Positions 1 through 47,289 of a DNA stretch of 47,289 nt are shown one piece after another; position 1 is the stretch's first letter, and each line of letters begins with the position of its first letter. The notes below the pieces were generated by a model. It was not told the DNA's origin. It made no database searches and worked only from the letters and a program-made list of their open reading frames with translations. Location of the stretch: positions 1-47,289 of the forward strand of contig JAJRSF010000032.1 in NCBI GenBank assembly GCA_024278935.1, read 5' to 3'. This DNA comes from Candidatus Zixiibacteriota bacterium (GTDB lineage Bacteria > Zixibacteria > MSB-5A5 > GN15 > FEB-12). The position numbers and the translations under genes are program-made.

Positions 1-816
1 ACCATTCCAGTCAGCGTTTGGTGTAGTGATAGTAGCAATACGATTTGTTATATCAACTATTAGCTCTGTGTTACCTGAGAAAGTCCATGTCATTTCAGCA
101 TCTGTGTTGTCAGGGTCTGAGACAAAATTATCAAGAGTGATTGTTGTAAAAGAAGCACCTTCAGCGATTGTCTGGTTTGGAATATCAGTAACAACAGGAG
201 GAAGATTGACAACACCTGCCTGTACATCGAGAATTACATTATCATAGTTTGATTGAGCAAATGAATATTTATCGTTAGGGTTTTGTAAATCACCAATTAG
301 TTTGATTGAGTATGTTCCGCTTTGATCGAAAAATGCAGATACATCTAAAGCTACAACATTACCAGTAAGTGATGTGGCAGCTAATGGAGATTGCAGGTCA
401 GACCAAATTTCTACAGAGTCACCGGCAGGTTTGATGATTTTTATAATCATATCATTTACGGAAGCTTGCGATGACTCGCTCCACTTGTACCAATACAAAC
501 TCAGAAAAACATCATCGCCGCTGTTGATTGTCCCTAAAGACTGTTCCATGGTATATAAGAAAGTACGGTTTCTGTTGACGTCAGTTTGTCCTTGGGCTGA
601 ACCACCATTGTGACTATTCCATGTCAAAGTACCTGAGCCAGTCGGGATGTTTGTCCATCCTGTTGTAATGTCAGAATCAAATGTACCATTGGTGATAACA
701 TCGGCAGCAAAAGTTTGAGTGGCTAGAATTAGAAAAAAAACTAAAACAGATAGACTAAAAAATTTAAATTTGCTTATCGACTGCTTTATGTGAAAGAACC
801 TTTTATAGATTTGCAT
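1..816 (-). CDS. Secreted Ig-like-domain protein (N-terminal part, runs off window)
   Basis: The reading frame is open from an ATG at 814-816 to the window edge (272 codons, no stop), so the C-terminus is missing. An AGAGAAG ribosome-binding site lies just upstream. The N-terminus has a long basic n-region and a hydrophobic stretch ending in ATQTFA-AD, a good Sec signal peptide. Residues about 40-190 look like a beta-sandwich (carbohydrate-binding-like) domain with many aromatic and Ser/Thr residues. From about residue 200 an Ig/cadherin-like repeat begins (NLPPVVTDIPNQTIAEG, then an SDPDN-type motif), as in large multi-domain surface proteins of FCB-group bacteria. It is transcribed from its own promoter, divergently from the PEGA protein. 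Its ligand or substrate cannot be told; a C-terminal sorting domain is expected beyond the window but not seen. Confidence 0.8.
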   Translation of the reverse strand, partial: MQIYKRFFHIKQSISKFKFFSLSVLVFFLILATQTFAADVITNGTFDSDITTGWTNIPTGSGTLTWNSHNGGSAQGQTDVNRNRTFLYTMEQSLGTINSGDDVFLSLYWYKWSESSQASVNDMIIKIIKPAGDSVEIWSDLQSPLAATSLTGNVVALDVSAFFDQSGTYSIKLIGDLQNPNDKYSFAQSNYDNVILDVQAGVVNLPPVVTDIPNQTIAEGASFTTITLDNFVSDPDNTDAEMTWTFSGNTELIVDITNRIATITTPNADWNG

Positions 817-846
817 AGGACTTCTCTTTCTAATTACTTTGTGAAA

Positions 847-874
847 AATATAACATAATACAACGTATAGTCAA
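847..874 (-). promoter_or_regulatory. Sigma70-like promoter of the secreted Ig-like protein
   Basis: On the minus strand TTGACT (869-874), a 16-base spacer and TATATT (847-852) lie about 30 bases before the ATG at 816. Close to consensus at both boxes; not experimentally known. Confidence 0.6.
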
Positions 875-1110
875 GAAATTAACTCCTCTTTTGCCCAGTT
901 TCAATTGTACTTTATAAAATCGGTAGAATATATTATTTCTTTAATCAGCATAGAGCCATAAGGCTTTAGTAGACAGCAATATACGAACAGAGTAGATTCT
1001 TCAATGTTTTGGTTGGCTTTATAGTCTACATGTGTCGATTTTAGTCAATTTTTTGAGTTTTAAGAAATTCAATTAATTTTAAAGATATATGCTAATTTTA
1101 AAAGGAATAG

Positions 1111-1140
1111 TTGACAAATTTAATTATCTTTTTATTTTAT
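1111..1140 (+). promoter_or_regulatory. Possible promoter of the PEGA protein
   Basis: TTGACA at 1111-1116 is followed after 18 bases by TTTTAT (1135-1140); a better -10, TATACT (1138-1143), is at a long 21-base spacing. If real it excludes translation starting at 1111 and supports the GTG at 1168. Confidence 0.4.
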
Positions 1141-1167
1141 ACTATTAAACAAAATGGAAGAATTGTT

Positions 1168-2145
1168 GTGAAAATCAAAATTGTATTACTTATTTTTCTG
1201 CTGTCTATCTGTGCAAATATTAAAGCAGAAGATTCTACTTTGATACGTATTCAAACCGATGTAGATAATGTGCAGCTTAAAATTAATGACTCGTTATATC
1301 TGCTTGATAATTTTAGTAATAAATTGACTGCCAATAATTGGTTTCTGATTACTGTTGCCAAAGGTGAACTTCATTTTGTTCTTAAAAATCAAAACGAAGT
1401 AATTGATACGACAATCATAATCTCTGACCAAAACGTTTTAGCTTTAGAACTTCGATTTTTGTCTCAAACTATCGAAGACTCTCTCACAGTCGAAAATAAA
1501 AATAACCTGTTTATAACTTCTGTTCCTGACAGCGGATTTATTACAATCAATGGAACAACGTTAGATGTTTTTACGCCGAGCTATCTTTATGTTCCGGACG
1601 ATTCTGTGATTGTAGAAATCTATAAAGATGGCTACGAACCTTTAGTTACAGATTTTCTGCTTTTAGAATTTCAGAAAAAACAAGTCGAATTTATTTTAAA
1701 ACCGATGGTACCCGCTCATTTGAATGCCGACTCCTTAGGCTACACGATGGAAAAAGAAATTCCTCCCAAAGATATTCGCAATGCTGATCAAATTGAAGAT
1801 AAGTATATGGGGATGGCGGAGACATTTTTAATCTTCCCATTTGCCCAAGGGCTTGTAGCAAAACTTGCCTTAAATGATAACAATCAGACTGTTGCTAATG
1901 TCATGGTTGGTTCCGGGGCAATACTTTCTGCAGGTTCTTACTTGTTAAGTAAAATTCTTTCGAAGAAAAAACGTAACGAAATAAAAGCGATGAACAAAGA
2001 AATTGAAAAACAGAATATTGATATAAAAAGTTCCAATAAAGAGATAGAACTTTTGGTTCGGAGTTTAAACGCTGAACGGATTATGAAATGGGAAGATGAA
2101 AATGTGAACAAAGGGGTTGTTAAGATTAAAGTTGACCATGATTAG
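1168..2145 (+). CDS. PEGA-domain exported protein with C-terminal membrane segment and coiled coil
   Basis: I place the start at GTG 1168, because GGAAG lies 7 bases upstream and a signal peptide (VKIKIVLLIFLLSICANIKA) begins there; an upstream in-frame TTG at 1111 coincides with a promoter-like box. The 325-residue product has a first beta-rich PEGA-like segment (about residues 24-90) and a clear PEGA domain (about 113-179: FITSVPDSGFITING, then a YVPDDS and GYEPL pattern). PEGA domains are surface or periplasmic beta modules often attached to membrane or cell-wall proteins. Residues about 220-260 are hydrophobic and Gly/Ala rich, probably membrane embedded, followed by a Lys/Glu-rich coiled coil. 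It ends 9 bases from the convergent propeller gene. No enzymatic motif is visible, and its role is unknown. Confidence 0.75.
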   Translation: MKIKIVLLIFLLSICANIKAEDSTLIRIQTDVDNVQLKINDSLYLLDNFSNKLTANNWFLITVAKGELHFVLKNQNEVIDTTIIISDQNVLALELRFLSQTIEDSLTVENKNNLFITSVPDSGFITINGTTLDVFTPSYLYVPDDSVIVEIYKDGYEPLVTDFLLLEFQKKQVEFILKPMVPAHLNADSLGYTMEKEIPPKDIRNADQIEDKYMGMAETFLIFPFAQGLVAKLALNDNNQTVANVMVGSGAILSAGSYLLSKILSKKKRNEIKAMNKEIEKQNIDIKSSNKEIELLVRSLNAERIMKWEDENVNKGVVKIKVDHD

Positions 2146-2154
2146 CCTGTGAGT

Positions 2155-3135
2155 CTAATATGAAAATACAATTATCTTCGATGCTTTGGCGTCAGTTATA
2201 AAAACCTGTTTCTGAATTACATCAATAGCAATACCGGTGGGAGATACTAAACTTGAATCAGATGGGTACGAATTAATATATTTCCCTATCGGACTATACA
2301 AATGTACCTGTTTGTTATTTACATCCAAAGCATGTAGTCTTCCTTGATTTCGAATACCACTCGGGTCAAACGAAGTTTCATCCTTTTTTAACATCTCAAT
2401 ATCAACAATATTATCAAATGCAAATGCTTGAATAGCTAATTTTGTATCAGTTGTTATCGAATCAAATTGATACACATAATTTCCATCACAGGTGAAAACA
2501 GAAATATTACCCGAAGCAGCATCGCCAACATATAACCTTCCGTCACTTGAAATTGTAACAGCCGATGGGAATTGAATTTTGTGCGAGCTGTCTTTCGGAA
2601 TTGTGAGAATAAGTTCGCCAAATTCGGTTATATCTTTGGTGGTAGTCAAAGATACTGCCAAGACAGATTTTTGCAAGATGTCGGTTATATAGGCAACACC
2701 ACGATAGACAATAATATCAAATGGAAATAGTTTTATAAAATTATCCGGCATAGAACCAAACGAGCTGATTACTTTTCCATCTCTGCTATAAAGTATGACT
2801 CTGTTCTTTCTGTTTTCAGTAACAAGCATAGATGAGTCAGTTATGTGAAACGATGTAGGGATAACAGTGTCGAGATCTGTCAGTGGAATTGATGAAAGGA
2901 AATTCAGATTCAAATCATACATCTCTATCTCTGGTTTATTTAAAAAAGAGACAAACAGTGTATCTCTGAAATTTCGAATTCTATTCGGTTGATCACCATT
3001 TTCAAAAAGTTTTGTTTTCGAAAAAGACGGAGCCTGACTATACCAGTCAATCTTCTGATCTTCACCACAAGAAAAACAGAGAGTTGATAAAATTATAATA
3101 AAAAGAACGAGTCTATAAGTCACAATATTCCACAT
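2155..3135 (-). CDS. Six-bladed beta-propeller (NHL-like) exported protein
   Basis: The 326-residue product has an N-terminal hydrophobic segment ending in CFSCGED, an imperfect lipobox that could make it a lipoprotein. The rest is a run of beta-propeller blades of NHL/6-bladed type: repeated patterns such as VTENRKNRVILYSRDGKVISSFG, GRLYVGDAASGNISVF and GIAIDVIQKQVFITDAKASKIIVF. These folds are binding scaffolds rather than enzymes in most cases. It is the most distal gene of the cytochrome cluster, 88 bases after the pentaheme cytochrome, so it is probably co-transcribed with it. No good Shine-Dalgarno precedes the ATG; a GTG five codons in, with GGA upstream, is an alternative start. Confidence 0.75.
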   Translation of the reverse strand: MWNIVTYRLVLFIIILSTLCFSCGEDQKIDWYSQAPSFSKTKLFENGDQPNRIRNFRDTLFVSFLNKPEIEMYDLNLNFLSSIPLTDLDTVIPTSFHITDSSMLVTENRKNRVILYSRDGKVISSFGSMPDNFIKLFPFDIIVYRGVAYITDILQKSVLAVSLTTTKDITEFGELILTIPKDSSHKIQFPSAVTISSDGRLYVGDAASGNISVFTCDGNYVYQFDSITTDTKLAIQAFAFDNIVDIEMLKKDETSFDPSGIRNQGRLHALDVNNKQVHLYSPIGKYINSYPSDSSLVSPTGIAIDVIQKQVFITDAKASKIIVFSY

Positions 3136-3223
3136 ATGAAAAATTAATATTTGTCTTGAATAATTTCAGATATTACACGAGCGAAGTCAACCAATTTACT
3201 GTTTACAAAGCGACAATTAAAAA

Positions 3224-3925
3224 CTACGGCCCGTCAACAGTACCTGAATTTGAATCGGTATAATGTACACCATGACAACTAGTACATTTCATAGTTGAAC
3301 CTGCACCAAAAACGTAATCGTTTGATGTGTTACCATCAGATGGCTGCGGGTTGCCGTCGGTATCAAGCGGTGGATTATGAAATGTCGATGTCGCAGGAAG
3401 AGCTACGCCAACAGGATGTGAAAGCGGACTACCAGTGTAAGTTTTTACCGATGTCTGGTTGCGACTACGATGACAATCTATACAAAGTTGATCAGCCGAG
3501 TTATCCATACGTAAAAATGGAGGGTTACTATTTGAGTGTGGGTCATGACAAGTTGCACAGGTGACTTTTCCATCTTTAGTGATATGAGCTAGAAGTTCAG
3601 GGTCTTGCGGTTGATTGGCCCCTAATCCTGTATTGGCAGTATCAACATCCCAAGCGTGTGAAGTACCGGAAACACCTGGTTGTGCTTTTATCGACGACGA
3701 AAAATATTTAGACATACCCGTCCAACCACCTGGGGTATGACAGGAAAGACAGAGAGTAGAAATCAGAGCATCGGTTGAGTTAATTAATATATCTCCAAGA
3801 GACGAGTGAGTCACATGGCACTGTTCGCAATTTATGCTAGCCGCAGAACCATGGGGGTCATCGAGTGCCATCACCGAAATGGTAAAGGTCAAAAGAAGAA
3901 TAATTGTCAGTAATATTTTTAACAT
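3224..3925 (-). CDS. Pentaheme c-type cytochrome (doubled-CXXCH family)
   Basis: The 233-residue protein has a signal peptide (to about ...SVMA-LDDPHG) and five heme-binding motifs in order: CEQCH, CLSCH, CATCH, CIDCH, CTSCH. The patterns CxxCHxxH (CHVTH, CHDPH, CHGVH) are those of the doubled-CXXCH family, in which nearby His residues give bis-His heme ligation. It is expected in the periplasm or on the cell surface, carrying electrons. It starts 9 bases after the sorting-domain propeller gene ends, so the two are co-transcribed. The C-terminus (DSNSGTVDGP) is short and ends right after the fifth heme; related proteins can be longer, but I see no lesion here. Confidence 0.88.
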   Translation of the reverse strand: MLKILLTIILLLTFTISVMALDDPHGSAASINCEQCHVTHSSLGDILINSTDALISTLCLSCHTPGGWTGMSKYFSSSIKAQPGVSGTSHAWDVDTANTGLGANQPQDPELLAHITKDGKVTCATCHDPHSNSNPPFLRMDNSADQLCIDCHRSRNQTSVKTYTGSPLSHPVGVALPATSTFHNPPLDTDGNPQPSDGNTSNDYVFGAGSTMKCTSCHGVHYTDSNSGTVDGP

Positions 3926-3934
3926 AATCAGAAC

Positions 3935-5446
3935 CTATTTTAGGAGTACCATTTTTTTAGTCTCAACAAATTCACCGGCTGTGAGTCGATAGAAATAAAT
4001 TCCTGTTGCCGCTTGTTGACCTTGTTTGTTTTTACCTGCCCAGATGATTGAATGCTCTCCGGTTGGTAACGAGTTATTTATAAGTGTAGAAACTAATTGT
4101 CCGTTTAAATTAAAAATCTCAAGCTGTACATCCGACTCTTTTGCTAATGAAAACTGAATTTTCGTAGTTGGGTTAAATGGATTCGGATAATTTTGTGACA
4201 AGCTAAAGGTCACAGGTAGCGATGAAGTCGAGAACATCTGGAATGTTGACCAATCATAAACTGAATCAAGCGTATGCACTCTTGTACGCCATTGGAAATC
4301 TGTCTCTTCCAAAAGTTTTTCAGTCAGAAGCCAATGGGCAGTATACGAAGTAACTTGTTTTAACGAATCATAAGTTTGTTTTGCCACAACATTGTAACTT
4401 GATTGTGCAATTTCTTCTACGTTATCTTGTGCGTAAATCTCAAAATCAAATAATTTAATTTCTGTGAGAAGAGTTGTCGTTGCCGATGCAAAGAATTCTA
4501 AATTGTCAATTGATACAACCGCATCAGATTCAGGACGAAGTTGTTCCATGCTGACAGCGTTAGTTTCAGATGCCGATGCGGCGATATGAAACATCTGTAT
4601 TTTCGAACTTTCTGTCGAGACAACATATAACAGATTGTTTTCATCAATAGTAAGACCGAGCGGTGTATTAAAACTGACATCCACATTTTGGTTCGGAATC
4701 ATATCAAGGTATCTTCCGTCGGCTGAAAAAATTGAGACTCGGTTTTGGTATCTGTCAGTTATAAAAACTAACCCGTCGGAGTTGACAGAAATCTCACCAC
4801 CTCGAGTAATTTCACCTTCTGATCCACCATAGGCACCAAATTTTTTCAAATACGTGCCATCTGGTTTAAAAATCCAAATTTCAGATTTCAATTGGTCAAA
4901 CAGATAGAAATTGCCATTGCTACTGTTTTTGGCAAAGCTGTTAGGGTAAGAAATTTGAGTACCATCATCTTTTTGTAACATTATGATTTTCTTTAAAACT
5001 TTTTGTTTATCAAAAATGATAATCTGTTTTTCATCGGCATCTAAAATTGAAAAATCGGCATCAATAATAATATCAATAGGAAGATTAAATTCATAAATGT
5101 TTTCAAAATAATCAGATTGTTCGTCTGAACCTAGATTGGCATAAGCAATAATTCGGGCATCTAAGTCGCAGTAGAGATATTCATTGTCTGAAAGTTTGCT
5201 GATTGAATTTGCATCGCCTGTTATGTGTAACTTATGTTGCAAAAGTCCATTCGGTGTGAAAACTTTCATCTCTTTAGAAAATGGTTCCAACACGGTCAGG
5301 CTATTTCCATCAACAGTAATAGATGTTGGGGCTACCAGATCACTTTCAAGAGAACCGATATATTCTATTTCAACGGCAGAAATAGTTTGTGCCATAAAAA
5401 TCATTAAAGAACAAATTAGTAATATTTTTATTGTAAGTTTTTTCAT
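3935..5446 (-). CDS. NHL beta-propeller protein with type IX-style C-terminal sorting domain
   Basis: The 503-residue protein has a signal peptide (ending QTISA-VE), NHL-type propeller blades over about residues 25-290 (for example GLVFITDRYQNRVSIFSADGRYL and GLTIDENNLLYVVSTESSKIQMF), an Ig-like linker (about 300-410), and a C-terminal FlgD-like domain (about 415-503). This begins with SLSQNYPNPFNPTTKIQFSL and ends in TGIYFYRLTAGEFVETKKMV. That C-terminus is the classic sorting domain of type IX secretion substrates and of many FCB-group surface proteins. It is therefore expected outside the cell, alongside the cytochromes encoded on both sides. The ribosome-binding site is GAAGGTGAT about 8 bases before the ATG. 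A role as surface scaffold for cytochromes is inference. Confidence 0.88.
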   Translation of the reverse strand: MKKLTIKILLICSLMIFMAQTISAVEIEYIGSLESDLVAPTSITVDGNSLTVLEPFSKEMKVFTPNGLLQHKLHITGDANSISKLSDNEYLYCDLDARIIAYANLGSDEQSDYFENIYEFNLPIDIIIDADFSILDADEKQIIIFDKQKVLKKIIMLQKDDGTQISYPNSFAKNSSNGNFYLFDQLKSEIWIFKPDGTYLKKFGAYGGSEGEITRGGEISVNSDGLVFITDRYQNRVSIFSADGRYLDMIPNQNVDVSFNTPLGLTIDENNLLYVVSTESSKIQMFHIAASASETNAVSMEQLRPESDAVVSIDNLEFFASATTTLLTEIKLFDFEIYAQDNVEEIAQSSYNVVAKQTYDSLKQVTSYTAHWLLTEKLLEETDFQWRTRVHTLDSVYDWSTFQMFSTSSLPVTFSLSQNYPNPFNPTTKIQFSLAKESDVQLEIFNLNGQLVSTLINNSLPTGEHSIIWAGKNKQGQQAATGIYFYRLTAGEFVETKKMVLLK

Positions 5447-5460
5447 AATACAATCACCTT

Positions 5461-5642
5461 CTAATACCGTGCCGGACTATGGGCATGGTTATGGCAGGAC
5501 AAATAACAACTGCCGCTATTTATACCGGTAGAACTATATTGAATCAAGCTTGTAGCAGGGTCTCTTTGACCGCTTCTTTATTAAACGCAATCAAGTGATT
5601 ATTGTTTTGCGAAGAATGCGAAGCGTGACAAGTATAACATTA
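5461..5642 (-). pseudogene. Broken 3' end of the upstream hexaheme cytochrome gene
   Basis: Directly after the TAA stop of the 5640-6524 gene, the same frame reads on as CYTCHASHSS...NHLIAFNKEAV and ends at a TGA near 5548. One frame over, the sequence continues SLIQYSSTGINSGSCYLSCH, then NHAHSPARY and stop at 5461-5463. C-x-L-x-CH followed by an H, a few residues and Y at the very end is how many doubled-CXXCH cytochromes finish. So this is the original C-terminus, cut off by one nonsense codon (5640-5642) and one frameshift (about 5545-5552), removing two heme sites. An assembly error is the main alternative. Confidence 0.75.
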
Positions 5643-6524
5643 TGTTCCCGGGATTCCTTTTAACGGATCACCAACGATATGTTCTTTATGTAACGGGAAA
5701 GATTCGTTTGATAAAATAGATGCTCTGCTATGGCATGAATAACAGAATTCATAGGCATACGAAGATTCATCCATTATAGGTTCGATATCATAATTACCAC
5801 TTAACAAAAATCTATTATTGGAACCATGAGGACCTCTTGGTCCATTCGGATCATCGTTGGTGTGGCATGCACTACATTTCATAACGTTGCCGGGACCAAG
5901 TGCTTTTGTCAACGATGCTGACTTGCCGCCGGTTGTTGATGCTTTGGTCACAGGATGCTGCGATTGGTTTATCAGTGAAAATTGTTTATAGGCATTACTT
6001 GAAGATGTCTGTACTTCGTTTCTGTCAACATGACATTTAAAACAAACTTCATACTCACTTGATGAACTTTCCAAATATTGTCCTGACAAAGAATACCCTT
6101 TGACTTCAAAATATTTCTGTGAACCTACTTGTGATTTTTGATGCGGGTTGTGACAGTCTACGCATTCGGCATGATTAATCTCATTCGATGTCGAGTAGGG
6201 GAGTTGTTCATCAGGAGAATGTCCAAAACCGTCAACAACAGGATGACGGTACACTTTCTGAAATTCGTTGGCAATGTTACCAAGTTGTGCAGTTTGTGAA
6301 AGCTTGCCCGCTGCTTTCATCTCATTCTGTTGTAGTTCTGTACCATGACATTGATAACAAAAATCTTCTTCCGATTTTGCAAGCATCGGTTCATTGGATT
6401 TCCCATGACCAACATGACATGAACCACATCCTTCTAAAAGGTCTGTAGAATTAATATGCGAATATATATCTGTTTGCATCAACAAAGCAGAAAGAAGGAT
6501 TACACTAAGGACTATTTTTTTCAT
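5640..6524 (-). CDS. Hexaheme c-type cytochrome, C-terminally truncated
   Basis: I choose the ATG at 6524 (MKKIVLSVILLS) because GAGG lies 8-9 bases upstream and it opens a signal peptide; in-frame upstream codons overlap the preceding gene. The 294-residue product has six heme motifs: CGSCH, CYQCH, CVDCH, CFKCH, CSACH and CYSCH, with several CxxCHxxH pairs. It stops at LKGIPGT, immediately before an in-frame CYTCH, and a further heme site lies beyond a frameshift, so the ancestral protein carried about eight hemes. It follows the tetraheme gene by 11 bases. Whether the shortened protein works is unknown; six hemes could still form a wire. Confidence 0.8.
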   Translation of the reverse strand: MKKIVLSVILLSALLMQTDIYSHINSTDLLEGCGSCHVGHGKSNEPMLAKSEEDFCYQCHGTELQQNEMKAAGKLSQTAQLGNIANEFQKVYRHPVVDGFGHSPDEQLPYSTSNEINHAECVDCHNPHQKSQVGSQKYFEVKGYSLSGQYLESSSSEYEVCFKCHVDRNEVQTSSSNAYKQFSLINQSQHPVTKASTTGGKSASLTKALGPGNVMKCSACHTNDDPNGPRGPHGSNNRFLLSGNYDIEPIMDESSYAYEFCYSCHSRASILSNESFPLHKEHIVGDPLKGIPGT

Positions 6525-6535
6525 ATACATTACCT

Positions 6536-7171
6536 CTAATAACTGTGACATGAGACACACACAGCATCAAATGTTGATTTATTCCAAAACGGATATTTTT
6601 CTGATTTCGAATCATCATGTGGATCATGACAAGCCGTACATTGCACATACCCATCGGCATCGGTACCTACGATTTTTTCAGGGTCTTGCGGAGGCCACCG
6701 AAGATGATTGTCTGTAAGTGCCAAACTCTGTTCGTACTTTACAGAAACAGGATGCGTCCCGGAAAGGTCTAAGCCGACATTAGAACTTTTAGATACCGGT
6801 ATCTCCCCACCCGGACCGACGTTGTTCATCTTTATCGGTCTGGTAACACCTTTGATAGCACCAACTGCGATAGTACCGTCATGACAAGAAAGACAAAGTT
6901 TGGTGGCACCGTTTGGTTGTTCAGCTTTGCTGTCCATAGTCGAACGTTGATAAGTCTGAGCTTTACTGTTTGATGTCTCATGGTTCCAGAGAGGTCCTTC
7001 ATTAGAAGTGTTATGAGAACTATGGCAGAATATGCAGACTCTTGTTTCCGAAGTTGCTTTAATATCTCCGGGACCTGTGACAGAAAGGTTATGTTTTGAA
7101 TTAAGAACCGAAACTGCCCAGGCAGATGTGCATATTGTTATAAGACATAAAAGTGTTATTACTTTTTTCAT
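6536..7171 (-). CDS. Tetraheme c-type cytochrome (doubled-CXXCH), copy 1
   Basis: The 211-residue protein has a signal peptide (ending TSAWA-VSV) and four motifs: CIFCH, CLSCH, CTACH, CVSCH. It shares a distinctive pattern with the 10539-11204 protein: CxFCHxxHN, LWNHETSN, QTYQRSTMD, then LCLSCHDGTIAVG, a later HPVSVKY, and CTACHDPHD near the end. The two are therefore paralogues. AGGGGAT precedes the ATG, which overlaps the stop of the upstream propeller gene by 4 bases (ATGA), showing translational coupling. Likely a periplasmic or surface electron carrier working with the propeller protein of the same unit. Confidence 0.88.
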   Translation of the reverse strand: MKKVITLLCLITICTSAWAVSVLNSKHNLSVTGPGDIKATSETRVCIFCHSSHNTSNEGPLWNHETSNSKAQTYQRSTMDSKAEQPNGATKLCLSCHDGTIAVGAIKGVTRPIKMNNVGPGGEIPVSKSSNVGLDLSGTHPVSVKYEQSLALTDNHLRWPPQDPEKIVGTDADGYVQCTACHDPHDDSKSEKYPFWNKSTFDAVCVSCHSY

Positions 7172-8145
7172 TTTTTATCCCCTAAATAGTGGAATATCTG
7201 TATTCTATTATTAAAAGTATCGGCTATATATATAGTGTCATTTTGTATTTCAATTCCTGCCGGTGACCAGAACTGTCCTTCGGCTTGCCCGCGAGAACCA
7301 ACAGCAAGAAGAAGCTTGCCGTCTTGCGTAAATATCTGAAAATTGTCAGCGAGATTATCAACAACATAAATATGTTTCTCAGAATCAACAGCGATTCCTT
7401 TTAAACGGCTGAAAGTTCCTGGACCGGACCCTTCCATACCAAACGACTGCGTCAAAGTACCATCTGTTTGCAGAGTTCGGATTTTATAGTTTAAGGCGTC
7501 GTTGACTAAAAGTTTGTCATCTGTATGAGTGACAAAAGTAGGGTAGTGAAAAATTGCGGAATCATCGGCACTCGGAATTCGATTTATAAACTGACCGTCA
7601 AGACTAAACATTTTGAGACAATGATCACCTGTGTCAACGATACATAATTTCTTTTCCGAAGGTAAATAAGTTAATCCGGTTGGACGGGAAAGATTTTCAG
7701 TTATAAACGGCTGCAGTTTTTTATCTTTATAGATATAGACAGTTTTGTTTTCGACATCGGTGACATAGACATTTCCGTCAGTATCTGCACATAGCCCTAA
7801 TGGATATATAAATGGGTTATCTTTGTCAGTGATAAATTTAAATTCGTTGCTAACCCGATTTATTTTAATCAAAGCCTGAATATTTTGGCAGGTAAGAAAA
7901 ATAGATTCATCGGTCACGGCTATATCAAACGGTAGCGAGAGAGTTTCATTGTCATCGTTGCCGGTAAACAATCTTCCGATTTTCCCAAAGAAACCGGCTT
8001 CTATTGATAACTTTGAACATTCTATATTACCAATGTATTGTAACTTTGCTTCATCAGGAGCAGGAGGCCAAACCAGACCATCGTTACTCGCCGAAGCAAG
8101 GTTGGTACAACATAAAAGCATGAGTGTTATCAATAGTTTTCTCAT
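7168..8145 (-). CDS. NHL-repeat beta-propeller exported protein, copy 1
   Basis: The 325-residue protein has a signal peptide (MRKLLITLMLLCCTNLASA) followed by VWPPAPDEAKLQYIG and then six NHL-type blades, such as GNVYVTDVENKTVYIYKDKKL, GIAVDSEKHIYVVDNLADNFQIF and GIEIQNDTIYIADTFNNRIQIF. The start of the mature protein (WPxAPxxxKxxYxxxI, then a GFFGKIGRLFTG-like stretch) matches the 11219-12238 protein, so these are paralogues. The gene overlaps the beta-barrel stop by one base (TAATG) and the tetraheme start by four. It is most simply read as a dedicated partner of that tetraheme cytochrome; NHL propellers usually act in binding. Confidence 0.87.
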   Translation of the reverse strand: MRKLLITLMLLCCTNLASASNDGLVWPPAPDEAKLQYIGNIECSKLSIEAGFFGKIGRLFTGNDDNETLSLPFDIAVTDESIFLTCQNIQALIKINRVSNEFKFITDKDNPFIYPLGLCADTDGNVYVTDVENKTVYIYKDKKLQPFITENLSRPTGLTYLPSEKKLCIVDTGDHCLKMFSLDGQFINRIPSADDSAIFHYPTFVTHTDDKLLVNDALNYKIRTLQTDGTLTQSFGMEGSGPGTFSRLKGIAVDSEKHIYVVDNLADNFQIFTQDGKLLLAVGSRGQAEGQFWSPAGIEIQNDTIYIADTFNNRIQIFHYLGDKK

Positions 8146-10529
8146 TAGAATATTCCAAATCTCCGAGTGATTTTTCCATTGATCTCATGAATAGAATAAC
8201 CTTCAACAGAAGATTCTTCTTCCTTTTTATATTCATGAGAGAGTACTAATGAAATCTTTCTAAACTGGTACGAGATTTTTGTTGTCAGCGATACATTAAA
8301 ATTACTTTTACTCTTTGAACCCGGTTCGTCGAATTCACCTATCGATGCTACTGTTAGTTTCACAGGGTCAATATCACGAGTATCTTTGGTGTAGAACATC
8401 TTGACTGGAAGTTTTAGATATGGAACTTTAAAGTCTAATGAAAAATTTAATTTATTTATCTGAGATCCTCGTTCAATTAATGAATTAACATAAAAGTCAT
8501 CAGTCGATGTTTGCGTTATAATCATATATCCGGCTGAGAAAGTAAATTCTTCCCAAGGGGTAAGGGTTAAGTCAATTTTGGCAGAACCTTTTTTATCGAC
8601 TCTTGATTTGCTGAGTGTAAAGTCACCTGCGAGAGAATCTACTGTGAAAACAGTAAAAAATTCTTTTTCACGACTTATAAGAAATGACATTTTTATAGCT
8701 TTATTAAACTTTTTGATAACATTGATATTAAAAACATATTTATTTTTTATGTCATCATTTTCATCAGAGAATTTTTTACGATATCCGTACTCCAACCCGG
8801 TGGTGACATCGCCAACGATTTTATTATTTGTTATAAATGTTTTTAAATAAAATCGTGATTCAATTTCTTTTGATGCTGAAGTCTGTGTAGAATCTTTAAG
8901 TCCACCGGCAGGTAAAGCAACATCGATTACTGTTTCCTGACTAGACGTTGAATATTTTGTATCGTTTCTAGGCTCAAATTTAAATAGTCCGATTTGTTTT
9001 GAGAAATTATTTTTCATATCATATGTATACTGACTATTGTTGAACCCGGTATTATCATTTAGGAAATTCATGTTTAAACCAAAGTCCATCGTATGATTAT
9101 AAAAAGATTTATGCGGGATAGAATATTTATTCGAAAGAATATGGGTGTTACTTGAAAGGACTTCATCGACATCGACCATAGTAGGTTCGCTGGTTACAGT
9201 ATCAATGCCTGTGATAGAGTCAACCCTATTCGAAGATTTACTATAGTTATAGGAATACGAGAAATTTGAAAAGACACCATTTTTCATCAGATGGTTGACC
9301 ATGAACGATTGCAAGAATCCGGTTGAGACCTGATGCGAAGTAGTGTCAACATCTGTTTGGTTTCTGATGATATTAGTTTGCGATGCTATATCAGAGTTGT
9401 CGCCTAAGCTATATGTCGCAGAGTTGTTGAAATTGTTTAGATAGGTCGCAAGGTTTTGGAAACCTTCTTTTTGGTCAGAATACTCGTAGAATGCAACCGA
9501 TTTAAAACGTTCATTGTTATCGTATGTTAAACCTAAATTGACAGAATTAAGAGTTTGCTTAACATCGTTTGGTGTAGATGGTTCGATGAATGAATATCGT
9601 AATGTCATATCCTGATTCACATTAAGTCTTGACCTGCCTATTTTGTTATAGATGCTTGGAATAGATGCTACTTCAATAATGTAATTACCTGAATCGAGTA
9701 AAACAGTTTCACTCAAATTAGGGGATATTGTGTAAATTGTAAATGCTCCGCTATTGACGTTTTCTAAAATAATTTCAAGCGATGCATCGGGAAGATCATT
9801 GACCAGAGTTAGATTATATCTATCAGATGTAAAAGCGGTTCCTCGTTCGGCAATCGGAAGCAGATAAATATCTTTATCAACTCCAAAGTCATAGACACGA
9901 GAACTATTCGTTTCATCTTTTTTAACCGTACTTTGTAATTTCAGATTTTGATTAGCTCCGTAGTATACAGAATATCCATCAGAAGATCGATCCTGAAAAT
10001 AATGCCGAACAACGCCCGATGCCGGGTCGACAAGTTCAACATAGGTACGGTTATTTGCTTCGTATTGAATATTATGTTCGTCAGACTCTGAATGATAAAT
10101 TTCCATTGGAAACTTACGGTTAGGAAAGATTGAAAGCTTCCCGTAAAAATTATTTATTTCAGGTTTTATGTATTGATTCTCAGTTGATTTCTGAAAGACA
10201 CCGTCGACTGTGTTTTGCGATGTTGAATTAAAAAATGAACCATTAATTTTTGTTCTGACCATGTAGTTGGCAAAATTTGTATTTATAAAAGGACCATTAA
10301 AAAAGAGGTTCAAATAATGAGATGATAAATTTGTGTTTCTGCGAGTGCTGTCGGGAATAACAGCAAGCGTATCTAACAACTGAACCGATTCATAGTTGTT
10401 TTTAAAGTTGAATCCTTTTAAATCAACAGCAAGTTCTCCAGTCATAGTATGTTGAGCTTGTGCTGAACTTATTATGCCAATAAGTAGAAAGAGAATAAGC
10501 AGTGCTTTATATGTTAACTTCGTACGCAA
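8145..10529 (-). CDS. Outer-membrane beta-barrel protein of the cytochrome cluster
   Basis: The start is TTG at 10527-10529, with AGAGGT 5 bases upstream and a signal peptide (ending ISSAQA-QHTMTG). The 794-residue product is a long series of alternating amphipathic strands (for example RFYLKTFITNNKIVGDVTTG, TFSAGYMIITQTS, ISYQFRKISLVLSHEYK) and finishes with a terminal Phe (RRFGIF), the usual last residue of an outer-membrane barrel. No TonB box or plug is evident. Its place between two propeller/tetraheme pairs suggests a porin-like sheath through which a cytochrome passes electrons, by analogy with the barrels of Mtr- or Omb-type conduits; sequence similarity to those families is not something I can show. 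Residues about 200-310 may form an N-terminal domain rather than barrel. Confidence 0.8.
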   Translation of the reverse strand: MRTKLTYKALLILFLLIGIISSAQAQHTMTGELAVDLKGFNFKNNYESVQLLDTLAVIPDSTRRNTNLSSHYLNLFFNGPFINTNFANYMVRTKINGSFFNSTSQNTVDGVFQKSTENQYIKPEINNFYGKLSIFPNRKFPMEIYHSESDEHNIQYEANNRTYVELVDPASGVVRHYFQDRSSDGYSVYYGANQNLKLQSTVKKDETNSSRVYDFGVDKDIYLLPIAERGTAFTSDRYNLTLVNDLPDASLEIILENVNSGAFTIYTISPNLSETVLLDSGNYIIEVASIPSIYNKIGRSRLNVNQDMTLRYSFIEPSTPNDVKQTLNSVNLGLTYDNNERFKSVAFYEYSDQKEGFQNLATYLNNFNNSATYSLGDNSDIASQTNIIRNQTDVDTTSHQVSTGFLQSFMVNHLMKNGVFSNFSYSYNYSKSSNRVDSITGIDTVTSEPTMVDVDEVLSSNTHILSNKYSIPHKSFYNHTMDFGLNMNFLNDNTGFNNSQYTYDMKNNFSKQIGLFKFEPRNDTKYSTSSQETVIDVALPAGGLKDSTQTSASKEIESRFYLKTFITNNKIVGDVTTGLEYGYRKKFSDENDDIKNKYVFNINVIKKFNKAIKMSFLISREKEFFTVFTVDSLAGDFTLSKSRVDKKGSAKIDLTLTPWEEFTFSAGYMIITQTSTDDFYVNSLIERGSQINKLNFSLDFKVPYLKLPVKMFYTKDTRDIDPVKLTVASIGEFDEPGSKSKSNFNVSLTTKISYQFRKISLVLSHEYKKEEESSVEGYSIHEINGKITRRFGIF

Positions 10530-10538
10530 CGGATACCT

Positions 10539-11204
10539 CTACTTAATATGACAACGCAAACAAAGTTGCGAGTTGGAGTTATCTTCAACAAGGAAATTCG
10601 AATAAGTATTGTCATGTGGATCATGGCAGGAAGAACATTCTACATATAGTCCTTCAGATAGAAGTTTGTCAGGATTGTTTGTAGGGATACCAGTTTTTGT
10701 GTGAAAATTACCGACATCCTGCGATGCATCATAGGTAATACCAACCGGGTGATCATTGGTCAGATCAGTCCCAACATATGCATGTGAACTGGCAGTCAGT
10801 CTACCGGTTCCATCCAGATTAGATCCTCCCGGAGAACCATAACTACCTGCTTGATCCTGACCCGGTAAGTTATTCAAAGAATTTACCGCGATAGTACCAT
10901 CGTGACAGGATAGACAAACTAGCGAACCTTTGTGTGGTTGTGCTGACTGAATCATATCCATCGTATTGGAAGTATACATAATGTATGTCTGAGATTCGTT
11001 GGTCTCATGGTTCCAGAGTGCAGCACCCAAGGTTTGGTTTCCATTATGAGGAGTATGGCAGAAAACACAAATCTGTCTTGTGCCGACAAAGTATGCATTT
11101 TTACTATAGGTACTCGATGTAAAGTTATGTGGTGTTGTATCAACTCCTGCCCAAATTAGTACAGGCAGAATCAGTAAAAATAAAGTTATTGAATATTTTC
11201 TCAT
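10539..11204 (-). CDS. Tetraheme c-type cytochrome (doubled-CXXCH), copy 2
   Basis: The start is the ATG at 11204 (MRKYSITLFL), with AGGAG 7 bases upstream. The 221-residue protein has a signal peptide (ending LIWA-GVD) and motifs CVFCH, CLSCH, CSSCH and CLRCH. It shares with copy 1 the CxFCHTPHN opening, ALWNHETNESQTY, STNTMD-like and CLSCHDGTIAVNS segments, a mid-protein HPVGITYD and a final CSSCHDPHDN. It lies 9 bases before the beta-barrel gene and 14 bases after the propeller gene, completing a propeller-tetraheme-barrel order. Probably periplasmic, feeding or draining the barrel-associated conduit. Confidence 0.88.
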   Translation of the reverse strand: MRKYSITLFLLILPVLIWAGVDTTPHNFTSSTYSKNAYFVGTRQICVFCHTPHNGNQTLGAALWNHETNESQTYIMYTSNTMDMIQSAQPHKGSLVCLSCHDGTIAVNSLNNLPGQDQAGSYGSPGGSNLDGTGRLTASSHAYVGTDLTNDHPVGITYDASQDVGNFHTKTGIPTNNPDKLLSEGLYVECSSCHDPHDNTYSNFLVEDNSNSQLCLRCHIK

Positions 11205-11218
11205 AATAATTCTCCTTG

Positions 11219-12238
11219 TCATTCTGTCGTTGCGAGGTATTTAAATACCTGAATTCGTCTGTTCACAGAATCGGCTATATAAATATAATCATTTTTATCA
11301 ATAAAAATTCCGGCAGGTAATTGAAACTGACCGGGGGCATTGCCTACTTCACCAAATCGAAGCAGAAGTTCTCCTTGACCATTATAAATCTGAACATTGT
11401 TACGCATTGCATCGGTTACATAGATATTACCTTCTGAATCAATAGCAATATCTCTCGGACGTGCCATCGGACCAATGCCTTTTTTCTTTGGACCAAAGCT
11501 AAACAGGAAATTCCCATCTATGTCAAATGCCTGTACTGCAAAATGGAAAGCATCAACAACATAGATCGTATCATTCTCGTTGATTTGTACGGTCATTGGG
11601 AAATGAAATTCACCCTGTTCATCGCCACGTTTTCCAATTGTTCGTAAGTAAGTTCCATCTTTTTGATAAATCGCCACACGGTGTCCACGGGTATCAACTA
11701 CAAAGAGCTCGGTTTCATCATTGTTGAAAGCTAAGCCGACAGGTGCTTCTAATGTTTTTTCGTCACCTATAAAATGCAGGAACTTAAATTCTTTATCAAA
11801 AACAACTACTTTCTTTAATTCGGTATCTGACACATAAATATTACCGATTTTATCTAATATAACATAAACAGGTTCACGTAAAGTGCCATATTTTCCGAGT
11901 GAATAGAAAAAATTCGATGTTCCCAATTTAAAGTCAAATACTAAAATTCCTTTTTTAGAAGTATCCGCGATATACAGTTTTGATTTTGTCTCAAAATTTA
12001 TTCCGTATGGTTTACCGATAGGAGTTGGTTTTGCTTTGCCAATAAAGAAATCACGAATCTGCCCCAGGAACGAACGTTTGAGATTCTCGCTCCCATAAAT
12101 TGACTTAACATATTTAATACGAGGCTTCTGTGGTGCTTTTGGCCACGACATATCTACCGACTCTTTTGGAGGATGAGAGCAGCCAACAAATGCAAGCAAT
12201 AAGCTAAAGATGATAATGTTCAGTTTCATATAACTCAT
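11219..12238 (-). CDS. NHL-repeat beta-propeller lipoprotein, copy 2
   Basis: I take ATG 12236-12238, which overlaps the stop of the decaheme gene (ATGA); a second ATG three codons on is also possible. The lipobox is LLLAFVGC-S, so the protein is predicted lipid-anchored. The mature part begins with SWPKAPQKPRIKYVKSI and contains six NHL blades: GNIYVSDTELKKVVVF, TELFVVDTRGHRVAIYQKDG, DTIYVVDAFHFAVQAFDIDG, GNIYVTDAMRNNVQIYNGQG and DYIYIADSVNRRIQVFKY are typical. It is paralogous to the 7168-8145 protein but lipid-anchored rather than only secreted, so the two copies may sit on different membrane faces. Confidence 0.88.
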   Translation of the reverse strand: MSYMKLNIIIFSLLLAFVGCSHPPKESVDMSWPKAPQKPRIKYVKSIYGSENLKRSFLGQIRDFFIGKAKPTPIGKPYGINFETKSKLYIADTSKKGILVFDFKLGTSNFFYSLGKYGTLREPVYVILDKIGNIYVSDTELKKVVVFDKEFKFLHFIGDEKTLEAPVGLAFNNDETELFVVDTRGHRVAIYQKDGTYLRTIGKRGDEQGEFHFPMTVQINENDTIYVVDAFHFAVQAFDIDGNFLFSFGPKKKGIGPMARPRDIAIDSEGNIYVTDAMRNNVQIYNGQGELLLRFGEVGNAPGQFQLPAGIFIDKNDYIYIADSVNRRIQVFKYLATTE

Positions 12239-13338
12239 AATACGTCCGTATGGCATCCTATACAAGTGAACTCTTCGGTTATACGAAGTAAATGGTCAGA
12301 ATTATTCGCATGCGGGTTGTGACAGGAAATACATTCTAAATTCCCATTATCATTTAACTCGACATTTACTTTTAGTTTTCTTTTTGGTTTTACATTATAT
12401 GGATGCGAATGCCATGTCATTTTATTGTCTGGATTATGACAACCAAGACAAACTTCTTCGGAGTTCTGAACCAATACCCATTTATTAGATGTTGAGTGAG
12501 GATCATGACAAACACCACACTGACCTTGTTCAAATGGATTGTGTTTGACCCGACTATTTCTTGTGTTTTCTTCTAAGTCTTCATGACAGGAAAAACAAAG
12601 TATCTGCTCAGGGGTTACTAAATTATGTTCATAGATGGAACCGTGGGGTTCGTGACAAATATTACAGCTTCCACCTGCAACAGGACCGTGGATATAGTCT
12701 TGAGAAAATAGCCCTATCCTATCAGTATGGCAATTAAAACAGAGATTGGTTTCATCCGCTGCTGTTGTAAATCCAACCTTGTCCTTAAACTGTTGATGAC
12801 AATTTACACAAACTCGCTTATCATCTTTGGTATGTTTTTTAATCTTATCTTTTAAAACTACATGACAGCTTAAACATCCTTGATCAGTAGATAAAGAATC
12901 TATACTATTATAAGTCTCTGTATGACATTTATCGCAAGCATCAGTTTTTTTAGTCTCGTGGAAAAAATATGGGGTATATATTTTTTTAAATTTTTTATGA
13001 ATTTCAGGACCGTACATAATATCAATTTTTGCTTTATGTGCGACAGCATCAGATTGACCGGAATAAATTGGAATAATTGTAACTTCGTTGACCCCATAAC
13101 CATAAGTTATAGAGGCATGGAAGATAGAATCTTTCACTAAAAGATCAAAAAGTTTTTCATCGTTAAGAAAAATTTCAACTATCGGTGCGTCGGTTTTACC
13201 GACAATATATATCTGTTCTGATTGAGCAGAAATAAATGCAGGAGGTGTTAAAATCTCAAGCATGTTTTCAGCCAGAACTACTTGTGAAAAAACAGTCCCC
13301 GCAATCAAAATTAGTATGATAAGTATCTTCTTGTTCAT
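12235..13338 (-). CDS. Decaheme c-type cytochrome with N-terminal Ig-like segment
   Basis: The start is the ATG at 13338 (MNKKILIILILI), opening a signal peptide ending VVLA-ENM. Residues about 25-130 carry no Cys and look like a beta-sandwich (Ig-like, with EILTPP, YIVGKTDAPIVEIFLND and VNEVTIIPI). Then ten motifs follow: CDKCH, CLSCH, CVNCH, CFNCH, CNICH, CFSCH, CGVCH, CLGCH, CISCH, CIGCH, several as CHEPHG or CHDPH pairs of the doubled-CXXCH family. The Ig-like module may bind a partner or the cell surface. The Shine-Dalgarno is weak, and a transcription terminator lies just upstream, so this and the following genes may be expressed by readthrough or from a promoter I cannot define. Confidence 0.88.
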   Translation of the reverse strand: MNKKILIILILIAGTVFSQVVLAENMLEILTPPAFISAQSEQIYIVGKTDAPIVEIFLNDEKLFDLLVKDSIFHASITYGYGVNEVTIIPIYSGQSDAVAHKAKIDIMYGPEIHKKFKKIYTPYFFHETKKTDACDKCHTETYNSIDSLSTDQGCLSCHVVLKDKIKKHTKDDKRVCVNCHQQFKDKVGFTTAADETNLCFNCHTDRIGLFSQDYIHGPVAGGSCNICHEPHGSIYEHNLVTPEQILCFSCHEDLEENTRNSRVKHNPFEQGQCGVCHDPHSTSNKWVLVQNSEEVCLGCHNPDNKMTWHSHPYNVKPKRKLKVNVELNDNGNLECISCHNPHANNSDHLLRITEEFTCIGCHTDVL

Positions 13339-13351
13339 CTCATTATTTCTT

Positions 13352-13388
13352 ATAAAAAGGCAGAGTCCCGGCAAAAGCCCGGACTCTG
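13352..13388 (-). terminator. Rho-independent terminator after the major cytochrome gene
   Basis: A 12-base stem (CAGAGTCC-GGC type, one mismatch) with an AAAA/TTTT loop spans 13361-13388 and is followed in the minus direction by CCTTTTTAT. It sits 44 bases after the stop of the 13432-14580 gene. Confidence 0.85.
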
Positions 13389-13431
13389 TCAATAATTTAA
13401 TTTAACACTTAAATCTTAAAGATTGTTATCC

Positions 13432-14580
13432 TTAGTTAGCAGAATGACAAGATTGACATAATTGGTTAGTTAAACCGTTTTCATGTCTTAAGAAATAAGC
13501 AGCGTCGACACCAGCATTACCAGCTCTATGAACAGAGTGACATGTTTCACATACCATCATGTTAGCTGTAGCGCCAGCCCAGTCAGCACCAGCAGAACCA
13601 TCTTCATCAATTTGGTTTGCCCATGGAAGTGCAGGGGTTAGACCATTGTTCATTGCGATGTCAGTTGGAACACCAGTATAGTGAGTGTTACCACCAACAG
13701 GAGGAGCACCAGCTGCATTATGACATGAAGTACAGAATGCTGAGTTAGTGTTGTCTGCTATTAGTAAGTAACCAGTAGCTGTAGCGGCAGGATCATGAAC
13801 GTCATGACAAAGATTACAACCATCAGTTGGTGTTAAACCAGCTGTTGAGATTGTAGGATGCATTTGTTCTGTACCGTCAGCTATAGCTTCAGCATAATCA
13901 AATACGTCAGAAGCAGCTTGACCACCGGAACCAGCAACAGCAACAGCTGGAGCAGAACCATTATGACAGCTAATACAGAAAGCGCCATAATATGCACCAG
14001 GTTGGTTGTCAGCTAACAAAATAGGGTTAGTTAAACCAGCTGGGTTAGTTGTTTGAGCGGTAGCACCATGAGGAGTATGACACTGTACACAAGTAAATGT
14101 TCCACCGTTTGTAAAGTGGGTGATACCTGCAGTGTGATCGCCAAGACCTTCAGCACCAGAAAATGGTGTAGAACCATGACAAGTTTCACAATAGTTACCA
14201 TTTGTTTCAGTAACAACTAAGAATTTACCTGAGTTGTTAGGGTTTTGTGTATGTACATCATGACATGCACCAGCACCAGAACAGTCACCACCAACAGCAG
14301 CATGTTGTTCTAAAGCTGCGTTGAAAGCAGTTGCGGTACCAACAGTTGTGATAGAACCATCATGACAAGTGTAACATAAATCTTGAACACCTGTGAAAGT
14401 TCCAGATGGGGTAGAACCCCAAAGATTAGCACCAGCAGCATTATGCGGTGTATGACATGCAAAACAAAGCTGTGTTCCGGAACCAGTTAAATCATGGTCT
14501 GAGCCGGATACAGCTGCGAATGCGGACATTGGTACGCTAAGAATAGCGATAGCAATGACAAGGGTGAATAATTTTTTCAT
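13432..14580 (-). CDS. Nine-to-ten-heme extracellular cytochrome, likely highly expressed
   Basis: The 382-residue protein has a signal peptide (ending MSAFA-AVSG) and nine CXXCH motifs: CFACH, CYTCH, CETCH, CVQCH, CISCH, CNLCH, CTSCH, CETCH, CQSCH. Between the second and third lies C100-SGAGA-CH107, a CX5CH site followed by DVH, exactly where a heme would be expected. The protein is unusually rich in Ala, Gly, Thr and Asn, the DNA is less AT-rich than its neighbours, and the gene has a full AGGAGGT Shine-Dalgarno and a private strong terminator; together these suggest an abundant secreted product. Size and heme number resemble surface cytochromes that polymerise into filaments, but that is speculation. 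Confidence 0.88.
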   Translation of the reverse strand: MKKLFTLVIAIAILSVPMSAFAAVSGSDHDLTGSGTQLCFACHTPHNAAGANLWGSTPSGTFTGVQDLCYTCHDGSITTVGTATAFNAALEQHAAVGGDCSGAGACHDVHTQNPNNSGKFLVVTETNGNYCETCHGSTPFSGAEGLGDHTAGITHFTNGGTFTCVQCHTPHGATAQTTNPAGLTNPILLADNQPGAYYGAFCISCHNGSAPAVAVAGSGGQAASDVFDYAEAIADGTEQMHPTISTAGLTPTDGCNLCHDVHDPAATATGYLLIADNTNSAFCTSCHNAAGAPPVGGNTHYTGVPTDIAMNNGLTPALPWANQIDEDGSAGADWAGATANMMVCETCHSVHRAGNAGVDAAYFLRHENGLTNQLCQSCHSAN

Positions 14581-14657
14581 ACCTTAATACCTCCTAAGAG
14601 TACGATGATGTTGTAATTACAATGGTGAAATTTAAAATGTATTAAATTCACTTTTTC

Positions 14658-16205
14658 TTATCCAATCTTAAATACTAATAATTGATGAGGGACACGGTTA
14701 ACAATATACCAGCGACCATCTTTAATAAACATTCCACGAGGAGTCAGCAAAATATTTTCAGTATCATCAAATGTTGTGATTGCTGATTTTACTACTCCGT
14801 CAGGTGAGAAAATTTGTACAATATTGCCTAATCCATCTGAAATCCATAAACGACCATCTGTGTTTTCAATGATTGCTTTTGGACGACCGAAGGTGCCGGC
14901 TGATTGACCTGGTTCGCCAAATTTACGGATAAATTTACCGTTTATATCAAATTGTTGCACACGGCAGTTGATAACATCTATAACAGAAATAATATTATCT
15001 TTTGATACTGAAATACCATCAGGGAAAATAAACTGAGAATCTTCAGCACCACGAGAACCTACTTCAAACAGAATTTTTCCTGTTTGGTCAATTTTCATAA
15101 AGCGATGATTACCGGCATCGGTTACAACCAAATTGCCATCATCCAAAACAACGATACCATTAGGTCTAAAACCTTCTTGCTCGTCAGTTGTATTTATTCT
15201 TATACGTTTTACAAATTCACCTTCATTGGTAAACACTTGAATATCATGATTCATAATATCAGAAATATAGAGATTATCTGATTTATCAATAGCCATAGCA
15301 AATGGGTATGAAAAAGTACCTTCACGAGCGACATCTTCTTTACCTGATTTAGTCTTTTCACCCCAAGAGAATAAGAACTTACCGGAATTATCATAACAAT
15401 GAATCTTACGGTTTAAAGCATCAGATATGAAAATTTGACCTTTAGAGTCAAGAACAACATCGGTAGGCTGATTCATATCACCTAAATTACCTGCTGTTTT
15501 AATATCAAATAAGAAAGTAAGTTTGGTGTCTTCTAAAACAATTCCGCTTTCGGCAGCTTCCATTGCCTTTTGTTCATCAATACTGAAACCATATTTAATT
15601 GATTCTTCTTCAGAATATTCTGTTTCTTCAAACTCTTCATTTAAAGCAGTCAAAACATAGTAGTATGTTTCACCTTTAACAGTGCCTTCTTTATCAGCAT
15701 ATTTTGTTGCTTGTGCAGAACCAACTAATTCATATTCTCCACCGGCAGTTTTAGCACGATAAATATTGTAAGCCATTGAACCGTCGACATCATCCCAGTT
15801 TAAAAATATTTTATTCCGGTCTACACGAATACCAACCCACGTAGGAGCTTTAAAAGCACCAGCCTTGGCGCCGGGAATAGTTATAGATTTTTCTGTTGAC
15901 ATAAGTTCACCGGAACCTGTGACAGCAGCAATTTTATACTTGTATACTGTGCCAGAAGAGACATCGGTGTCAAAATATTGTGTTTTTGAGGCAGTGGTGA
16001 GAACCGTAAATTCTCCACCTTCAGTAGAGCGATAAATCTTATACTCTGTAGTGCCTTCCATTGCTTTCCATTTTAGTCCGACTTTACCTTTTACAAAAAA
16101 TGCGCCAATCCAGCCCGGACCATCAGCGGCTAATGCAAAAGAGATAAAGCAGACGATTAACAAAAGAGATGTTAATACTACTTTGAAAATTGAGCGGTTA
16201 TGCAT
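14658..16205 (-). CDS. Exported protein with two FN3 domains and an NHL beta-propeller
   Basis: The 515-residue protein has a signal peptide (ending SFALA-ADG), two fibronectin type III domains (about residues 28-110 and 119-205, each with a YKIYRS- or YNIYRA-like strand and a YYYVLTALN- or YKYKIAAV-type strand), an acidic linker, and a six-bladed NHL propeller (about 228-515: GQIFISDALNRKIHCYDNSG, NLYISDIMNHDIQVFTNEG, LVVTDAGNHRFMKIDQTG, and so on). AAGGAA lies 6 bases before the ATG. It precedes the major cytochrome gene by 77 bases with no terminator between, so they are probably co-transcribed. FN3 modules suggest it works outside the cell, perhaps holding the cytochrome at the surface. 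Confidence 0.88.
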   Translation of the reverse strand: MHNRSIFKVVLTSLLLIVCFISFALAADGPGWIGAFFVKGKVGLKWKAMEGTTEYKIYRSTEGGEFTVLTTASKTQYFDTDVSSGTVYKYKIAAVTGSGELMSTEKSITIPGAKAGAFKAPTWVGIRVDRNKIFLNWDDVDGSMAYNIYRAKTAGGEYELVGSAQATKYADKEGTVKGETYYYVLTALNEEFEETEYSEEESIKYGFSIDEQKAMEAAESGIVLEDTKLTFLFDIKTAGNLGDMNQPTDVVLDSKGQIFISDALNRKIHCYDNSGKFLFSWGEKTKSGKEDVAREGTFSYPFAMAIDKSDNLYISDIMNHDIQVFTNEGEFVKRIRINTTDEQEGFRPNGIVVLDDGNLVVTDAGNHRFMKIDQTGKILFEVGSRGAEDSQFIFPDGISVSKDNIISVIDVINCRVQQFDINGKFIRKFGEPGQSAGTFGRPKAIIENTDGRLWISDGLGNIVQIFSPDGVVKSAITTFDDTENILLTPRGMFIKDGRWYIVNRVPHQLLVFKIG

Positions 16206-16656
16206 GTTAAATTCCTTTTTTATAATCGAAACGTTTTTCTCTTACATTATGTTTTTATTGAGATAGCTTGTTACATTATTCACATTGATATAGGCAATTT
16301 CTATGCCGTCATCTTGTAATTCTCTATTTGTCATGTTTAATGAGATAAAAGCCGATGTTCTTGTGTTTAAAGGGCTATTCATGTTTATTCTCTGTTTCAT
16401 TTTGTGCAAAAGCCTTTTACTTTGTGACAGTTCCATGACATCATTGTGAAATAAATAACAAATAAATACGAATTTGTCAAGGAAATTATACCTATTATTA
16501 TCCTTTTTTCGGTTTTTTTTAAAGAAATTTAACGTCGAATTATTAATTATTTATAAAATTTGTAAGTCGATGGTACTTAAGGTTATACCAATACGTGTTA
16601 GTTGTTGTTCACTAACGAAACTTTATATATTTTTTTTGATATTATAAAAATATTGA
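16206..16656. other. Intergenic region / long 5' leader inside the cytochrome cluster
   Basis: About 450 bases separate the FN3-NHL gene from the 16-heme gene upstream. On the minus strand a TTGACA (16475-16480) with a weak TATTTA -10 (16452-16457) could start a leader of about 240 bases. That leader contains an open frame of 64 codons (16242-16436, minus) with no Shine-Dalgarno and no recognisable similarity. I looked for a c-di-GMP (GEMM) riboswitch core and did not find one. The 16490-16656 part is very AT-rich with no hairpin terminator that I can support. Confidence 0.4.
16452..16480 (-). promoter_or_regulatory. Possible promoter for the FN3-NHL / major cytochrome unit
   Basis: TTGACA (16475-16480, minus) with a 17-base spacer and a poor TATTTA -10. 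The -35 is perfect, the -10 is weak, so this is tentative. Confidence 0.35.
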
Positions 16657-17913
16657 CTATTTTTGGAGAAAATGTGGAGAATAACAGGAAATGCAAGAAA
16701 CATCAGATTTCGAAAGTGTGCTATGACTTCCATTTGGTTCCGGCTGGTCATGACATTCCAAACAGAGATCATTACTTCTTAAATCAGAAACTGAACGGTC
16801 TTCATGGCATGACTCACAGTCACCATCATCAAACGGTGCATGCGGAGTCGAGTAGAATAACTTCTCTACAGATGAACCATGCGGATTATGACAAGACGCA
16901 CAGTTTTGAATTTCAAAATCGACAACATGGGTAGTTTTAAAATCATCGTCGTCAGCATCATGGCAATTAGTGCAGAGGTCCGGTTGGATTTCCACTAAAA
17001 CTCCGCCATGCGGATCGTGACAAGTCACACAGCCGTCATCAACAGCCGCATGAGGGAACTCAAGTTCAAGCAGTTCTTCAATATCAGAATGGCAGGTGAA
17101 GCAAAGCGATGGGGTTTCGTCGGTCAGATATTTCCCGTCTTTTTCAAAATGAGGATCGTGACAAATTGTGCAAGACTCATCTTCTAATACGGTATGTTTT
17201 TTCTCACCGGTGACTTTTTCTGTAAGGTCTTCATGACAACCTAAACATAATTCGATAGAGCTGTTTTTCAATAATGCGGAATGTTCAGAACTATGTCCTT
17301 CGTGACAATTATTACAGGAATTTTCATCATCGGCAGTATGTAGATTATCCGGGGCAAAACCATCAATTATAGTTTCATGACACTCAAGGCATTGGTAAGC
17401 TATCGGCATCTGAAACGAAGTACCAAACATGGAGCCATGCGGGGAGTGACATTTAATACAATTACCATCTTTATATGGCATATGAATTATACCCTCAGCT
17501 TCAGTCGGGTCATCGTGACATTCAATACAGAGTTCTTTTACCGGTGCTGTTAAAAGCATCTTATTATCAGATGCGTGCGGCGTGTGACAGGCGAGACAGC
17601 TTGTTTCATCTAAGAGTGGGGCATGGATATCATCTTCTTCGAGATAATCTAATGTCGTGTGACAGTCAGTGCAGAGGTTTACAATTTCATCTTTAAATTC
17701 AATTTGGTTTCGAAATCCGTGAAATTGATGACAGGCTTCGCAATTTTTTTTCTCAAATGGCTGATGATTGTTCTTTTTTTCTCGTTCTTTATAAAACTTC
17801 GGATGGCATTCCAGACACGTCTTTTCCTTATCATCTTTTGCTATTCCCATCGAAGAGAATAGCAATAAAGAGAAAATTATAAGAATTACTGTCTGTTTAC
17901 CAAATTTTTTCAT
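16657..17913 (-). CDS. Sixteen-heme c-type cytochrome (with a seventeenth, degenerate site)
   Basis: The 418-residue protein has a signal peptide (ending SSMGIA-KDD) and sixteen CXXCH motifs: CLECH, CEACH, CTDCH, CLACH, CIECH, CIKCH, CLECH, CNNCH, CLGCH, CTICH, CFTCH, CVTCH, CTNCH, CASCH, CESCH, CLECH. They alternate as single CxxCH and CHxPH pairs roughly every 20-25 residues, the doubled-CXXCH layout, with very little sequence between hemes, so the protein should be a dense linear heme wire. A last site reads CISCYSPH: the heme-ligating His (codon 411) is Tyr. The protein is acidic (many Asp/Glu). It starts 11 bases after the LolA-like gene, and AAAGGT precedes the ATG. Probably periplasmic, bridging to the outer membrane. 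Confidence 0.9.
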   Translation of the reverse strand: MKKFGKQTVILIIFSLLLFSSMGIAKDDKEKTCLECHPKFYKEREKKNNHQPFEKKNCEACHQFHGFRNQIEFKDEIVNLCTDCHTTLDYLEEDDIHAPLLDETSCLACHTPHASDNKMLLTAPVKELCIECHDDPTEAEGIIHMPYKDGNCIKCHSPHGSMFGTSFQMPIAYQCLECHETIIDGFAPDNLHTADDENSCNNCHEGHSSEHSALLKNSSIELCLGCHEDLTEKVTGEKKHTVLEDESCTICHDPHFEKDGKYLTDETPSLCFTCHSDIEELLELEFPHAAVDDGCVTCHDPHGGVLVEIQPDLCTNCHDADDDDFKTTHVVDFEIQNCASCHNPHGSSVEKLFYSTPHAPFDDGDCESCHEDRSVSDLRSNDLCLECHDQPEPNGSHSTLSKSDVSCISCYSPHFLQK

Positions 17914-17924
17914 TTTTATTACCT

Positions 17925-18746
17925 TTAATGTGTTTTATCTGAACTCATTAATACTGACTCAGGCGTAAATTCATTTTCTTTTAGTATCGGATTTATTTCA
18001 ATGTTTGTTACTACTGATTTGGCAACTAATAAACCCATTGAAATATTTTCTAAACTATGAGGAAAAACAAAACCGTCGACTTTTTTGAAATTATCAAAAT
18101 AATTCACAAAGACAAAGGTATTGGTGTCTTGATAAATAACACCTTCAGCATATTTGATAAAATGAGTTTTATTGTCGATGCCTAAAACAACCATAAGGGA
18201 ATCATTCTTTTTCATATAGATATATGAAAGAGTATCATTATTGCGGGTACCATATCTCATTTCAGAAAATGGTTCTGTTTGCATAGCCAGTGGCATAGAA
18301 AGAGTTAAATAGCTAAATAGTTCGGCTTTATATTTTCCGGAAAAGAGAACAAGAGTTGTATCTCTGCCAATAAACCATGATTTGGCACCATCAATAATAC
18401 GAGCTTCAATTGCCGGTTTTTGATGACGGATAATTTTATACTGACGTTTGTTGGTGTATGTTTTTTCAACGGTAATATCTTTGGCACTTAAAAATACTTC
18501 CATAAAATATTGAATTCTGCAAGAAGACAGGTTTTTCAAATGTTCGACTCCACCATAGGCAGCGATACAATCTTCGATTAATTTTTGACCTGCTTCTGAT
18601 TTTTCAACAGAAGTTGCTGCAGTATATAGTGAATCGTAATTGAATTTTTCTATAGCAGCTTTTTGACCGTGGAAATTATCAAATGCAGTAACAGTACCAC
18701 CTGCGAGTAAGACAATAACGAGTAAGAGTAATATTTTTTTATACAT
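17925..18746 (-). CDS. Exported LolA-like beta-sheet protein
   Basis: The start is ATG 18746 (MYKKILLLL), with AAAGGA 6-7 bases upstream, opening a signal peptide (ending GGTVTA-FDN). The 273-residue product has the AYGGVEHLKNLSS pattern followed by long strand-rich segments (KTYTNKRQYKIIRHQKPAIEARI, KSWFIG, a late GFVFPHSLENI) as in outer-membrane lipoprotein carrier/LolA-like and related periplasmic half-barrel proteins. The family assignment is by pattern only. It sits between the thioredoxin-like and 16-heme genes in one operon, so a job in delivering lipid-anchored components of the cytochrome system is possible but unproven. Confidence 0.6.
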   Translation of the reverse strand: MYKKILLLLVIVLLAGGTVTAFDNFHGQKAAIEKFNYDSLYTAATSVEKSEAGQKLIEDCIAAYGGVEHLKNLSSCRIQYFMEVFLSAKDITVEKTYTNKRQYKIIRHQKPAIEARIIDGAKSWFIGRDTTLVLFSGKYKAELFSYLTLSMPLAMQTEPFSEMRYGTRNNDTLSYIYMKKNDSLMVVLGIDNKTHFIKYAEGVIYQDTNTFVFVNYFDNFKKVDGFVFPHSLENISMGLLVAKSVVTNIEINPILKENEFTPESVLMSSDKTH

Positions 18747-18826
18747 TGTATATCCTTTCATTTTTCTTATACAAAGTTTGGACAAATATAGTCACAATTA
18801 AAAATGAACCAACAGGTTTTTTCCTT

Positions 18827-19945
18827 TTAAGGAAATATAATATCCCCTGATGTCATAAAAGTTTGCACTGCGGACTTTTTATTTCCAACCAATGTATATA
18901 ATAGTGCTTGCTGAAAAAGTGCTTTCGGGTGGTTGCTATAATGTAGTAAAATATAATCAAGATGTATTTGGGCATTTTCAGATTGATGCATATCAAGATA
19001 GCAATCGACTAAAAGAAAACGTGTTTCTAAATTTGTACTGTCTCTTTTAATTACTTTGTTTAAGAGTTCAGCGGCTTCATTATATTCTTTTTTACGAATA
19101 AGATTTCGGCTTATGAGTAGTTGCGGAAAAAGTAATGTCGAATCAATATCTGATACTATATAGGTGAGTTCGACAGCTTTTTCATATTGGGCTAACTCAT
19201 ACCGAATAACAGACTCTAACAAGTATGGCTGCAAATATAATGAGTCGTTGACTTGGGCTTGCTTTAAATTGTCAAGAGCTTGCTCATAAGAGCGTTGTCC
19301 AAAAAGTTTAAAAGCAGCGTTATAAAATCGTAATGCTTTTTTTACCGGTTTATATCTGTCATCAGAAACGATGACTATTTCTGATGACCTGCCCAGAAGT
19401 GAATCGAGCGAATCTATCAAATGATCCTGTGCAGTGAGGGAGAAGCTGGAAAATAGAAAGCGAATGACTACAATTTTGTCGGTAATAATTGTCGAGGGAA
19501 CCGCTATCAACCCAAAAGCATCTGCAATCTTGTTTCGCTCATCTCTTAACACAGGTATAGAAATATTGTTTGATTTTAAATAAGTGTTTAAATTAAAACT
19601 GTTCAACCGACCGGTATAGATAGAAAGATATTGCACCGTGCTGTCTTGGAGGTCGTCTGATAAGTCTTGTAAAAATTGCAATTCTTCAATTGAACGCCCG
19701 GACCATTCTGCCCAAAAACAGATTAAAATTATCTTTTCATCCTGGATGAACTTATCTGTTGAAATTTTCTCAAGAGAGATAACATCTTTTCCTTGCAATT
19801 GAGGCAACTGATCACCTATAAGCAGATTCTGAAATGAAGCGTCGACCCTTTGAAACGAAAAAACTGCTACTACAATAGAGCATAGAATCATCAATATTGT
19901 ACTTTTGGCAATGTTTTTCTCTTTTGAAATATTCAATTTACACAT
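18827..19945 (-). CDS. Cysteine-less thioredoxin-fold / TPR exported protein
   Basis: The 372-residue protein has an N-terminal hydrophobic segment (about 16-32), then a TlpA/AhpC-like thioredoxin fold at about 38-185 (IGDQLPQL, IILICFWAEWSGRSIEELQFLQDL, ...IPVLRDERNKIADAFGLIAVPSTIIT). The usual WCxxC is WSGRS here, so neither redox cysteine is present. The cis-Pro motif (VPST) remains. Residues about 205-365 form tetratricopeptide repeats (RSYEQALDNLKQAQVNDS, KEYNEAAELLNKVIKRDS). It cannot be a thiol oxidoreductase by the normal mechanism and is better seen as a binding protein, perhaps a cytochrome-assembly helper. It is the first gene of the 19945-16657 operon. Confidence 0.75.
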   Translation of the reverse strand: MCKLNISKEKNIAKSTILMILCSIVVAVFSFQRVDASFQNLLIGDQLPQLQGKDVISLEKISTDKFIQDEKIILICFWAEWSGRSIEELQFLQDLSDDLQDSTVQYLSIYTGRLNSFNLNTYLKSNNISIPVLRDERNKIADAFGLIAVPSTIITDKIVVIRFLFSSFSLTAQDHLIDSLDSLLGRSSEIVIVSDDRYKPVKKALRFYNAAFKLFGQRSYEQALDNLKQAQVNDSLYLQPYLLESVIRYELAQYEKAVELTYIVSDIDSTLLFPQLLISRNLIRKKEYNEAAELLNKVIKRDSTNLETRFLLVDCYLDMHQSENAQIHLDYILLHYSNHPKALFQQALLYTLVGNKKSAVQTFMTSGDIIFP

Positions 19946-20008
19946 AATTTCTATTAAATAACTTCTTTCTATTATAGCAATTTAAATCAGCAGGCTTGTC
20001 TTGTGAAA

Positions 20009-20037
20009 AAGATAACAAGCTTATTCTCTCAGGTCAA
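20009..20037 (-). promoter_or_regulatory. Promoter of the thioredoxin-like / 16-heme operon
   Basis: TTGACC (20032-20037, minus), a 17-base spacer and TATCTT (20009-20014) place a transcript start about 57 bases before the ATG at 19945. Confidence 0.6.
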
Positions 20038-20114
20038 GTAGAAAACAATCGAGACCATCTTTTAGGTTAATACTCTTATAAATATTTGCCGATATATTTC
20101 AGTAAACAAAGCTA

Positions 20115-20143
20115 TTGATTAATTAGTCGATATCGCCTATCTT
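20115..20143 (+). promoter_or_regulatory. Promoter of arcA
   Basis: TTGATT (20115-20120), a 17-base spacer and TATCTT (20138-20143), about 44 bases before the arcA ATG. The -10 is identical to that of the divergent operon. Confidence 0.55.
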
Positions 20144-20186
20144 GGTCTGTTTTAAAATTATGAAATTGCAAAAAGGAAATTAGGAA

Positions 20187-21455
20187 ATGTCAATATTATC
20201 AGAGTATCACCCTCTCAGAAAAGTCGTCGTACACCAACCGGGACACGAATGGAATCTCGTTACTGTCGAGCATAATATGCAGGAAAAATATCTTATCGAA
20301 GATGTTTTGTTCACCGAAGATGCCGCCGCCGACCATGCCGAGTTTACTGCTTGTATCAAACATGCTGTTGGCGATGATTCTGTTATCGAATTTGCCGACT
20401 TATTATCTGACATTTTAGATGACCGCGAAATCCGCTCAGACATTGTTGGAGCTATTTCTGCTCTTGAGGGAGTAGGTATTAAAACCCATGACCTGATGCT
20501 CTCCGATGAGTTCTCTCAAAAAGAACTCGCCGAGCTTATGATTGCAGGTGCCTACAAACCTGATGATAAAGATCATCAAGGCTACAGAGTTCTCTTTCCG
20601 CCGATTCCAAATTTATTATTTACTCGTGATATTGGTATTTTTTACAACGATGCTGTTATCTTAAGCCACCCGGCAAAAACTGTCAGACGGCGTGAAGGTC
20701 TCCTTGCACGTTACATTTTCAGAAACCATCCACTTTTTAAAGGTATTGAAATTGTCGATATTTTCGATGATGCCACCAGTCATGGTCTCAAAGAAAGCGT
20801 GCATCTTGAAGGCGGCGATATGATTGCTTTGGACCATGAAACTCTCTTGGTCGGTTGTTCAGAACGTACTTCAGCTATCGCAATTGAGCTGCTCACCAAA
20901 CGGCTCCTAACCGAAAAAATTACCAAACGGGTTATCAGAGTAAACTTACCATCCGATCGAGCCACAATGCATTTGGATACTGTCTTTACTATTATAGGCG
21001 AAGATGACTGCGTTTTTTATCCTCGTTTCTTTTCAGAAGAAGAAGGCTCCGAGCGTTGTCCTTGTTTTACATATGAGATGGTGAACGGTCGGGTAAAGTT
21101 GGTGCATGAATCAGCACCAAACTCAATATTTGCTTCACTTGAACGTCTCGGTTATGGTTTCAGCAATAGGATTCCATGCGGTGGAAATATCCCTCATTAT
21201 CAAACGAGAGAACAATGGACCGATGGTGCCAATCTGTTTGCGGTACTTCCGAGAGTTGCTTTTATCTACGAACGAAATATCCAAACGATTAAAGCTTTCA
21301 AAGATATCGGCTATACAATCATGTCACCAAAAGAATTTGTGCAAACCGATGTTGAGTTTCTTGATAAAACTCTTATCACAATGAGCGGTGCAGAACTATC
21401 TCGAGGACGAGGTGGTGCAAGATGTATGACTATGCCGTTCGATAGAAAACAATAA
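20187..21455 (+). CDS. arcA: Arginine deiminase
   Basis: The 422-residue protein has the length and motifs of arginine deiminase, which hydrolyses L-arginine to L-citrulline and ammonia in the cytoplasm. Visible are the N-terminal SEYHPLRKVVVHQPG, the substrate motif LLFTRDIGIF, HLEGGDMIALD (catalytic Glu/Asp region), HLDTVFTII (catalytic His), and the C-terminal SRGRGGARCMTMPFDR, whose Cys is the nucleophile. All key residues look present. AGGAA lies about 5 bases before the ATG. No carbamate kinase or ornithine transcarbamylase gene is adjacent, so whether it feeds an ATP-yielding deiminase pathway or serves acid resistance or nitrogen release is not decided here. Confidence 0.95.
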   Translation: MSILSEYHPLRKVVVHQPGHEWNLVTVEHNMQEKYLIEDVLFTEDAAADHAEFTACIKHAVGDDSVIEFADLLSDILDDREIRSDIVGAISALEGVGIKTHDLMLSDEFSQKELAELMIAGAYKPDDKDHQGYRVLFPPIPNLLFTRDIGIFYNDAVILSHPAKTVRRREGLLARYIFRNHPLFKGIEIVDIFDDATSHGLKESVHLEGGDMIALDHETLLVGCSERTSAIAIELLTKRLLTEKITKRVIRVNLPSDRATMHLDTVFTIIGEDDCVFYPRFFSEEEGSERCPCFTYEMVNGRVKLVHESAPNSIFASLERLGYGFSNRIPCGGNIPHYQTREQWTDGANLFAVLPRVAFIYERNIQTIKAFKDIGYTIMSPKEFVQTDVEFLDKTLITMSGAELSRGRGGARCMTMPFDRKQ

Positions 21456-21552
21456 CTGCACTTTTTTTACCTCTTTTATTCAAATCAGATAGCTTAAAGT
21501 CTACTATATTGAGGAATGTTATACTTTTTTTCAACTTTGTGAAAAAAAGTAC

Positions 21553-21580
21553 TTGACAAAAAAGCCTATTACTATACATT
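21553..21580 (+). promoter_or_regulatory. Promoter of the candidate small RNA
   Basis: TTGACA (21553-21558), a 16-base spacer and TACATT (21575-21580), about 100 bases beyond arcA. No protein-coding frame of note follows before the terminator at 21733. Confidence 0.45.
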
Positions 21581-21586
21581 CGGGTT

Positions 21587-21766
21587 TGAATTTGAAATAT
21601 ATGAGATTAAAGATATAGAGAATATAAAAATTTGATATTAACAGTCAATCTGAGCCTTCTACCGGTCACAAGGAATTGTAACTTGTAGAGGATGAAAAAC
21701 TACCTAACAGGGCATAGCCCGTTTATAATATAAAAGCCTGAGACATTTACCTCAGGCTTTCTTTTA
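21587..21766 (+). ncRNA. Candidate structured small RNA, class unknown
   Basis: A stretch of about 180 bases has a promoter-like element in front and a clean terminator at its end but no convincing reading frame. Internally it can fold: CCTTCTAC (21655-21662) pairs with GTAGAGG further on with one bulge, enclosing ACAA-GGAA-TTGT (a GNRA-type loop); a second hairpin is GGGC-ATA-GCCC near 21710-21720; the third is the terminator. The size is in the 6S RNA range, but I cannot match the 6S open-bubble structure, so no class is claimed. An alternative is that it is only the distal 3' end of arcA mRNA. Confidence 0.4.
21733..21766 (+). terminator. Rho-independent terminator
   Basis: AAAGCCTGAG (21733-21742) pairs perfectly with CTCAGGCTTT (21751-21760) across an 8-base loop, followed by CTTTTATT. 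Confidence 0.9.
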
Positions 21767-21780
21767 TTCATTATAGTAAA

Positions 21781-21806
21781 CTGGGTAGCCCACCATTTAT
21801 GGTGGG
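21781..21806 (+). repeat. REP-like element family A, copy 1
   Basis: CTGGGTAG tag plus the palindrome CCCACCAT-TT-ATGGTGGG; left outer end of the RAYT block. Confidence 0.8.
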
Positions 21807-21847
21807 AATTCTAAATTCTTACTGAATAGTTACAGATATTTGAACTT

Positions 21848-21876
21848 GTAGGGAAGAACCCTTTAGTGGTTCTGCC
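21848..21876 (+). repeat. REP-like element family B, copy 1
   Basis: GTAGGGA followed by the imperfect palindrome AGAACC-CTTTAGT-GGTTCT and GCC. Inner left repeat of the RAYT block. Confidence 0.75.
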
Positions 21877-21964
21877 TTTTAAAAACGAATTATCGACGGT
21901 CGAAACCCCTGACGTTCTGCCAATATGTGATTGCTAAAACTTACGAATATGAACATATGCTTCT

Positions 21965-22462
21965 ATGTCCAAACTGTTACGCTATTATGCAAAAGGGAAT
22001 ATGTACTTTGTAACATCTGTTACTAACAATAGAGAACCATATTTAGATGGTAGCTATTCAATTTTTGTGGATATATTAAATGAGTTGTCAACAAGATTAG
22101 ATTTTAAACTTATCGCTTATGTTGTAATGCCAGACCATTTTCATCTATTGATTGACCCAAAAGGAAATGATTTATCTGACATTCTGAAACGCATTAAAAT
22201 CAAATTTGCATATCAATATCGCAATAAAAACAATTTGTATAGAAAAACCGTTTGGCAAAAAAGGTTTTGGGATCACATAATTAGAGACCTGGAAGATTTG
22301 AACCGGCATATTGATTATATCCATTATAACCCGATTAAACATTTGAAAATGAAAAGTCCATTTGATTACGAGTTTTCATCTATTCATAATTACAAAGAAT
22401 ATTATTCAGATGATTGGGGGATGGATGAAGAGTTATTGTTTGATGGTGAATTCGGGGAGTGA
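21965..22462 (+). CDS. REP-associated tyrosine transposase (RAYT, IS200-like Y1 family)
   Basis: The 165-residue protein has the HUH nuclease motif in MPDHFHLLIDP (about residues 55-66) and a downstream helix HIDYIHYNPIKH whose Tyr is the expected single catalytic tyrosine. The N-terminus (YYAKGNMYFVTSVTNNREPYL) and WQKRFWDHIIRD segment are typical of the family. RAYTs are single-copy Y1 transposases that mobilise or maintain REP palindromes, and such palindromes flank this gene on both sides. Length is normal for the family. There is no clear ribosome-binding site before the ATG. The reading frame appears intact. Confidence 0.9.
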   Translation: MSKLLRYYAKGNMYFVTSVTNNREPYLDGSYSIFVDILNELSTRLDFKLIAYVVMPDHFHLLIDPKGNDLSDILKRIKIKFAYQYRNKNNLYRKTVWQKRFWDHIIRDLEDLNRHIDYIHYNPIKHLKMKSPFDYEFSSIHNYKEYYSDDWGMDEELLFDGEFGE

Positions 22463-22479
22463 AATGGTGGAGTATTGAT

Positions 22480-22508
22480 GGCAGAACCACTAAAGGGTTC
22501 TGCCCTAC
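22480..22508 (-). repeat. REP-like element family B, copy 2 (inverted)
   Basis: Near-exact reverse complement of the 21848 copy (one base differs). It forms the junction at which the truncated RAYT fragment ends. Confidence 0.75.
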
Positions 22509-22637
22509 GAAGTTTTTCAGATATTTCAGGAAAATTAAAATTGAATTTTTGTCTGAAAAATAATTACGATTTTGATAACAGGAAAAAGTGATGAACCGAG
22601 CAGTCCCTGAATTATCATAATGTTTTAGTTTTGGCAT
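22509..22637 (-). pseudogene. Truncated RAYT (N-terminal fragment)
   Basis: From an ATG at 22637 the minus strand encodes MPKLKHYDNSGTARFITFSC and about 22 more residues (YQNRNYFSDKNSILIFLKYL), which match the N-terminal strand-helix start of RAYT transposases. The similarity stops where the family-B repeat begins at 22508; the open frame beyond (to 22380) only runs through the repeat and antisense of the intact RAYT. Neither the HUH motif nor the catalytic Tyr is present, so this is a remnant. Confidence 0.75.
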
Positions 22638-22684
22638 ATAGTAAGTTTAGTTTTTATAAGTGATTGGGTCAATCACATATTTAC

Positions 22685-22710
22685 CCCACCATAAATGGTG
22701 GGCTACCCAG
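22685..22710 (-). repeat. REP-like element family A, copy 2 (inverted)
   Basis: Exact reverse complement of 21781-21806; right outer end of the RAYT block. Confidence 0.8.
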
Positions 22711-22954
22711 CTATTATACACAACTTTATCTCTTTTCATCAATCTAATTTTGATCTTAACTCCAAAAACTCTACAAATACTCACATCATTCGCACTACAT
22801 CGCTTTCTATGAACAACTAAATTTGAAAATGAAAATAGCTGAGATTAGAAAAAAAACGTTATTTCGAAAAACGAACCCATTTTGCTGTAACGTCAAGAGA
22901 GCAATGAAATTATAAAGAAAAAGTTGTTTTTGATTGTGGGTAACTATTCTGTCA

Positions 22955-22978
22955 GGGTAGCCCACCCTTTAGGGTGGG
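22955..22978 (+). repeat. REP-like element family A, variant copy 3
   Basis: GGGTAG plus the palindrome CCCACCC-TTT-AGGGTGGG (last base of the arm shared); a diverged relative of the RAYT end repeats. Confidence 0.65.
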
Positions 22979-23002
22979 TTTCTGTTCGCTTTGGATCGTC
23001 AT

Positions 23003-23031
23003 GTAGGGAAGAACCCTTTAGTGGTTCTGCC
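23003..23031 (+). repeat. REP-like element family B, copy 3
   Basis: Same 29-base sequence as the 21848 copy, about 1.15 kb away, in the same orientation. Confidence 0.75.
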
Positions 23032-23135
23032 TTATCAAATCGGGAATGACATTGATTCATGGTTTTTTATAATTGTCATTTCCAGCCTGCAGGCTGTTCC
23101 CCTCTACAAAGAGGGGATTAAGGGGTGTGTATGTT

Positions 23136-23164
23136 TTGTAGGGAACTGGTCTGCCTGTTCCGCA
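23136..23164 (+). repeat. REP-like element family C, copy 1
   Basis: TTGTAGGGAACTGG followed by TCTGCCTGTTCCGCA; it contains GGAAC and GTTCC arms. Related copies occur at 29122 and 29861. Confidence 0.65.
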
Positions 23165-23199
23165 TAAAAAATAGGGTTCAAGCTAACTCGAACCCTATA
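23165..23199 (-). terminator. Terminator of ettA
   Basis: ATAGGGTTC and GAACCCTAT form a 9-base stem (23171-23199) followed in the minus direction by ATTTTTTATG. A second perfect hairpin (23216-23237, TGTCAGGAA/TTCCTGACA) precedes it. Confidence 0.88.
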
Positions 23200-23215
23200 T
23201 AATATTCAACTGCGA

Positions 23216-23237
23216 TGTCAGGAACCCTTTCCTGACA
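23216..23237. repeat. Perfect hairpin just after ettA stop
   Basis: TGTCAGGAA and TTCCTGACA separated by CCCT, 6 bases after the ettA stop. It lacks a T-run of its own; it may protect the mRNA 3' end or assist termination. Confidence 0.6.
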
Positions 23238-23242
23238 TGCTA

Positions 23243-24922
23243 CTATTTTTGAACTAATTTGCGGTACCGATTACGACGGTTCTCAAAAAGAGCTGTGCCG
23301 AATTCTTTTTTCCGCCACTCTTCATAGTCATTATAGTTGCCTTCAAACCAATGGACTTTGTTTTCACCCTCAAAGACTAAAAGATGAGTACAAATTCTGT
23401 TTAGGAAAAACCGATCATGCGAAATACATAAGATACAACCAGAGAATTCTAAAATCGCTTCCTCAAGCATCCGAAGGGTGTTCACATCGAGATCGTTTGT
23501 CGGCTCATCAAGAAGTAATAAGTTGCCACCCTGCTTTAAAACTTTAGCAAGATGTACTCGGTTTCGTTCACCACCGGAAAGTTCATTTGCTTTTTTCTGT
23601 TGGTCGGCACCTTTGAATCCAAAACGGGAAAGATACTGACGGATAGGAATCTTTCGGTCGCCAAAGTCAATCTCTTCGAGACCTTCGCCGACTTCCTGAA
23701 TCAACGAATGTGTATCTTCTAGTGTCGAACGGTCTTGGTCAACAAAAGCAACTTTGACAGTTTGCCCTAATGTGACTTCACCTGAATCAGGTTTTTCATC
23801 GCCGGTTATCATTTTGAAAAGGGTCGTCTTACCTGTTCCGTTTGGTCCGACACCTCCAACAATAGCAGAGCGGGGGAGTTTGAAATCGAGACCTTCAATA
23901 AGCGTACCGCCGTCGAATCCTTTGGCTACATTGGCAAACTCTAAGACTTGTGAACCAAGTTCAGGTCCTCGAACGATTTCGATTGTATTACGGTTGCCGT
24001 CGACTTTTACTTTTTCTTTGGCAATCAATTTTTCATAGTCAGCTATTCTGTTTCGGGCAAGTTCTTTCCGATCGTTGTTACTCATCTTGATCCATGAAAG
24101 TTCATGCTTTAAAGCGTTGGTACGATGCGAATCACCTTTTTGAGCAGCAGCTAATTTTTCAAGTTTTTGCTGAATCCATGACGTATAGTTGCCTTCGTAC
24201 GGAATTCCTTCGCCACCATCAAGTTCTAAAATCCACTTAGTGATATTATCGAGGAAATACCTATCATGCGTAACCACGATAACTGTACCGGGATATTCAC
24301 GAAGCTGAATTTCAAGCCAGTCAATAGTCTCGGCATCGAGATGGTTGGTAGGTTCGTCAAGCAGAAGCAAATCAGGTTTCTCAAGCAGAGCCTTACAAAG
24401 TGCCACCCGACGTTTTTCACCACCTGAAAGAGTTCCGACAATACGGTCGTCATCAGGCAGACACATCGCATCGGATGCGTGGTCGATTTTCTGGTCGAGA
24501 TTCCAGGCATCGGCAGTGTCGAGCTGGTCTTGTAAAACGCCCATACGGTCCATCGCTTTTTGCATCTCATCATCAGATAACTGTTCCGCCATTGAAGCCG
24601 TCACTTTATCGTAATCAGCAAGCATTTTGTTGATTCTCACAAATGCCGATTCAATCGTTGCCCGCACTGTAATAGCATCATCGAGCAATGGTTCCTGCAA
24701 CACAATTCCGGATTCATTGCCGGGAGTCAGTTCAGCCTGACCTGTAAATTCTTCGTCTAGACCTGCCATAATTCTGAGAACAGTTGATTTACCTGAACCG
24801 TTTTCTCCAACAATACCAATTTTGGCACCCGGGAAAAAACAGAGATTTATGTTTTTGAGAACTTGTCGTTGACCATAATGTTTGTCAAGTCCAAGCATAG
24901 TGTAGATATATTGATCAGCCAT
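23243..24922 (-). CDS. ettA: ABC-F translation factor EttA (energy-dependent translational throttle)
   Basis: The 559-residue protein has two ABC domains and no membrane segments. Domain 1: Walker A GENGSGKST (about residues 39-47), signature LSGGEKRRVALCKALLEKPD and Walker B LLLLDEPTNHLD. Domain 2: GPNGTGKTT, LSGGERNRVHLAKVL and LLLLDEPTNDLD. The opening QYIYTMLGLDKHYGQRQVLKNINLCFFPGAKIG, the RGEGIPYEGNYTSW-like segment and C-terminus (FENRRNRYRKLVQK) match EttA rather than other ABC-F types. EttA binds the ribosomal E site and gates entry into elongation according to ADP/ATP ratio. It is transcribed alone with its own terminator. Confidence 0.95.
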   Translation of the reverse strand: MADQYIYTMLGLDKHYGQRQVLKNINLCFFPGAKIGIVGENGSGKSTVLRIMAGLDEEFTGQAELTPGNESGIVLQEPLLDDAITVRATIESAFVRINKMLADYDKVTASMAEQLSDDEMQKAMDRMGVLQDQLDTADAWNLDQKIDHASDAMCLPDDDRIVGTLSGGEKRRVALCKALLEKPDLLLLDEPTNHLDAETIDWLEIQLREYPGTVIVVTHDRYFLDNITKWILELDGGEGIPYEGNYTSWIQQKLEKLAAAQKGDSHRTNALKHELSWIKMSNNDRKELARNRIADYEKLIAKEKVKVDGNRNTIEIVRGPELGSQVLEFANVAKGFDGGTLIEGLDFKLPRSAIVGGVGPNGTGKTTLFKMITGDEKPDSGEVTLGQTVKVAFVDQDRSTLEDTHSLIQEVGEGLEEIDFGDRKIPIRQYLSRFGFKGADQQKKANELSGGERNRVHLAKVLKQGGNLLLLDEPTNDLDVNTLRMLEEAILEFSGCILCISHDRFFLNRICTHLLVFEGENKVHWFEGNYNDYEEWRKKEFGTALFENRRNRYRKLVQK

Positions 24923-25064
24923 TTTAAATCCATTTTTTAAAGTTATTTTTCCTGCTAGATAAAGTATAAAAAACCTCCCGAAGTCAAGCAGAATGTGATG
25001 AGAACATGACCTGAAATTACAATTTTAGTTGTTAATCAGTCCAATTTCTCTAAAACGTAAATGG

Positions 25065-25093
25065 TTGACAACTTAGTGAATAATCTATATCGT
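25065..25093 (+). promoter_or_regulatory. Promoter of the DUF3857/transglutaminase pair
   Basis: TTGACA (25065-25070), 17-base spacer, TATCGT (25088-25093), about 50 bases before the ATG at 25143. Confidence 0.6.
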
Positions 25094-25142
25094 GTAATAT
25101 GAATCTAATAAATTGTTGCTAAAAATTATAGATGGTGAGGAT

Positions 25143-27110
25143 ATGACTATTTTTAAATTCGAAAGAAAATGTATAAATAGAATTTTAATTTTCAGTGTTT
25201 TTCTACTAGCTCTTCCATCTCTATCATTTGCTCAAAAGGAATGGGTAAAAGATGCCATCTTACGTTCTAAATCAGCAACGGTCGACCCAAAAGCATCAGC
25301 CTTAATTTTGGTAAAAGATCACAGTATTCAAATTTATGATAATGGCAAGACTAAAAAACATGTAAAAATTGCAACCAAAATGTTGAACTCTAATGGTGAA
25401 GCTTTTATGTCATTAACGGAGAGTATCACAAGTTGGAGAAAAATTAAGAGTGTAAAAGGTTGGCATATAAAAGCAGACGGTAAAGTTGTTAAACTGAAAA
25501 AAGATAATATTATTCAAGTTGCCCAAGAATTAACAGCTGGATACTATGATGATGTCTTATTTTATATTGCCGAGTTTATTGATGTAAAGGTTGGTGACAT
25601 TGTCGCCTTTGAATATACTCTTACTGAAAAAAGTAATTGGGATAGTTATTATCAAGCATTTTATATGCAGGTGCAGCAGCCGGTTTTATACGCCAACTAT
25701 CATGTCAAGATTCCGAAAGGGTGGGACTTACATATTGGAAGTCACTTCGCCGATGTATGCACTTTTGAACAAGTGGAAAATGAATATAACTGGAAAGCAG
25801 AAAATTTAGCATTTCAACCTGAAGAAAAACTGATGCCTCCCTGGTATTACATGACTCGTTATATAAAAATTTCCTGCTACGATCCTTTACATAAACAGGA
25901 TTTTAATTTTGTAGACTGGAAAGATGCCTCGGTTTGGGTGAAAAATAACTTGAGTCCTTCAGTTGATGTGAACTTACAAATTGAAGAGTATGTAGCAGAG
26001 CATATAAATATTTTACCTGATAACGAATCAAAGCTCAAAGCAATTTCCGAATTTGTACCAAATGAAATTAGGTATGTTGCCGTTGAAATCGGGAAAGGTC
26101 GGTTTGTACCTCGTAAGGCTACCCGTACATTTTTTAACCGTTATGGAGACTGCAAAGATAAAGTCACCCTCATGCGGTCGATGCTACAAGTTGCAAATAT
26201 CCCGTCGGTTTCTGTCTTAGCATCTGTTCATGGCTATGTCGACTCGCTCATGCCAAGTCCGTTACAATTTGACCATTGTATCTTAGGTATCCCTGTTGAT
26301 TCGATTGCTGATGTTCCTGCTATGCCAAATGCCACCGTGAATGGTTGGCTCCTATTTGACCCGACCGACCCATCGGTTCATCTTGGTGAGTTACCAATGG
26401 CATTGTATGGGAGCAAGGTGCTGATCGCTGAAGAAATAGATAGTTCTCTTATACCTCTACAATATATATCCCCGGAAAATAATCATCGAAAATTTATTGT
26501 TAATGCGCACTTAGATGAAAATGGAAATATGACATCCGATGTTACTATAAAAGATTATGGCGCCCCGGCGTTGTTGACTTCGTATTGGCATTCTAAAAAC
26601 AAACCGGAAGATATAAAAAAAAGGTTCAAAGCATTGTTCTCGGAATTACTTCCATTAGCAGAGTTCTCCGAATTTAATTTTGAAAGTAATACAGACTCTT
26701 CCACTTTTAAATTCAGACTAAAACAAGATTCTTATCTTATTAAATCCGGTGACCTCCGTTTTCTTCTGCTTGACTTTGTGTATTCCGGTCGGCTCCCGCA
26801 GTTGAAGAAGAAAAAAAGATTGCACCCAATCTGGTTTGGCTCATTTAAAAAATTAGAGCTTGAGATAAACTGGACTGTTGATGAAGCTTGGGATATAGAA
26901 TTAACTGCCGACTCTATGGAAACGAAAAACGAAGTTGTTACATTTAATTATAATTTATCGAAACAAGATAACAGAATTCAGATGTATTCTTTGTTTACCT
27001 CAACAGGTAAACTTATTGATAAAGAAAAATACAGTGAAGCCAGAAAATTCCGTCGTAAATTTACAAAAGTACGGAGTATGAAAATAATGCTGAAAAACAA
27101 ATCAGAATAG
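25143..27110 (+). CDS. Exported DUF3857 / transglutaminase-like protein
   Basis: I take the ATG at 25143, preceded by GGTGAGG (short spacing); an in-frame TTG at 25113 is an alternative. The 655-residue protein has a signal peptide (ending PSLSFA-QKE), a DUF3857 beta-domain (about 25-230) and a transglutaminase/protease-like core with the Cys in RYGDCKDKVTLMRSML, the His in FDHCILGIPV and the Asp in LLFDPTDPS, giving an intact Cys-His-Asp triad. The remainder is beta-rich. Such proteins are common as periplasmic or surface proteins in Bacteroidetes-like lineages; the substrate is unknown. It is followed after 8 bases by a paralogous gene. Confidence 0.85.
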   Translation: MTIFKFERKCINRILIFSVFLLALPSLSFAQKEWVKDAILRSKSATVDPKASALILVKDHSIQIYDNGKTKKHVKIATKMLNSNGEAFMSLTESITSWRKIKSVKGWHIKADGKVVKLKKDNIIQVAQELTAGYYDDVLFYIAEFIDVKVGDIVAFEYTLTEKSNWDSYYQAFYMQVQQPVLYANYHVKIPKGWDLHIGSHFADVCTFEQVENEYNWKAENLAFQPEEKLMPPWYYMTRYIKISCYDPLHKQDFNFVDWKDASVWVKNNLSPSVDVNLQIEEYVAEHINILPDNESKLKAISEFVPNEIRYVAVEIGKGRFVPRKATRTFFNRYGDCKDKVTLMRSMLQVANIPSVSVLASVHGYVDSLMPSPLQFDHCILGIPVDSIADVPAMPNATVNGWLLFDPTDPSVHLGELPMALYGSKVLIAEEIDSSLIPLQYISPENNHRKFIVNAHLDENGNMTSDVTIKDYGAPALLTSYWHSKNKPEDIKKRFKALFSELLPLAEFSEFNFESNTDSSTFKFRLKQDSYLIKSGDLRFLLLDFVYSGRLPQLKKKKRLHPIWFGSFKKLELEINWTVDEAWDIELTADSMETKNEVVTFNYNLSKQDNRIQMYSLFTSTGKLIDKEKYSEARKFRRKFTKVRSMKIMLKNKSE

Positions 27111-27118
27111 GGGAAGTG

Positions 27119-29116
27119 ATGCGTGCATCAAAAATTATAATACTAGTTCTTTCAATCCTGCTTATCGCGGGATCTCTATTGGCAAAAAGCAAGACGGATA
27201 ATTTTAAGTGGGAACCAATCACACAAGCTGATTGGGATGTACAAGCCGACAGCTCGCTTGGAATAAAAGATGCCGCTATGATCTTTGAGAAAATCCGAAT
27301 GGATGATCGGGACATGATTAAAAATAAGTGTTATTATTCGGTGTATAGGCGGCTTCGTATATTAACAGAAGATGGCAGAGAGTATGGTGATATAAATATT
27401 CCTGTGTTTGATGTTGACCAAAAGATTTTAAATGTTCGAGCGCGTACGATTCGAAAAAATGGTGACACTACTTATTTATCTGCTGATCAGATTATTGAAA
27501 AAGAAGTTTTTAAAAGTCGGAAACTAAAAGTTAAACAGAAATCTTTTTCAATACCCGGTCTTTCCGATGATTGTATTGTTGAATATCGTTGTAAGTTAAA
27601 GACTCCAAATCATGTCGGTTATTGGGGGATTCAAAAAGATATCCCATTGCTGCATGGTGAACTAAATTGGCATATATACTATGGGAAAGGGATGAGTAAA
27701 TTACAATTTCAATATATGAGTTCTGTGTATGCACCAAACTATCTTTCTTTATGTATGTTTGCCGACCATGATGTCGAAGTCGAACGTCTACCAAATCTAA
27801 AAGAAACGACCCAGCTAAAATTTACGATTGATTCTATAAAAGCTTTTGAATCAGAACCGTATTCGCTTCCTGAAAATGCTCTTAAAGGACAACTGCATTA
27901 TTATTATACCGAAGTGGGTACATCGAGTTCTTTCTGGGGGGACTATTCCGATATTTTCCCAAAATGGATTGATGGCTATATAGGTAAAACTAAAAGAATT
28001 AAAAAAATAGTAAAGACGTTTGAAAATCTTGCAACAGAAGAAGAAAAAATTAGAGCTGCCTATGATTGGGTAAACGACTCTCTGACAAACCTAACTTTTA
28101 TAGAAACAAAAAAGAAAATTAAATCAGGGAAATATAAAAACGCCGATAAAGCAATCAAAAGTGGTTACTCTAAGAGAAGAGGAATCTCATATATTTTCTT
28201 AGATATGTTACGCGAGATGAATATCGATGCCAAGATCTGTTGGGTTGTCGATCGTGATGAAGCTGTGTTTGTACCCGATGCCAAGTACTGGCAGTTTAAT
28301 AGGATGTTGGTCACATTCAAGGGAATAAATTCAGAGCGAAAGTTCTATGCCCCCGGAGAATTTCAGATGCCGTTCGGACAGGTGCCTTGGTACAACGAAG
28401 GGATAACTGCATTGCTCGGCGGTGCTTTAAAACAAATTTATATAGCCATTCCTTTTTCGAAACCGTTTCAAAATTCTGTGAAACGGTCTATTGAAATTTC
28501 TATCTCAGATGAGTTCGATGTTACATCGCTTGTGCATGAAAAGTTGATAGGACATCAGGCTCGCTCATTGCGATATATATTAAATAATCTTAATGAGAGT
28601 GAATATATAACTGAAATCAAAGAGTATATTAAAACAAATGATTTTGATAATGAGATTGATGATATAACATATGGAAATATCGATAGCTATAAAGAACCTC
28701 TTGAACTGCATTATTCTTTAACGTTTCCAAATATTGAAAATGATCTTATGGGTGACCGGATTTTACTGAAGCCAGTAGCGTATATGGAAGACTTTGCGAA
28801 TCCATTTCTTGATGATGAAAGAATCGAAGCTGTTATGTTTAACTATGCTTTTGAAGATCATGAAAATGTTATTTTAGAGTTACCTGATGAAATGAAAATT
28901 GAAGCACTCCCGGAAGATATTATGATTGAAACTCCAGTCGGGAAGTGCGGAGTTAGTTGTGCGCAAGTAGGCAACAAATTAACTGTACAACGAATCTTCA
29001 CGCTCAAACAACCGTATTATTTAGCTAAGAATTATCAAGCCGTAAAAGATTTCTTTCAACAAGTAGCTTCTTGTGCTGACTTGACAGTCTCACTTTTGTA
29101 CACTGAAGTAGAATAG
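27119..29116 (+). CDS. Exported DUF3857 / degenerate transglutaminase-like protein
   Basis: The start is ATG 27119, 5 bases after GGGG; a GTG one codon earlier is possible. The 665-residue product has a signal peptide (ending AGSLLA-KSK) and the same layout as its upstream neighbour: DUF3857 (about 40-250), a transglutaminase-like region (about 290-400) and a beta-rich C-terminus. Where the neighbour has GDCKDK, this protein reads YSKRRGISYIFLDMLREMNI, so the nucleophilic Cys is missing and the core is likely non-catalytic. The pair may act as an active enzyme plus an inactive partner, as seen in other pseudoenzyme pairs; this is inference. Confidence 0.8.
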   Translation: MRASKIIILVLSILLIAGSLLAKSKTDNFKWEPITQADWDVQADSSLGIKDAAMIFEKIRMDDRDMIKNKCYYSVYRRLRILTEDGREYGDINIPVFDVDQKILNVRARTIRKNGDTTYLSADQIIEKEVFKSRKLKVKQKSFSIPGLSDDCIVEYRCKLKTPNHVGYWGIQKDIPLLHGELNWHIYYGKGMSKLQFQYMSSVYAPNYLSLCMFADHDVEVERLPNLKETTQLKFTIDSIKAFESEPYSLPENALKGQLHYYYTEVGTSSSFWGDYSDIFPKWIDGYIGKTKRIKKIVKTFENLATEEEKIRAAYDWVNDSLTNLTFIETKKKIKSGKYKNADKAIKSGYSKRRGISYIFLDMLREMNIDAKICWVVDRDEAVFVPDAKYWQFNRMLVTFKGINSERKFYAPGEFQMPFGQVPWYNEGITALLGGALKQIYIAIPFSKPFQNSVKRSIEISISDEFDVTSLVHEKLIGHQARSLRYILNNLNESEYITEIKEYIKTNDFDNEIDDITYGNIDSYKEPLELHYSLTFPNIENDLMGDRILLKPVAYMEDFANPFLDDERIEAVMFNYAFEDHENVILELPDEMKIEALPEDIMIETPVGKCGVSCAQVGNKLTVQRIFTLKQPYYLAKNYQAVKDFFQQVASCADLTVSLLYTEVE

Positions 29117-29121
29117 TTTTA

Positions 29122-29149
29122 TTGTAGGAACTGGCTTACCTGTTCTGCA
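29122..29149 (+). repeat. REP-like element family C, copy 2 (diverged)
   Basis: TTGTAGGAACTGGCTTACCTGTTCTGCA-type sequence just after the 27119-29116 gene; several substitutions relative to 23136 and 29861. Confidence 0.55.
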
Positions 29150-29180
29150 ATGAGAGAGAAAAACTGTAATTATTTGCAAT

Positions 29181-29208
29181 AAAAAAGGCGGTATTAACCG
29201 CCTTTTTT
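29181..29208. terminator. Bidirectional terminator
   Basis: GGCGGT-ATTA-ACCGCC (29187-29202) flanked by six A's on the left and six T's on the right, between convergent genes. Confidence 0.9.
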
Positions 29209-29219
29209 ATATTTATCTG

Positions 29220-29684
29220 CTAATGTTTATGTTCGCCGAGATATAATTTTTCAAATTCTTTAAGAAGGGTGCTTAAAGATGATGTGTTTGACTTGTCTAT
29301 TGTCTGTTTACATTTCATCGCAGTCCGCAACATGTTGTGAGAGAGAGTAACTTTTTTGACGTATGCATCATAGCCCTCGACACCCGGAGAAATTACTTTG
29401 ATTCGTTGGGTCATAAAGTATTGTGTAATTATATCCATGAACTTCACGGCATGTTCTTCTTTATTGTTAATCCATCGTATCAATTGATTCGGATTCTTTG
29501 CGTCTGTAGATAACTCGGCAATTTTAGTCATTGATTTTTCTATTGTCGTGATATGTTCAGCTAATAAACTGAAACGGGTTTCGTCGTTATAAATACCACA
29601 TGGGATTTCGCAATGTGCCGAAGAAATCTGCGGAATTGCTAGTAGAGCGAGAAATGACAAGATTGTCAAAAGACGAATCTTCAT
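29220..29684 (-). CDS. sodN: Nickel superoxide dismutase, exported
   Basis: The 154-residue precursor has a Sec signal peptide (MKIRLLTILSFLALLAIPQ...SSA) directly followed by H24-CEIPCGIY, the nickel hook HCxxPCGxY of NiSOD. Cleavage after Ala23 exposes His as residue 1, as required, since the metal is bound by the His1 amino group and imidazole, Cys2 and Cys6. The rest is a four-helix bundle of about 130 residues (ARFSLLAEHITTIEKSM-type helices; HAVKFMDIITQYF), the usual NiSOD length. It disproportionates superoxide, here outside the cytoplasm. It has its own promoter. No sodX-like protease is adjacent; signal peptidase can do the cleavage. Confidence 0.93.
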   Translation of the reverse strand: MKIRLLTILSFLALLAIPQISSAHCEIPCGIYNDETRFSLLAEHITTIEKSMTKIAELSTDAKNPNQLIRWINNKEEHAVKFMDIITQYFMTQRIKVISPGVEGYDAYVKKVTLSHNMLRTAMKCKQTIDKSNTSSLSTLLKEFEKLYLGEHKH

Positions 29685-29725
29685 GATTATTTCCTTTTTT
29701 ATTAGTGATTGATAATTGTAAGGAT

Positions 29726-29754
29726 ATAATAGCTCTCAGAGAATGACTCGTCAA
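29726..29754 (-). promoter_or_regulatory. Promoter of sodN
   Basis: TTGACG (29749-29754, minus), 17-base spacer, TATTAT (29726-29731), about 40 bases before the start codon. Confidence 0.65.
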
Positions 29755-29860
29755 TAAAATTGTTAAATTTGGGTCAAAGTAATCTACGATAATACTGTAT
29801 GATTATAAGATTAACTGATTGGTTTTCCCCTCTTTTAAGAGGGGGTAAGGGCTGTTTTTT

Positions 29861-29888
29861 TGTAGGGAACTGGCCTGCCTGTTCCGCA
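29861..29888 (+). repeat. REP-like element family C, copy 3
   Basis: TGTAGGGAACTGG followed by CCTGCCTGTTCCGCA, one substitution from the 23136 copy. A short palindrome CCCCTCT-TTTA-AGAGGGGG type lies just before it at 29827-29845. Confidence 0.65.
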
Positions 29889-29937
29889 TTGACAGGGCAA
29901 TTCCCCTGTCGGTACAAAAAGGGTTGAGGCATGCATT

Positions 29938-29966
29938 GTCAGAACCACTAAAGGGTTCTGACCTAC
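29938..29966 (-). repeat. REP-like element family B, copy 4
   Basis: Reverse-complement copy of the 29-base family B with compensating outer changes (GTC...GAC), immediately after the tex stop codon. Confidence 0.7.
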
Positions 29967-29970
29967 AGAA

Positions 29971-32121
29971 TCAGGTTAATTTTTCGTCTCGTTTGGTGCG
30001 CATCGAAAGTGCGATACGTTTTCGAGGGATGTCAATATTAGTAACGGTCACTTTGACTTTCTGATGCACCTTGACAATCGTGGTTGGGTCTTTGACAAAT
30101 TTGTCTGCCAGTTCGCTGATATGAACAAGTCCATCCTGATGTACTCCGATATCTACAAAGGCACCGAAGTTTGTCACGTTGGTAACAATGCCAGGTAACT
30201 GCATGCCGACTTGTAAATCTTCGACTTTTGAAACAGATTCATCGAATGAAAACGATTCATATTTCTCGCGAGGATCACGCCCCGGTTTAGAAAGCTCGCT
30301 TATGATATCTTGTAGAGTTGGTAAACCGATTTTGTCAGAGACGTAGGTTGAAATTTTGATTTTCTTTTGTAGTTCATCACTTTGCATCAGTTCTATAAGT
30401 TCGCACTGTAAATCTTTGACCATCTGATTGACAATGTGATAGCTTTCAGGATGCACCGCAGATTTGTCGAGCGGATTGTCAGAGTCAGCGACACGCAGGA
30501 ACCCTGCCGCTTGTTCATACGCTTTTGGTCCGAGCCGTTTGACAGTTTTTAAATCTTTACGTGATGTGAAGGGACCGTTTTCGTTTCGATGGTCGATAAT
30601 GTTTTGAGCAAGTTGCGGTCCTAATCCATAGACATAGGTAAGCAGTTGTTTACTTGCCGTGTTGAGTTCAACGCCGACAGAGTTTACGCAACTGACTACG
30701 ATATCATCGAGTGCTTGTTTGAGCGATGACTGGTCGACATCATGTTGGTACTGTCCAACGCCGATAGATTTTGGGTCGAGCTTGACCAGCTCGGCAAGCG
30801 GATCCATCAGTCGCCGACCGATTGAAACCGAACCACGTACAGTCAGGTCATAGTCGGGGAACTCATCGCGGGCAACTTGCGATGCGGAATATATCGATGC
30901 TCCCGATTCGTTGACCATCTCGACGGTGATGTCGTCGCCAAGTTGTAAGCTTTGGATAAACTCGACTGTTTCTCTTCCTGCGGTTCCATTGCCGACTGCG
31001 ATGATTTCGGTTTTATATTTTTTGACTAATGCTTTTATAGTTTCGCCGGCATTTTGTAATTGTTTTTCTGAACCGGTTGGATAAATAGTCGTGTTGTCAA
31101 TCAGCTGCCCTTGTTTGTCGAGACAGACAACTTTACAACCCGTGCGAAAGCCCGGGTCGATTGCGATGACCGCTTTTTGCCCGAGTGGGGCAGACATAAG
31201 AAGTTCTCGCAAGTTGTCGGCAAAGACACGGATTGCTTCGGTGTCGGCAGATTTTTTTGTATCGGTTCTTATTTCAGTTTCCATTGATGGAGTCAGGAGT
31301 CGTTTGTACGAATCATGTAGAGCGGTGCGAACTTGTTCGGAGGCTTGGTTGCTGTTGACCAAGTATTCGGTTTCTAACATTTCGATAGCGGCTTCCTCGG
31401 GTGGAGTGATATGCATGGTGAGAATCGACTCCGCTTCTCCACGTCTGATGGCATGTAGTCTGTGTGGAGCAGTTTTGATAATTGGTTCTGTCCAGTCAAA
31501 GTAATCTTTAAATTTTTCGCCATCGGTCTCTTTGCCTTTGATAACTTTTGATGTGAGGACACCTTGTTGAGCAAAAAGATTACGGAGTTCAGAGCGGATG
31601 AAAGTATCTTCTGATACCCACTCGGCGATAATATCTCTGGCACCTGCGATGGCATCTTCTGCGGTGGCAACTTCTTTTTCTTCGGAGATATATTTTTCGG
31701 CTTCTTTGAAAACATCGCCTTCCGGTTGTTCAAATAGATAATCTGCCAGCGGTTCCAGTCCTTTTTCTTTGGCGATAGTTGCTCGGGTACGACGTTTTGG
31801 TTTGTAAGGGAGATAGATGTCTTCAAGCTCAGTCATTGTAAGAGCGTTGTCGATTTGTTCTTTGAGTTCATCGGTCAAAAGTTCGCGTTCTTCAAGCGAT
31901 TTTAAAATCGCTTCACGGCGTTTGTCGAGTTCACGTAGTTGTACTACACGGTCACGAATCGCCATAACTTGGATTTCATCAAGCGAACCGGTTGCCTCTT
32001 TGCGGTACCGAGAGATAAATGGAACGGTGGCGTCGTCGTCGAGGAGTGTGATTGTTGCGACTGCTTGGGCAGCTTTTATGTTGAGTTCAGTTGCTATCGT
32101 TTTAGAGTAATCAAGTTGCAT
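29971..32121 (-). CDS. tex: RNA-binding transcription accessory protein Tex
   Basis: The 716-residue protein matches Tex throughout. The N-terminus has TITLLDDDATVPFISRYRKEATGSLDE, followed by a helical region with YLPYKPKRRTRATIAKEKGLEPLA. A YqgF/RNase H-like core (about 320-450) includes AIDPGFRTGCKVVCLDKQG and VGNGTAGRETVEF. Helix-hairpin-helix motifs (about 490-560) contain LNTASKQLLTYVYGLGP. A C-terminal S1 domain follows (about 635-710: LPGIVTNVTNFGAFVDIGV). Tex binds RNA and influences transcription and gene expression broadly. Length is within family range. AAGGAT precedes the ATG. Confidence 0.95.
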   Translation of the reverse strand: MQLDYSKTIATELNIKAAQAVATITLLDDDATVPFISRYRKEATGSLDEIQVMAIRDRVVQLRELDKRREAILKSLEERELLTDELKEQIDNALTMTELEDIYLPYKPKRRTRATIAKEKGLEPLADYLFEQPEGDVFKEAEKYISEEKEVATAEDAIAGARDIIAEWVSEDTFIRSELRNLFAQQGVLTSKVIKGKETDGEKFKDYFDWTEPIIKTAPHRLHAIRRGEAESILTMHITPPEEAAIEMLETEYLVNSNQASEQVRTALHDSYKRLLTPSMETEIRTDTKKSADTEAIRVFADNLRELLMSAPLGQKAVIAIDPGFRTGCKVVCLDKQGQLIDNTTIYPTGSEKQLQNAGETIKALVKKYKTEIIAVGNGTAGRETVEFIQSLQLGDDITVEMVNESGASIYSASQVARDEFPDYDLTVRGSVSIGRRLMDPLAELVKLDPKSIGVGQYQHDVDQSSLKQALDDIVVSCVNSVGVELNTASKQLLTYVYGLGPQLAQNIIDHRNENGPFTSRKDLKTVKRLGPKAYEQAAGFLRVADSDNPLDKSAVHPESYHIVNQMVKDLQCELIELMQSDELQKKIKISTYVSDKIGLPTLQDIISELSKPGRDPREKYESFSFDESVSKVEDLQVGMQLPGIVTNVTNFGAFVDIGVHQDGLVHISELADKFVKDPTTIVKVHQKVKVTVTNIDIPRKRIALSMRTKRDEKLT

Positions 32122-32146
32122 TTTGTATCCTTATTGTTAGGATGAG

Positions 32147-32174
32147 AATATACAAAATGAATATGAAGTTACAA
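32147..32174 (-). promoter_or_regulatory. Promoter of tex
   Basis: TTGTAA (32169-32174, minus), 16-base spacer, TATATT (32147-32152), about 25 bases before the ATG. Confidence 0.5.
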
Positions 32175-32186
32175 GTAGAGAGTTCT

Positions 32187-32672
32187 TTAATTTTCGAAAA
32201 ATTGTTTTTGCCTCACAATATAATATATAATTATTGCATAAATTATTGTAGAAAGGAAAAATCCGCCGATGATAGTCATATTTATTATAGATTCTGTATC
32301 TTGAACGCCTACTGATGGAATATTTTTATTATATATTTCTAAAACTTCTTCAGGATATAGTTTAAAAGAAATAAAATGAAAAAGCCCAAGACAAAAATAA
32401 TAAATGCCTGCGATAATAGTCAGAGTTTTGCTCCAGATTTTTCTTTTTATTATCCCAATAAAACAGAAGACTAGAATAGTAGTTGAGATTAGTTGGTATA
32501 AAATTGCAGATATTCCTGTTATTGCAAATTTCCCTAATATTAGAACAGGATTTATAAATACAATAAAGGAACTAACAATTGCAAAAGCAAAGTACATTAA
32601 GATAAAAATCATTCCAAGCGGGAAATATTTTTTAGGTTGTTGATCTATAGTTTTCATCTCTGGTGTTGTCAT
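32187..32672 (-). CDS. Four-helix membrane protein of unknown function
   Basis: The 161-residue protein has four predicted transmembrane helices (about residues 20-40, 45-70 with FAITGISAILYQLIST, 80-105 and 130-152). Its N-terminus is cytoplasmic and Lys-rich, and a short loop between helices three and four reads KLYPEEVLEIYNKN. No conserved motif is recognised. The gene begins 6 bases after the YfiT-family gene and is probably co-transcribed with it. Confidence 0.65.
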   Translation of the reverse strand: MTTPEMKTIDQQPKKYFPLGMIFILMYFAFAIVSSFIVFINPVLILGKFAITGISAILYQLISTTILVFCFIGIIKRKIWSKTLTIIAGIYYFCLGLFHFISFKLYPEEVLEIYNKNIPSVGVQDTESIINMTIIGGFFLSTIIYAIIIYYIVRQKQFFEN

Positions 32673-32678
32673 GAAAAA

Positions 32679-33152
32679 TTACCATCCCTTCATTTTTGTT
32701 AGTGATAAAATTTGCTTCAAATGACTCTCGCCATGTGATGCATAATTTTTTAGCTCATGTGCAAAGGTAACATCGCCGACTTCGGGATGAAAAGCTGTGC
32801 GGGCATAATCTGATTCGGTAGCATGTTCAAATATATATGCGAGTCGCTCTTGGAGACCTTCGAGAATTTTGAGTGAGCTTTCAATCGGCATTATTTTTGT
32901 GTCATCAACCTCAGCCCAAATCTCCTGATTGTATGGTCTGAGAGTAGGATGTTCTTCGGCGAGTATCAGTTTAATTCGTACCAGCCCGTTAGTATGGGAG
33001 TCTACCAGATGATGGATAACCTGTCGAACTGTCCAACCATCATCTCTATAAGGTGTTTCTAATTGATTCGTTGAGAGCTTTGAGGTAAGTGAGATTAAAC
33101 GATGAGGAAGTGTCCGTATTGATTCGATATAACCTTTTCTAGCTTCTTCCAT
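32679..33152 (-). CDS. YfiT/BstA-family DinB-fold metal-dependent protein
   Basis: The 157-residue protein resembles YfiT-type putative thiol-transferases of the DinB superfamily. The motif DGWTVRQVIHHLVDSHTN (about residues 38-55) and the C-terminal YASHGESHLKQI hold the His residues that bind a metal, and IKLILAEEHPTLRPYNQEIWAE is characteristic. In Bacillus, relatives conjugate bacillithiol to electrophiles; whether this organism makes bacillithiol is unknown. TTGGAG lies 8 bases upstream of the ATG. Confidence 0.88.
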   Translation of the reverse strand: MEEARKGYIESIRTLPHRLISLTSKLSTNQLETPYRDDGWTVRQVIHHLVDSHTNGLVRIKLILAEEHPTLRPYNQEIWAEVDDTKIMPIESSLKILEGLQERLAYIFEHATESDYARTAFHPEVGDVTFAHELKNYASHGESHLKQILSLTKMKGW

Positions 33153-33191
33153 GCGATATCTCCAAGTTTTATAACAATAATTGTTTTATTC

Positions 33192-33220
33192 TAATTAAGA
33201 ATTATTGTGAGATTCGTCAA
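33192..33220 (-). promoter_or_regulatory. Promoter of the YfiT-family gene
   Basis: TTGACG (33215-33220, minus), 17-base spacer, TAATTA (33192-33197). Confidence 0.45.
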
Positions 33221-33258
33221 GCATATATTACGATATTTTATATTATGTGAGTTTCGTA

Positions 33259-33286
33259 TTGCTCAGGTTTTAATAAGAGTTATATT
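33259..33286 (+). promoter_or_regulatory. Promoter of the beta-helix lipoprotein
   Basis: TTGCTC (33259-33264), 16-base spacer, TATATT (33281-33286), 30 bases before the ATG. Confidence 0.5.
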
Positions 33287-33315
33287 TATTATATAACTTT
33301 GTTTGTGGAGTTGTT

Positions 33316-34182
33316 ATGAAAAATTTAATAATAGTAATTTGTCTTGGTCTCTTATTAGGATGTTCCGAAGATGAAATCGAAGTTTCGATAACTGCCCCTG
33401 TTACAGAAACGAAATTTATAGTTCCAGATAATTACCCAAATATATCATCTGCGATTTTAGCTGCCGGAGATTTGGATACGATTCTACTTCGTGATGGTAT
33501 TTATAGTGGGGCAGGGAATCGAGATATTATATTAAAAGATAAGTCTATAATTTTAATATCTGAAAATGGTGCAGATAAAACAATTATAAATTGTGCAGGT
33601 GATAGTGCTAATCATCATTTTGGATTTCAACTTACTTCGTTAGCTACGAGCAATTCGATTTTTGAAGGAATTACTATTAGGAATGCATATTCTAATACTG
33701 GAAGTGGAATCCATCTAACTACAAGTTCCCCGATTATAAAAAATTGCATATTCAAAGATAATGTTGCTCTCATCAGTGGAGGTGCGATTCGTTGTAAAAA
33801 TGCACGTCCTAAAATTACTAATTGTACTTTTGTTAATAATTATTCCATGTCGGGAAGTTCATTATTTCTCATCGCTAGTTCAAACGCAGAAATTGGGAAT
33901 TGTATTTTCGCAAATTCAATAGAAGGCGAAGCAATTGGTGCAAGTGATGCTACAAGTGTTCCATCGATTGTATGTACGAATATTTACAATAATTTGGGTG
34001 GGGACTGGATAGAAAAAATTGATATATTCGCCAATATCAATGGCAACTTTAATCTTGATCCTTTATTTTGTTCAGATAGTGTAACTCTCCAGGAGGCATC
34101 ACCTTGTTTACCTGCTAATAATAGCTGTAATAACCTTATAGGAGCCCTTTCTATAGGATGTCAAACTACAATTGTTAATTAA
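33316..34182 (+). CDS. Right-handed beta-helix lipoprotein
   Basis: The 288-residue protein has a lipobox (GLLLGC-SED), so it is lipid-anchored. The mature part is a parallel beta-helix of the pectate-lyase/NosD type: FIVPDNYPNISSAILAA, an RDGIYSG strand, then rungs with NCIFKDN, NCTFVNNYS and NCIFANS, ending in a DPLFCSDSVTLQEASPC pattern typical of choice-of-anchor beta-helix proteins. These domains often bind or cleave polysaccharides, but no catalytic residues can be assigned. GGAG lies 6 bases before the ATG. It precedes two glycosyltransferase genes. Confidence 0.85.
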   Translation: MKNLIIVICLGLLLGCSEDEIEVSITAPVTETKFIVPDNYPNISSAILAAGDLDTILLRDGIYSGAGNRDIILKDKSIILISENGADKTIINCAGDSANHHFGFQLTSLATSNSIFEGITIRNAYSNTGSGIHLTTSSPIIKNCIFKDNVALISGGAIRCKNARPKITNCTFVNNYSMSGSSLFLIASSNAEIGNCIFANSIEGEAIGASDATSVPSIVCTNIYNNLGGDWIEKIDIFANINGNFNLDPLFCSDSVTLQEASPCLPANNSCNNLIGALSIGCQTTIVN

Positions 34183-34325
34183 AACTTCTTTGAAATTGTC
34201 TAATATAACGCAGATTTATGAATTAATTGAAATTTATGTTGTTTAATTGTGTTAAATAGCTAAAACTATTTAAACTATCTTACTTCTTATTAGTACAATA
34301 ATTGAAAGGTGTCGATAATTGTAAT

Positions 34326-35444
34326 ATGTCAAATGCAGAAAACAGAAGAATAGAATTAAACCAGCTATCTTTAGCAGAGGCAGATGATTGTCTAGAGAAA
34401 GTCTCGGTTCTCTATGTAGCTCCGATTGAATTGGATTTGCAGCAGAGTCAGTTTATTCAAGACAGATACGCTGAAATGCTCGATACTGATTCTTGTGCTG
34501 AAAATATTTTGAGCTACCCAAAACATCAAAATAAAAATTCGACCCTGTTAAATTTATTGCCGTTTTTGCGATCTCTCTTTTTGTTTGGATTGTTTCTACT
34601 GCGAGTGCGGACAGAGATAAAACAAAATTCAATCATGCATCTGTTTGTGTTTTCGTCGGTCTCTTTTATTTTTCAAATCATTCCACTGTTTATAGTCGGG
34701 AAATTTTATCGCAAACAGGTTGTTGTTGAGTTTATGGATTTCCAGAATTATTACCTTGCGGAAGAACCAAGTATGTTGATTCGCTATTTTCTAAAATTTG
34801 CCGATTCAGTTATTGTTCTGTCGCATCGTCAGAGTAGAATACTCAGGCAAAAAGGTGTCAATGCTCTAAAAGCAAAATCACATCTCAATCTCACAAATAT
34901 CAGCCCTCGTGTTATAGAGCGGGTTCAGCCATTTATTTTAGCGTCTGCCTATCTTGAAGATGTGTTCAATGTAAATTGCCTGCTGAAAGCATTTAAACTG
35001 GTCAAGCAAAAATATCCTCGTGCCGAGCTTGTTATTGTCGGTTCCGGTTCCAAAAATGAGAAGATTGAAGAGCTTATTGCTGAAAGTGCTATCAATGGTG
35101 TTACTCTTAAAAGTGCTGACAATTTTTCGGAATATTTGTGTAAGGCAGATTTGTTTGTGCATTGTTATCATATCGAATATTTTGCACAGGAAATTTTGAC
35201 CGCTATGGCACACGGCTTGCCTGTGATGGCGAGTCCAATCGGGATGGTTAACGACTTGATTCAGAAAGAAAATATTTTAATGTATCAGTTCAATGATTTT
35301 TCTACTCTAGCCGATAATTTCCTTTTGCTTATCGAAGATGATTCATTTACAAAAAAACTCTCTCAAAATGGTGCCGACTTTGCTCGGGCATTTTCTTCAA
35401 AACTGTCTAAAAATAGTGTGAGTTCATACTACAACAATCTTTGA
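34326..35444 (+). CDS. Family 4-like glycosyltransferase (GT-B)
   Basis: The 372-residue protein has an N-terminal GT-B half with a membrane-associating hydrophobic stretch (about 75-95) and a C-terminal Glycos_transf_1 half. The latter holds FNVNCLLKAFKLVKQKYPRA, LVIVGSGSKNEKIEEL, LKSADNFSEYLCKADLFVHC and EILTAMAHGLPVMASPIG. These are the nucleotide-sugar binding motifs, except that the usual E-x7-E reads EYFAQEILTAMAHG. It probably builds a surface polysaccharide. The ATG at 34326 is chosen over an in-frame TTG at 34302; neither has a good Shine-Dalgarno. It is followed 94 bases on by a second glycosyltransferase. Confidence 0.82.
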   Translation: MSNAENRRIELNQLSLAEADDCLEKVSVLYVAPIELDLQQSQFIQDRYAEMLDTDSCAENILSYPKHQNKNSTLLNLLPFLRSLFLFGLFLLRVRTEIKQNSIMHLFVFSSVSFIFQIIPLFIVGKFYRKQVVVEFMDFQNYYLAEEPSMLIRYFLKFADSVIVLSHRQSRILRQKGVNALKAKSHLNLTNISPRVIERVQPFILASAYLEDVFNVNCLLKAFKLVKQKYPRAELVIVGSGSKNEKIEELIAESAINGVTLKSADNFSEYLCKADLFVHCYHIEYFAQEILTAMAHGLPVMASPIGMVNDLIQKENILMYQFNDFSTLADNFLLLIEDDSFTKKLSQNGADFARAFSSKLSKNSVSSYYNNL

Positions 35445-35538
35445 TATTCTTTAAATTTTAGTTTCTTTTAAATCCCCTATTAAATTATATTATCTCAAAC
35501 ATATTTTTGAGAAGAATCAGATACAAAAGGATAGCTTG

Positions 35539-36576
35539 ATGACGACAGGTGAGTCAAAATACCAAGTGGCGATAATAATGCCGGTACGAAACGAAGAAAA
35601 GTTTTTAGGTCAAACTCTTGACCAAGTTTATCTGCAGGATTTCCCTATGGATAAAGTTGAGATTATTATTGCTGATGGATTCTCTACTGATAGAACAAAA
35701 GAAATTGCTGAGTCTTTCAAAGGGCGGTTTGGCTCTTTGAAAGTTTTGGATAACCCGGGACGGATACCGTCGTCGGGTCGTAATGTTGGTGTGAAAAATT
35801 CTACGGCACCGTATGTATTAGTTTTAGACGGGCATACATATATTCCGAGCAAAAATTTTCTGGCAGATATTGTCGAGACATTTAAAACAACACAGGCAGA
35901 TTGTTTGTGCCGCCCACAGCCGTTAGTGCCACCGGATATCAATGAGTTTGAAAAATCAATCGCACTTTGCCGTGGTTCATCGCTTGGGCATAATCCCGGC
36001 TCTGAAATATTTTCAGACTTTGAAGGCGAAGTTGACCCGACATCATCGGGAGCAATGTATCTTCGTTCGGTCTTTGACAAGGTTGGGTATTTTGATGAAC
36101 AGTTTGATGCCTGCGAAGATGTCGAGTTTAATCATCGGGTAAAGATGGCTGGCTTGAGGTCATACCTTTCGCAAAAATTGACGGTGTTGTATTATCCTCG
36201 TTCGACGATTCAAGGATTATGGAAACAGATGAATCGATATGGCATGGGACGATTCAAATTTGCTAAAAAGCATAATCTCTTTTCACCGGTACAATGGTTT
36301 GCCGGGTTTGCGGCATTTGCTTTTGTCGTGGGGGCATTGTTGTCAATTATTTCTCCTTTCATTTCCGATCTGTTTGTGCCGGTAGCAGCATTTTACCTGC
36401 TTATCATTATGGTCTTTTCGTGTATGCTTGCGATAAAAGAAAAACATCTTGGCTGTATGCTCTATGGGATTTTGGTTTTTCCCGCGATTCATTTTGGTTT
36501 AGGTTTTGGCTTTTTGCGAGTCATGTTTTCTTATCTCAAAGTAAAAGGTCTTAAAGAAATGGACCAACGGAAATGA
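35539..36576 (+). CDS. Family 2 glycosyltransferase with C-terminal membrane helices
   Basis: The start is ATG 35539, with AAAGGA about 7 bases upstream. The 345-residue protein is a GT-A glycosyltransferase: VAIIMPVRNEEKFLGQTLDQ (nucleotide-binding start), IIIADGFSTDRTKEI, then LVLDGHTYIP in the DXD position (Asp-Gly-His), a GNDPTSSGAMYLR-like acceptor segment and EDVEFNHRVKMAG (catalytic ED). Two to three membrane helices follow (about 250-335), as in ExoA-like polymerising or exopolysaccharide glycosyltransferases. Its stop overlaps the next gene's start by 4 bases (ATGA). Confidence 0.88.
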   Translation: MTTGESKYQVAIIMPVRNEEKFLGQTLDQVYLQDFPMDKVEIIIADGFSTDRTKEIAESFKGRFGSLKVLDNPGRIPSSGRNVGVKNSTAPYVLVLDGHTYIPSKNFLADIVETFKTTQADCLCRPQPLVPPDINEFEKSIALCRGSSLGHNPGSEIFSDFEGEVDPTSSGAMYLRSVFDKVGYFDEQFDACEDVEFNHRVKMAGLRSYLSQKLTVLYYPRSTIQGLWKQMNRYGMGRFKFAKKHNLFSPVQWFAGFAAFAFVVGALLSIISPFISDLFVPVAAFYLLIIMVFSCMLAIKEKHLGCMLYGILVFPAIHFGLGFGFLRVMFSYLKVKGLKEMDQRK

Positions 36577-37823
36577 AACGTCTGGGCAAATATTCTTATT
36601 CTTCATTAAATACATTTGAAAGTTGTCGTAAAAAATTTCAGTTCACATATATTGATAAAATCAAGCGTGAGAAAAAAGGGAACGCTCCTGCCATCATGGG
36701 TTTTATAGCTCATCGGGTTTTGGAGAAATTATATAAACTTGGCTTTGAAAATGTATTGTACCCAAAAGATGAAATGGTAAAGTACTATCAAGATGAGTGG
36801 AATAAAATTGTCATTGACTATATCGAAGTAACCTCGGATTTTCAAACTGTTGATGACTATATAAAAATCGGTGAACAAATTCTTTGTGACTATTACGATA
36901 AGTTTCAACCGTTTAACCAAGATACATTGCTTGGTTCGGAACTAAATCTATTTTTCACTCTTCCCGAAACAGATTTTCAATTTAACTGTCGTATTGATCG
37001 GTTGTCAAAACGTGCTGATGGTGTCATTGAAATTGTCGATTACCAAACAGGGACTTTCTTAGCAAAAGCGACCGATAAATCTTTTCACTTTCAGATGGGT
37101 CTTTATCTCTTAGCGGTGCGGGCGAATTATCCTGATTTCAAAGAGATTGAACTGGTGCAGTATTATCTACGCCATGGGGAAACAGTTCGGTATCGCATGC
37201 GGGAAGATGAAGAAGATAATCTGATTGAAGAATTTAAGCAGATGATAATCGAAACGATGAATGCTACAAGTCTCAAAAGTTTTCCTCCTACCGAAAGTTC
37301 TTTTTGCAAGTTCTGTGACTATGCCGATATTTGTCCTGCTAAAATTCATAACTTAATGATTGAAGGTGAAGCGGAATCATCGACCGGGGAACTTTCTGCT
37401 GAGATGCTCAAAGATTTAGCGAATAAGTTTATTGAAAAAAATAAAGAGAGTAAGGCTGTAAAAGAAGAATTGGATTCTTTGAAAGCACAACTTATAGAAA
37501 TTTCAAAACAGCATGAAATTTCTATATTTGAATCTGATCTTGGAAAAGTTAATGTCTCGATTAAGAATGATTTAAAGTTTGTCACAAAAACTGATGATCC
37601 AAAAGCATTTTCAGAACTCAATTATCTTTGTCGTGAATCAGGCTTGGATGATTTTTTTGTGCTGGATAGCAGGGCTTTGATGAAAGATGGTGTGAAAAAA
37701 CAGCGGCTTGCTCCTGAGTTACAAGAGAAGTTGCAGCAATTTATCGAAGAGGTCGAAGTGCCGAGGGTGACGGTTAAGAAAAAGTCTGAAAAAGATACTG
37801 ACGATCGAAAAATAATTAGATAA
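36573..37823 (+). CDS. RecB/Cas4-like PD-(D/E)XK nuclease with Fe-S cysteines
   Basis: The 416-residue protein has the RecB-family core at about residues 6-265: YSYSSLNTFESCRKKFQFTY (first cluster Cys, C18), GFIAHRVLEKLY (motif His), GSELNLFF, IDRLSKRADGVIEIVDYQTG (catalytic Asp and the D-Y-Q-T-G in place of D-x-K-T-G), then QMGLYLLAV. Three Cys in FCKFCDYADICPAK complete a probable 4Fe-4S site as in AddB and Cas4. The usual catalytic Lys of D-x-K is Gln here, which may reduce or change activity. The C-terminal third is a coiled coil plus an acidic tail. It overlaps the glycosyltransferase gene by 4 bases; no helicase partner is in the window. Confidence 0.85.
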   Translation: MKRLGKYSYSSLNTFESCRKKFQFTYIDKIKREKKGNAPAIMGFIAHRVLEKLYKLGFENVLYPKDEMVKYYQDEWNKIVIDYIEVTSDFQTVDDYIKIGEQILCDYYDKFQPFNQDTLLGSELNLFFTLPETDFQFNCRIDRLSKRADGVIEIVDYQTGTFLAKATDKSFHFQMGLYLLAVRANYPDFKEIELVQYYLRHGETVRYRMREDEEDNLIEEFKQMIIETMNATSLKSFPPTESSFCKFCDYADICPAKIHNLMIEGEAESSTGELSAEMLKDLANKFIEKNKESKAVKEELDSLKAQLIEISKQHEISIFESDLGKVNVSIKNDLKFVTKTDDPKAFSELNYLCRESGLDDFFVLDSRALMKDGVKKQRLAPELQEKLQQFIEEVEVPRVTVKKKSEKDTDDRKIIR

Positions 37824-37836
37824 GATTTCTTAAATA

Positions 37837-37874
37837 TAAAAAAAGCCCGTTCACTTATGTGACGGGCTTTTCTT
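37837..37874. terminator. Bidirectional terminator
   Basis: AGCCCGT-T-CAC and GTG-ACGGGCT (37844-37868) around a TTAT loop, with A's on the left and T's on the right, between convergent genes. Confidence 0.9.
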
Positions 37875-37888
37875 GTAAAGACAATTTT

Positions 37889-38452
37889 TTATTTACTATA
37901 TTTAACCACAAAAGCAGGGAAAATCTTGACTGCTTCTCTGTCTAAATTTTTCAAAGAATCAATTGGTTGGTTTTTATCTGCTATAACCATCAAAGAATTA
38001 TTTGGGCTTAAAGTTGTAGTATCTATGACCAACTTCTCAATCGCTTTCTCTTCTAGTGAAGAGACAAAGATTGTTGCGAGTCTTCCTTTGCCAGGAGCAA
38101 GGAAATTATTGGTTGGTCCTAAATTGGCAACCATGCCTAATAAGACACACTGAATAGCGGAGTCAGCACGAAAGCTTTTTAATGAAAAACTTTCAACACG
38201 ACCACCGGTATAGATTGCGGAGTCGGCGACGATTCTATTGAGGCCGGCTGTCATTTTGAGTGGGACTGCGAGTCCGACAACTTGTTCATCATTAGAATAT
38301 GAAATAGTGATACTCCAATTAAAATCATTTATTTTTGCCAGTTCAGCAAAAAGTGTATCGACTGTGCTATAACCATCTACTTGCGCTGTTGCAAGCATAG
38401 GTAATAAGAGCAGGGATAGTACGATTAAAGTTTTTTTAGCTGTTGTAATCAT
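37889..38452 (-). CDS. Small exported beta-sandwich protein, possibly cohesin-like
   Basis: The start is ATG 38452, with GGAGA 5 bases upstream and a signal peptide (MITTAKKTLIVLSLLLLPML...TAQ). A TGATG overlap with the upstream gene at 38480-38484 is an alternative start. The mature part of about 165 residues is beta-rich (VVGLAVPLKMTAGLNRIVAD, GGRVESFSLKSF, CVLLGMVANLG, RLATIFVSSLEE), a pattern like the cohesin-type domains of exported proteins in FCB-group bacteria. The family call is tentative. It is probably co-transcribed with the TPR lipoprotein. Confidence 0.6.
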   Translation of the reverse strand: MITTAKKTLIVLSLLLLPMLATAQVDGYSTVDTLFAELAKINDFNWSITISYSNDEQVVGLAVPLKMTAGLNRIVADSAIYTGGRVESFSLKSFRADSAIQCVLLGMVANLGPTNNFLAPGKGRLATIFVSSLEEKAIEKLVIDTTTLSPNNSLMVIADKNQPIDSLKNLDREAVKIFPAFVVKYSK

Positions 38453-38481
38453 TGGTTCTCCGTTTTTTATTATTGTACTCA

Positions 38482-39990
38482 TCAATTTTCAAAAAGATCC
38501 TTAGAATTTGCAGAAACTCCAGTTTTTACAAGAGTTAATTTAAGCTGTTCAAGCAAAGAATCAGCTTTCTGAGGGTTATCTAACTTATTACTGTATAGTC
38601 TTATAGATTTAATTAAGGCCTGTTTTCCCGGGTCAGTGTTCGGAAATTTGTTAAACACCGATGTTAATATTTCGGCAGATTTCACAAATTCATCGTTCCG
38701 ATTATATAAATCAGCAGAATAAAGCAGGGCGCGAGCTTCCAGCAAGTTGCCTTTACCTGACTTTGCTAAGCCAGTAAAGTATGACTCTGCTTTTGTGAAC
38801 CAGCGTTTTTCTTCTGATTTGTTTTTTTGTTTTCTAAAATGGTCAACTAAGTATAAAAGAGTCATCATTGATTCTGATGAACCTTTGAATTTTTCTAGCA
38901 GAAGATTGTATTCCTGTTCGGCACGGTTCCATTTGTTTTGTAATTCAAATGAACGGGCAAGGTTGTATTGGAACAGTGCTGATTGATCATATACACGAGG
39001 GTAATCTTTGTTGATTTGATGCAGTAAAGTACGGGCATCATCGTAGTTGCCTAAATCGATTTGTATGAGTGATTTTTTAAATAATAAAATCGCCCGCATC
39101 TCTTTGTCGTCTTCAGTAGTCTGATCAAATATATGGTTATATAAAACTAAAGCAGTATCATGTTTTTTTAATTTACCGCCAAAGATGTCAGCCGTTTTTA
39201 AAAGAACGGTCGTATATGATTTTGATTTTGGGTCGGTAAGGAATTTCAGTTGGGCAAGTTCTTTTTTCCATTGTCCGGTTTCTTCATAGAGCTTGGCAAG
39301 GTTTGAGCGGGATGCGGTTTCTAGTTTATGCCCGGTGAAATCATGTATGAGGTTGAGGTAGTAGTTCTCAGCTTTTGTCAGCTCAAATGAGATAGTTGCT
39401 CTGTCGTTTATAAAATGTACAACACGGAAGACATAGAGCGGGAGATTAAATATTGAACCTATAATTTCGTTTGTGGTTGTGAGTGGAGGTGAAAATATTT
39501 CTAAAGCATTTTCATAGACAACATACGAAGAATCCCATTTACCGGCTGACTGTAATGCTTGCCCAAGGTTGATGTAAACAGCAGCTCTTTGTATGGTTGG
39601 AATATTAACTTCGGTAAGAAGTCTATTTGTAATAAGAGCACATTTTTCATAATCTTTGTCGAGATAGTATATTTGAGAAAGTTTGGTCGTTGCTTGATAG
39701 GTGATGTAGTTGAACTCATTAAATTCAACCGGTGATAATGCTGAATCGATTTTATCAAGTTGGGTATAACAAAACTCTACCAGAGTATTAAATTCGTTAG
39801 CGATATATGCCTGATCATGTGCTGAAAGTATCGGGCTGAATGCTTTCGCTTTTATTAATGCATTTTCTGCTTCGTGGAACATTTTTTCGGCTTGGTATCT
39901 TGCCTGTAGTGGTTGATTACCGCTACAAGAGCAAAGAGCAAGAAGAGCTAAAAGCAGTAGATATATTATTAATTGTTTAGTCAGTTTCAT
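38482..39990 (-). CDS. TPR-repeat lipoprotein
   Basis: The 502-residue protein begins MKLTKQLIIYLLLLALLALC-SCSGN, a lipoprotein signal (LCSC). The rest is all-helical, with tetratricopeptide repeats at about 60-490 (for example YINLGQALQSAGKWDSSYVVYENAL, KKSLIQIDLGNYDDARTLLHQINKDYP, RSFELQNKWNRAEQEYNLLLEKF). Such proteins act as docking scaffolds at the outer membrane, sometimes in beta-barrel or secretion complexes. No enzymatic domain is seen. It is followed by the small exported protein with a TGATG overlap. Confidence 0.85.
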   Translation of the reverse strand: MKLTKQLIIYLLLLALLALCSCSGNQPLQARYQAEKMFHEAENALIKAKAFSPILSAHDQAYIANEFNTLVEFCYTQLDKIDSALSPVEFNEFNYITYQATTKLSQIYYLDKDYEKCALITNRLLTEVNIPTIQRAAVYINLGQALQSAGKWDSSYVVYENALEIFSPPLTTTNEIIGSIFNLPLYVFRVVHFINDRATISFELTKAENYYLNLIHDFTGHKLETASRSNLAKLYEETGQWKKELAQLKFLTDPKSKSYTTVLLKTADIFGGKLKKHDTALVLYNHIFDQTTEDDKEMRAILLFKKSLIQIDLGNYDDARTLLHQINKDYPRVYDQSALFQYNLARSFELQNKWNRAEQEYNLLLEKFKGSSESMMTLLYLVDHFRKQKNKSEEKRWFTKAESYFTGLAKSGKGNLLEARALLYSADLYNRNDEFVKSAEILTSVFNKFPNTDPGKQALIKSIRLYSNKLDNPQKADSLLEQLKLTLVKTGVSANSKDLFEN

Positions 39991-40102
39991 ATGTCTTATT
40001 ATCGGATGTTTCTATTTGAGCTATAATAGTATGAGGCAAATATAGAATAATTTTTTTGACCTCACAAGCCAATTTTGATTAATATTTATGGAAACAGGCA
40101 TA

Positions 40103-40130
40103 AAAAAACTCCGCAAAAGCGGAGTTTTAA
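40103..40130 (-). terminator. Terminator of the PEP-CTERM gene
   Basis: AACTCCGC-AAAA-GCGGAGTT (40107-40126) with a run of T's in the minus direction. Confidence 0.88.
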
Positions 40131-40151
40131 ATTTGATATATAGGTATATAC

Positions 40152-40907
40152 TTATGATTTTCTACGTCTTTGAAGTGCACCACCGAGAAGACCAAGACCG
40201 AATAAGAGCATAGTAGCAGGTTCAGGAACAGCAGAGTAAGAAGTTTCCATCAGGTCATTACCACAACCAACATTTACGTGGAATGATAAATTGGCAAGAT
40301 CACCGCCGTTTATTAAGGCACGGTCGATTTTTAATTCCCAAATATAAGTGTCGCCATTTGCAGTAAGAGGGTTCATATAGCCAACTTCAAGGTCAGATTC
40401 AAATGTCATCATTGATGAAACGCCACCAAGTAAAGCACCGGAATTCATTTCGTGGGCTCCGGCAGCAGTTCTGATATCGTTGTATTTGTAATAAGAATAT
40501 GGGTCTTCTTGGATTTCGTTCCAACTGTCAACGGCATATAATCCGCCATTTGCACCGCCAGCTTGTAAATCAACAGCATATGTATACTTGTCATCACCAA
40601 CGCCAATAAAAAGATCGCCTAAACGAAACTGGTCTTGTTGGAATCCAAAAGAATTTGTAATAGAGAGGTATAAGAAATCATCATCGGAGGCGACGTTTAA
40701 TGCTTCTAAATCATAATATTCACCGCCATCACCATATTCACCCGGTGAAGGAAGGTTGCCAATTCCGAAGGGGTAGTCAATCGGAGCGTAGTTATTATTA
40801 TAATCAAAGATATTATCCTGACCAAAATCATAATAACTGTAGTTAAAAGCAAAAGCCTGTGATGAGACAGCTAAAAGTATTGCGATTGTAAAAATTAGTT
40901 TTTTCAT
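40152..40907 (-). CDS. PEP-CTERM exported protein
   Basis: The 251-residue protein has a signal peptide (ending SSQAFA-FNY) and a C-terminal VPEPATMLLFGLGLLGG stretch followed by an Arg-rich tail (QRRRKS), the PEP-CTERM signal cleaved by an exosortase. The mature part is rich in Tyr, Asp, Gly and Asn, with beta-sandwich character and no known catalytic motif. PEP-CTERM proteins are linked to exopolysaccharide and surface layers, consistent with the nearby glycosyltransferases. AAAGGT lies 7 bases before the ATG. No exosortase is in the window. Confidence 0.92.
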   Translation of the reverse strand: MKKLIFTIAILLAVSSQAFAFNYSYYDFGQDNIFDYNNNYAPIDYPFGIGNLPSPGEYGDGGEYYDLEALNVASDDDFLYLSITNSFGFQQDQFRLGDLFIGVGDDKYTYAVDLQAGGANGGLYAVDSWNEIQEDPYSYYKYNDIRTAAGAHEMNSGALLGGVSSMMTFESDLEVGYMNPLTANGDTYIWELKIDRALINGGDLANLSFHVNVGCGNDLMETSYSAVPEPATMLLFGLGLLGGALQRRRKS

Positions 40908-41149
40908 TAATATACCTTTCTTAATAGTATAATTTAGAGAGCAAATTTTATGCCTGTCTGTTTTATTAATCCTTGATCAAAAAACTCATACAACACAACA
41001 AGATAACAAGTGGCAAATTTCCCCTTTTTATCGACTATAGCATACTGTTGCACTTAATCTGACAAGTTGAGTCTTTATACCGTTTGTTTGCAAATATTCT
41101 ATAAGATTGGTGGAGAAAAAAAATCTGCAACTTGGTAAAAGGAGATTCT

Positions 41150-42388
41150 ATGAATCTATTCAGTAAAAGCAACACAAACGTAATCGACTCAGAAGAGTTG
41201 AGAAATAATACTATTTTAAAGACAAAAACCGATGGCGGGAATTCTAATGCTCGCTCATTACAATCGGTGTTAGATTATTCGGTTTCAGATTTTCAAAGTG
41301 GGCGGTTCAAATATCAACTATACCAATTTTTGACAGAATCGGTACCTGCTGTGCATGCATGTTTAGAAACATGGGTCAGGTTATCGGCAGCACCGGGGCG
41401 ATTCAAAGTTAATTCTGATGCGGGAGAAGAAGTTTTAAAACGTTTATCGGAAAAACTGTATCATAATTCTTTTGGGCAGACAGGTCCTCTTGTAACATTT
41501 ATTTCAGATTTATTTCGAAATTATTATCGTGATGGTCTTTTTTCTGGCTTTGTTCTGCTTGAGAAAAATGGAAAATCAATTGACCGATTTATTCCGGTTC
41601 ATGCGGCTGATATTCAAAAAGATGAACAGAATCGGTTTTTTATTCAAGTGAATGAAAAGAATATCTGCTTAGATAGAAATGATTTTTATGCGATTCCATT
41701 TAATGCAGACAAAAAAAATGTACTAGGGAAATCAATTTTACACACTATCCCGTTTGTTTCCTATATCGAACAGCAACTTGTCGATGACATGCGTCGCACC
41801 AGTCATAACTCCGGCTTTCATCGTCTGCACGTTCAGATTACACCACCGGAAAGAATGAGCGGTGAGGGGGATTCGGCATATATCGACCGAATCAATAGTT
41901 ATTTTGATTCGACTGTCTCGATGATTAAGTCATGCGACATCGACGAAAACCCGGGGACATGGGACAATGTGACGATAAATCATGTTGGTCCTGAAAATGT
42001 AAAATCTGTCACTAATAGCTGGTTTATGAATCATCGTTCGATGATTGAAGAGATCTGTGCCGGTACAAATTTGGCACCATTTCTTTTGGGCTATTCATTT
42101 GGTTCAACTACGACCTGGGCGTCGTTTAAATTTGATATTGTTATGCGTTCAATAAAATCAGTACAAGCGGAAGTAGCCTCGTTGTTAGAATCACTCGGAA
42201 ATATCGAACTTGCCTTACATGGTATTGATGCGCAATGTCGCTATCAGTTTGATAACAGTTTTGCCTATCAGGCTACTGATGAGTCAGCAATCCGTTCACA
42301 GGAAATTGATTCAATCATAAAACTATATAACGCCGGTCTGATTCAAAAAGAGAATGCAGCTATACAGGTAGAACGATTATTAAAATAA
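41150..42388 (+). CDS. Phage portal protein
   Basis: The start is ATG 41150, with AAGGAG 5 bases upstream; an in-frame TTG at 41132 is rejected. The 412-residue protein has the layout of a tailed-phage portal: an N-terminal segment FQSGRFKYQLYQFLTESVPAVHACLETWVRL, a wing-like middle, GKSILHTIPFVSYIEQQLVDDMRR in the stem region, and TNSWFMNHRSMIEEICAGTNLAPFLLGYSFGST near the C-terminus. The portal is the DNA gate of the procapsid. It precedes the terminase gene, the reverse of the usual terminase-portal order, and the two are tightly coupled. Confidence 0.8.
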   Translation: MNLFSKSNTNVIDSEELRNNTILKTKTDGGNSNARSLQSVLDYSVSDFQSGRFKYQLYQFLTESVPAVHACLETWVRLSAAPGRFKVNSDAGEEVLKRLSEKLYHNSFGQTGPLVTFISDLFRNYYRDGLFSGFVLLEKNGKSIDRFIPVHAADIQKDEQNRFFIQVNEKNICLDRNDFYAIPFNADKKNVLGKSILHTIPFVSYIEQQLVDDMRRTSHNSGFHRLHVQITPPERMSGEGDSAYIDRINSYFDSTVSMIKSCDIDENPGTWDNVTINHVGPENVKSVTNSWFMNHRSMIEEICAGTNLAPFLLGYSFGSTTTWASFKFDIVMRSIKSVQAEVASLLESLGNIELALHGIDAQCRYQFDNSFAYQATDESAIRSQEIDSIIKLYNAGLIQKENAAIQVERLLK

Positions 42389-43719
42389 AAGAAGACGAAC
42401 CTATCGACTGGAACCGTGCCTTTTGCGAGCTTGACTATTTTGCACTAAAAGTTCTCGGAGTCACTCTTCATGAAGGTCAGAAAAAATGGCTGGAGAATTC
42501 CGAGACCAAAGAAAATATGCTGGTGACAGGGAACCGCTGGGGGAAATCTTTTGTATCGGCAGTTAAAATTCTCTATCGGGCGATATTTCGTATTCGCGAT
42601 CTCAAATTTGATCTGCGAAAAAAATATCGAATAGTGACGGCATCGATAACCCAAGACCAAGCCAATATAATTTTCCAACAGGCAGTCAGTCTCGCAAGAG
42701 AATCAAAGATACTGGAACCTCTGCTTTTAACGATAACGAAAACACCATTTCCAAAGATGGTTTTTTCAAACGGGGCTACAATCGAGGCAAGGTCTACCCA
42801 AAACAGAGGGGAGTATCTTCTTGGGAATGATTATGATTATTTTATTTTCGATGAAGTCGCCTTTGAGTCCGACCCAGAATATGTCGTCGAAGAAGTTATC
42901 CAGATGCGTCTTGCTGACCGTGAGGGGATGCTTGATTTGATCTCTACACCAAATGGCAAAAACTGGTTCTACCGAAGGATGCTTGATATTTCACAGAAGA
43001 AGCGAAAAGGATATTACCAGTCCGGTGACAGTAGGGAGAATGCATTTATTTCAGCACTCGCTCTGAACGATCGTATAGAAACATTTTCAGACCGAAGAGT
43101 GCAGCAAAACATAATGGGGCAGTTTGTAGATTCCGGCGGTGAAATTATCCGTGGTGTGCATGTTGATATAGCTATGCAGGAGTATGAAGAAAAGTCAAAA
43201 CAGTTCGCAGAAGATTCGACGCCATATTATATCAGCGGGTGGGATCTTGCTCGTAAAAAAACTGCCACGGTCGGTATCACAGTGCAGGTACAAGATGGCA
43301 AAGCATTGGTTGTTTTGGTCGAACGGTTTAAGATGTATGAATGGAAAGATATTATACAGAAAATTAAAGAACGTCAGAAAAAATATCCCGGACGTCTGTT
43401 TGTTGATGCCACCGGTTTGGGCGATGTTGTCGTGGAGCAGCTGAGGGATTATAATCCAACCCCTGTCATATTTACCGAGTCGGTCAAAGCAGAGCTTCTG
43501 ACCAATGTTGAGTTTTTTCATGAACAGAATAAAATCTGGTATCAAAGATGGGAACTTCCCGATGGTAATGGAAAAATCTGGGCGTTTGAAGATGAGATGC
43601 GTCAGGCACGTTGGGATAAAAACAATGAGTTCGATTCTCTTATGGCTCTTGCTCTAGCACTTTGGCCGTTGTACCGCAGAGAGAGTGCAGTCATCGGTCC
43701 CAAAATCGGACGAGTATAA
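42376..43719 (+). CDS. Phage terminase large subunit (start codon non-standard)
   Basis: The large subunit cuts and pumps DNA into procapsids. Visible: Walker A in TGNRWGKSF, a coupling region, Walker B FIFDEVAFESDPE, STPNGKNWFYRRM, and a C-terminal RNase H-like nuclease with acidic residues in YISGWDLARKKTATVG, RLFVDATGLGDVVVEQL and FDSLMALALALWP. The first ATG is 42517, only 4 codons before Walker A. The frame stays open upstream and reads PIDWNRAFCELDYFALKVLG then LHEGQKKWLENSE, the N-terminal adenine-binding Q region of terminases, so translation must begin further upstream. Candidates are ATT 42376 or 42379 (AGGT upstream), or a -1 frameshift from the portal end. Confidence 0.82.
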   Translation: MIKIKEDEPIDWNRAFCELDYFALKVLGVTLHEGQKKWLENSETKENMLVTGNRWGKSFVSAVKILYRAIFRIRDLKFDLRKKYRIVTASITQDQANIIFQQAVSLARESKILEPLLLTITKTPFPKMVFSNGATIEARSTQNRGEYLLGNDYDYFIFDEVAFESDPEYVVEEVIQMRLADREGMLDLISTPNGKNWFYRRMLDISQKKRKGYYQSGDSRENAFISALALNDRIETFSDRRVQQNIMGQFVDSGGEIIRGVHVDIAMQEYEEKSKQFAEDSTPYYISGWDLARKKTATVGITVQVQDGKALVVLVERFKMYEWKDIIQKIKERQKKYPGRLFVDATGLGDVVVEQLRDYNPTPVIFTESVKAELLTNVEFFHEQNKIWYQRWELPDGNGKIWAFEDEMRQARWDKNNEFDSLMALALALWPLYRRESAVIGPKIGRV

Positions 43720-43758
43720 AAAAATACACCTTCTCAGGAAACTAAAACTGAGAAGGTG
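43718..43758 (-). terminator. Terminator of the small PEP-CTERM gene
   Basis: CACCTTCTCAG and CTGAGAAGGTG (43727-43758) form an 11-base perfect stem, followed in the minus direction by TATTTTTTTTAT. Confidence 0.88.
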
Positions 43759-43784
43759 CGAATAAGGGATAAGTAAGGGGAAAT

Positions 43785-44126
43785 TTATTTTCGTTTTTTC
43801 TTCGCTAAACTAAGAAGCCCTAAACCGGATGCTAAAAGAATTATAGATGATGGCTCAGGTACCGATGTCGGGATTGTATCAGTCCCGCCACCTTGGTTAT
43901 CATCGTAGCTGTTATCTGATATAACAATAACTTCATCACTCAGACCTTCTTCCGGAATTTCGTTTTTCTCGGCTACGTAGTTATCATATGAACCTGTTGC
44001 ACTTTGCCCAAAAGGCATTTGTAAACCATAGACATCAGCAAAAGCTAAAGTTAGTCCAAGTATAAAAACGATAGTTCCAAAAAAGTATCTAGTTAAAGAG
44101 CGAGCTTTTCTTCTATATAAAATCAT
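43785..44126 (-). CDS. Small PEP-CTERM protein
   Basis: The 113-residue protein has a basic N-terminus and a hydrophobic helix (RYFFGTIVFILGLTLAFADV), then an acidic, Asn/Gly-rich middle and a C-terminal VPEPSSIILLASGLGLLSLA followed by KKKRK: a complete PEP-CTERM signal. AAAGGA lies 7 bases upstream of the ATG. It sits inside the phage head module on the opposite strand, with its own terminator, and is clearly a cellular surface gene rather than a structural phage gene. The mature part is under 60 residues. Confidence 0.85.
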   Translation of the reverse strand: MILYRRKARSLTRYFFGTIVFILGLTLAFADVYGLQMPFGQSATGSYDNYVAEKNEIPEEGLSDEVIVISDNSYDDNQGGGTDTIPTSVPEPSSIILLASGLGLLSLAKKKRK

Positions 44127-44370
44127 GCTTAATCCTTTGTTGTAAATAATTGCATTAACTTTATTTAATCTAAATGCAAAGGTTGTGCCGTCTCATGTGC
44201 GAAATTTATACAGACTGCTAAAACGAAGTATGACATCTGATTACTGCTATCTGAGAACTACAATTGCAATTTGTCTATGTCTTATGTTGCAGGAATGTAT
44301 GCAAAAATAATAGACAATTGATGTTGATTATATTCCCTACGGTTTTTATAGACTTTTAAATGGAGAAAAT

Positions 44371-45840
44371 ATGGAAACAAATATTGGTAAACTTACCGCA
44401 ACACTTATCGAAGCAGAGGTTGAAAAGATTCAATCTCTTATTGAAAGATTAAATGCAAATATTAATCCTGCAACACAGCTTACACCAGATGATGTACATA
44501 TCCGATGTATGTATATTGTGTCAGAGGAGCTAAACAGTTATGGTGGAAAATTTCCGCTTGATCAACTATACAATATCAAAGAACTGATTATCGATTCGCC
44601 TGTGTTGATTGGTCATAAAAAAGATCAACTACCTATAGGACGAAACTTTCATGCTGAAGTTGTCAATAAAGATGGTCAAAACTGGGTCAAGAGCTACTTC
44701 TATTGGATGAAGTCCGATGATTCTGCTGATGACTTACTCAAAAATATCGATGGTGGCATTATCAAAGAATGTTCTATTGGGTTTACTTTTTTACTGCCGG
44801 AATGTTCTATCTGTGCATCTGATATCCGAACCTGCCGACATGAACCGTTTGGTGAATATACCATCAATGGAAAATCTCAATCTTGCTTTTTTTATTACAA
44901 AGAGATCGACCGAGTTTTAGAAACCTCGCTTGTTTACCGTGGGGCGATTCCGAATACATCTATTTCAAACGATCTGCTAATCGTTTCGGAAAATGTAAAG
45001 ATGCTAACACCCGAAAAATTATTGTCGCTTGATAGCTTGCATGATAATACGAGCTATTTGCTTACGCCGAGTTATGTCGGTTTGGATGTATATCTCACCA
45101 CGACTCATGATTCTATTCAGCTATCAACAATAGATAATAAACCATTGCCGAAACAACTTTTAAAAAAATATTTCCGTGAGTATCCGAAAAACCTCAAAAA
45201 ACATTTTGGACAGTTGATTGGGTTTCGTGGGAAAGAAAGATGTTCACTTGAAGAACTTCAGAAATTTATCGCAGGTGAGAAAAGCATAGTAAAACGTATA
45301 GAGCTTCGATTGCTTCCGGCATTTTCAGTGTATAAATCTAACAGCAAAAATATCCAGGCTATGCGGTATAAAATCGTTCGAAAAAATGAAATTGACAAAG
45401 CTTCTCTTTCGATTATGACTAAAGATGGGGTACGGGTATGGTCACTTTTGAACTCGACTCCTACCGATACTTGCTTCTTATATAATCCTCTCTCAAAATC
45501 TCAGGAAAAAACGGAATATTCAATAAGCTATGACTTTGAAGGGAATTTGATCTTGTCGATACTGTCAGCTCACGAAGAAATTCACTATAGAATCAAACGG
45601 TTTAAGCAAGAACGGTTGTATGCCGGTAAACGCTTCCTCGTAGAAAAGATTCAAAACGTTCCAAACGCAAGTCGGAAAAAGTCTGCTCATAATTCTGGAA
45701 CTCTGCTTTTGTATTCGCAGTCGCAAAACAGGACTGAACTAAAATTGGATGGTCATATTTTGGGGCATCTATTTATTTGTCCAATAGTTCTAAACGGAAA
45801 AGAACAGTTTCAGTTATATGCACGTACTCAGTCAGTGTAG
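44371..45840 (+). CDS. Prohead (capsid maturation) protease with long C-terminal extension
   Basis: The 489-residue protein starts at ATG 44371, with GGAG 6 bases upstream. Residues about 40-205 resemble the prohead protease family: SPVLIGHKKDQLPIGR (catalytic His region, H82), IKECSIGFTF (Ser135 in the SxGF motif), a Cys/His cluster CSICASDIRTCRHEPFG (C145, C148, C155, H157) and the EIDRVLETSLVYRGAIPN strand. The fold processes the procapsid scaffold. The remaining about 280 residues are of unknown function, and no separate major capsid gene follows in the window. The family call rests on motif pattern. Confidence 0.65.
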   Translation: METNIGKLTATLIEAEVEKIQSLIERLNANINPATQLTPDDVHIRCMYIVSEELNSYGGKFPLDQLYNIKELIIDSPVLIGHKKDQLPIGRNFHAEVVNKDGQNWVKSYFYWMKSDDSADDLLKNIDGGIIKECSIGFTFLLPECSICASDIRTCRHEPFGEYTINGKSQSCFFYYKEIDRVLETSLVYRGAIPNTSISNDLLIVSENVKMLTPEKLLSLDSLHDNTSYLLTPSYVGLDVYLTTTHDSIQLSTIDNKPLPKQLLKKYFREYPKNLKKHFGQLIGFRGKERCSLEELQKFIAGEKSIVKRIELRLLPAFSVYKSNSKNIQAMRYKIVRKNEIDKASLSIMTKDGVRVWSLLNSTPTDTCFLYNPLSKSQEKTEYSISYDFEGNLILSILSAHEEIHYRIKRFKQERLYAGKRFLVEKIQNVPNASRKKSAHNSGTLLLYSQSQNRTELKLDGHILGHLFICPIVLNGKEQFQLYARTQSV

Positions 45841-46520
45841 TTTGCTAAAACGAGTGAGCGACTGAGTGAGCCGATTTTGATCTCTTGCTTTACAAGACCA
45901 ATTTGAGGTACAAAATATTCTGAAACCGATGCGATAGGCTCAGAGCCAAATGCGGTTGAGTAGAGTAAGAGATCAAATTTATAACTATCAAATTCGCCGG
46001 CTGGGGTAATGATCGTTTCGATTCCGACATATTCTTTGACGGCGTTATAGCCAAAGTTGGCATAGTAGAACGGCAGAAACATTGCTGTTGTATCGGGTCT
46101 GTAGAACGGCGTAAAAAATTCCCACTCGAGATTTGAATTCAGCGAACGTTCCATGATAAGTGGAGGAGAAGCAAAATAAATAAGTGAATCCAAACCGTTT
46201 ATTTCTTTCCAATAGCCATTTTGTATGACTGAAGATGTTCCCACTTTGAGATTTATAAGTTTGTCGGTTCCTCTATGAATTATCCAGTCATCGCCAGTAC
46301 CGGTTATTAAAACAGACTGGTTCGTTTCTGTCACTGTGATTGCAAAAGTTTCGATATCGATAGTCGTGTCGGTTTGGATATATACTAAAGTTCTTCCATT
46401 GACTAAACCGAGCAATGATAGCCCGTCGACATTTTGAGGAGTGTTGACAAAATTGTCGGAGTCTTCACATCCGACTATCAAGAATGAACATATCAGTATT
46501 GCATATATAAATTTTCGCAT
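45828..46520 (-). CDS. Lipoprotein of unknown function
   Basis: The start is ATG 46520, with AGGAAG 4 bases upstream. The 230-residue protein has a lipobox (SFLIVGC-EDS). The mature part is beta-rich with the pattern GVETII-like VGIETIITPAGEFDSYKF and EYFVPQIGLVKQEI, a layout seen in DUF3108-like and other outer-membrane-associated lipoproteins. Its 3' end overlaps the prohead protease gene by 13 bases on the opposite strand. It is a cell-envelope gene within the phage module. Confidence 0.75.
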   Translation of the reverse strand: MRKFIYAILICSFLIVGCEDSDNFVNTPQNVDGLSLLGLVNGRTLVYIQTDTTIDIETFAITVTETNQSVLITGTGDDWIIHRGTDKLINLKVGTSSVIQNGYWKEINGLDSLIYFASPPLIMERSLNSNLEWEFFTPFYRPDTTAMFLPFYYANFGYNAVKEYVGIETIITPAGEFDSYKFDLLLYSTAFGSEPIASVSEYFVPQIGLVKQEIKIGSLSRSLVLANYTD

Positions 46521-46621
46521 TTGCTTCCTTTCAGTTTTCATACAAAAAGGATGTAAAATATCAAACCATCGTCAACTAAAAAAAGGGAACTATGAAAAAA
46601 ATCGAAGAGAAAGGGATTATC

Positions 46622-46903
46622 ATGCTTAACACTCCAATGATAAAGTTCATCATGATTATTCTTGGTGTCGCAACATCTTATTTTTTGAGTATTCAATCAA
46701 TCAAAGTAGAACTTGCCGCTAAGGCAGAGATGAAAACTGTCGACCAGCTCGACAAAAAACTTACAAACATTGAGGTAATGTTAAACAATGCCGTTTTATC
46801 GAAAGAACAATTCTACGAGTTTTCCCAAAAAGTAGACCATCGCCTCAGTAGAATTGAATTTTTACTTGAACATAAAAAAGGAGAAGATGTTGGAAACAAC
46901 TAA
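46622..46903 (+). CDS. Small membrane-anchored coiled-coil protein of the phage module
   Basis: The 93-residue form from ATG 46622 (AAAGGG 6 bases upstream) begins with a transmembrane helix (MIKFIMIILGVATSYFLSIQ), then a long coiled coil (LDKKLTNIEVMLNNAV ... KVDHRLSRIEFLLEH). An ATG at 46592, also with AGGGAA close by, would add ten residues. Small one-helix coiled-coil proteins of this type are frequent in phage and gene-transfer-agent clusters as holin-like or accessory proteins; the role is not established. Confidence 0.65.
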   Translation: MLNTPMIKFIMIILGVATSYFLSIQSIKVELAAKAEMKTVDQLDKKLTNIEVMLNNAVLSKEQFYEFSQKVDHRLSRIEFLLEHKKGEDVGNN

Positions 46904-47289
46904 GCTAAACATTGAAGAGTTATCGCTTATACAAGAACAGCTCAAATCGGAAAACTTAGAACAGATTGATTTTGACAAATTGATTACACAGCTTGCTATG
47001 GTACAATCATTGTATGAAAAAAACCAAAAGACAAACGATCAGTTTCAAATACTTAAACAAAATCTGATTCAAAAAATAACGATTATGCAAAACGCTATTT
47101 TGGTAGTGACAAAAAAACGACCAGTTAAAAATCTAATAGATAATAATTTGGAAGAATTGTCTACACTAAGTTCACAAGAAATACTTAAGATACATGACAA
47201 AACAGAATCAAAATTTCACTCAGCCTTTCCATCAACATTTAAAATTCAACCCAAAGATACAGTACAGACAAAAAACTATAAGTCATATA
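46887..47289 (+). CDS. Coiled-coil protein of the phage module (partial)
   Basis: An ATG at 46887 with AAGGAG just upstream opens a frame that runs to the window end (134 codons, no stop), overlapping the previous gene by 17 bases in another frame. The visible part is helical (LETTKLNIEELSLIQEQL, LYEKNQKTNDQFQILKQNL) and then Lys/Ser/Thr rich. No family is recognised; the overlap says it is translated with the preceding gene. Confidence 0.65.
   Translation, partial: MLETTKLNIEELSLIQEQLKSENLEQIDFDKLITQLAMVQSLYEKNQKTNDQFQILKQNLIQKITIMQNAILVVTKKRPVKNLIDNNLEELSTLSSQEILKIHDKTESKFHSAFPSTFKIQPKDTVQTKNYKSY

Follow-up and report, generated by a model that had tools for sequence, protein, structure and literature searches.

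A candidate OmcE-type cytochrome filament locus with a recurrent outer-membrane barrel and propellers in Zixibacteria

Gene content of the cluster

The window analysed here is the whole stretch of 47,289 nucleotides (contig JAJRSF010000032.1) taken from the metagenome-assembled genome (MAG) of an uncultured, deep-sea member of the Zixibacteria. A cluster of 15 open reading frames (ORFs), from 2155 to 19945, spans 18 kb of it, every ORF lying on the minus strand with short gaps or overlaps between neighbours (Table 1). A preliminary description had recognised seven multiheme cytochromes, five NHL-type propellers and one 794-residue outer-membrane barrel in this single-strand arrangement, and our recount bears it out. 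From C1 to C7 the cytochromes hold 5, 6, 4, 4, 10, 9 and 16 CXXCH motifs, a sum of 54 against 0.11 expected by chance from composition; these 54 are the readable motifs and not the ancestral set, because the C2 gene is broken. Five proteins match NHL or six-bladed propeller models. The 3.4-Mb genome has six NHL (PF01436) matches in all; five lie inside the window, as do most of its doubled-CXXCH matches. The earlier suggestion that propellers roughly equal cytochromes in number does not amount to a general rule; what recurs is a pair of lipoprotein propellers per OmcE-type locus.

Table 1. Coordinates of the cluster features in the window and the basis of their assignment
Feature	Position	Strand	Basis
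P1: lipoprotein-like NHL propeller	2155..3135	-	near operon in some relatives only
C1: 5-heme doubled-CXXCH cytochrome	3224..3925	-	5 CXXCH; profile; conserved order
P2: NHL propeller with T9SS sorting tail	3935..5446	-	PF18962, TIGR04183
C2 C-terminus remnant past in-frame stop, frameshifted	5446..5640	.	tblastn with intact relative
C2: six readable CXXCH, broken gene	5640..6560	-	comparison with intact relatives
C3: OmcE-family tetraheme cytochrome, second (C2-linked) clade	6536..7171	-	7tfs match; tree; C2 fusion in other phyla
P3: exported six-bladed NHL propeller, P4 subfamily	7168..8145	-	profile match, subfamily comparison
Large outer-membrane beta-barrel, 794 aa	8145..10529	-	AlphaFold2 model; fold searches
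C4: tetraheme cytochrome, OmcE clade	10539..11222	-	full-length 7tfs, 9yuq matches; tree
P4: lipoprotein six-bladed NHL propeller, N-terminal W-P-x-x-P...R-I motif	11219..12265	-	conserved OmcE-family partner
C5: 10-heme doubled-CXXCH cytochrome, N-terminal beta extension	12235..13392	-	CXXCH count; profile; conserved order
C6: 9-heme cytochrome	13432..14580	-	9 CXXCH; conserved place in order
P5: FnIII-like domain and NHL propeller, exported	14658..16205	-	profile match; 41-85% conserved
C7: 16-heme doubled-CXXCH cytochrome	16657..17913	-	16 CXXCH; PF09699 222.8 bits; operon's first position conserved
Exported 286-aa protein, conserved at operon start	17925..18785	-	LolA-like by eye only
Thioredoxin-like (AhpC/TSA) and TPR protein	18827..19945	-	profile match; conserved

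The intact form of C2 is a protein of 355 aa with seven CXXCH and a conserved terminal CX3CH. Here, an in-frame TAA followed by a frameshift cuts off the last CXXCH and the CX3CH, and this copy of the cluster may therefore be decaying or misassembled. A PDB search found no relative for either intact C2 or C6, the latter having a paralogue elsewhere in the genome (L031:8395-9540), and a Pfam search with the 286-aa exported protein returned no match. The type IX-style sorting domain already noted on one propeller is that of P2, whose tail scores 35.6 bits against PF18962 (cut-off 27) and 45.7 bits against TIGR04183 (cut-off 23) and is retained in relatives. With the T9SS translocon SprA encoded in the same genome (569.8 bits at G000:C64), P2 is probably displayed at the cell surface. 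C7 is a probable periplasmic relay.

OmcE-family cytochromes and their neighbours

Two of the cytochromes belong to the OmcE family. C4 matches the filament structure 7tfs over its full length (E 6.4e-26) and also 9yuq (E 4.4e-22), while C3 gives a full-length match to 7tfs (E 1e-19) and likewise matches 9yuq. The four CXXCH and the distal residues H32, H59, H158 and H203 are invariant across C4, C3, OmcE and 9yuq, an alignment that thus holds eight invariant histidines able to ligate four hemes. In a tree, OmcE and C4 share a clade of 64 rows, 7tfs and 9yuq among them (100/93); C3 lies outside it, in a separate clade that is nearly always linked to C2 (100/96). Members of the C3 clade carry the seven-heme module C2 either fused or following, and C3-C2 is a single polypeptide in most other phyla. 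A plasmid search with C4 gave no match. On these sequence relationships, C4 is proposed as the nanowire subunit and C3 as an adaptor or base unit.

The order C7-P5-C6-C5-P4-C4-barrel-P3-C3-C2-P2-C1 is kept from genus to order among related Zixibacteria and largely kept in Krumholzibacteria and Eisenbacteria. Conservation of order in several genomes had been put forward as support for a system and is now found in these three groups. In more distant phyla, too, OmcE-family genes have propellers of the P3/P4 subfamily beside them and, in most cases, a large barrel. A propeller of the P3/P4 type lies within 6 kb in 54 of the 57 OmcE-family loci that span 9 kb or more, and a barrel-family gene in 37, the latter count covering several families because the hhalign matches between barrels are marginal. 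Of 132 Zixibacteria genomes, 16 have an OmcE-family gene, and the 12 that encode the barrel family all belong to this group (Fisher p 5e-14, with no correction for relatedness).

The barrel itself matches no Pfam or NCBIfam family. Its AlphaFold2 model is a beta-barrel of about 26-28 strands (pLDDT 77.3, pTM 0.54), into which a further beta domain is inserted at about residues 220-314. The best solved fold is MtrB (6r2q_B; Foldseek E 1.3e-8; VIA Z 18.0, 516 aligned), a modest match with a large rmsd that is only slightly above other barrels, and the MtrB family model does not match the protein. We also weighed an usher-like topology, in which the beta domain interrupts the barrel near its start, but dropped it because the model is too uncertain. 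Barrels of different phyla are weakly related in sequence (hhalign E 3e-5 to 3e-3), and the idea that every barrel at an OmcE locus is directly homologous was rejected, the matches being marginal and C-terminal. In one distant barrel (L094), the inserted domain gives an NCBIfam phage tail-tube match at E 8e-8, below the cut-off.

A proposed filament apparatus and its alternatives

We propose, with a probability of roughly 0.7, that the cluster encodes an OmcE-type extracellular cytochrome filament, or nanowire, and the dedicated machinery for assembling, anchoring and charging it. The extracellular electron transfer apparatus first suggested for this locus is thereby supported and sharpened by the two OmcE-family cytochromes and the conserved order. 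In OmcE polymers, a heme is ligated by a histidine of the next subunit (PMC9473688). Electrons would be carried through the periplasm by the doubled-CXXCH cytochromes C7, C5 and C6, and the barrel and the lipoprotein propellers P3 and P4, to judge from their constant co-location, may form an outer-membrane gate or scaffold. C3-C2, with an OmcE-like tetraheme head and a seven-heme tail, would act as a fixed adaptor that receives the periplasmic electrons and presents, at the barrel, a heme end compatible with the filament. From there C4, by its family membership a candidate for polymerisation, would extend outward towards a surface thought to bear the T9SS-delivered P2 and a giant cytochrome encoded elsewhere in the genome. 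The thioredoxin-TPR protein may aid heme attachment, plausibly by thiol reduction.

Going further, C3-C2, P3 and the barrel might together make up a base-and-export complex dedicated to OmcE-type nanowires, ancient, present in many phyla and distinct from osc, in which the OmcE paralogue would be the first, non-polymerising subunit that plugs the filament into the outer membrane. This more specific idea is tentative, and we would not yet bet on it. Membrane anchoring, electron entry points and the conservation of secretion across taxa were listed as unsolved in a 2025 review (PMC12307469), and what OmcE and OmcS filaments do for the cell is a matter of dispute (PMC11077965, PMC13194489). The compact recurrent set of an OmcE subunit, two lipoprotein propellers, a large barrel and a C2-linked OmcE paralogue, present in cultured and uncultured lineages, may reveal how filaments of this kind are anchored to the cell and exported, and its Geobacter homologues are open to deletion tests.

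A porin-cytochrome conduit could instead operate here with no filament, the barrel enclosing C2-C3 or C5 in the manner of MtrB and MtrA, and C4 serving as a monomeric surface reductase or oxidase. The MtrB-like fold and the decaheme-like cytochromes adjoining the barrel are consistent with it, and C7 and C5 do score against DmsE/MtrA-type models; their 173 and 80 bits, however, stay under the curated DmsE cut-off of 192.2, C4 groups with the filament-forming OmcE in the tree, and the same genome has a separate Mtr-like trio at another locus (a 10-heme DmsE/GSU2203-like cytochrome, a 509-aa ORF and a 13-heme cytochrome). We hold this arrangement to be rather unlikely. Electron uptake, the same parts working inward for the oxidation of Fe(II), a cathode or a partner, appears improbable: the window shows no marker of Fe(II) oxidation, and PMC1829397, citing earlier work, has OmcE acting in the outward transfer of electrons to oxides, although multiheme chains are reversible in principle and sequence sets no direction.

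It is very improbable that the locus has decayed and is kept by inertia as a non-functional relic. The in-frame stop and frameshift in C2 would fit such a fate, as would the presence, at other loci, of a C7/TRX set and of the giant cytochrome, but an assembly error could account for both lesions in this one MAG gene, C2 is intact in two sister genomes, and the remaining 14 ORFs are open, most being 60-90% identical to their sister-genome orthologues. A TonB-type uptake locus with incidental cytochromes, one of the refuting cases named in the preliminary description, is scarcely credible: in fold searches TonB barrels come out close to MtrB, but a transporter of this type is rejected because plug and receptor domain are both absent (no model of either matches, and the modelled strands start from residue 28 with no plug ahead), and in the 132 genomes the barrel family is always accompanied by the OmcE family.

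Comparison with described systems

The first impression that no described system has this exact composition was too strong, as the Geobacter-type omcE locus, the D. ferrophilus clusters and the osc operon all overlap with it. The subunit of the solved Geobacter OmcE filament (7tfs; omcE GSU0618) has in C4 a full-length homologue with the same four CXXCH and four distal histidines. A Geobacter-type omcE locus (60% OmcE identity) reads 10-heme, 8-heme, NHL, OmcE and barrel-like ORF. Shared with the cluster are cytochromes of 8-10 hemes, an NHL gene from one and the same subfamily, and a barrel-like ORF of 750-800 aa. In contrast, the Zixibacteria assemble C3-C2, P3 and further cytochromes and propellers in one operon, while in Geobacterales P-C3-C2 lies away from omcE, beside a type II secretion operon, and omcE is flanked by ResB/CcsA and glycosyltransferase genes.

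With MtrCAB and other porin-cytochrome conduits, the cluster shares an outer-membrane barrel of MtrB size adjoining multiheme cytochromes. It differs by its many more cytochromes and propellers, with no DmsE/MtrA protein at the curated cut-off (C7 being the best) and no MtrC-type lipoprotein in the window. Multiheme cytochromes also adjoin NHL or beta-propeller genes in D. ferrophilus DFE_0448-0465 (PMC9769857) and in the SEEP-SRB1 clusters (PMC12246660); the cited parts of these accounts describe no OmcE-C3-C2-barrel arrangement.

The Geobacter osc (omcS-companion) operon combines a nanowire cytochrome with a propeller and channel proteins (PMC13194489; further details in PMC12977616). It resembles the cluster, where the nanowire subunit is a candidate, in its nanowire cytochrome, NHL propeller, channel-like outer-membrane proteins and large 16- and 26-heme cytochromes that match C7, those of Geobacterales osc-type clusters scoring 280 and 485 bits against the C7 profile. 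Its nanowire subunit, however, is the hexaheme OmcS (6ef8), found only in Geobacterales osc loci, whereas the candidate here is OmcE-type. The osc propeller OscD belongs to a different NHL subfamily (77-82 versus 200-300 bits), and no sequence relation could be detected between the cluster barrel and a 775-aa osc ORF. The osc operon also has a SurA/PPIase (OscH) and a CsgG-like lipoprotein, both absent from the cluster, where no prolyl isomerase (rotamase) match was found in the 15 ORFs although one is present in the osc locus L185. Membership in osc was therefore rejected despite the resemblance.

A conserved operon of cytochromes, propellers and a barrel

The seven multiheme cytochromes (C1-C7), five NHL-type propellers (P1-P5) and single-strand layout of the preliminary description all stand. 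Each of the 15 ORFs of 2155-19945 lies on the minus strand, seven of them share 54 CXXCH motifs against 0.11 expected from composition, and five match NHL or six-bladed propellers, one of these with the T9SS-type sorting tail already described. Of the six places where NHL (PF01436) matches in the whole 3.4-Mb genome, the window holds five. In nearby genomes, from the same genus out to another family of the order, the succession C7-P5-C6-C5-P4-C4-barrel-P3-C3-C2-P2-C1 is retained gene by gene, and records named as Zixiibacteriota, Krumholzibacteriota and Eisenbacteria MAGs carry the same arrangement, so that the cytochrome-NHL-barrel order earlier proposed as the mark of a system does recur in several genomes. 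A giant 12-14 heme cytochrome usually follows the C1 end in these relatives; none adjoins C1 in the window, and its relocated counterpart lies on another contig of the same genome. The distribution is patchy across the phylum: the barrel family occurs in 12 of 132 genomes, all within the 16 that hold an OmcE-family gene (Fisher p 5e-14, ignoring kinship).

C2 is ended early by an in-frame TAA and, further on, a frameshift. In sister genomes the gene is intact and encodes a 355-aa protein with seven CXXCH and, at its end, a conserved CX3CH (CYLSCH-type), a motif that also ends the giant cytochrome. The T9SS tail of P2 is retained in relatives and, since the genome encodes a T9SS translocon (SprA), P2 may plausibly be displayed outside the cell. 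Three secretins are also encoded.

For the 794-aa ORF, neither Pfam nor NCBIfam gives a match. Its AlphaFold2 model (pLDDT 77.3, pTM 0.54) is the large outer-membrane barrel expected from the preliminary description, with about 26-28 membrane strands, a beta domain inserted at roughly residues 220-314 and no TonB plug, which speaks against the TonB-type transporter once considered. Both fold-search programs rank MtrB from the Mtr complex first (Foldseek E 1.3e-8; VIA Z 18.0, 516 aligned, rmsd 10.0). Because other barrels score close behind, we describe the ORF as a predicted MtrB-sized barrel without plug, and nothing more specific. Barrel families of different phyla share marginal sequence links.

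Features in the window and at other loci (L-numbers; G000:C-numbers are contigs of the same genome)
Feature	Location	Remarks
C2	5640-6560 (-)	remainder 5446-5640
C3	6536-7171 (-)	
Barrel	8145-10529 (-)	
C4	10539-11222 (-)	
Exported protein, 251 aa	40152-40907	PEP-CTERM-like tail at end (VPEPATMLLFGLGLLGGALQRRRKS)
Possible prophage remnant	41132-45840	phage-like by eye (portal-like, terminase-like, protease-like ORFs)
Relocated giant	L032:964-6642 (G000:C63)	1892 aa, 12 hemes, bacterial Ig domains, C2-like C-terminus
Mtr-like set	L030:4653-9376 (G000:C9)	DmsE/GSU2203-like decaheme, 509-aa ORF with barrel-like start, 13-heme cytochrome
C6 (nine-heme) paralogue	L031:8395-9540 (G000:C3)	lone, outside cluster, 572 bits
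Inserted domain of a distant barrel	L094:6865-8979, residues 425-499	NCBIfam phage tail-tube match, E 8e-8, below cut-off

Two ancient clades of OmcE relatives

C4 (E 6.4e-26) and C3 (E 1e-19) belong to the OmcE family: both align along their entire length with the Geobacter OmcE filament (PDB 7tfs), and they also match 9yuq (E 4.4e-22 and 2.6e-17). Besides the four CXXCH histidines, only H32, H59, H158 and H203 (C4 numbering) are invariant in the alignment, and they are the predicted distal ligands, one per heme. In OmcE, a histidine of the adjacent subunit ligates one heme (PMC9473688).

When 130 domains of the OmcE family are placed in a maximum-likelihood tree, they fall into a set of 64 rows with 7tfs, 9yuq and C4 (support 100/93) and a set of 62 with C3 (100/96), the remaining four lying between. 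Nearly all members of the C3 set are fused to C2 or followed by it, except two contig-end fragments and one long-branch row. This topology places the duplication before the system spread through these phyla, and it leads us to propose that C4 builds the filament and that C3-C2 is a separate partner.

Neighbourhoods across phyla

The genome scan yielded at least 80 OmcE-family loci; the 80 kept come from at least eight phyla by record title, although MAG labels can be wrong. Loci that span 9 kb or more and hold an OmcE-family ORF number 57; in 54 of them a propeller scoring 100 bits or better as P3/P4-type lies within 6 kb, and in 37 a barrel-family ORF does. One frequent order is OmcE - NHL - 5-heme - 650-700 aa ORF - NHL - 11-heme protein, the last being, by domain maps, a fusion of C3-like and C2-like domains. 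A second structure model makes the 650-700 aa ORF a confident barrel (pLDDT 85.4), its nearest solved fold being unspecific.

In Geobacterales the set is split between an omcE locus (ResB/CcsA-like genes - 10-heme - 8-heme - NHL - OmcE - (NHL) - 750-806 aa barrel-like ORF - glycosyltransferases) and a P - C3 - C2 locus. OmcE filaments have been reported to be glycosylated, with which the glycosyltransferase genes after the barrel-like ORF at Geobacter-type loci L136-L141 are consistent. The P - C3 - C2 locus adjoins a type II secretion/pseudopilus operon, directly so in L179-L182 of Geobacterales-like genomes, next to lon-clpX-clpP-tig, and we take this operon to be the oxpG/pul region of G. 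sulfurreducens. The oxpG/pul system secretes OmpB (PMC3543383). Such adjacency suggests that OmcE-paralogue modules are linked to secretion.

The window cluster is best read, with a probability of about 0.7, as a locus for assembling and charging an OmcE-type nanowire. The analysis establishes the family of C4 and C3, the kept gene order, the co-occurrence of the genes, the two old clades and the fold of the barrel. C4 would polymerise, and we infer the direction of electron flow as well as the roles of C3-C2 as adaptor and of the barrel with its propellers as gate.

Comparison with the Mtr and osc systems

A separate Mtr-like trio stands at another locus of the genome. The same Geobacterales genomes hold an OmcS-type locus (OmcS against 6ef8, E 4.7e-98) with an NHL protein, 16- and 26-heme cytochromes, a SurA/PPIase, a CsgG/LpoB-like lipoprotein and a 775-aa ORF; the C7 profile scores 280 bits on the 16-heme and 475-485 bits on the 26-heme cytochrome of this omcS-companion operon (osc). 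Membership of osc is ruled out for the window cluster, which has neither PPIase nor CsgG-like protein, differs in subunit family and propeller subfamily, and encodes a barrel without detectable sequence relation to the 775-aa ORF of osc. Distinct in these parts, the window cluster would nevertheless work like osc.
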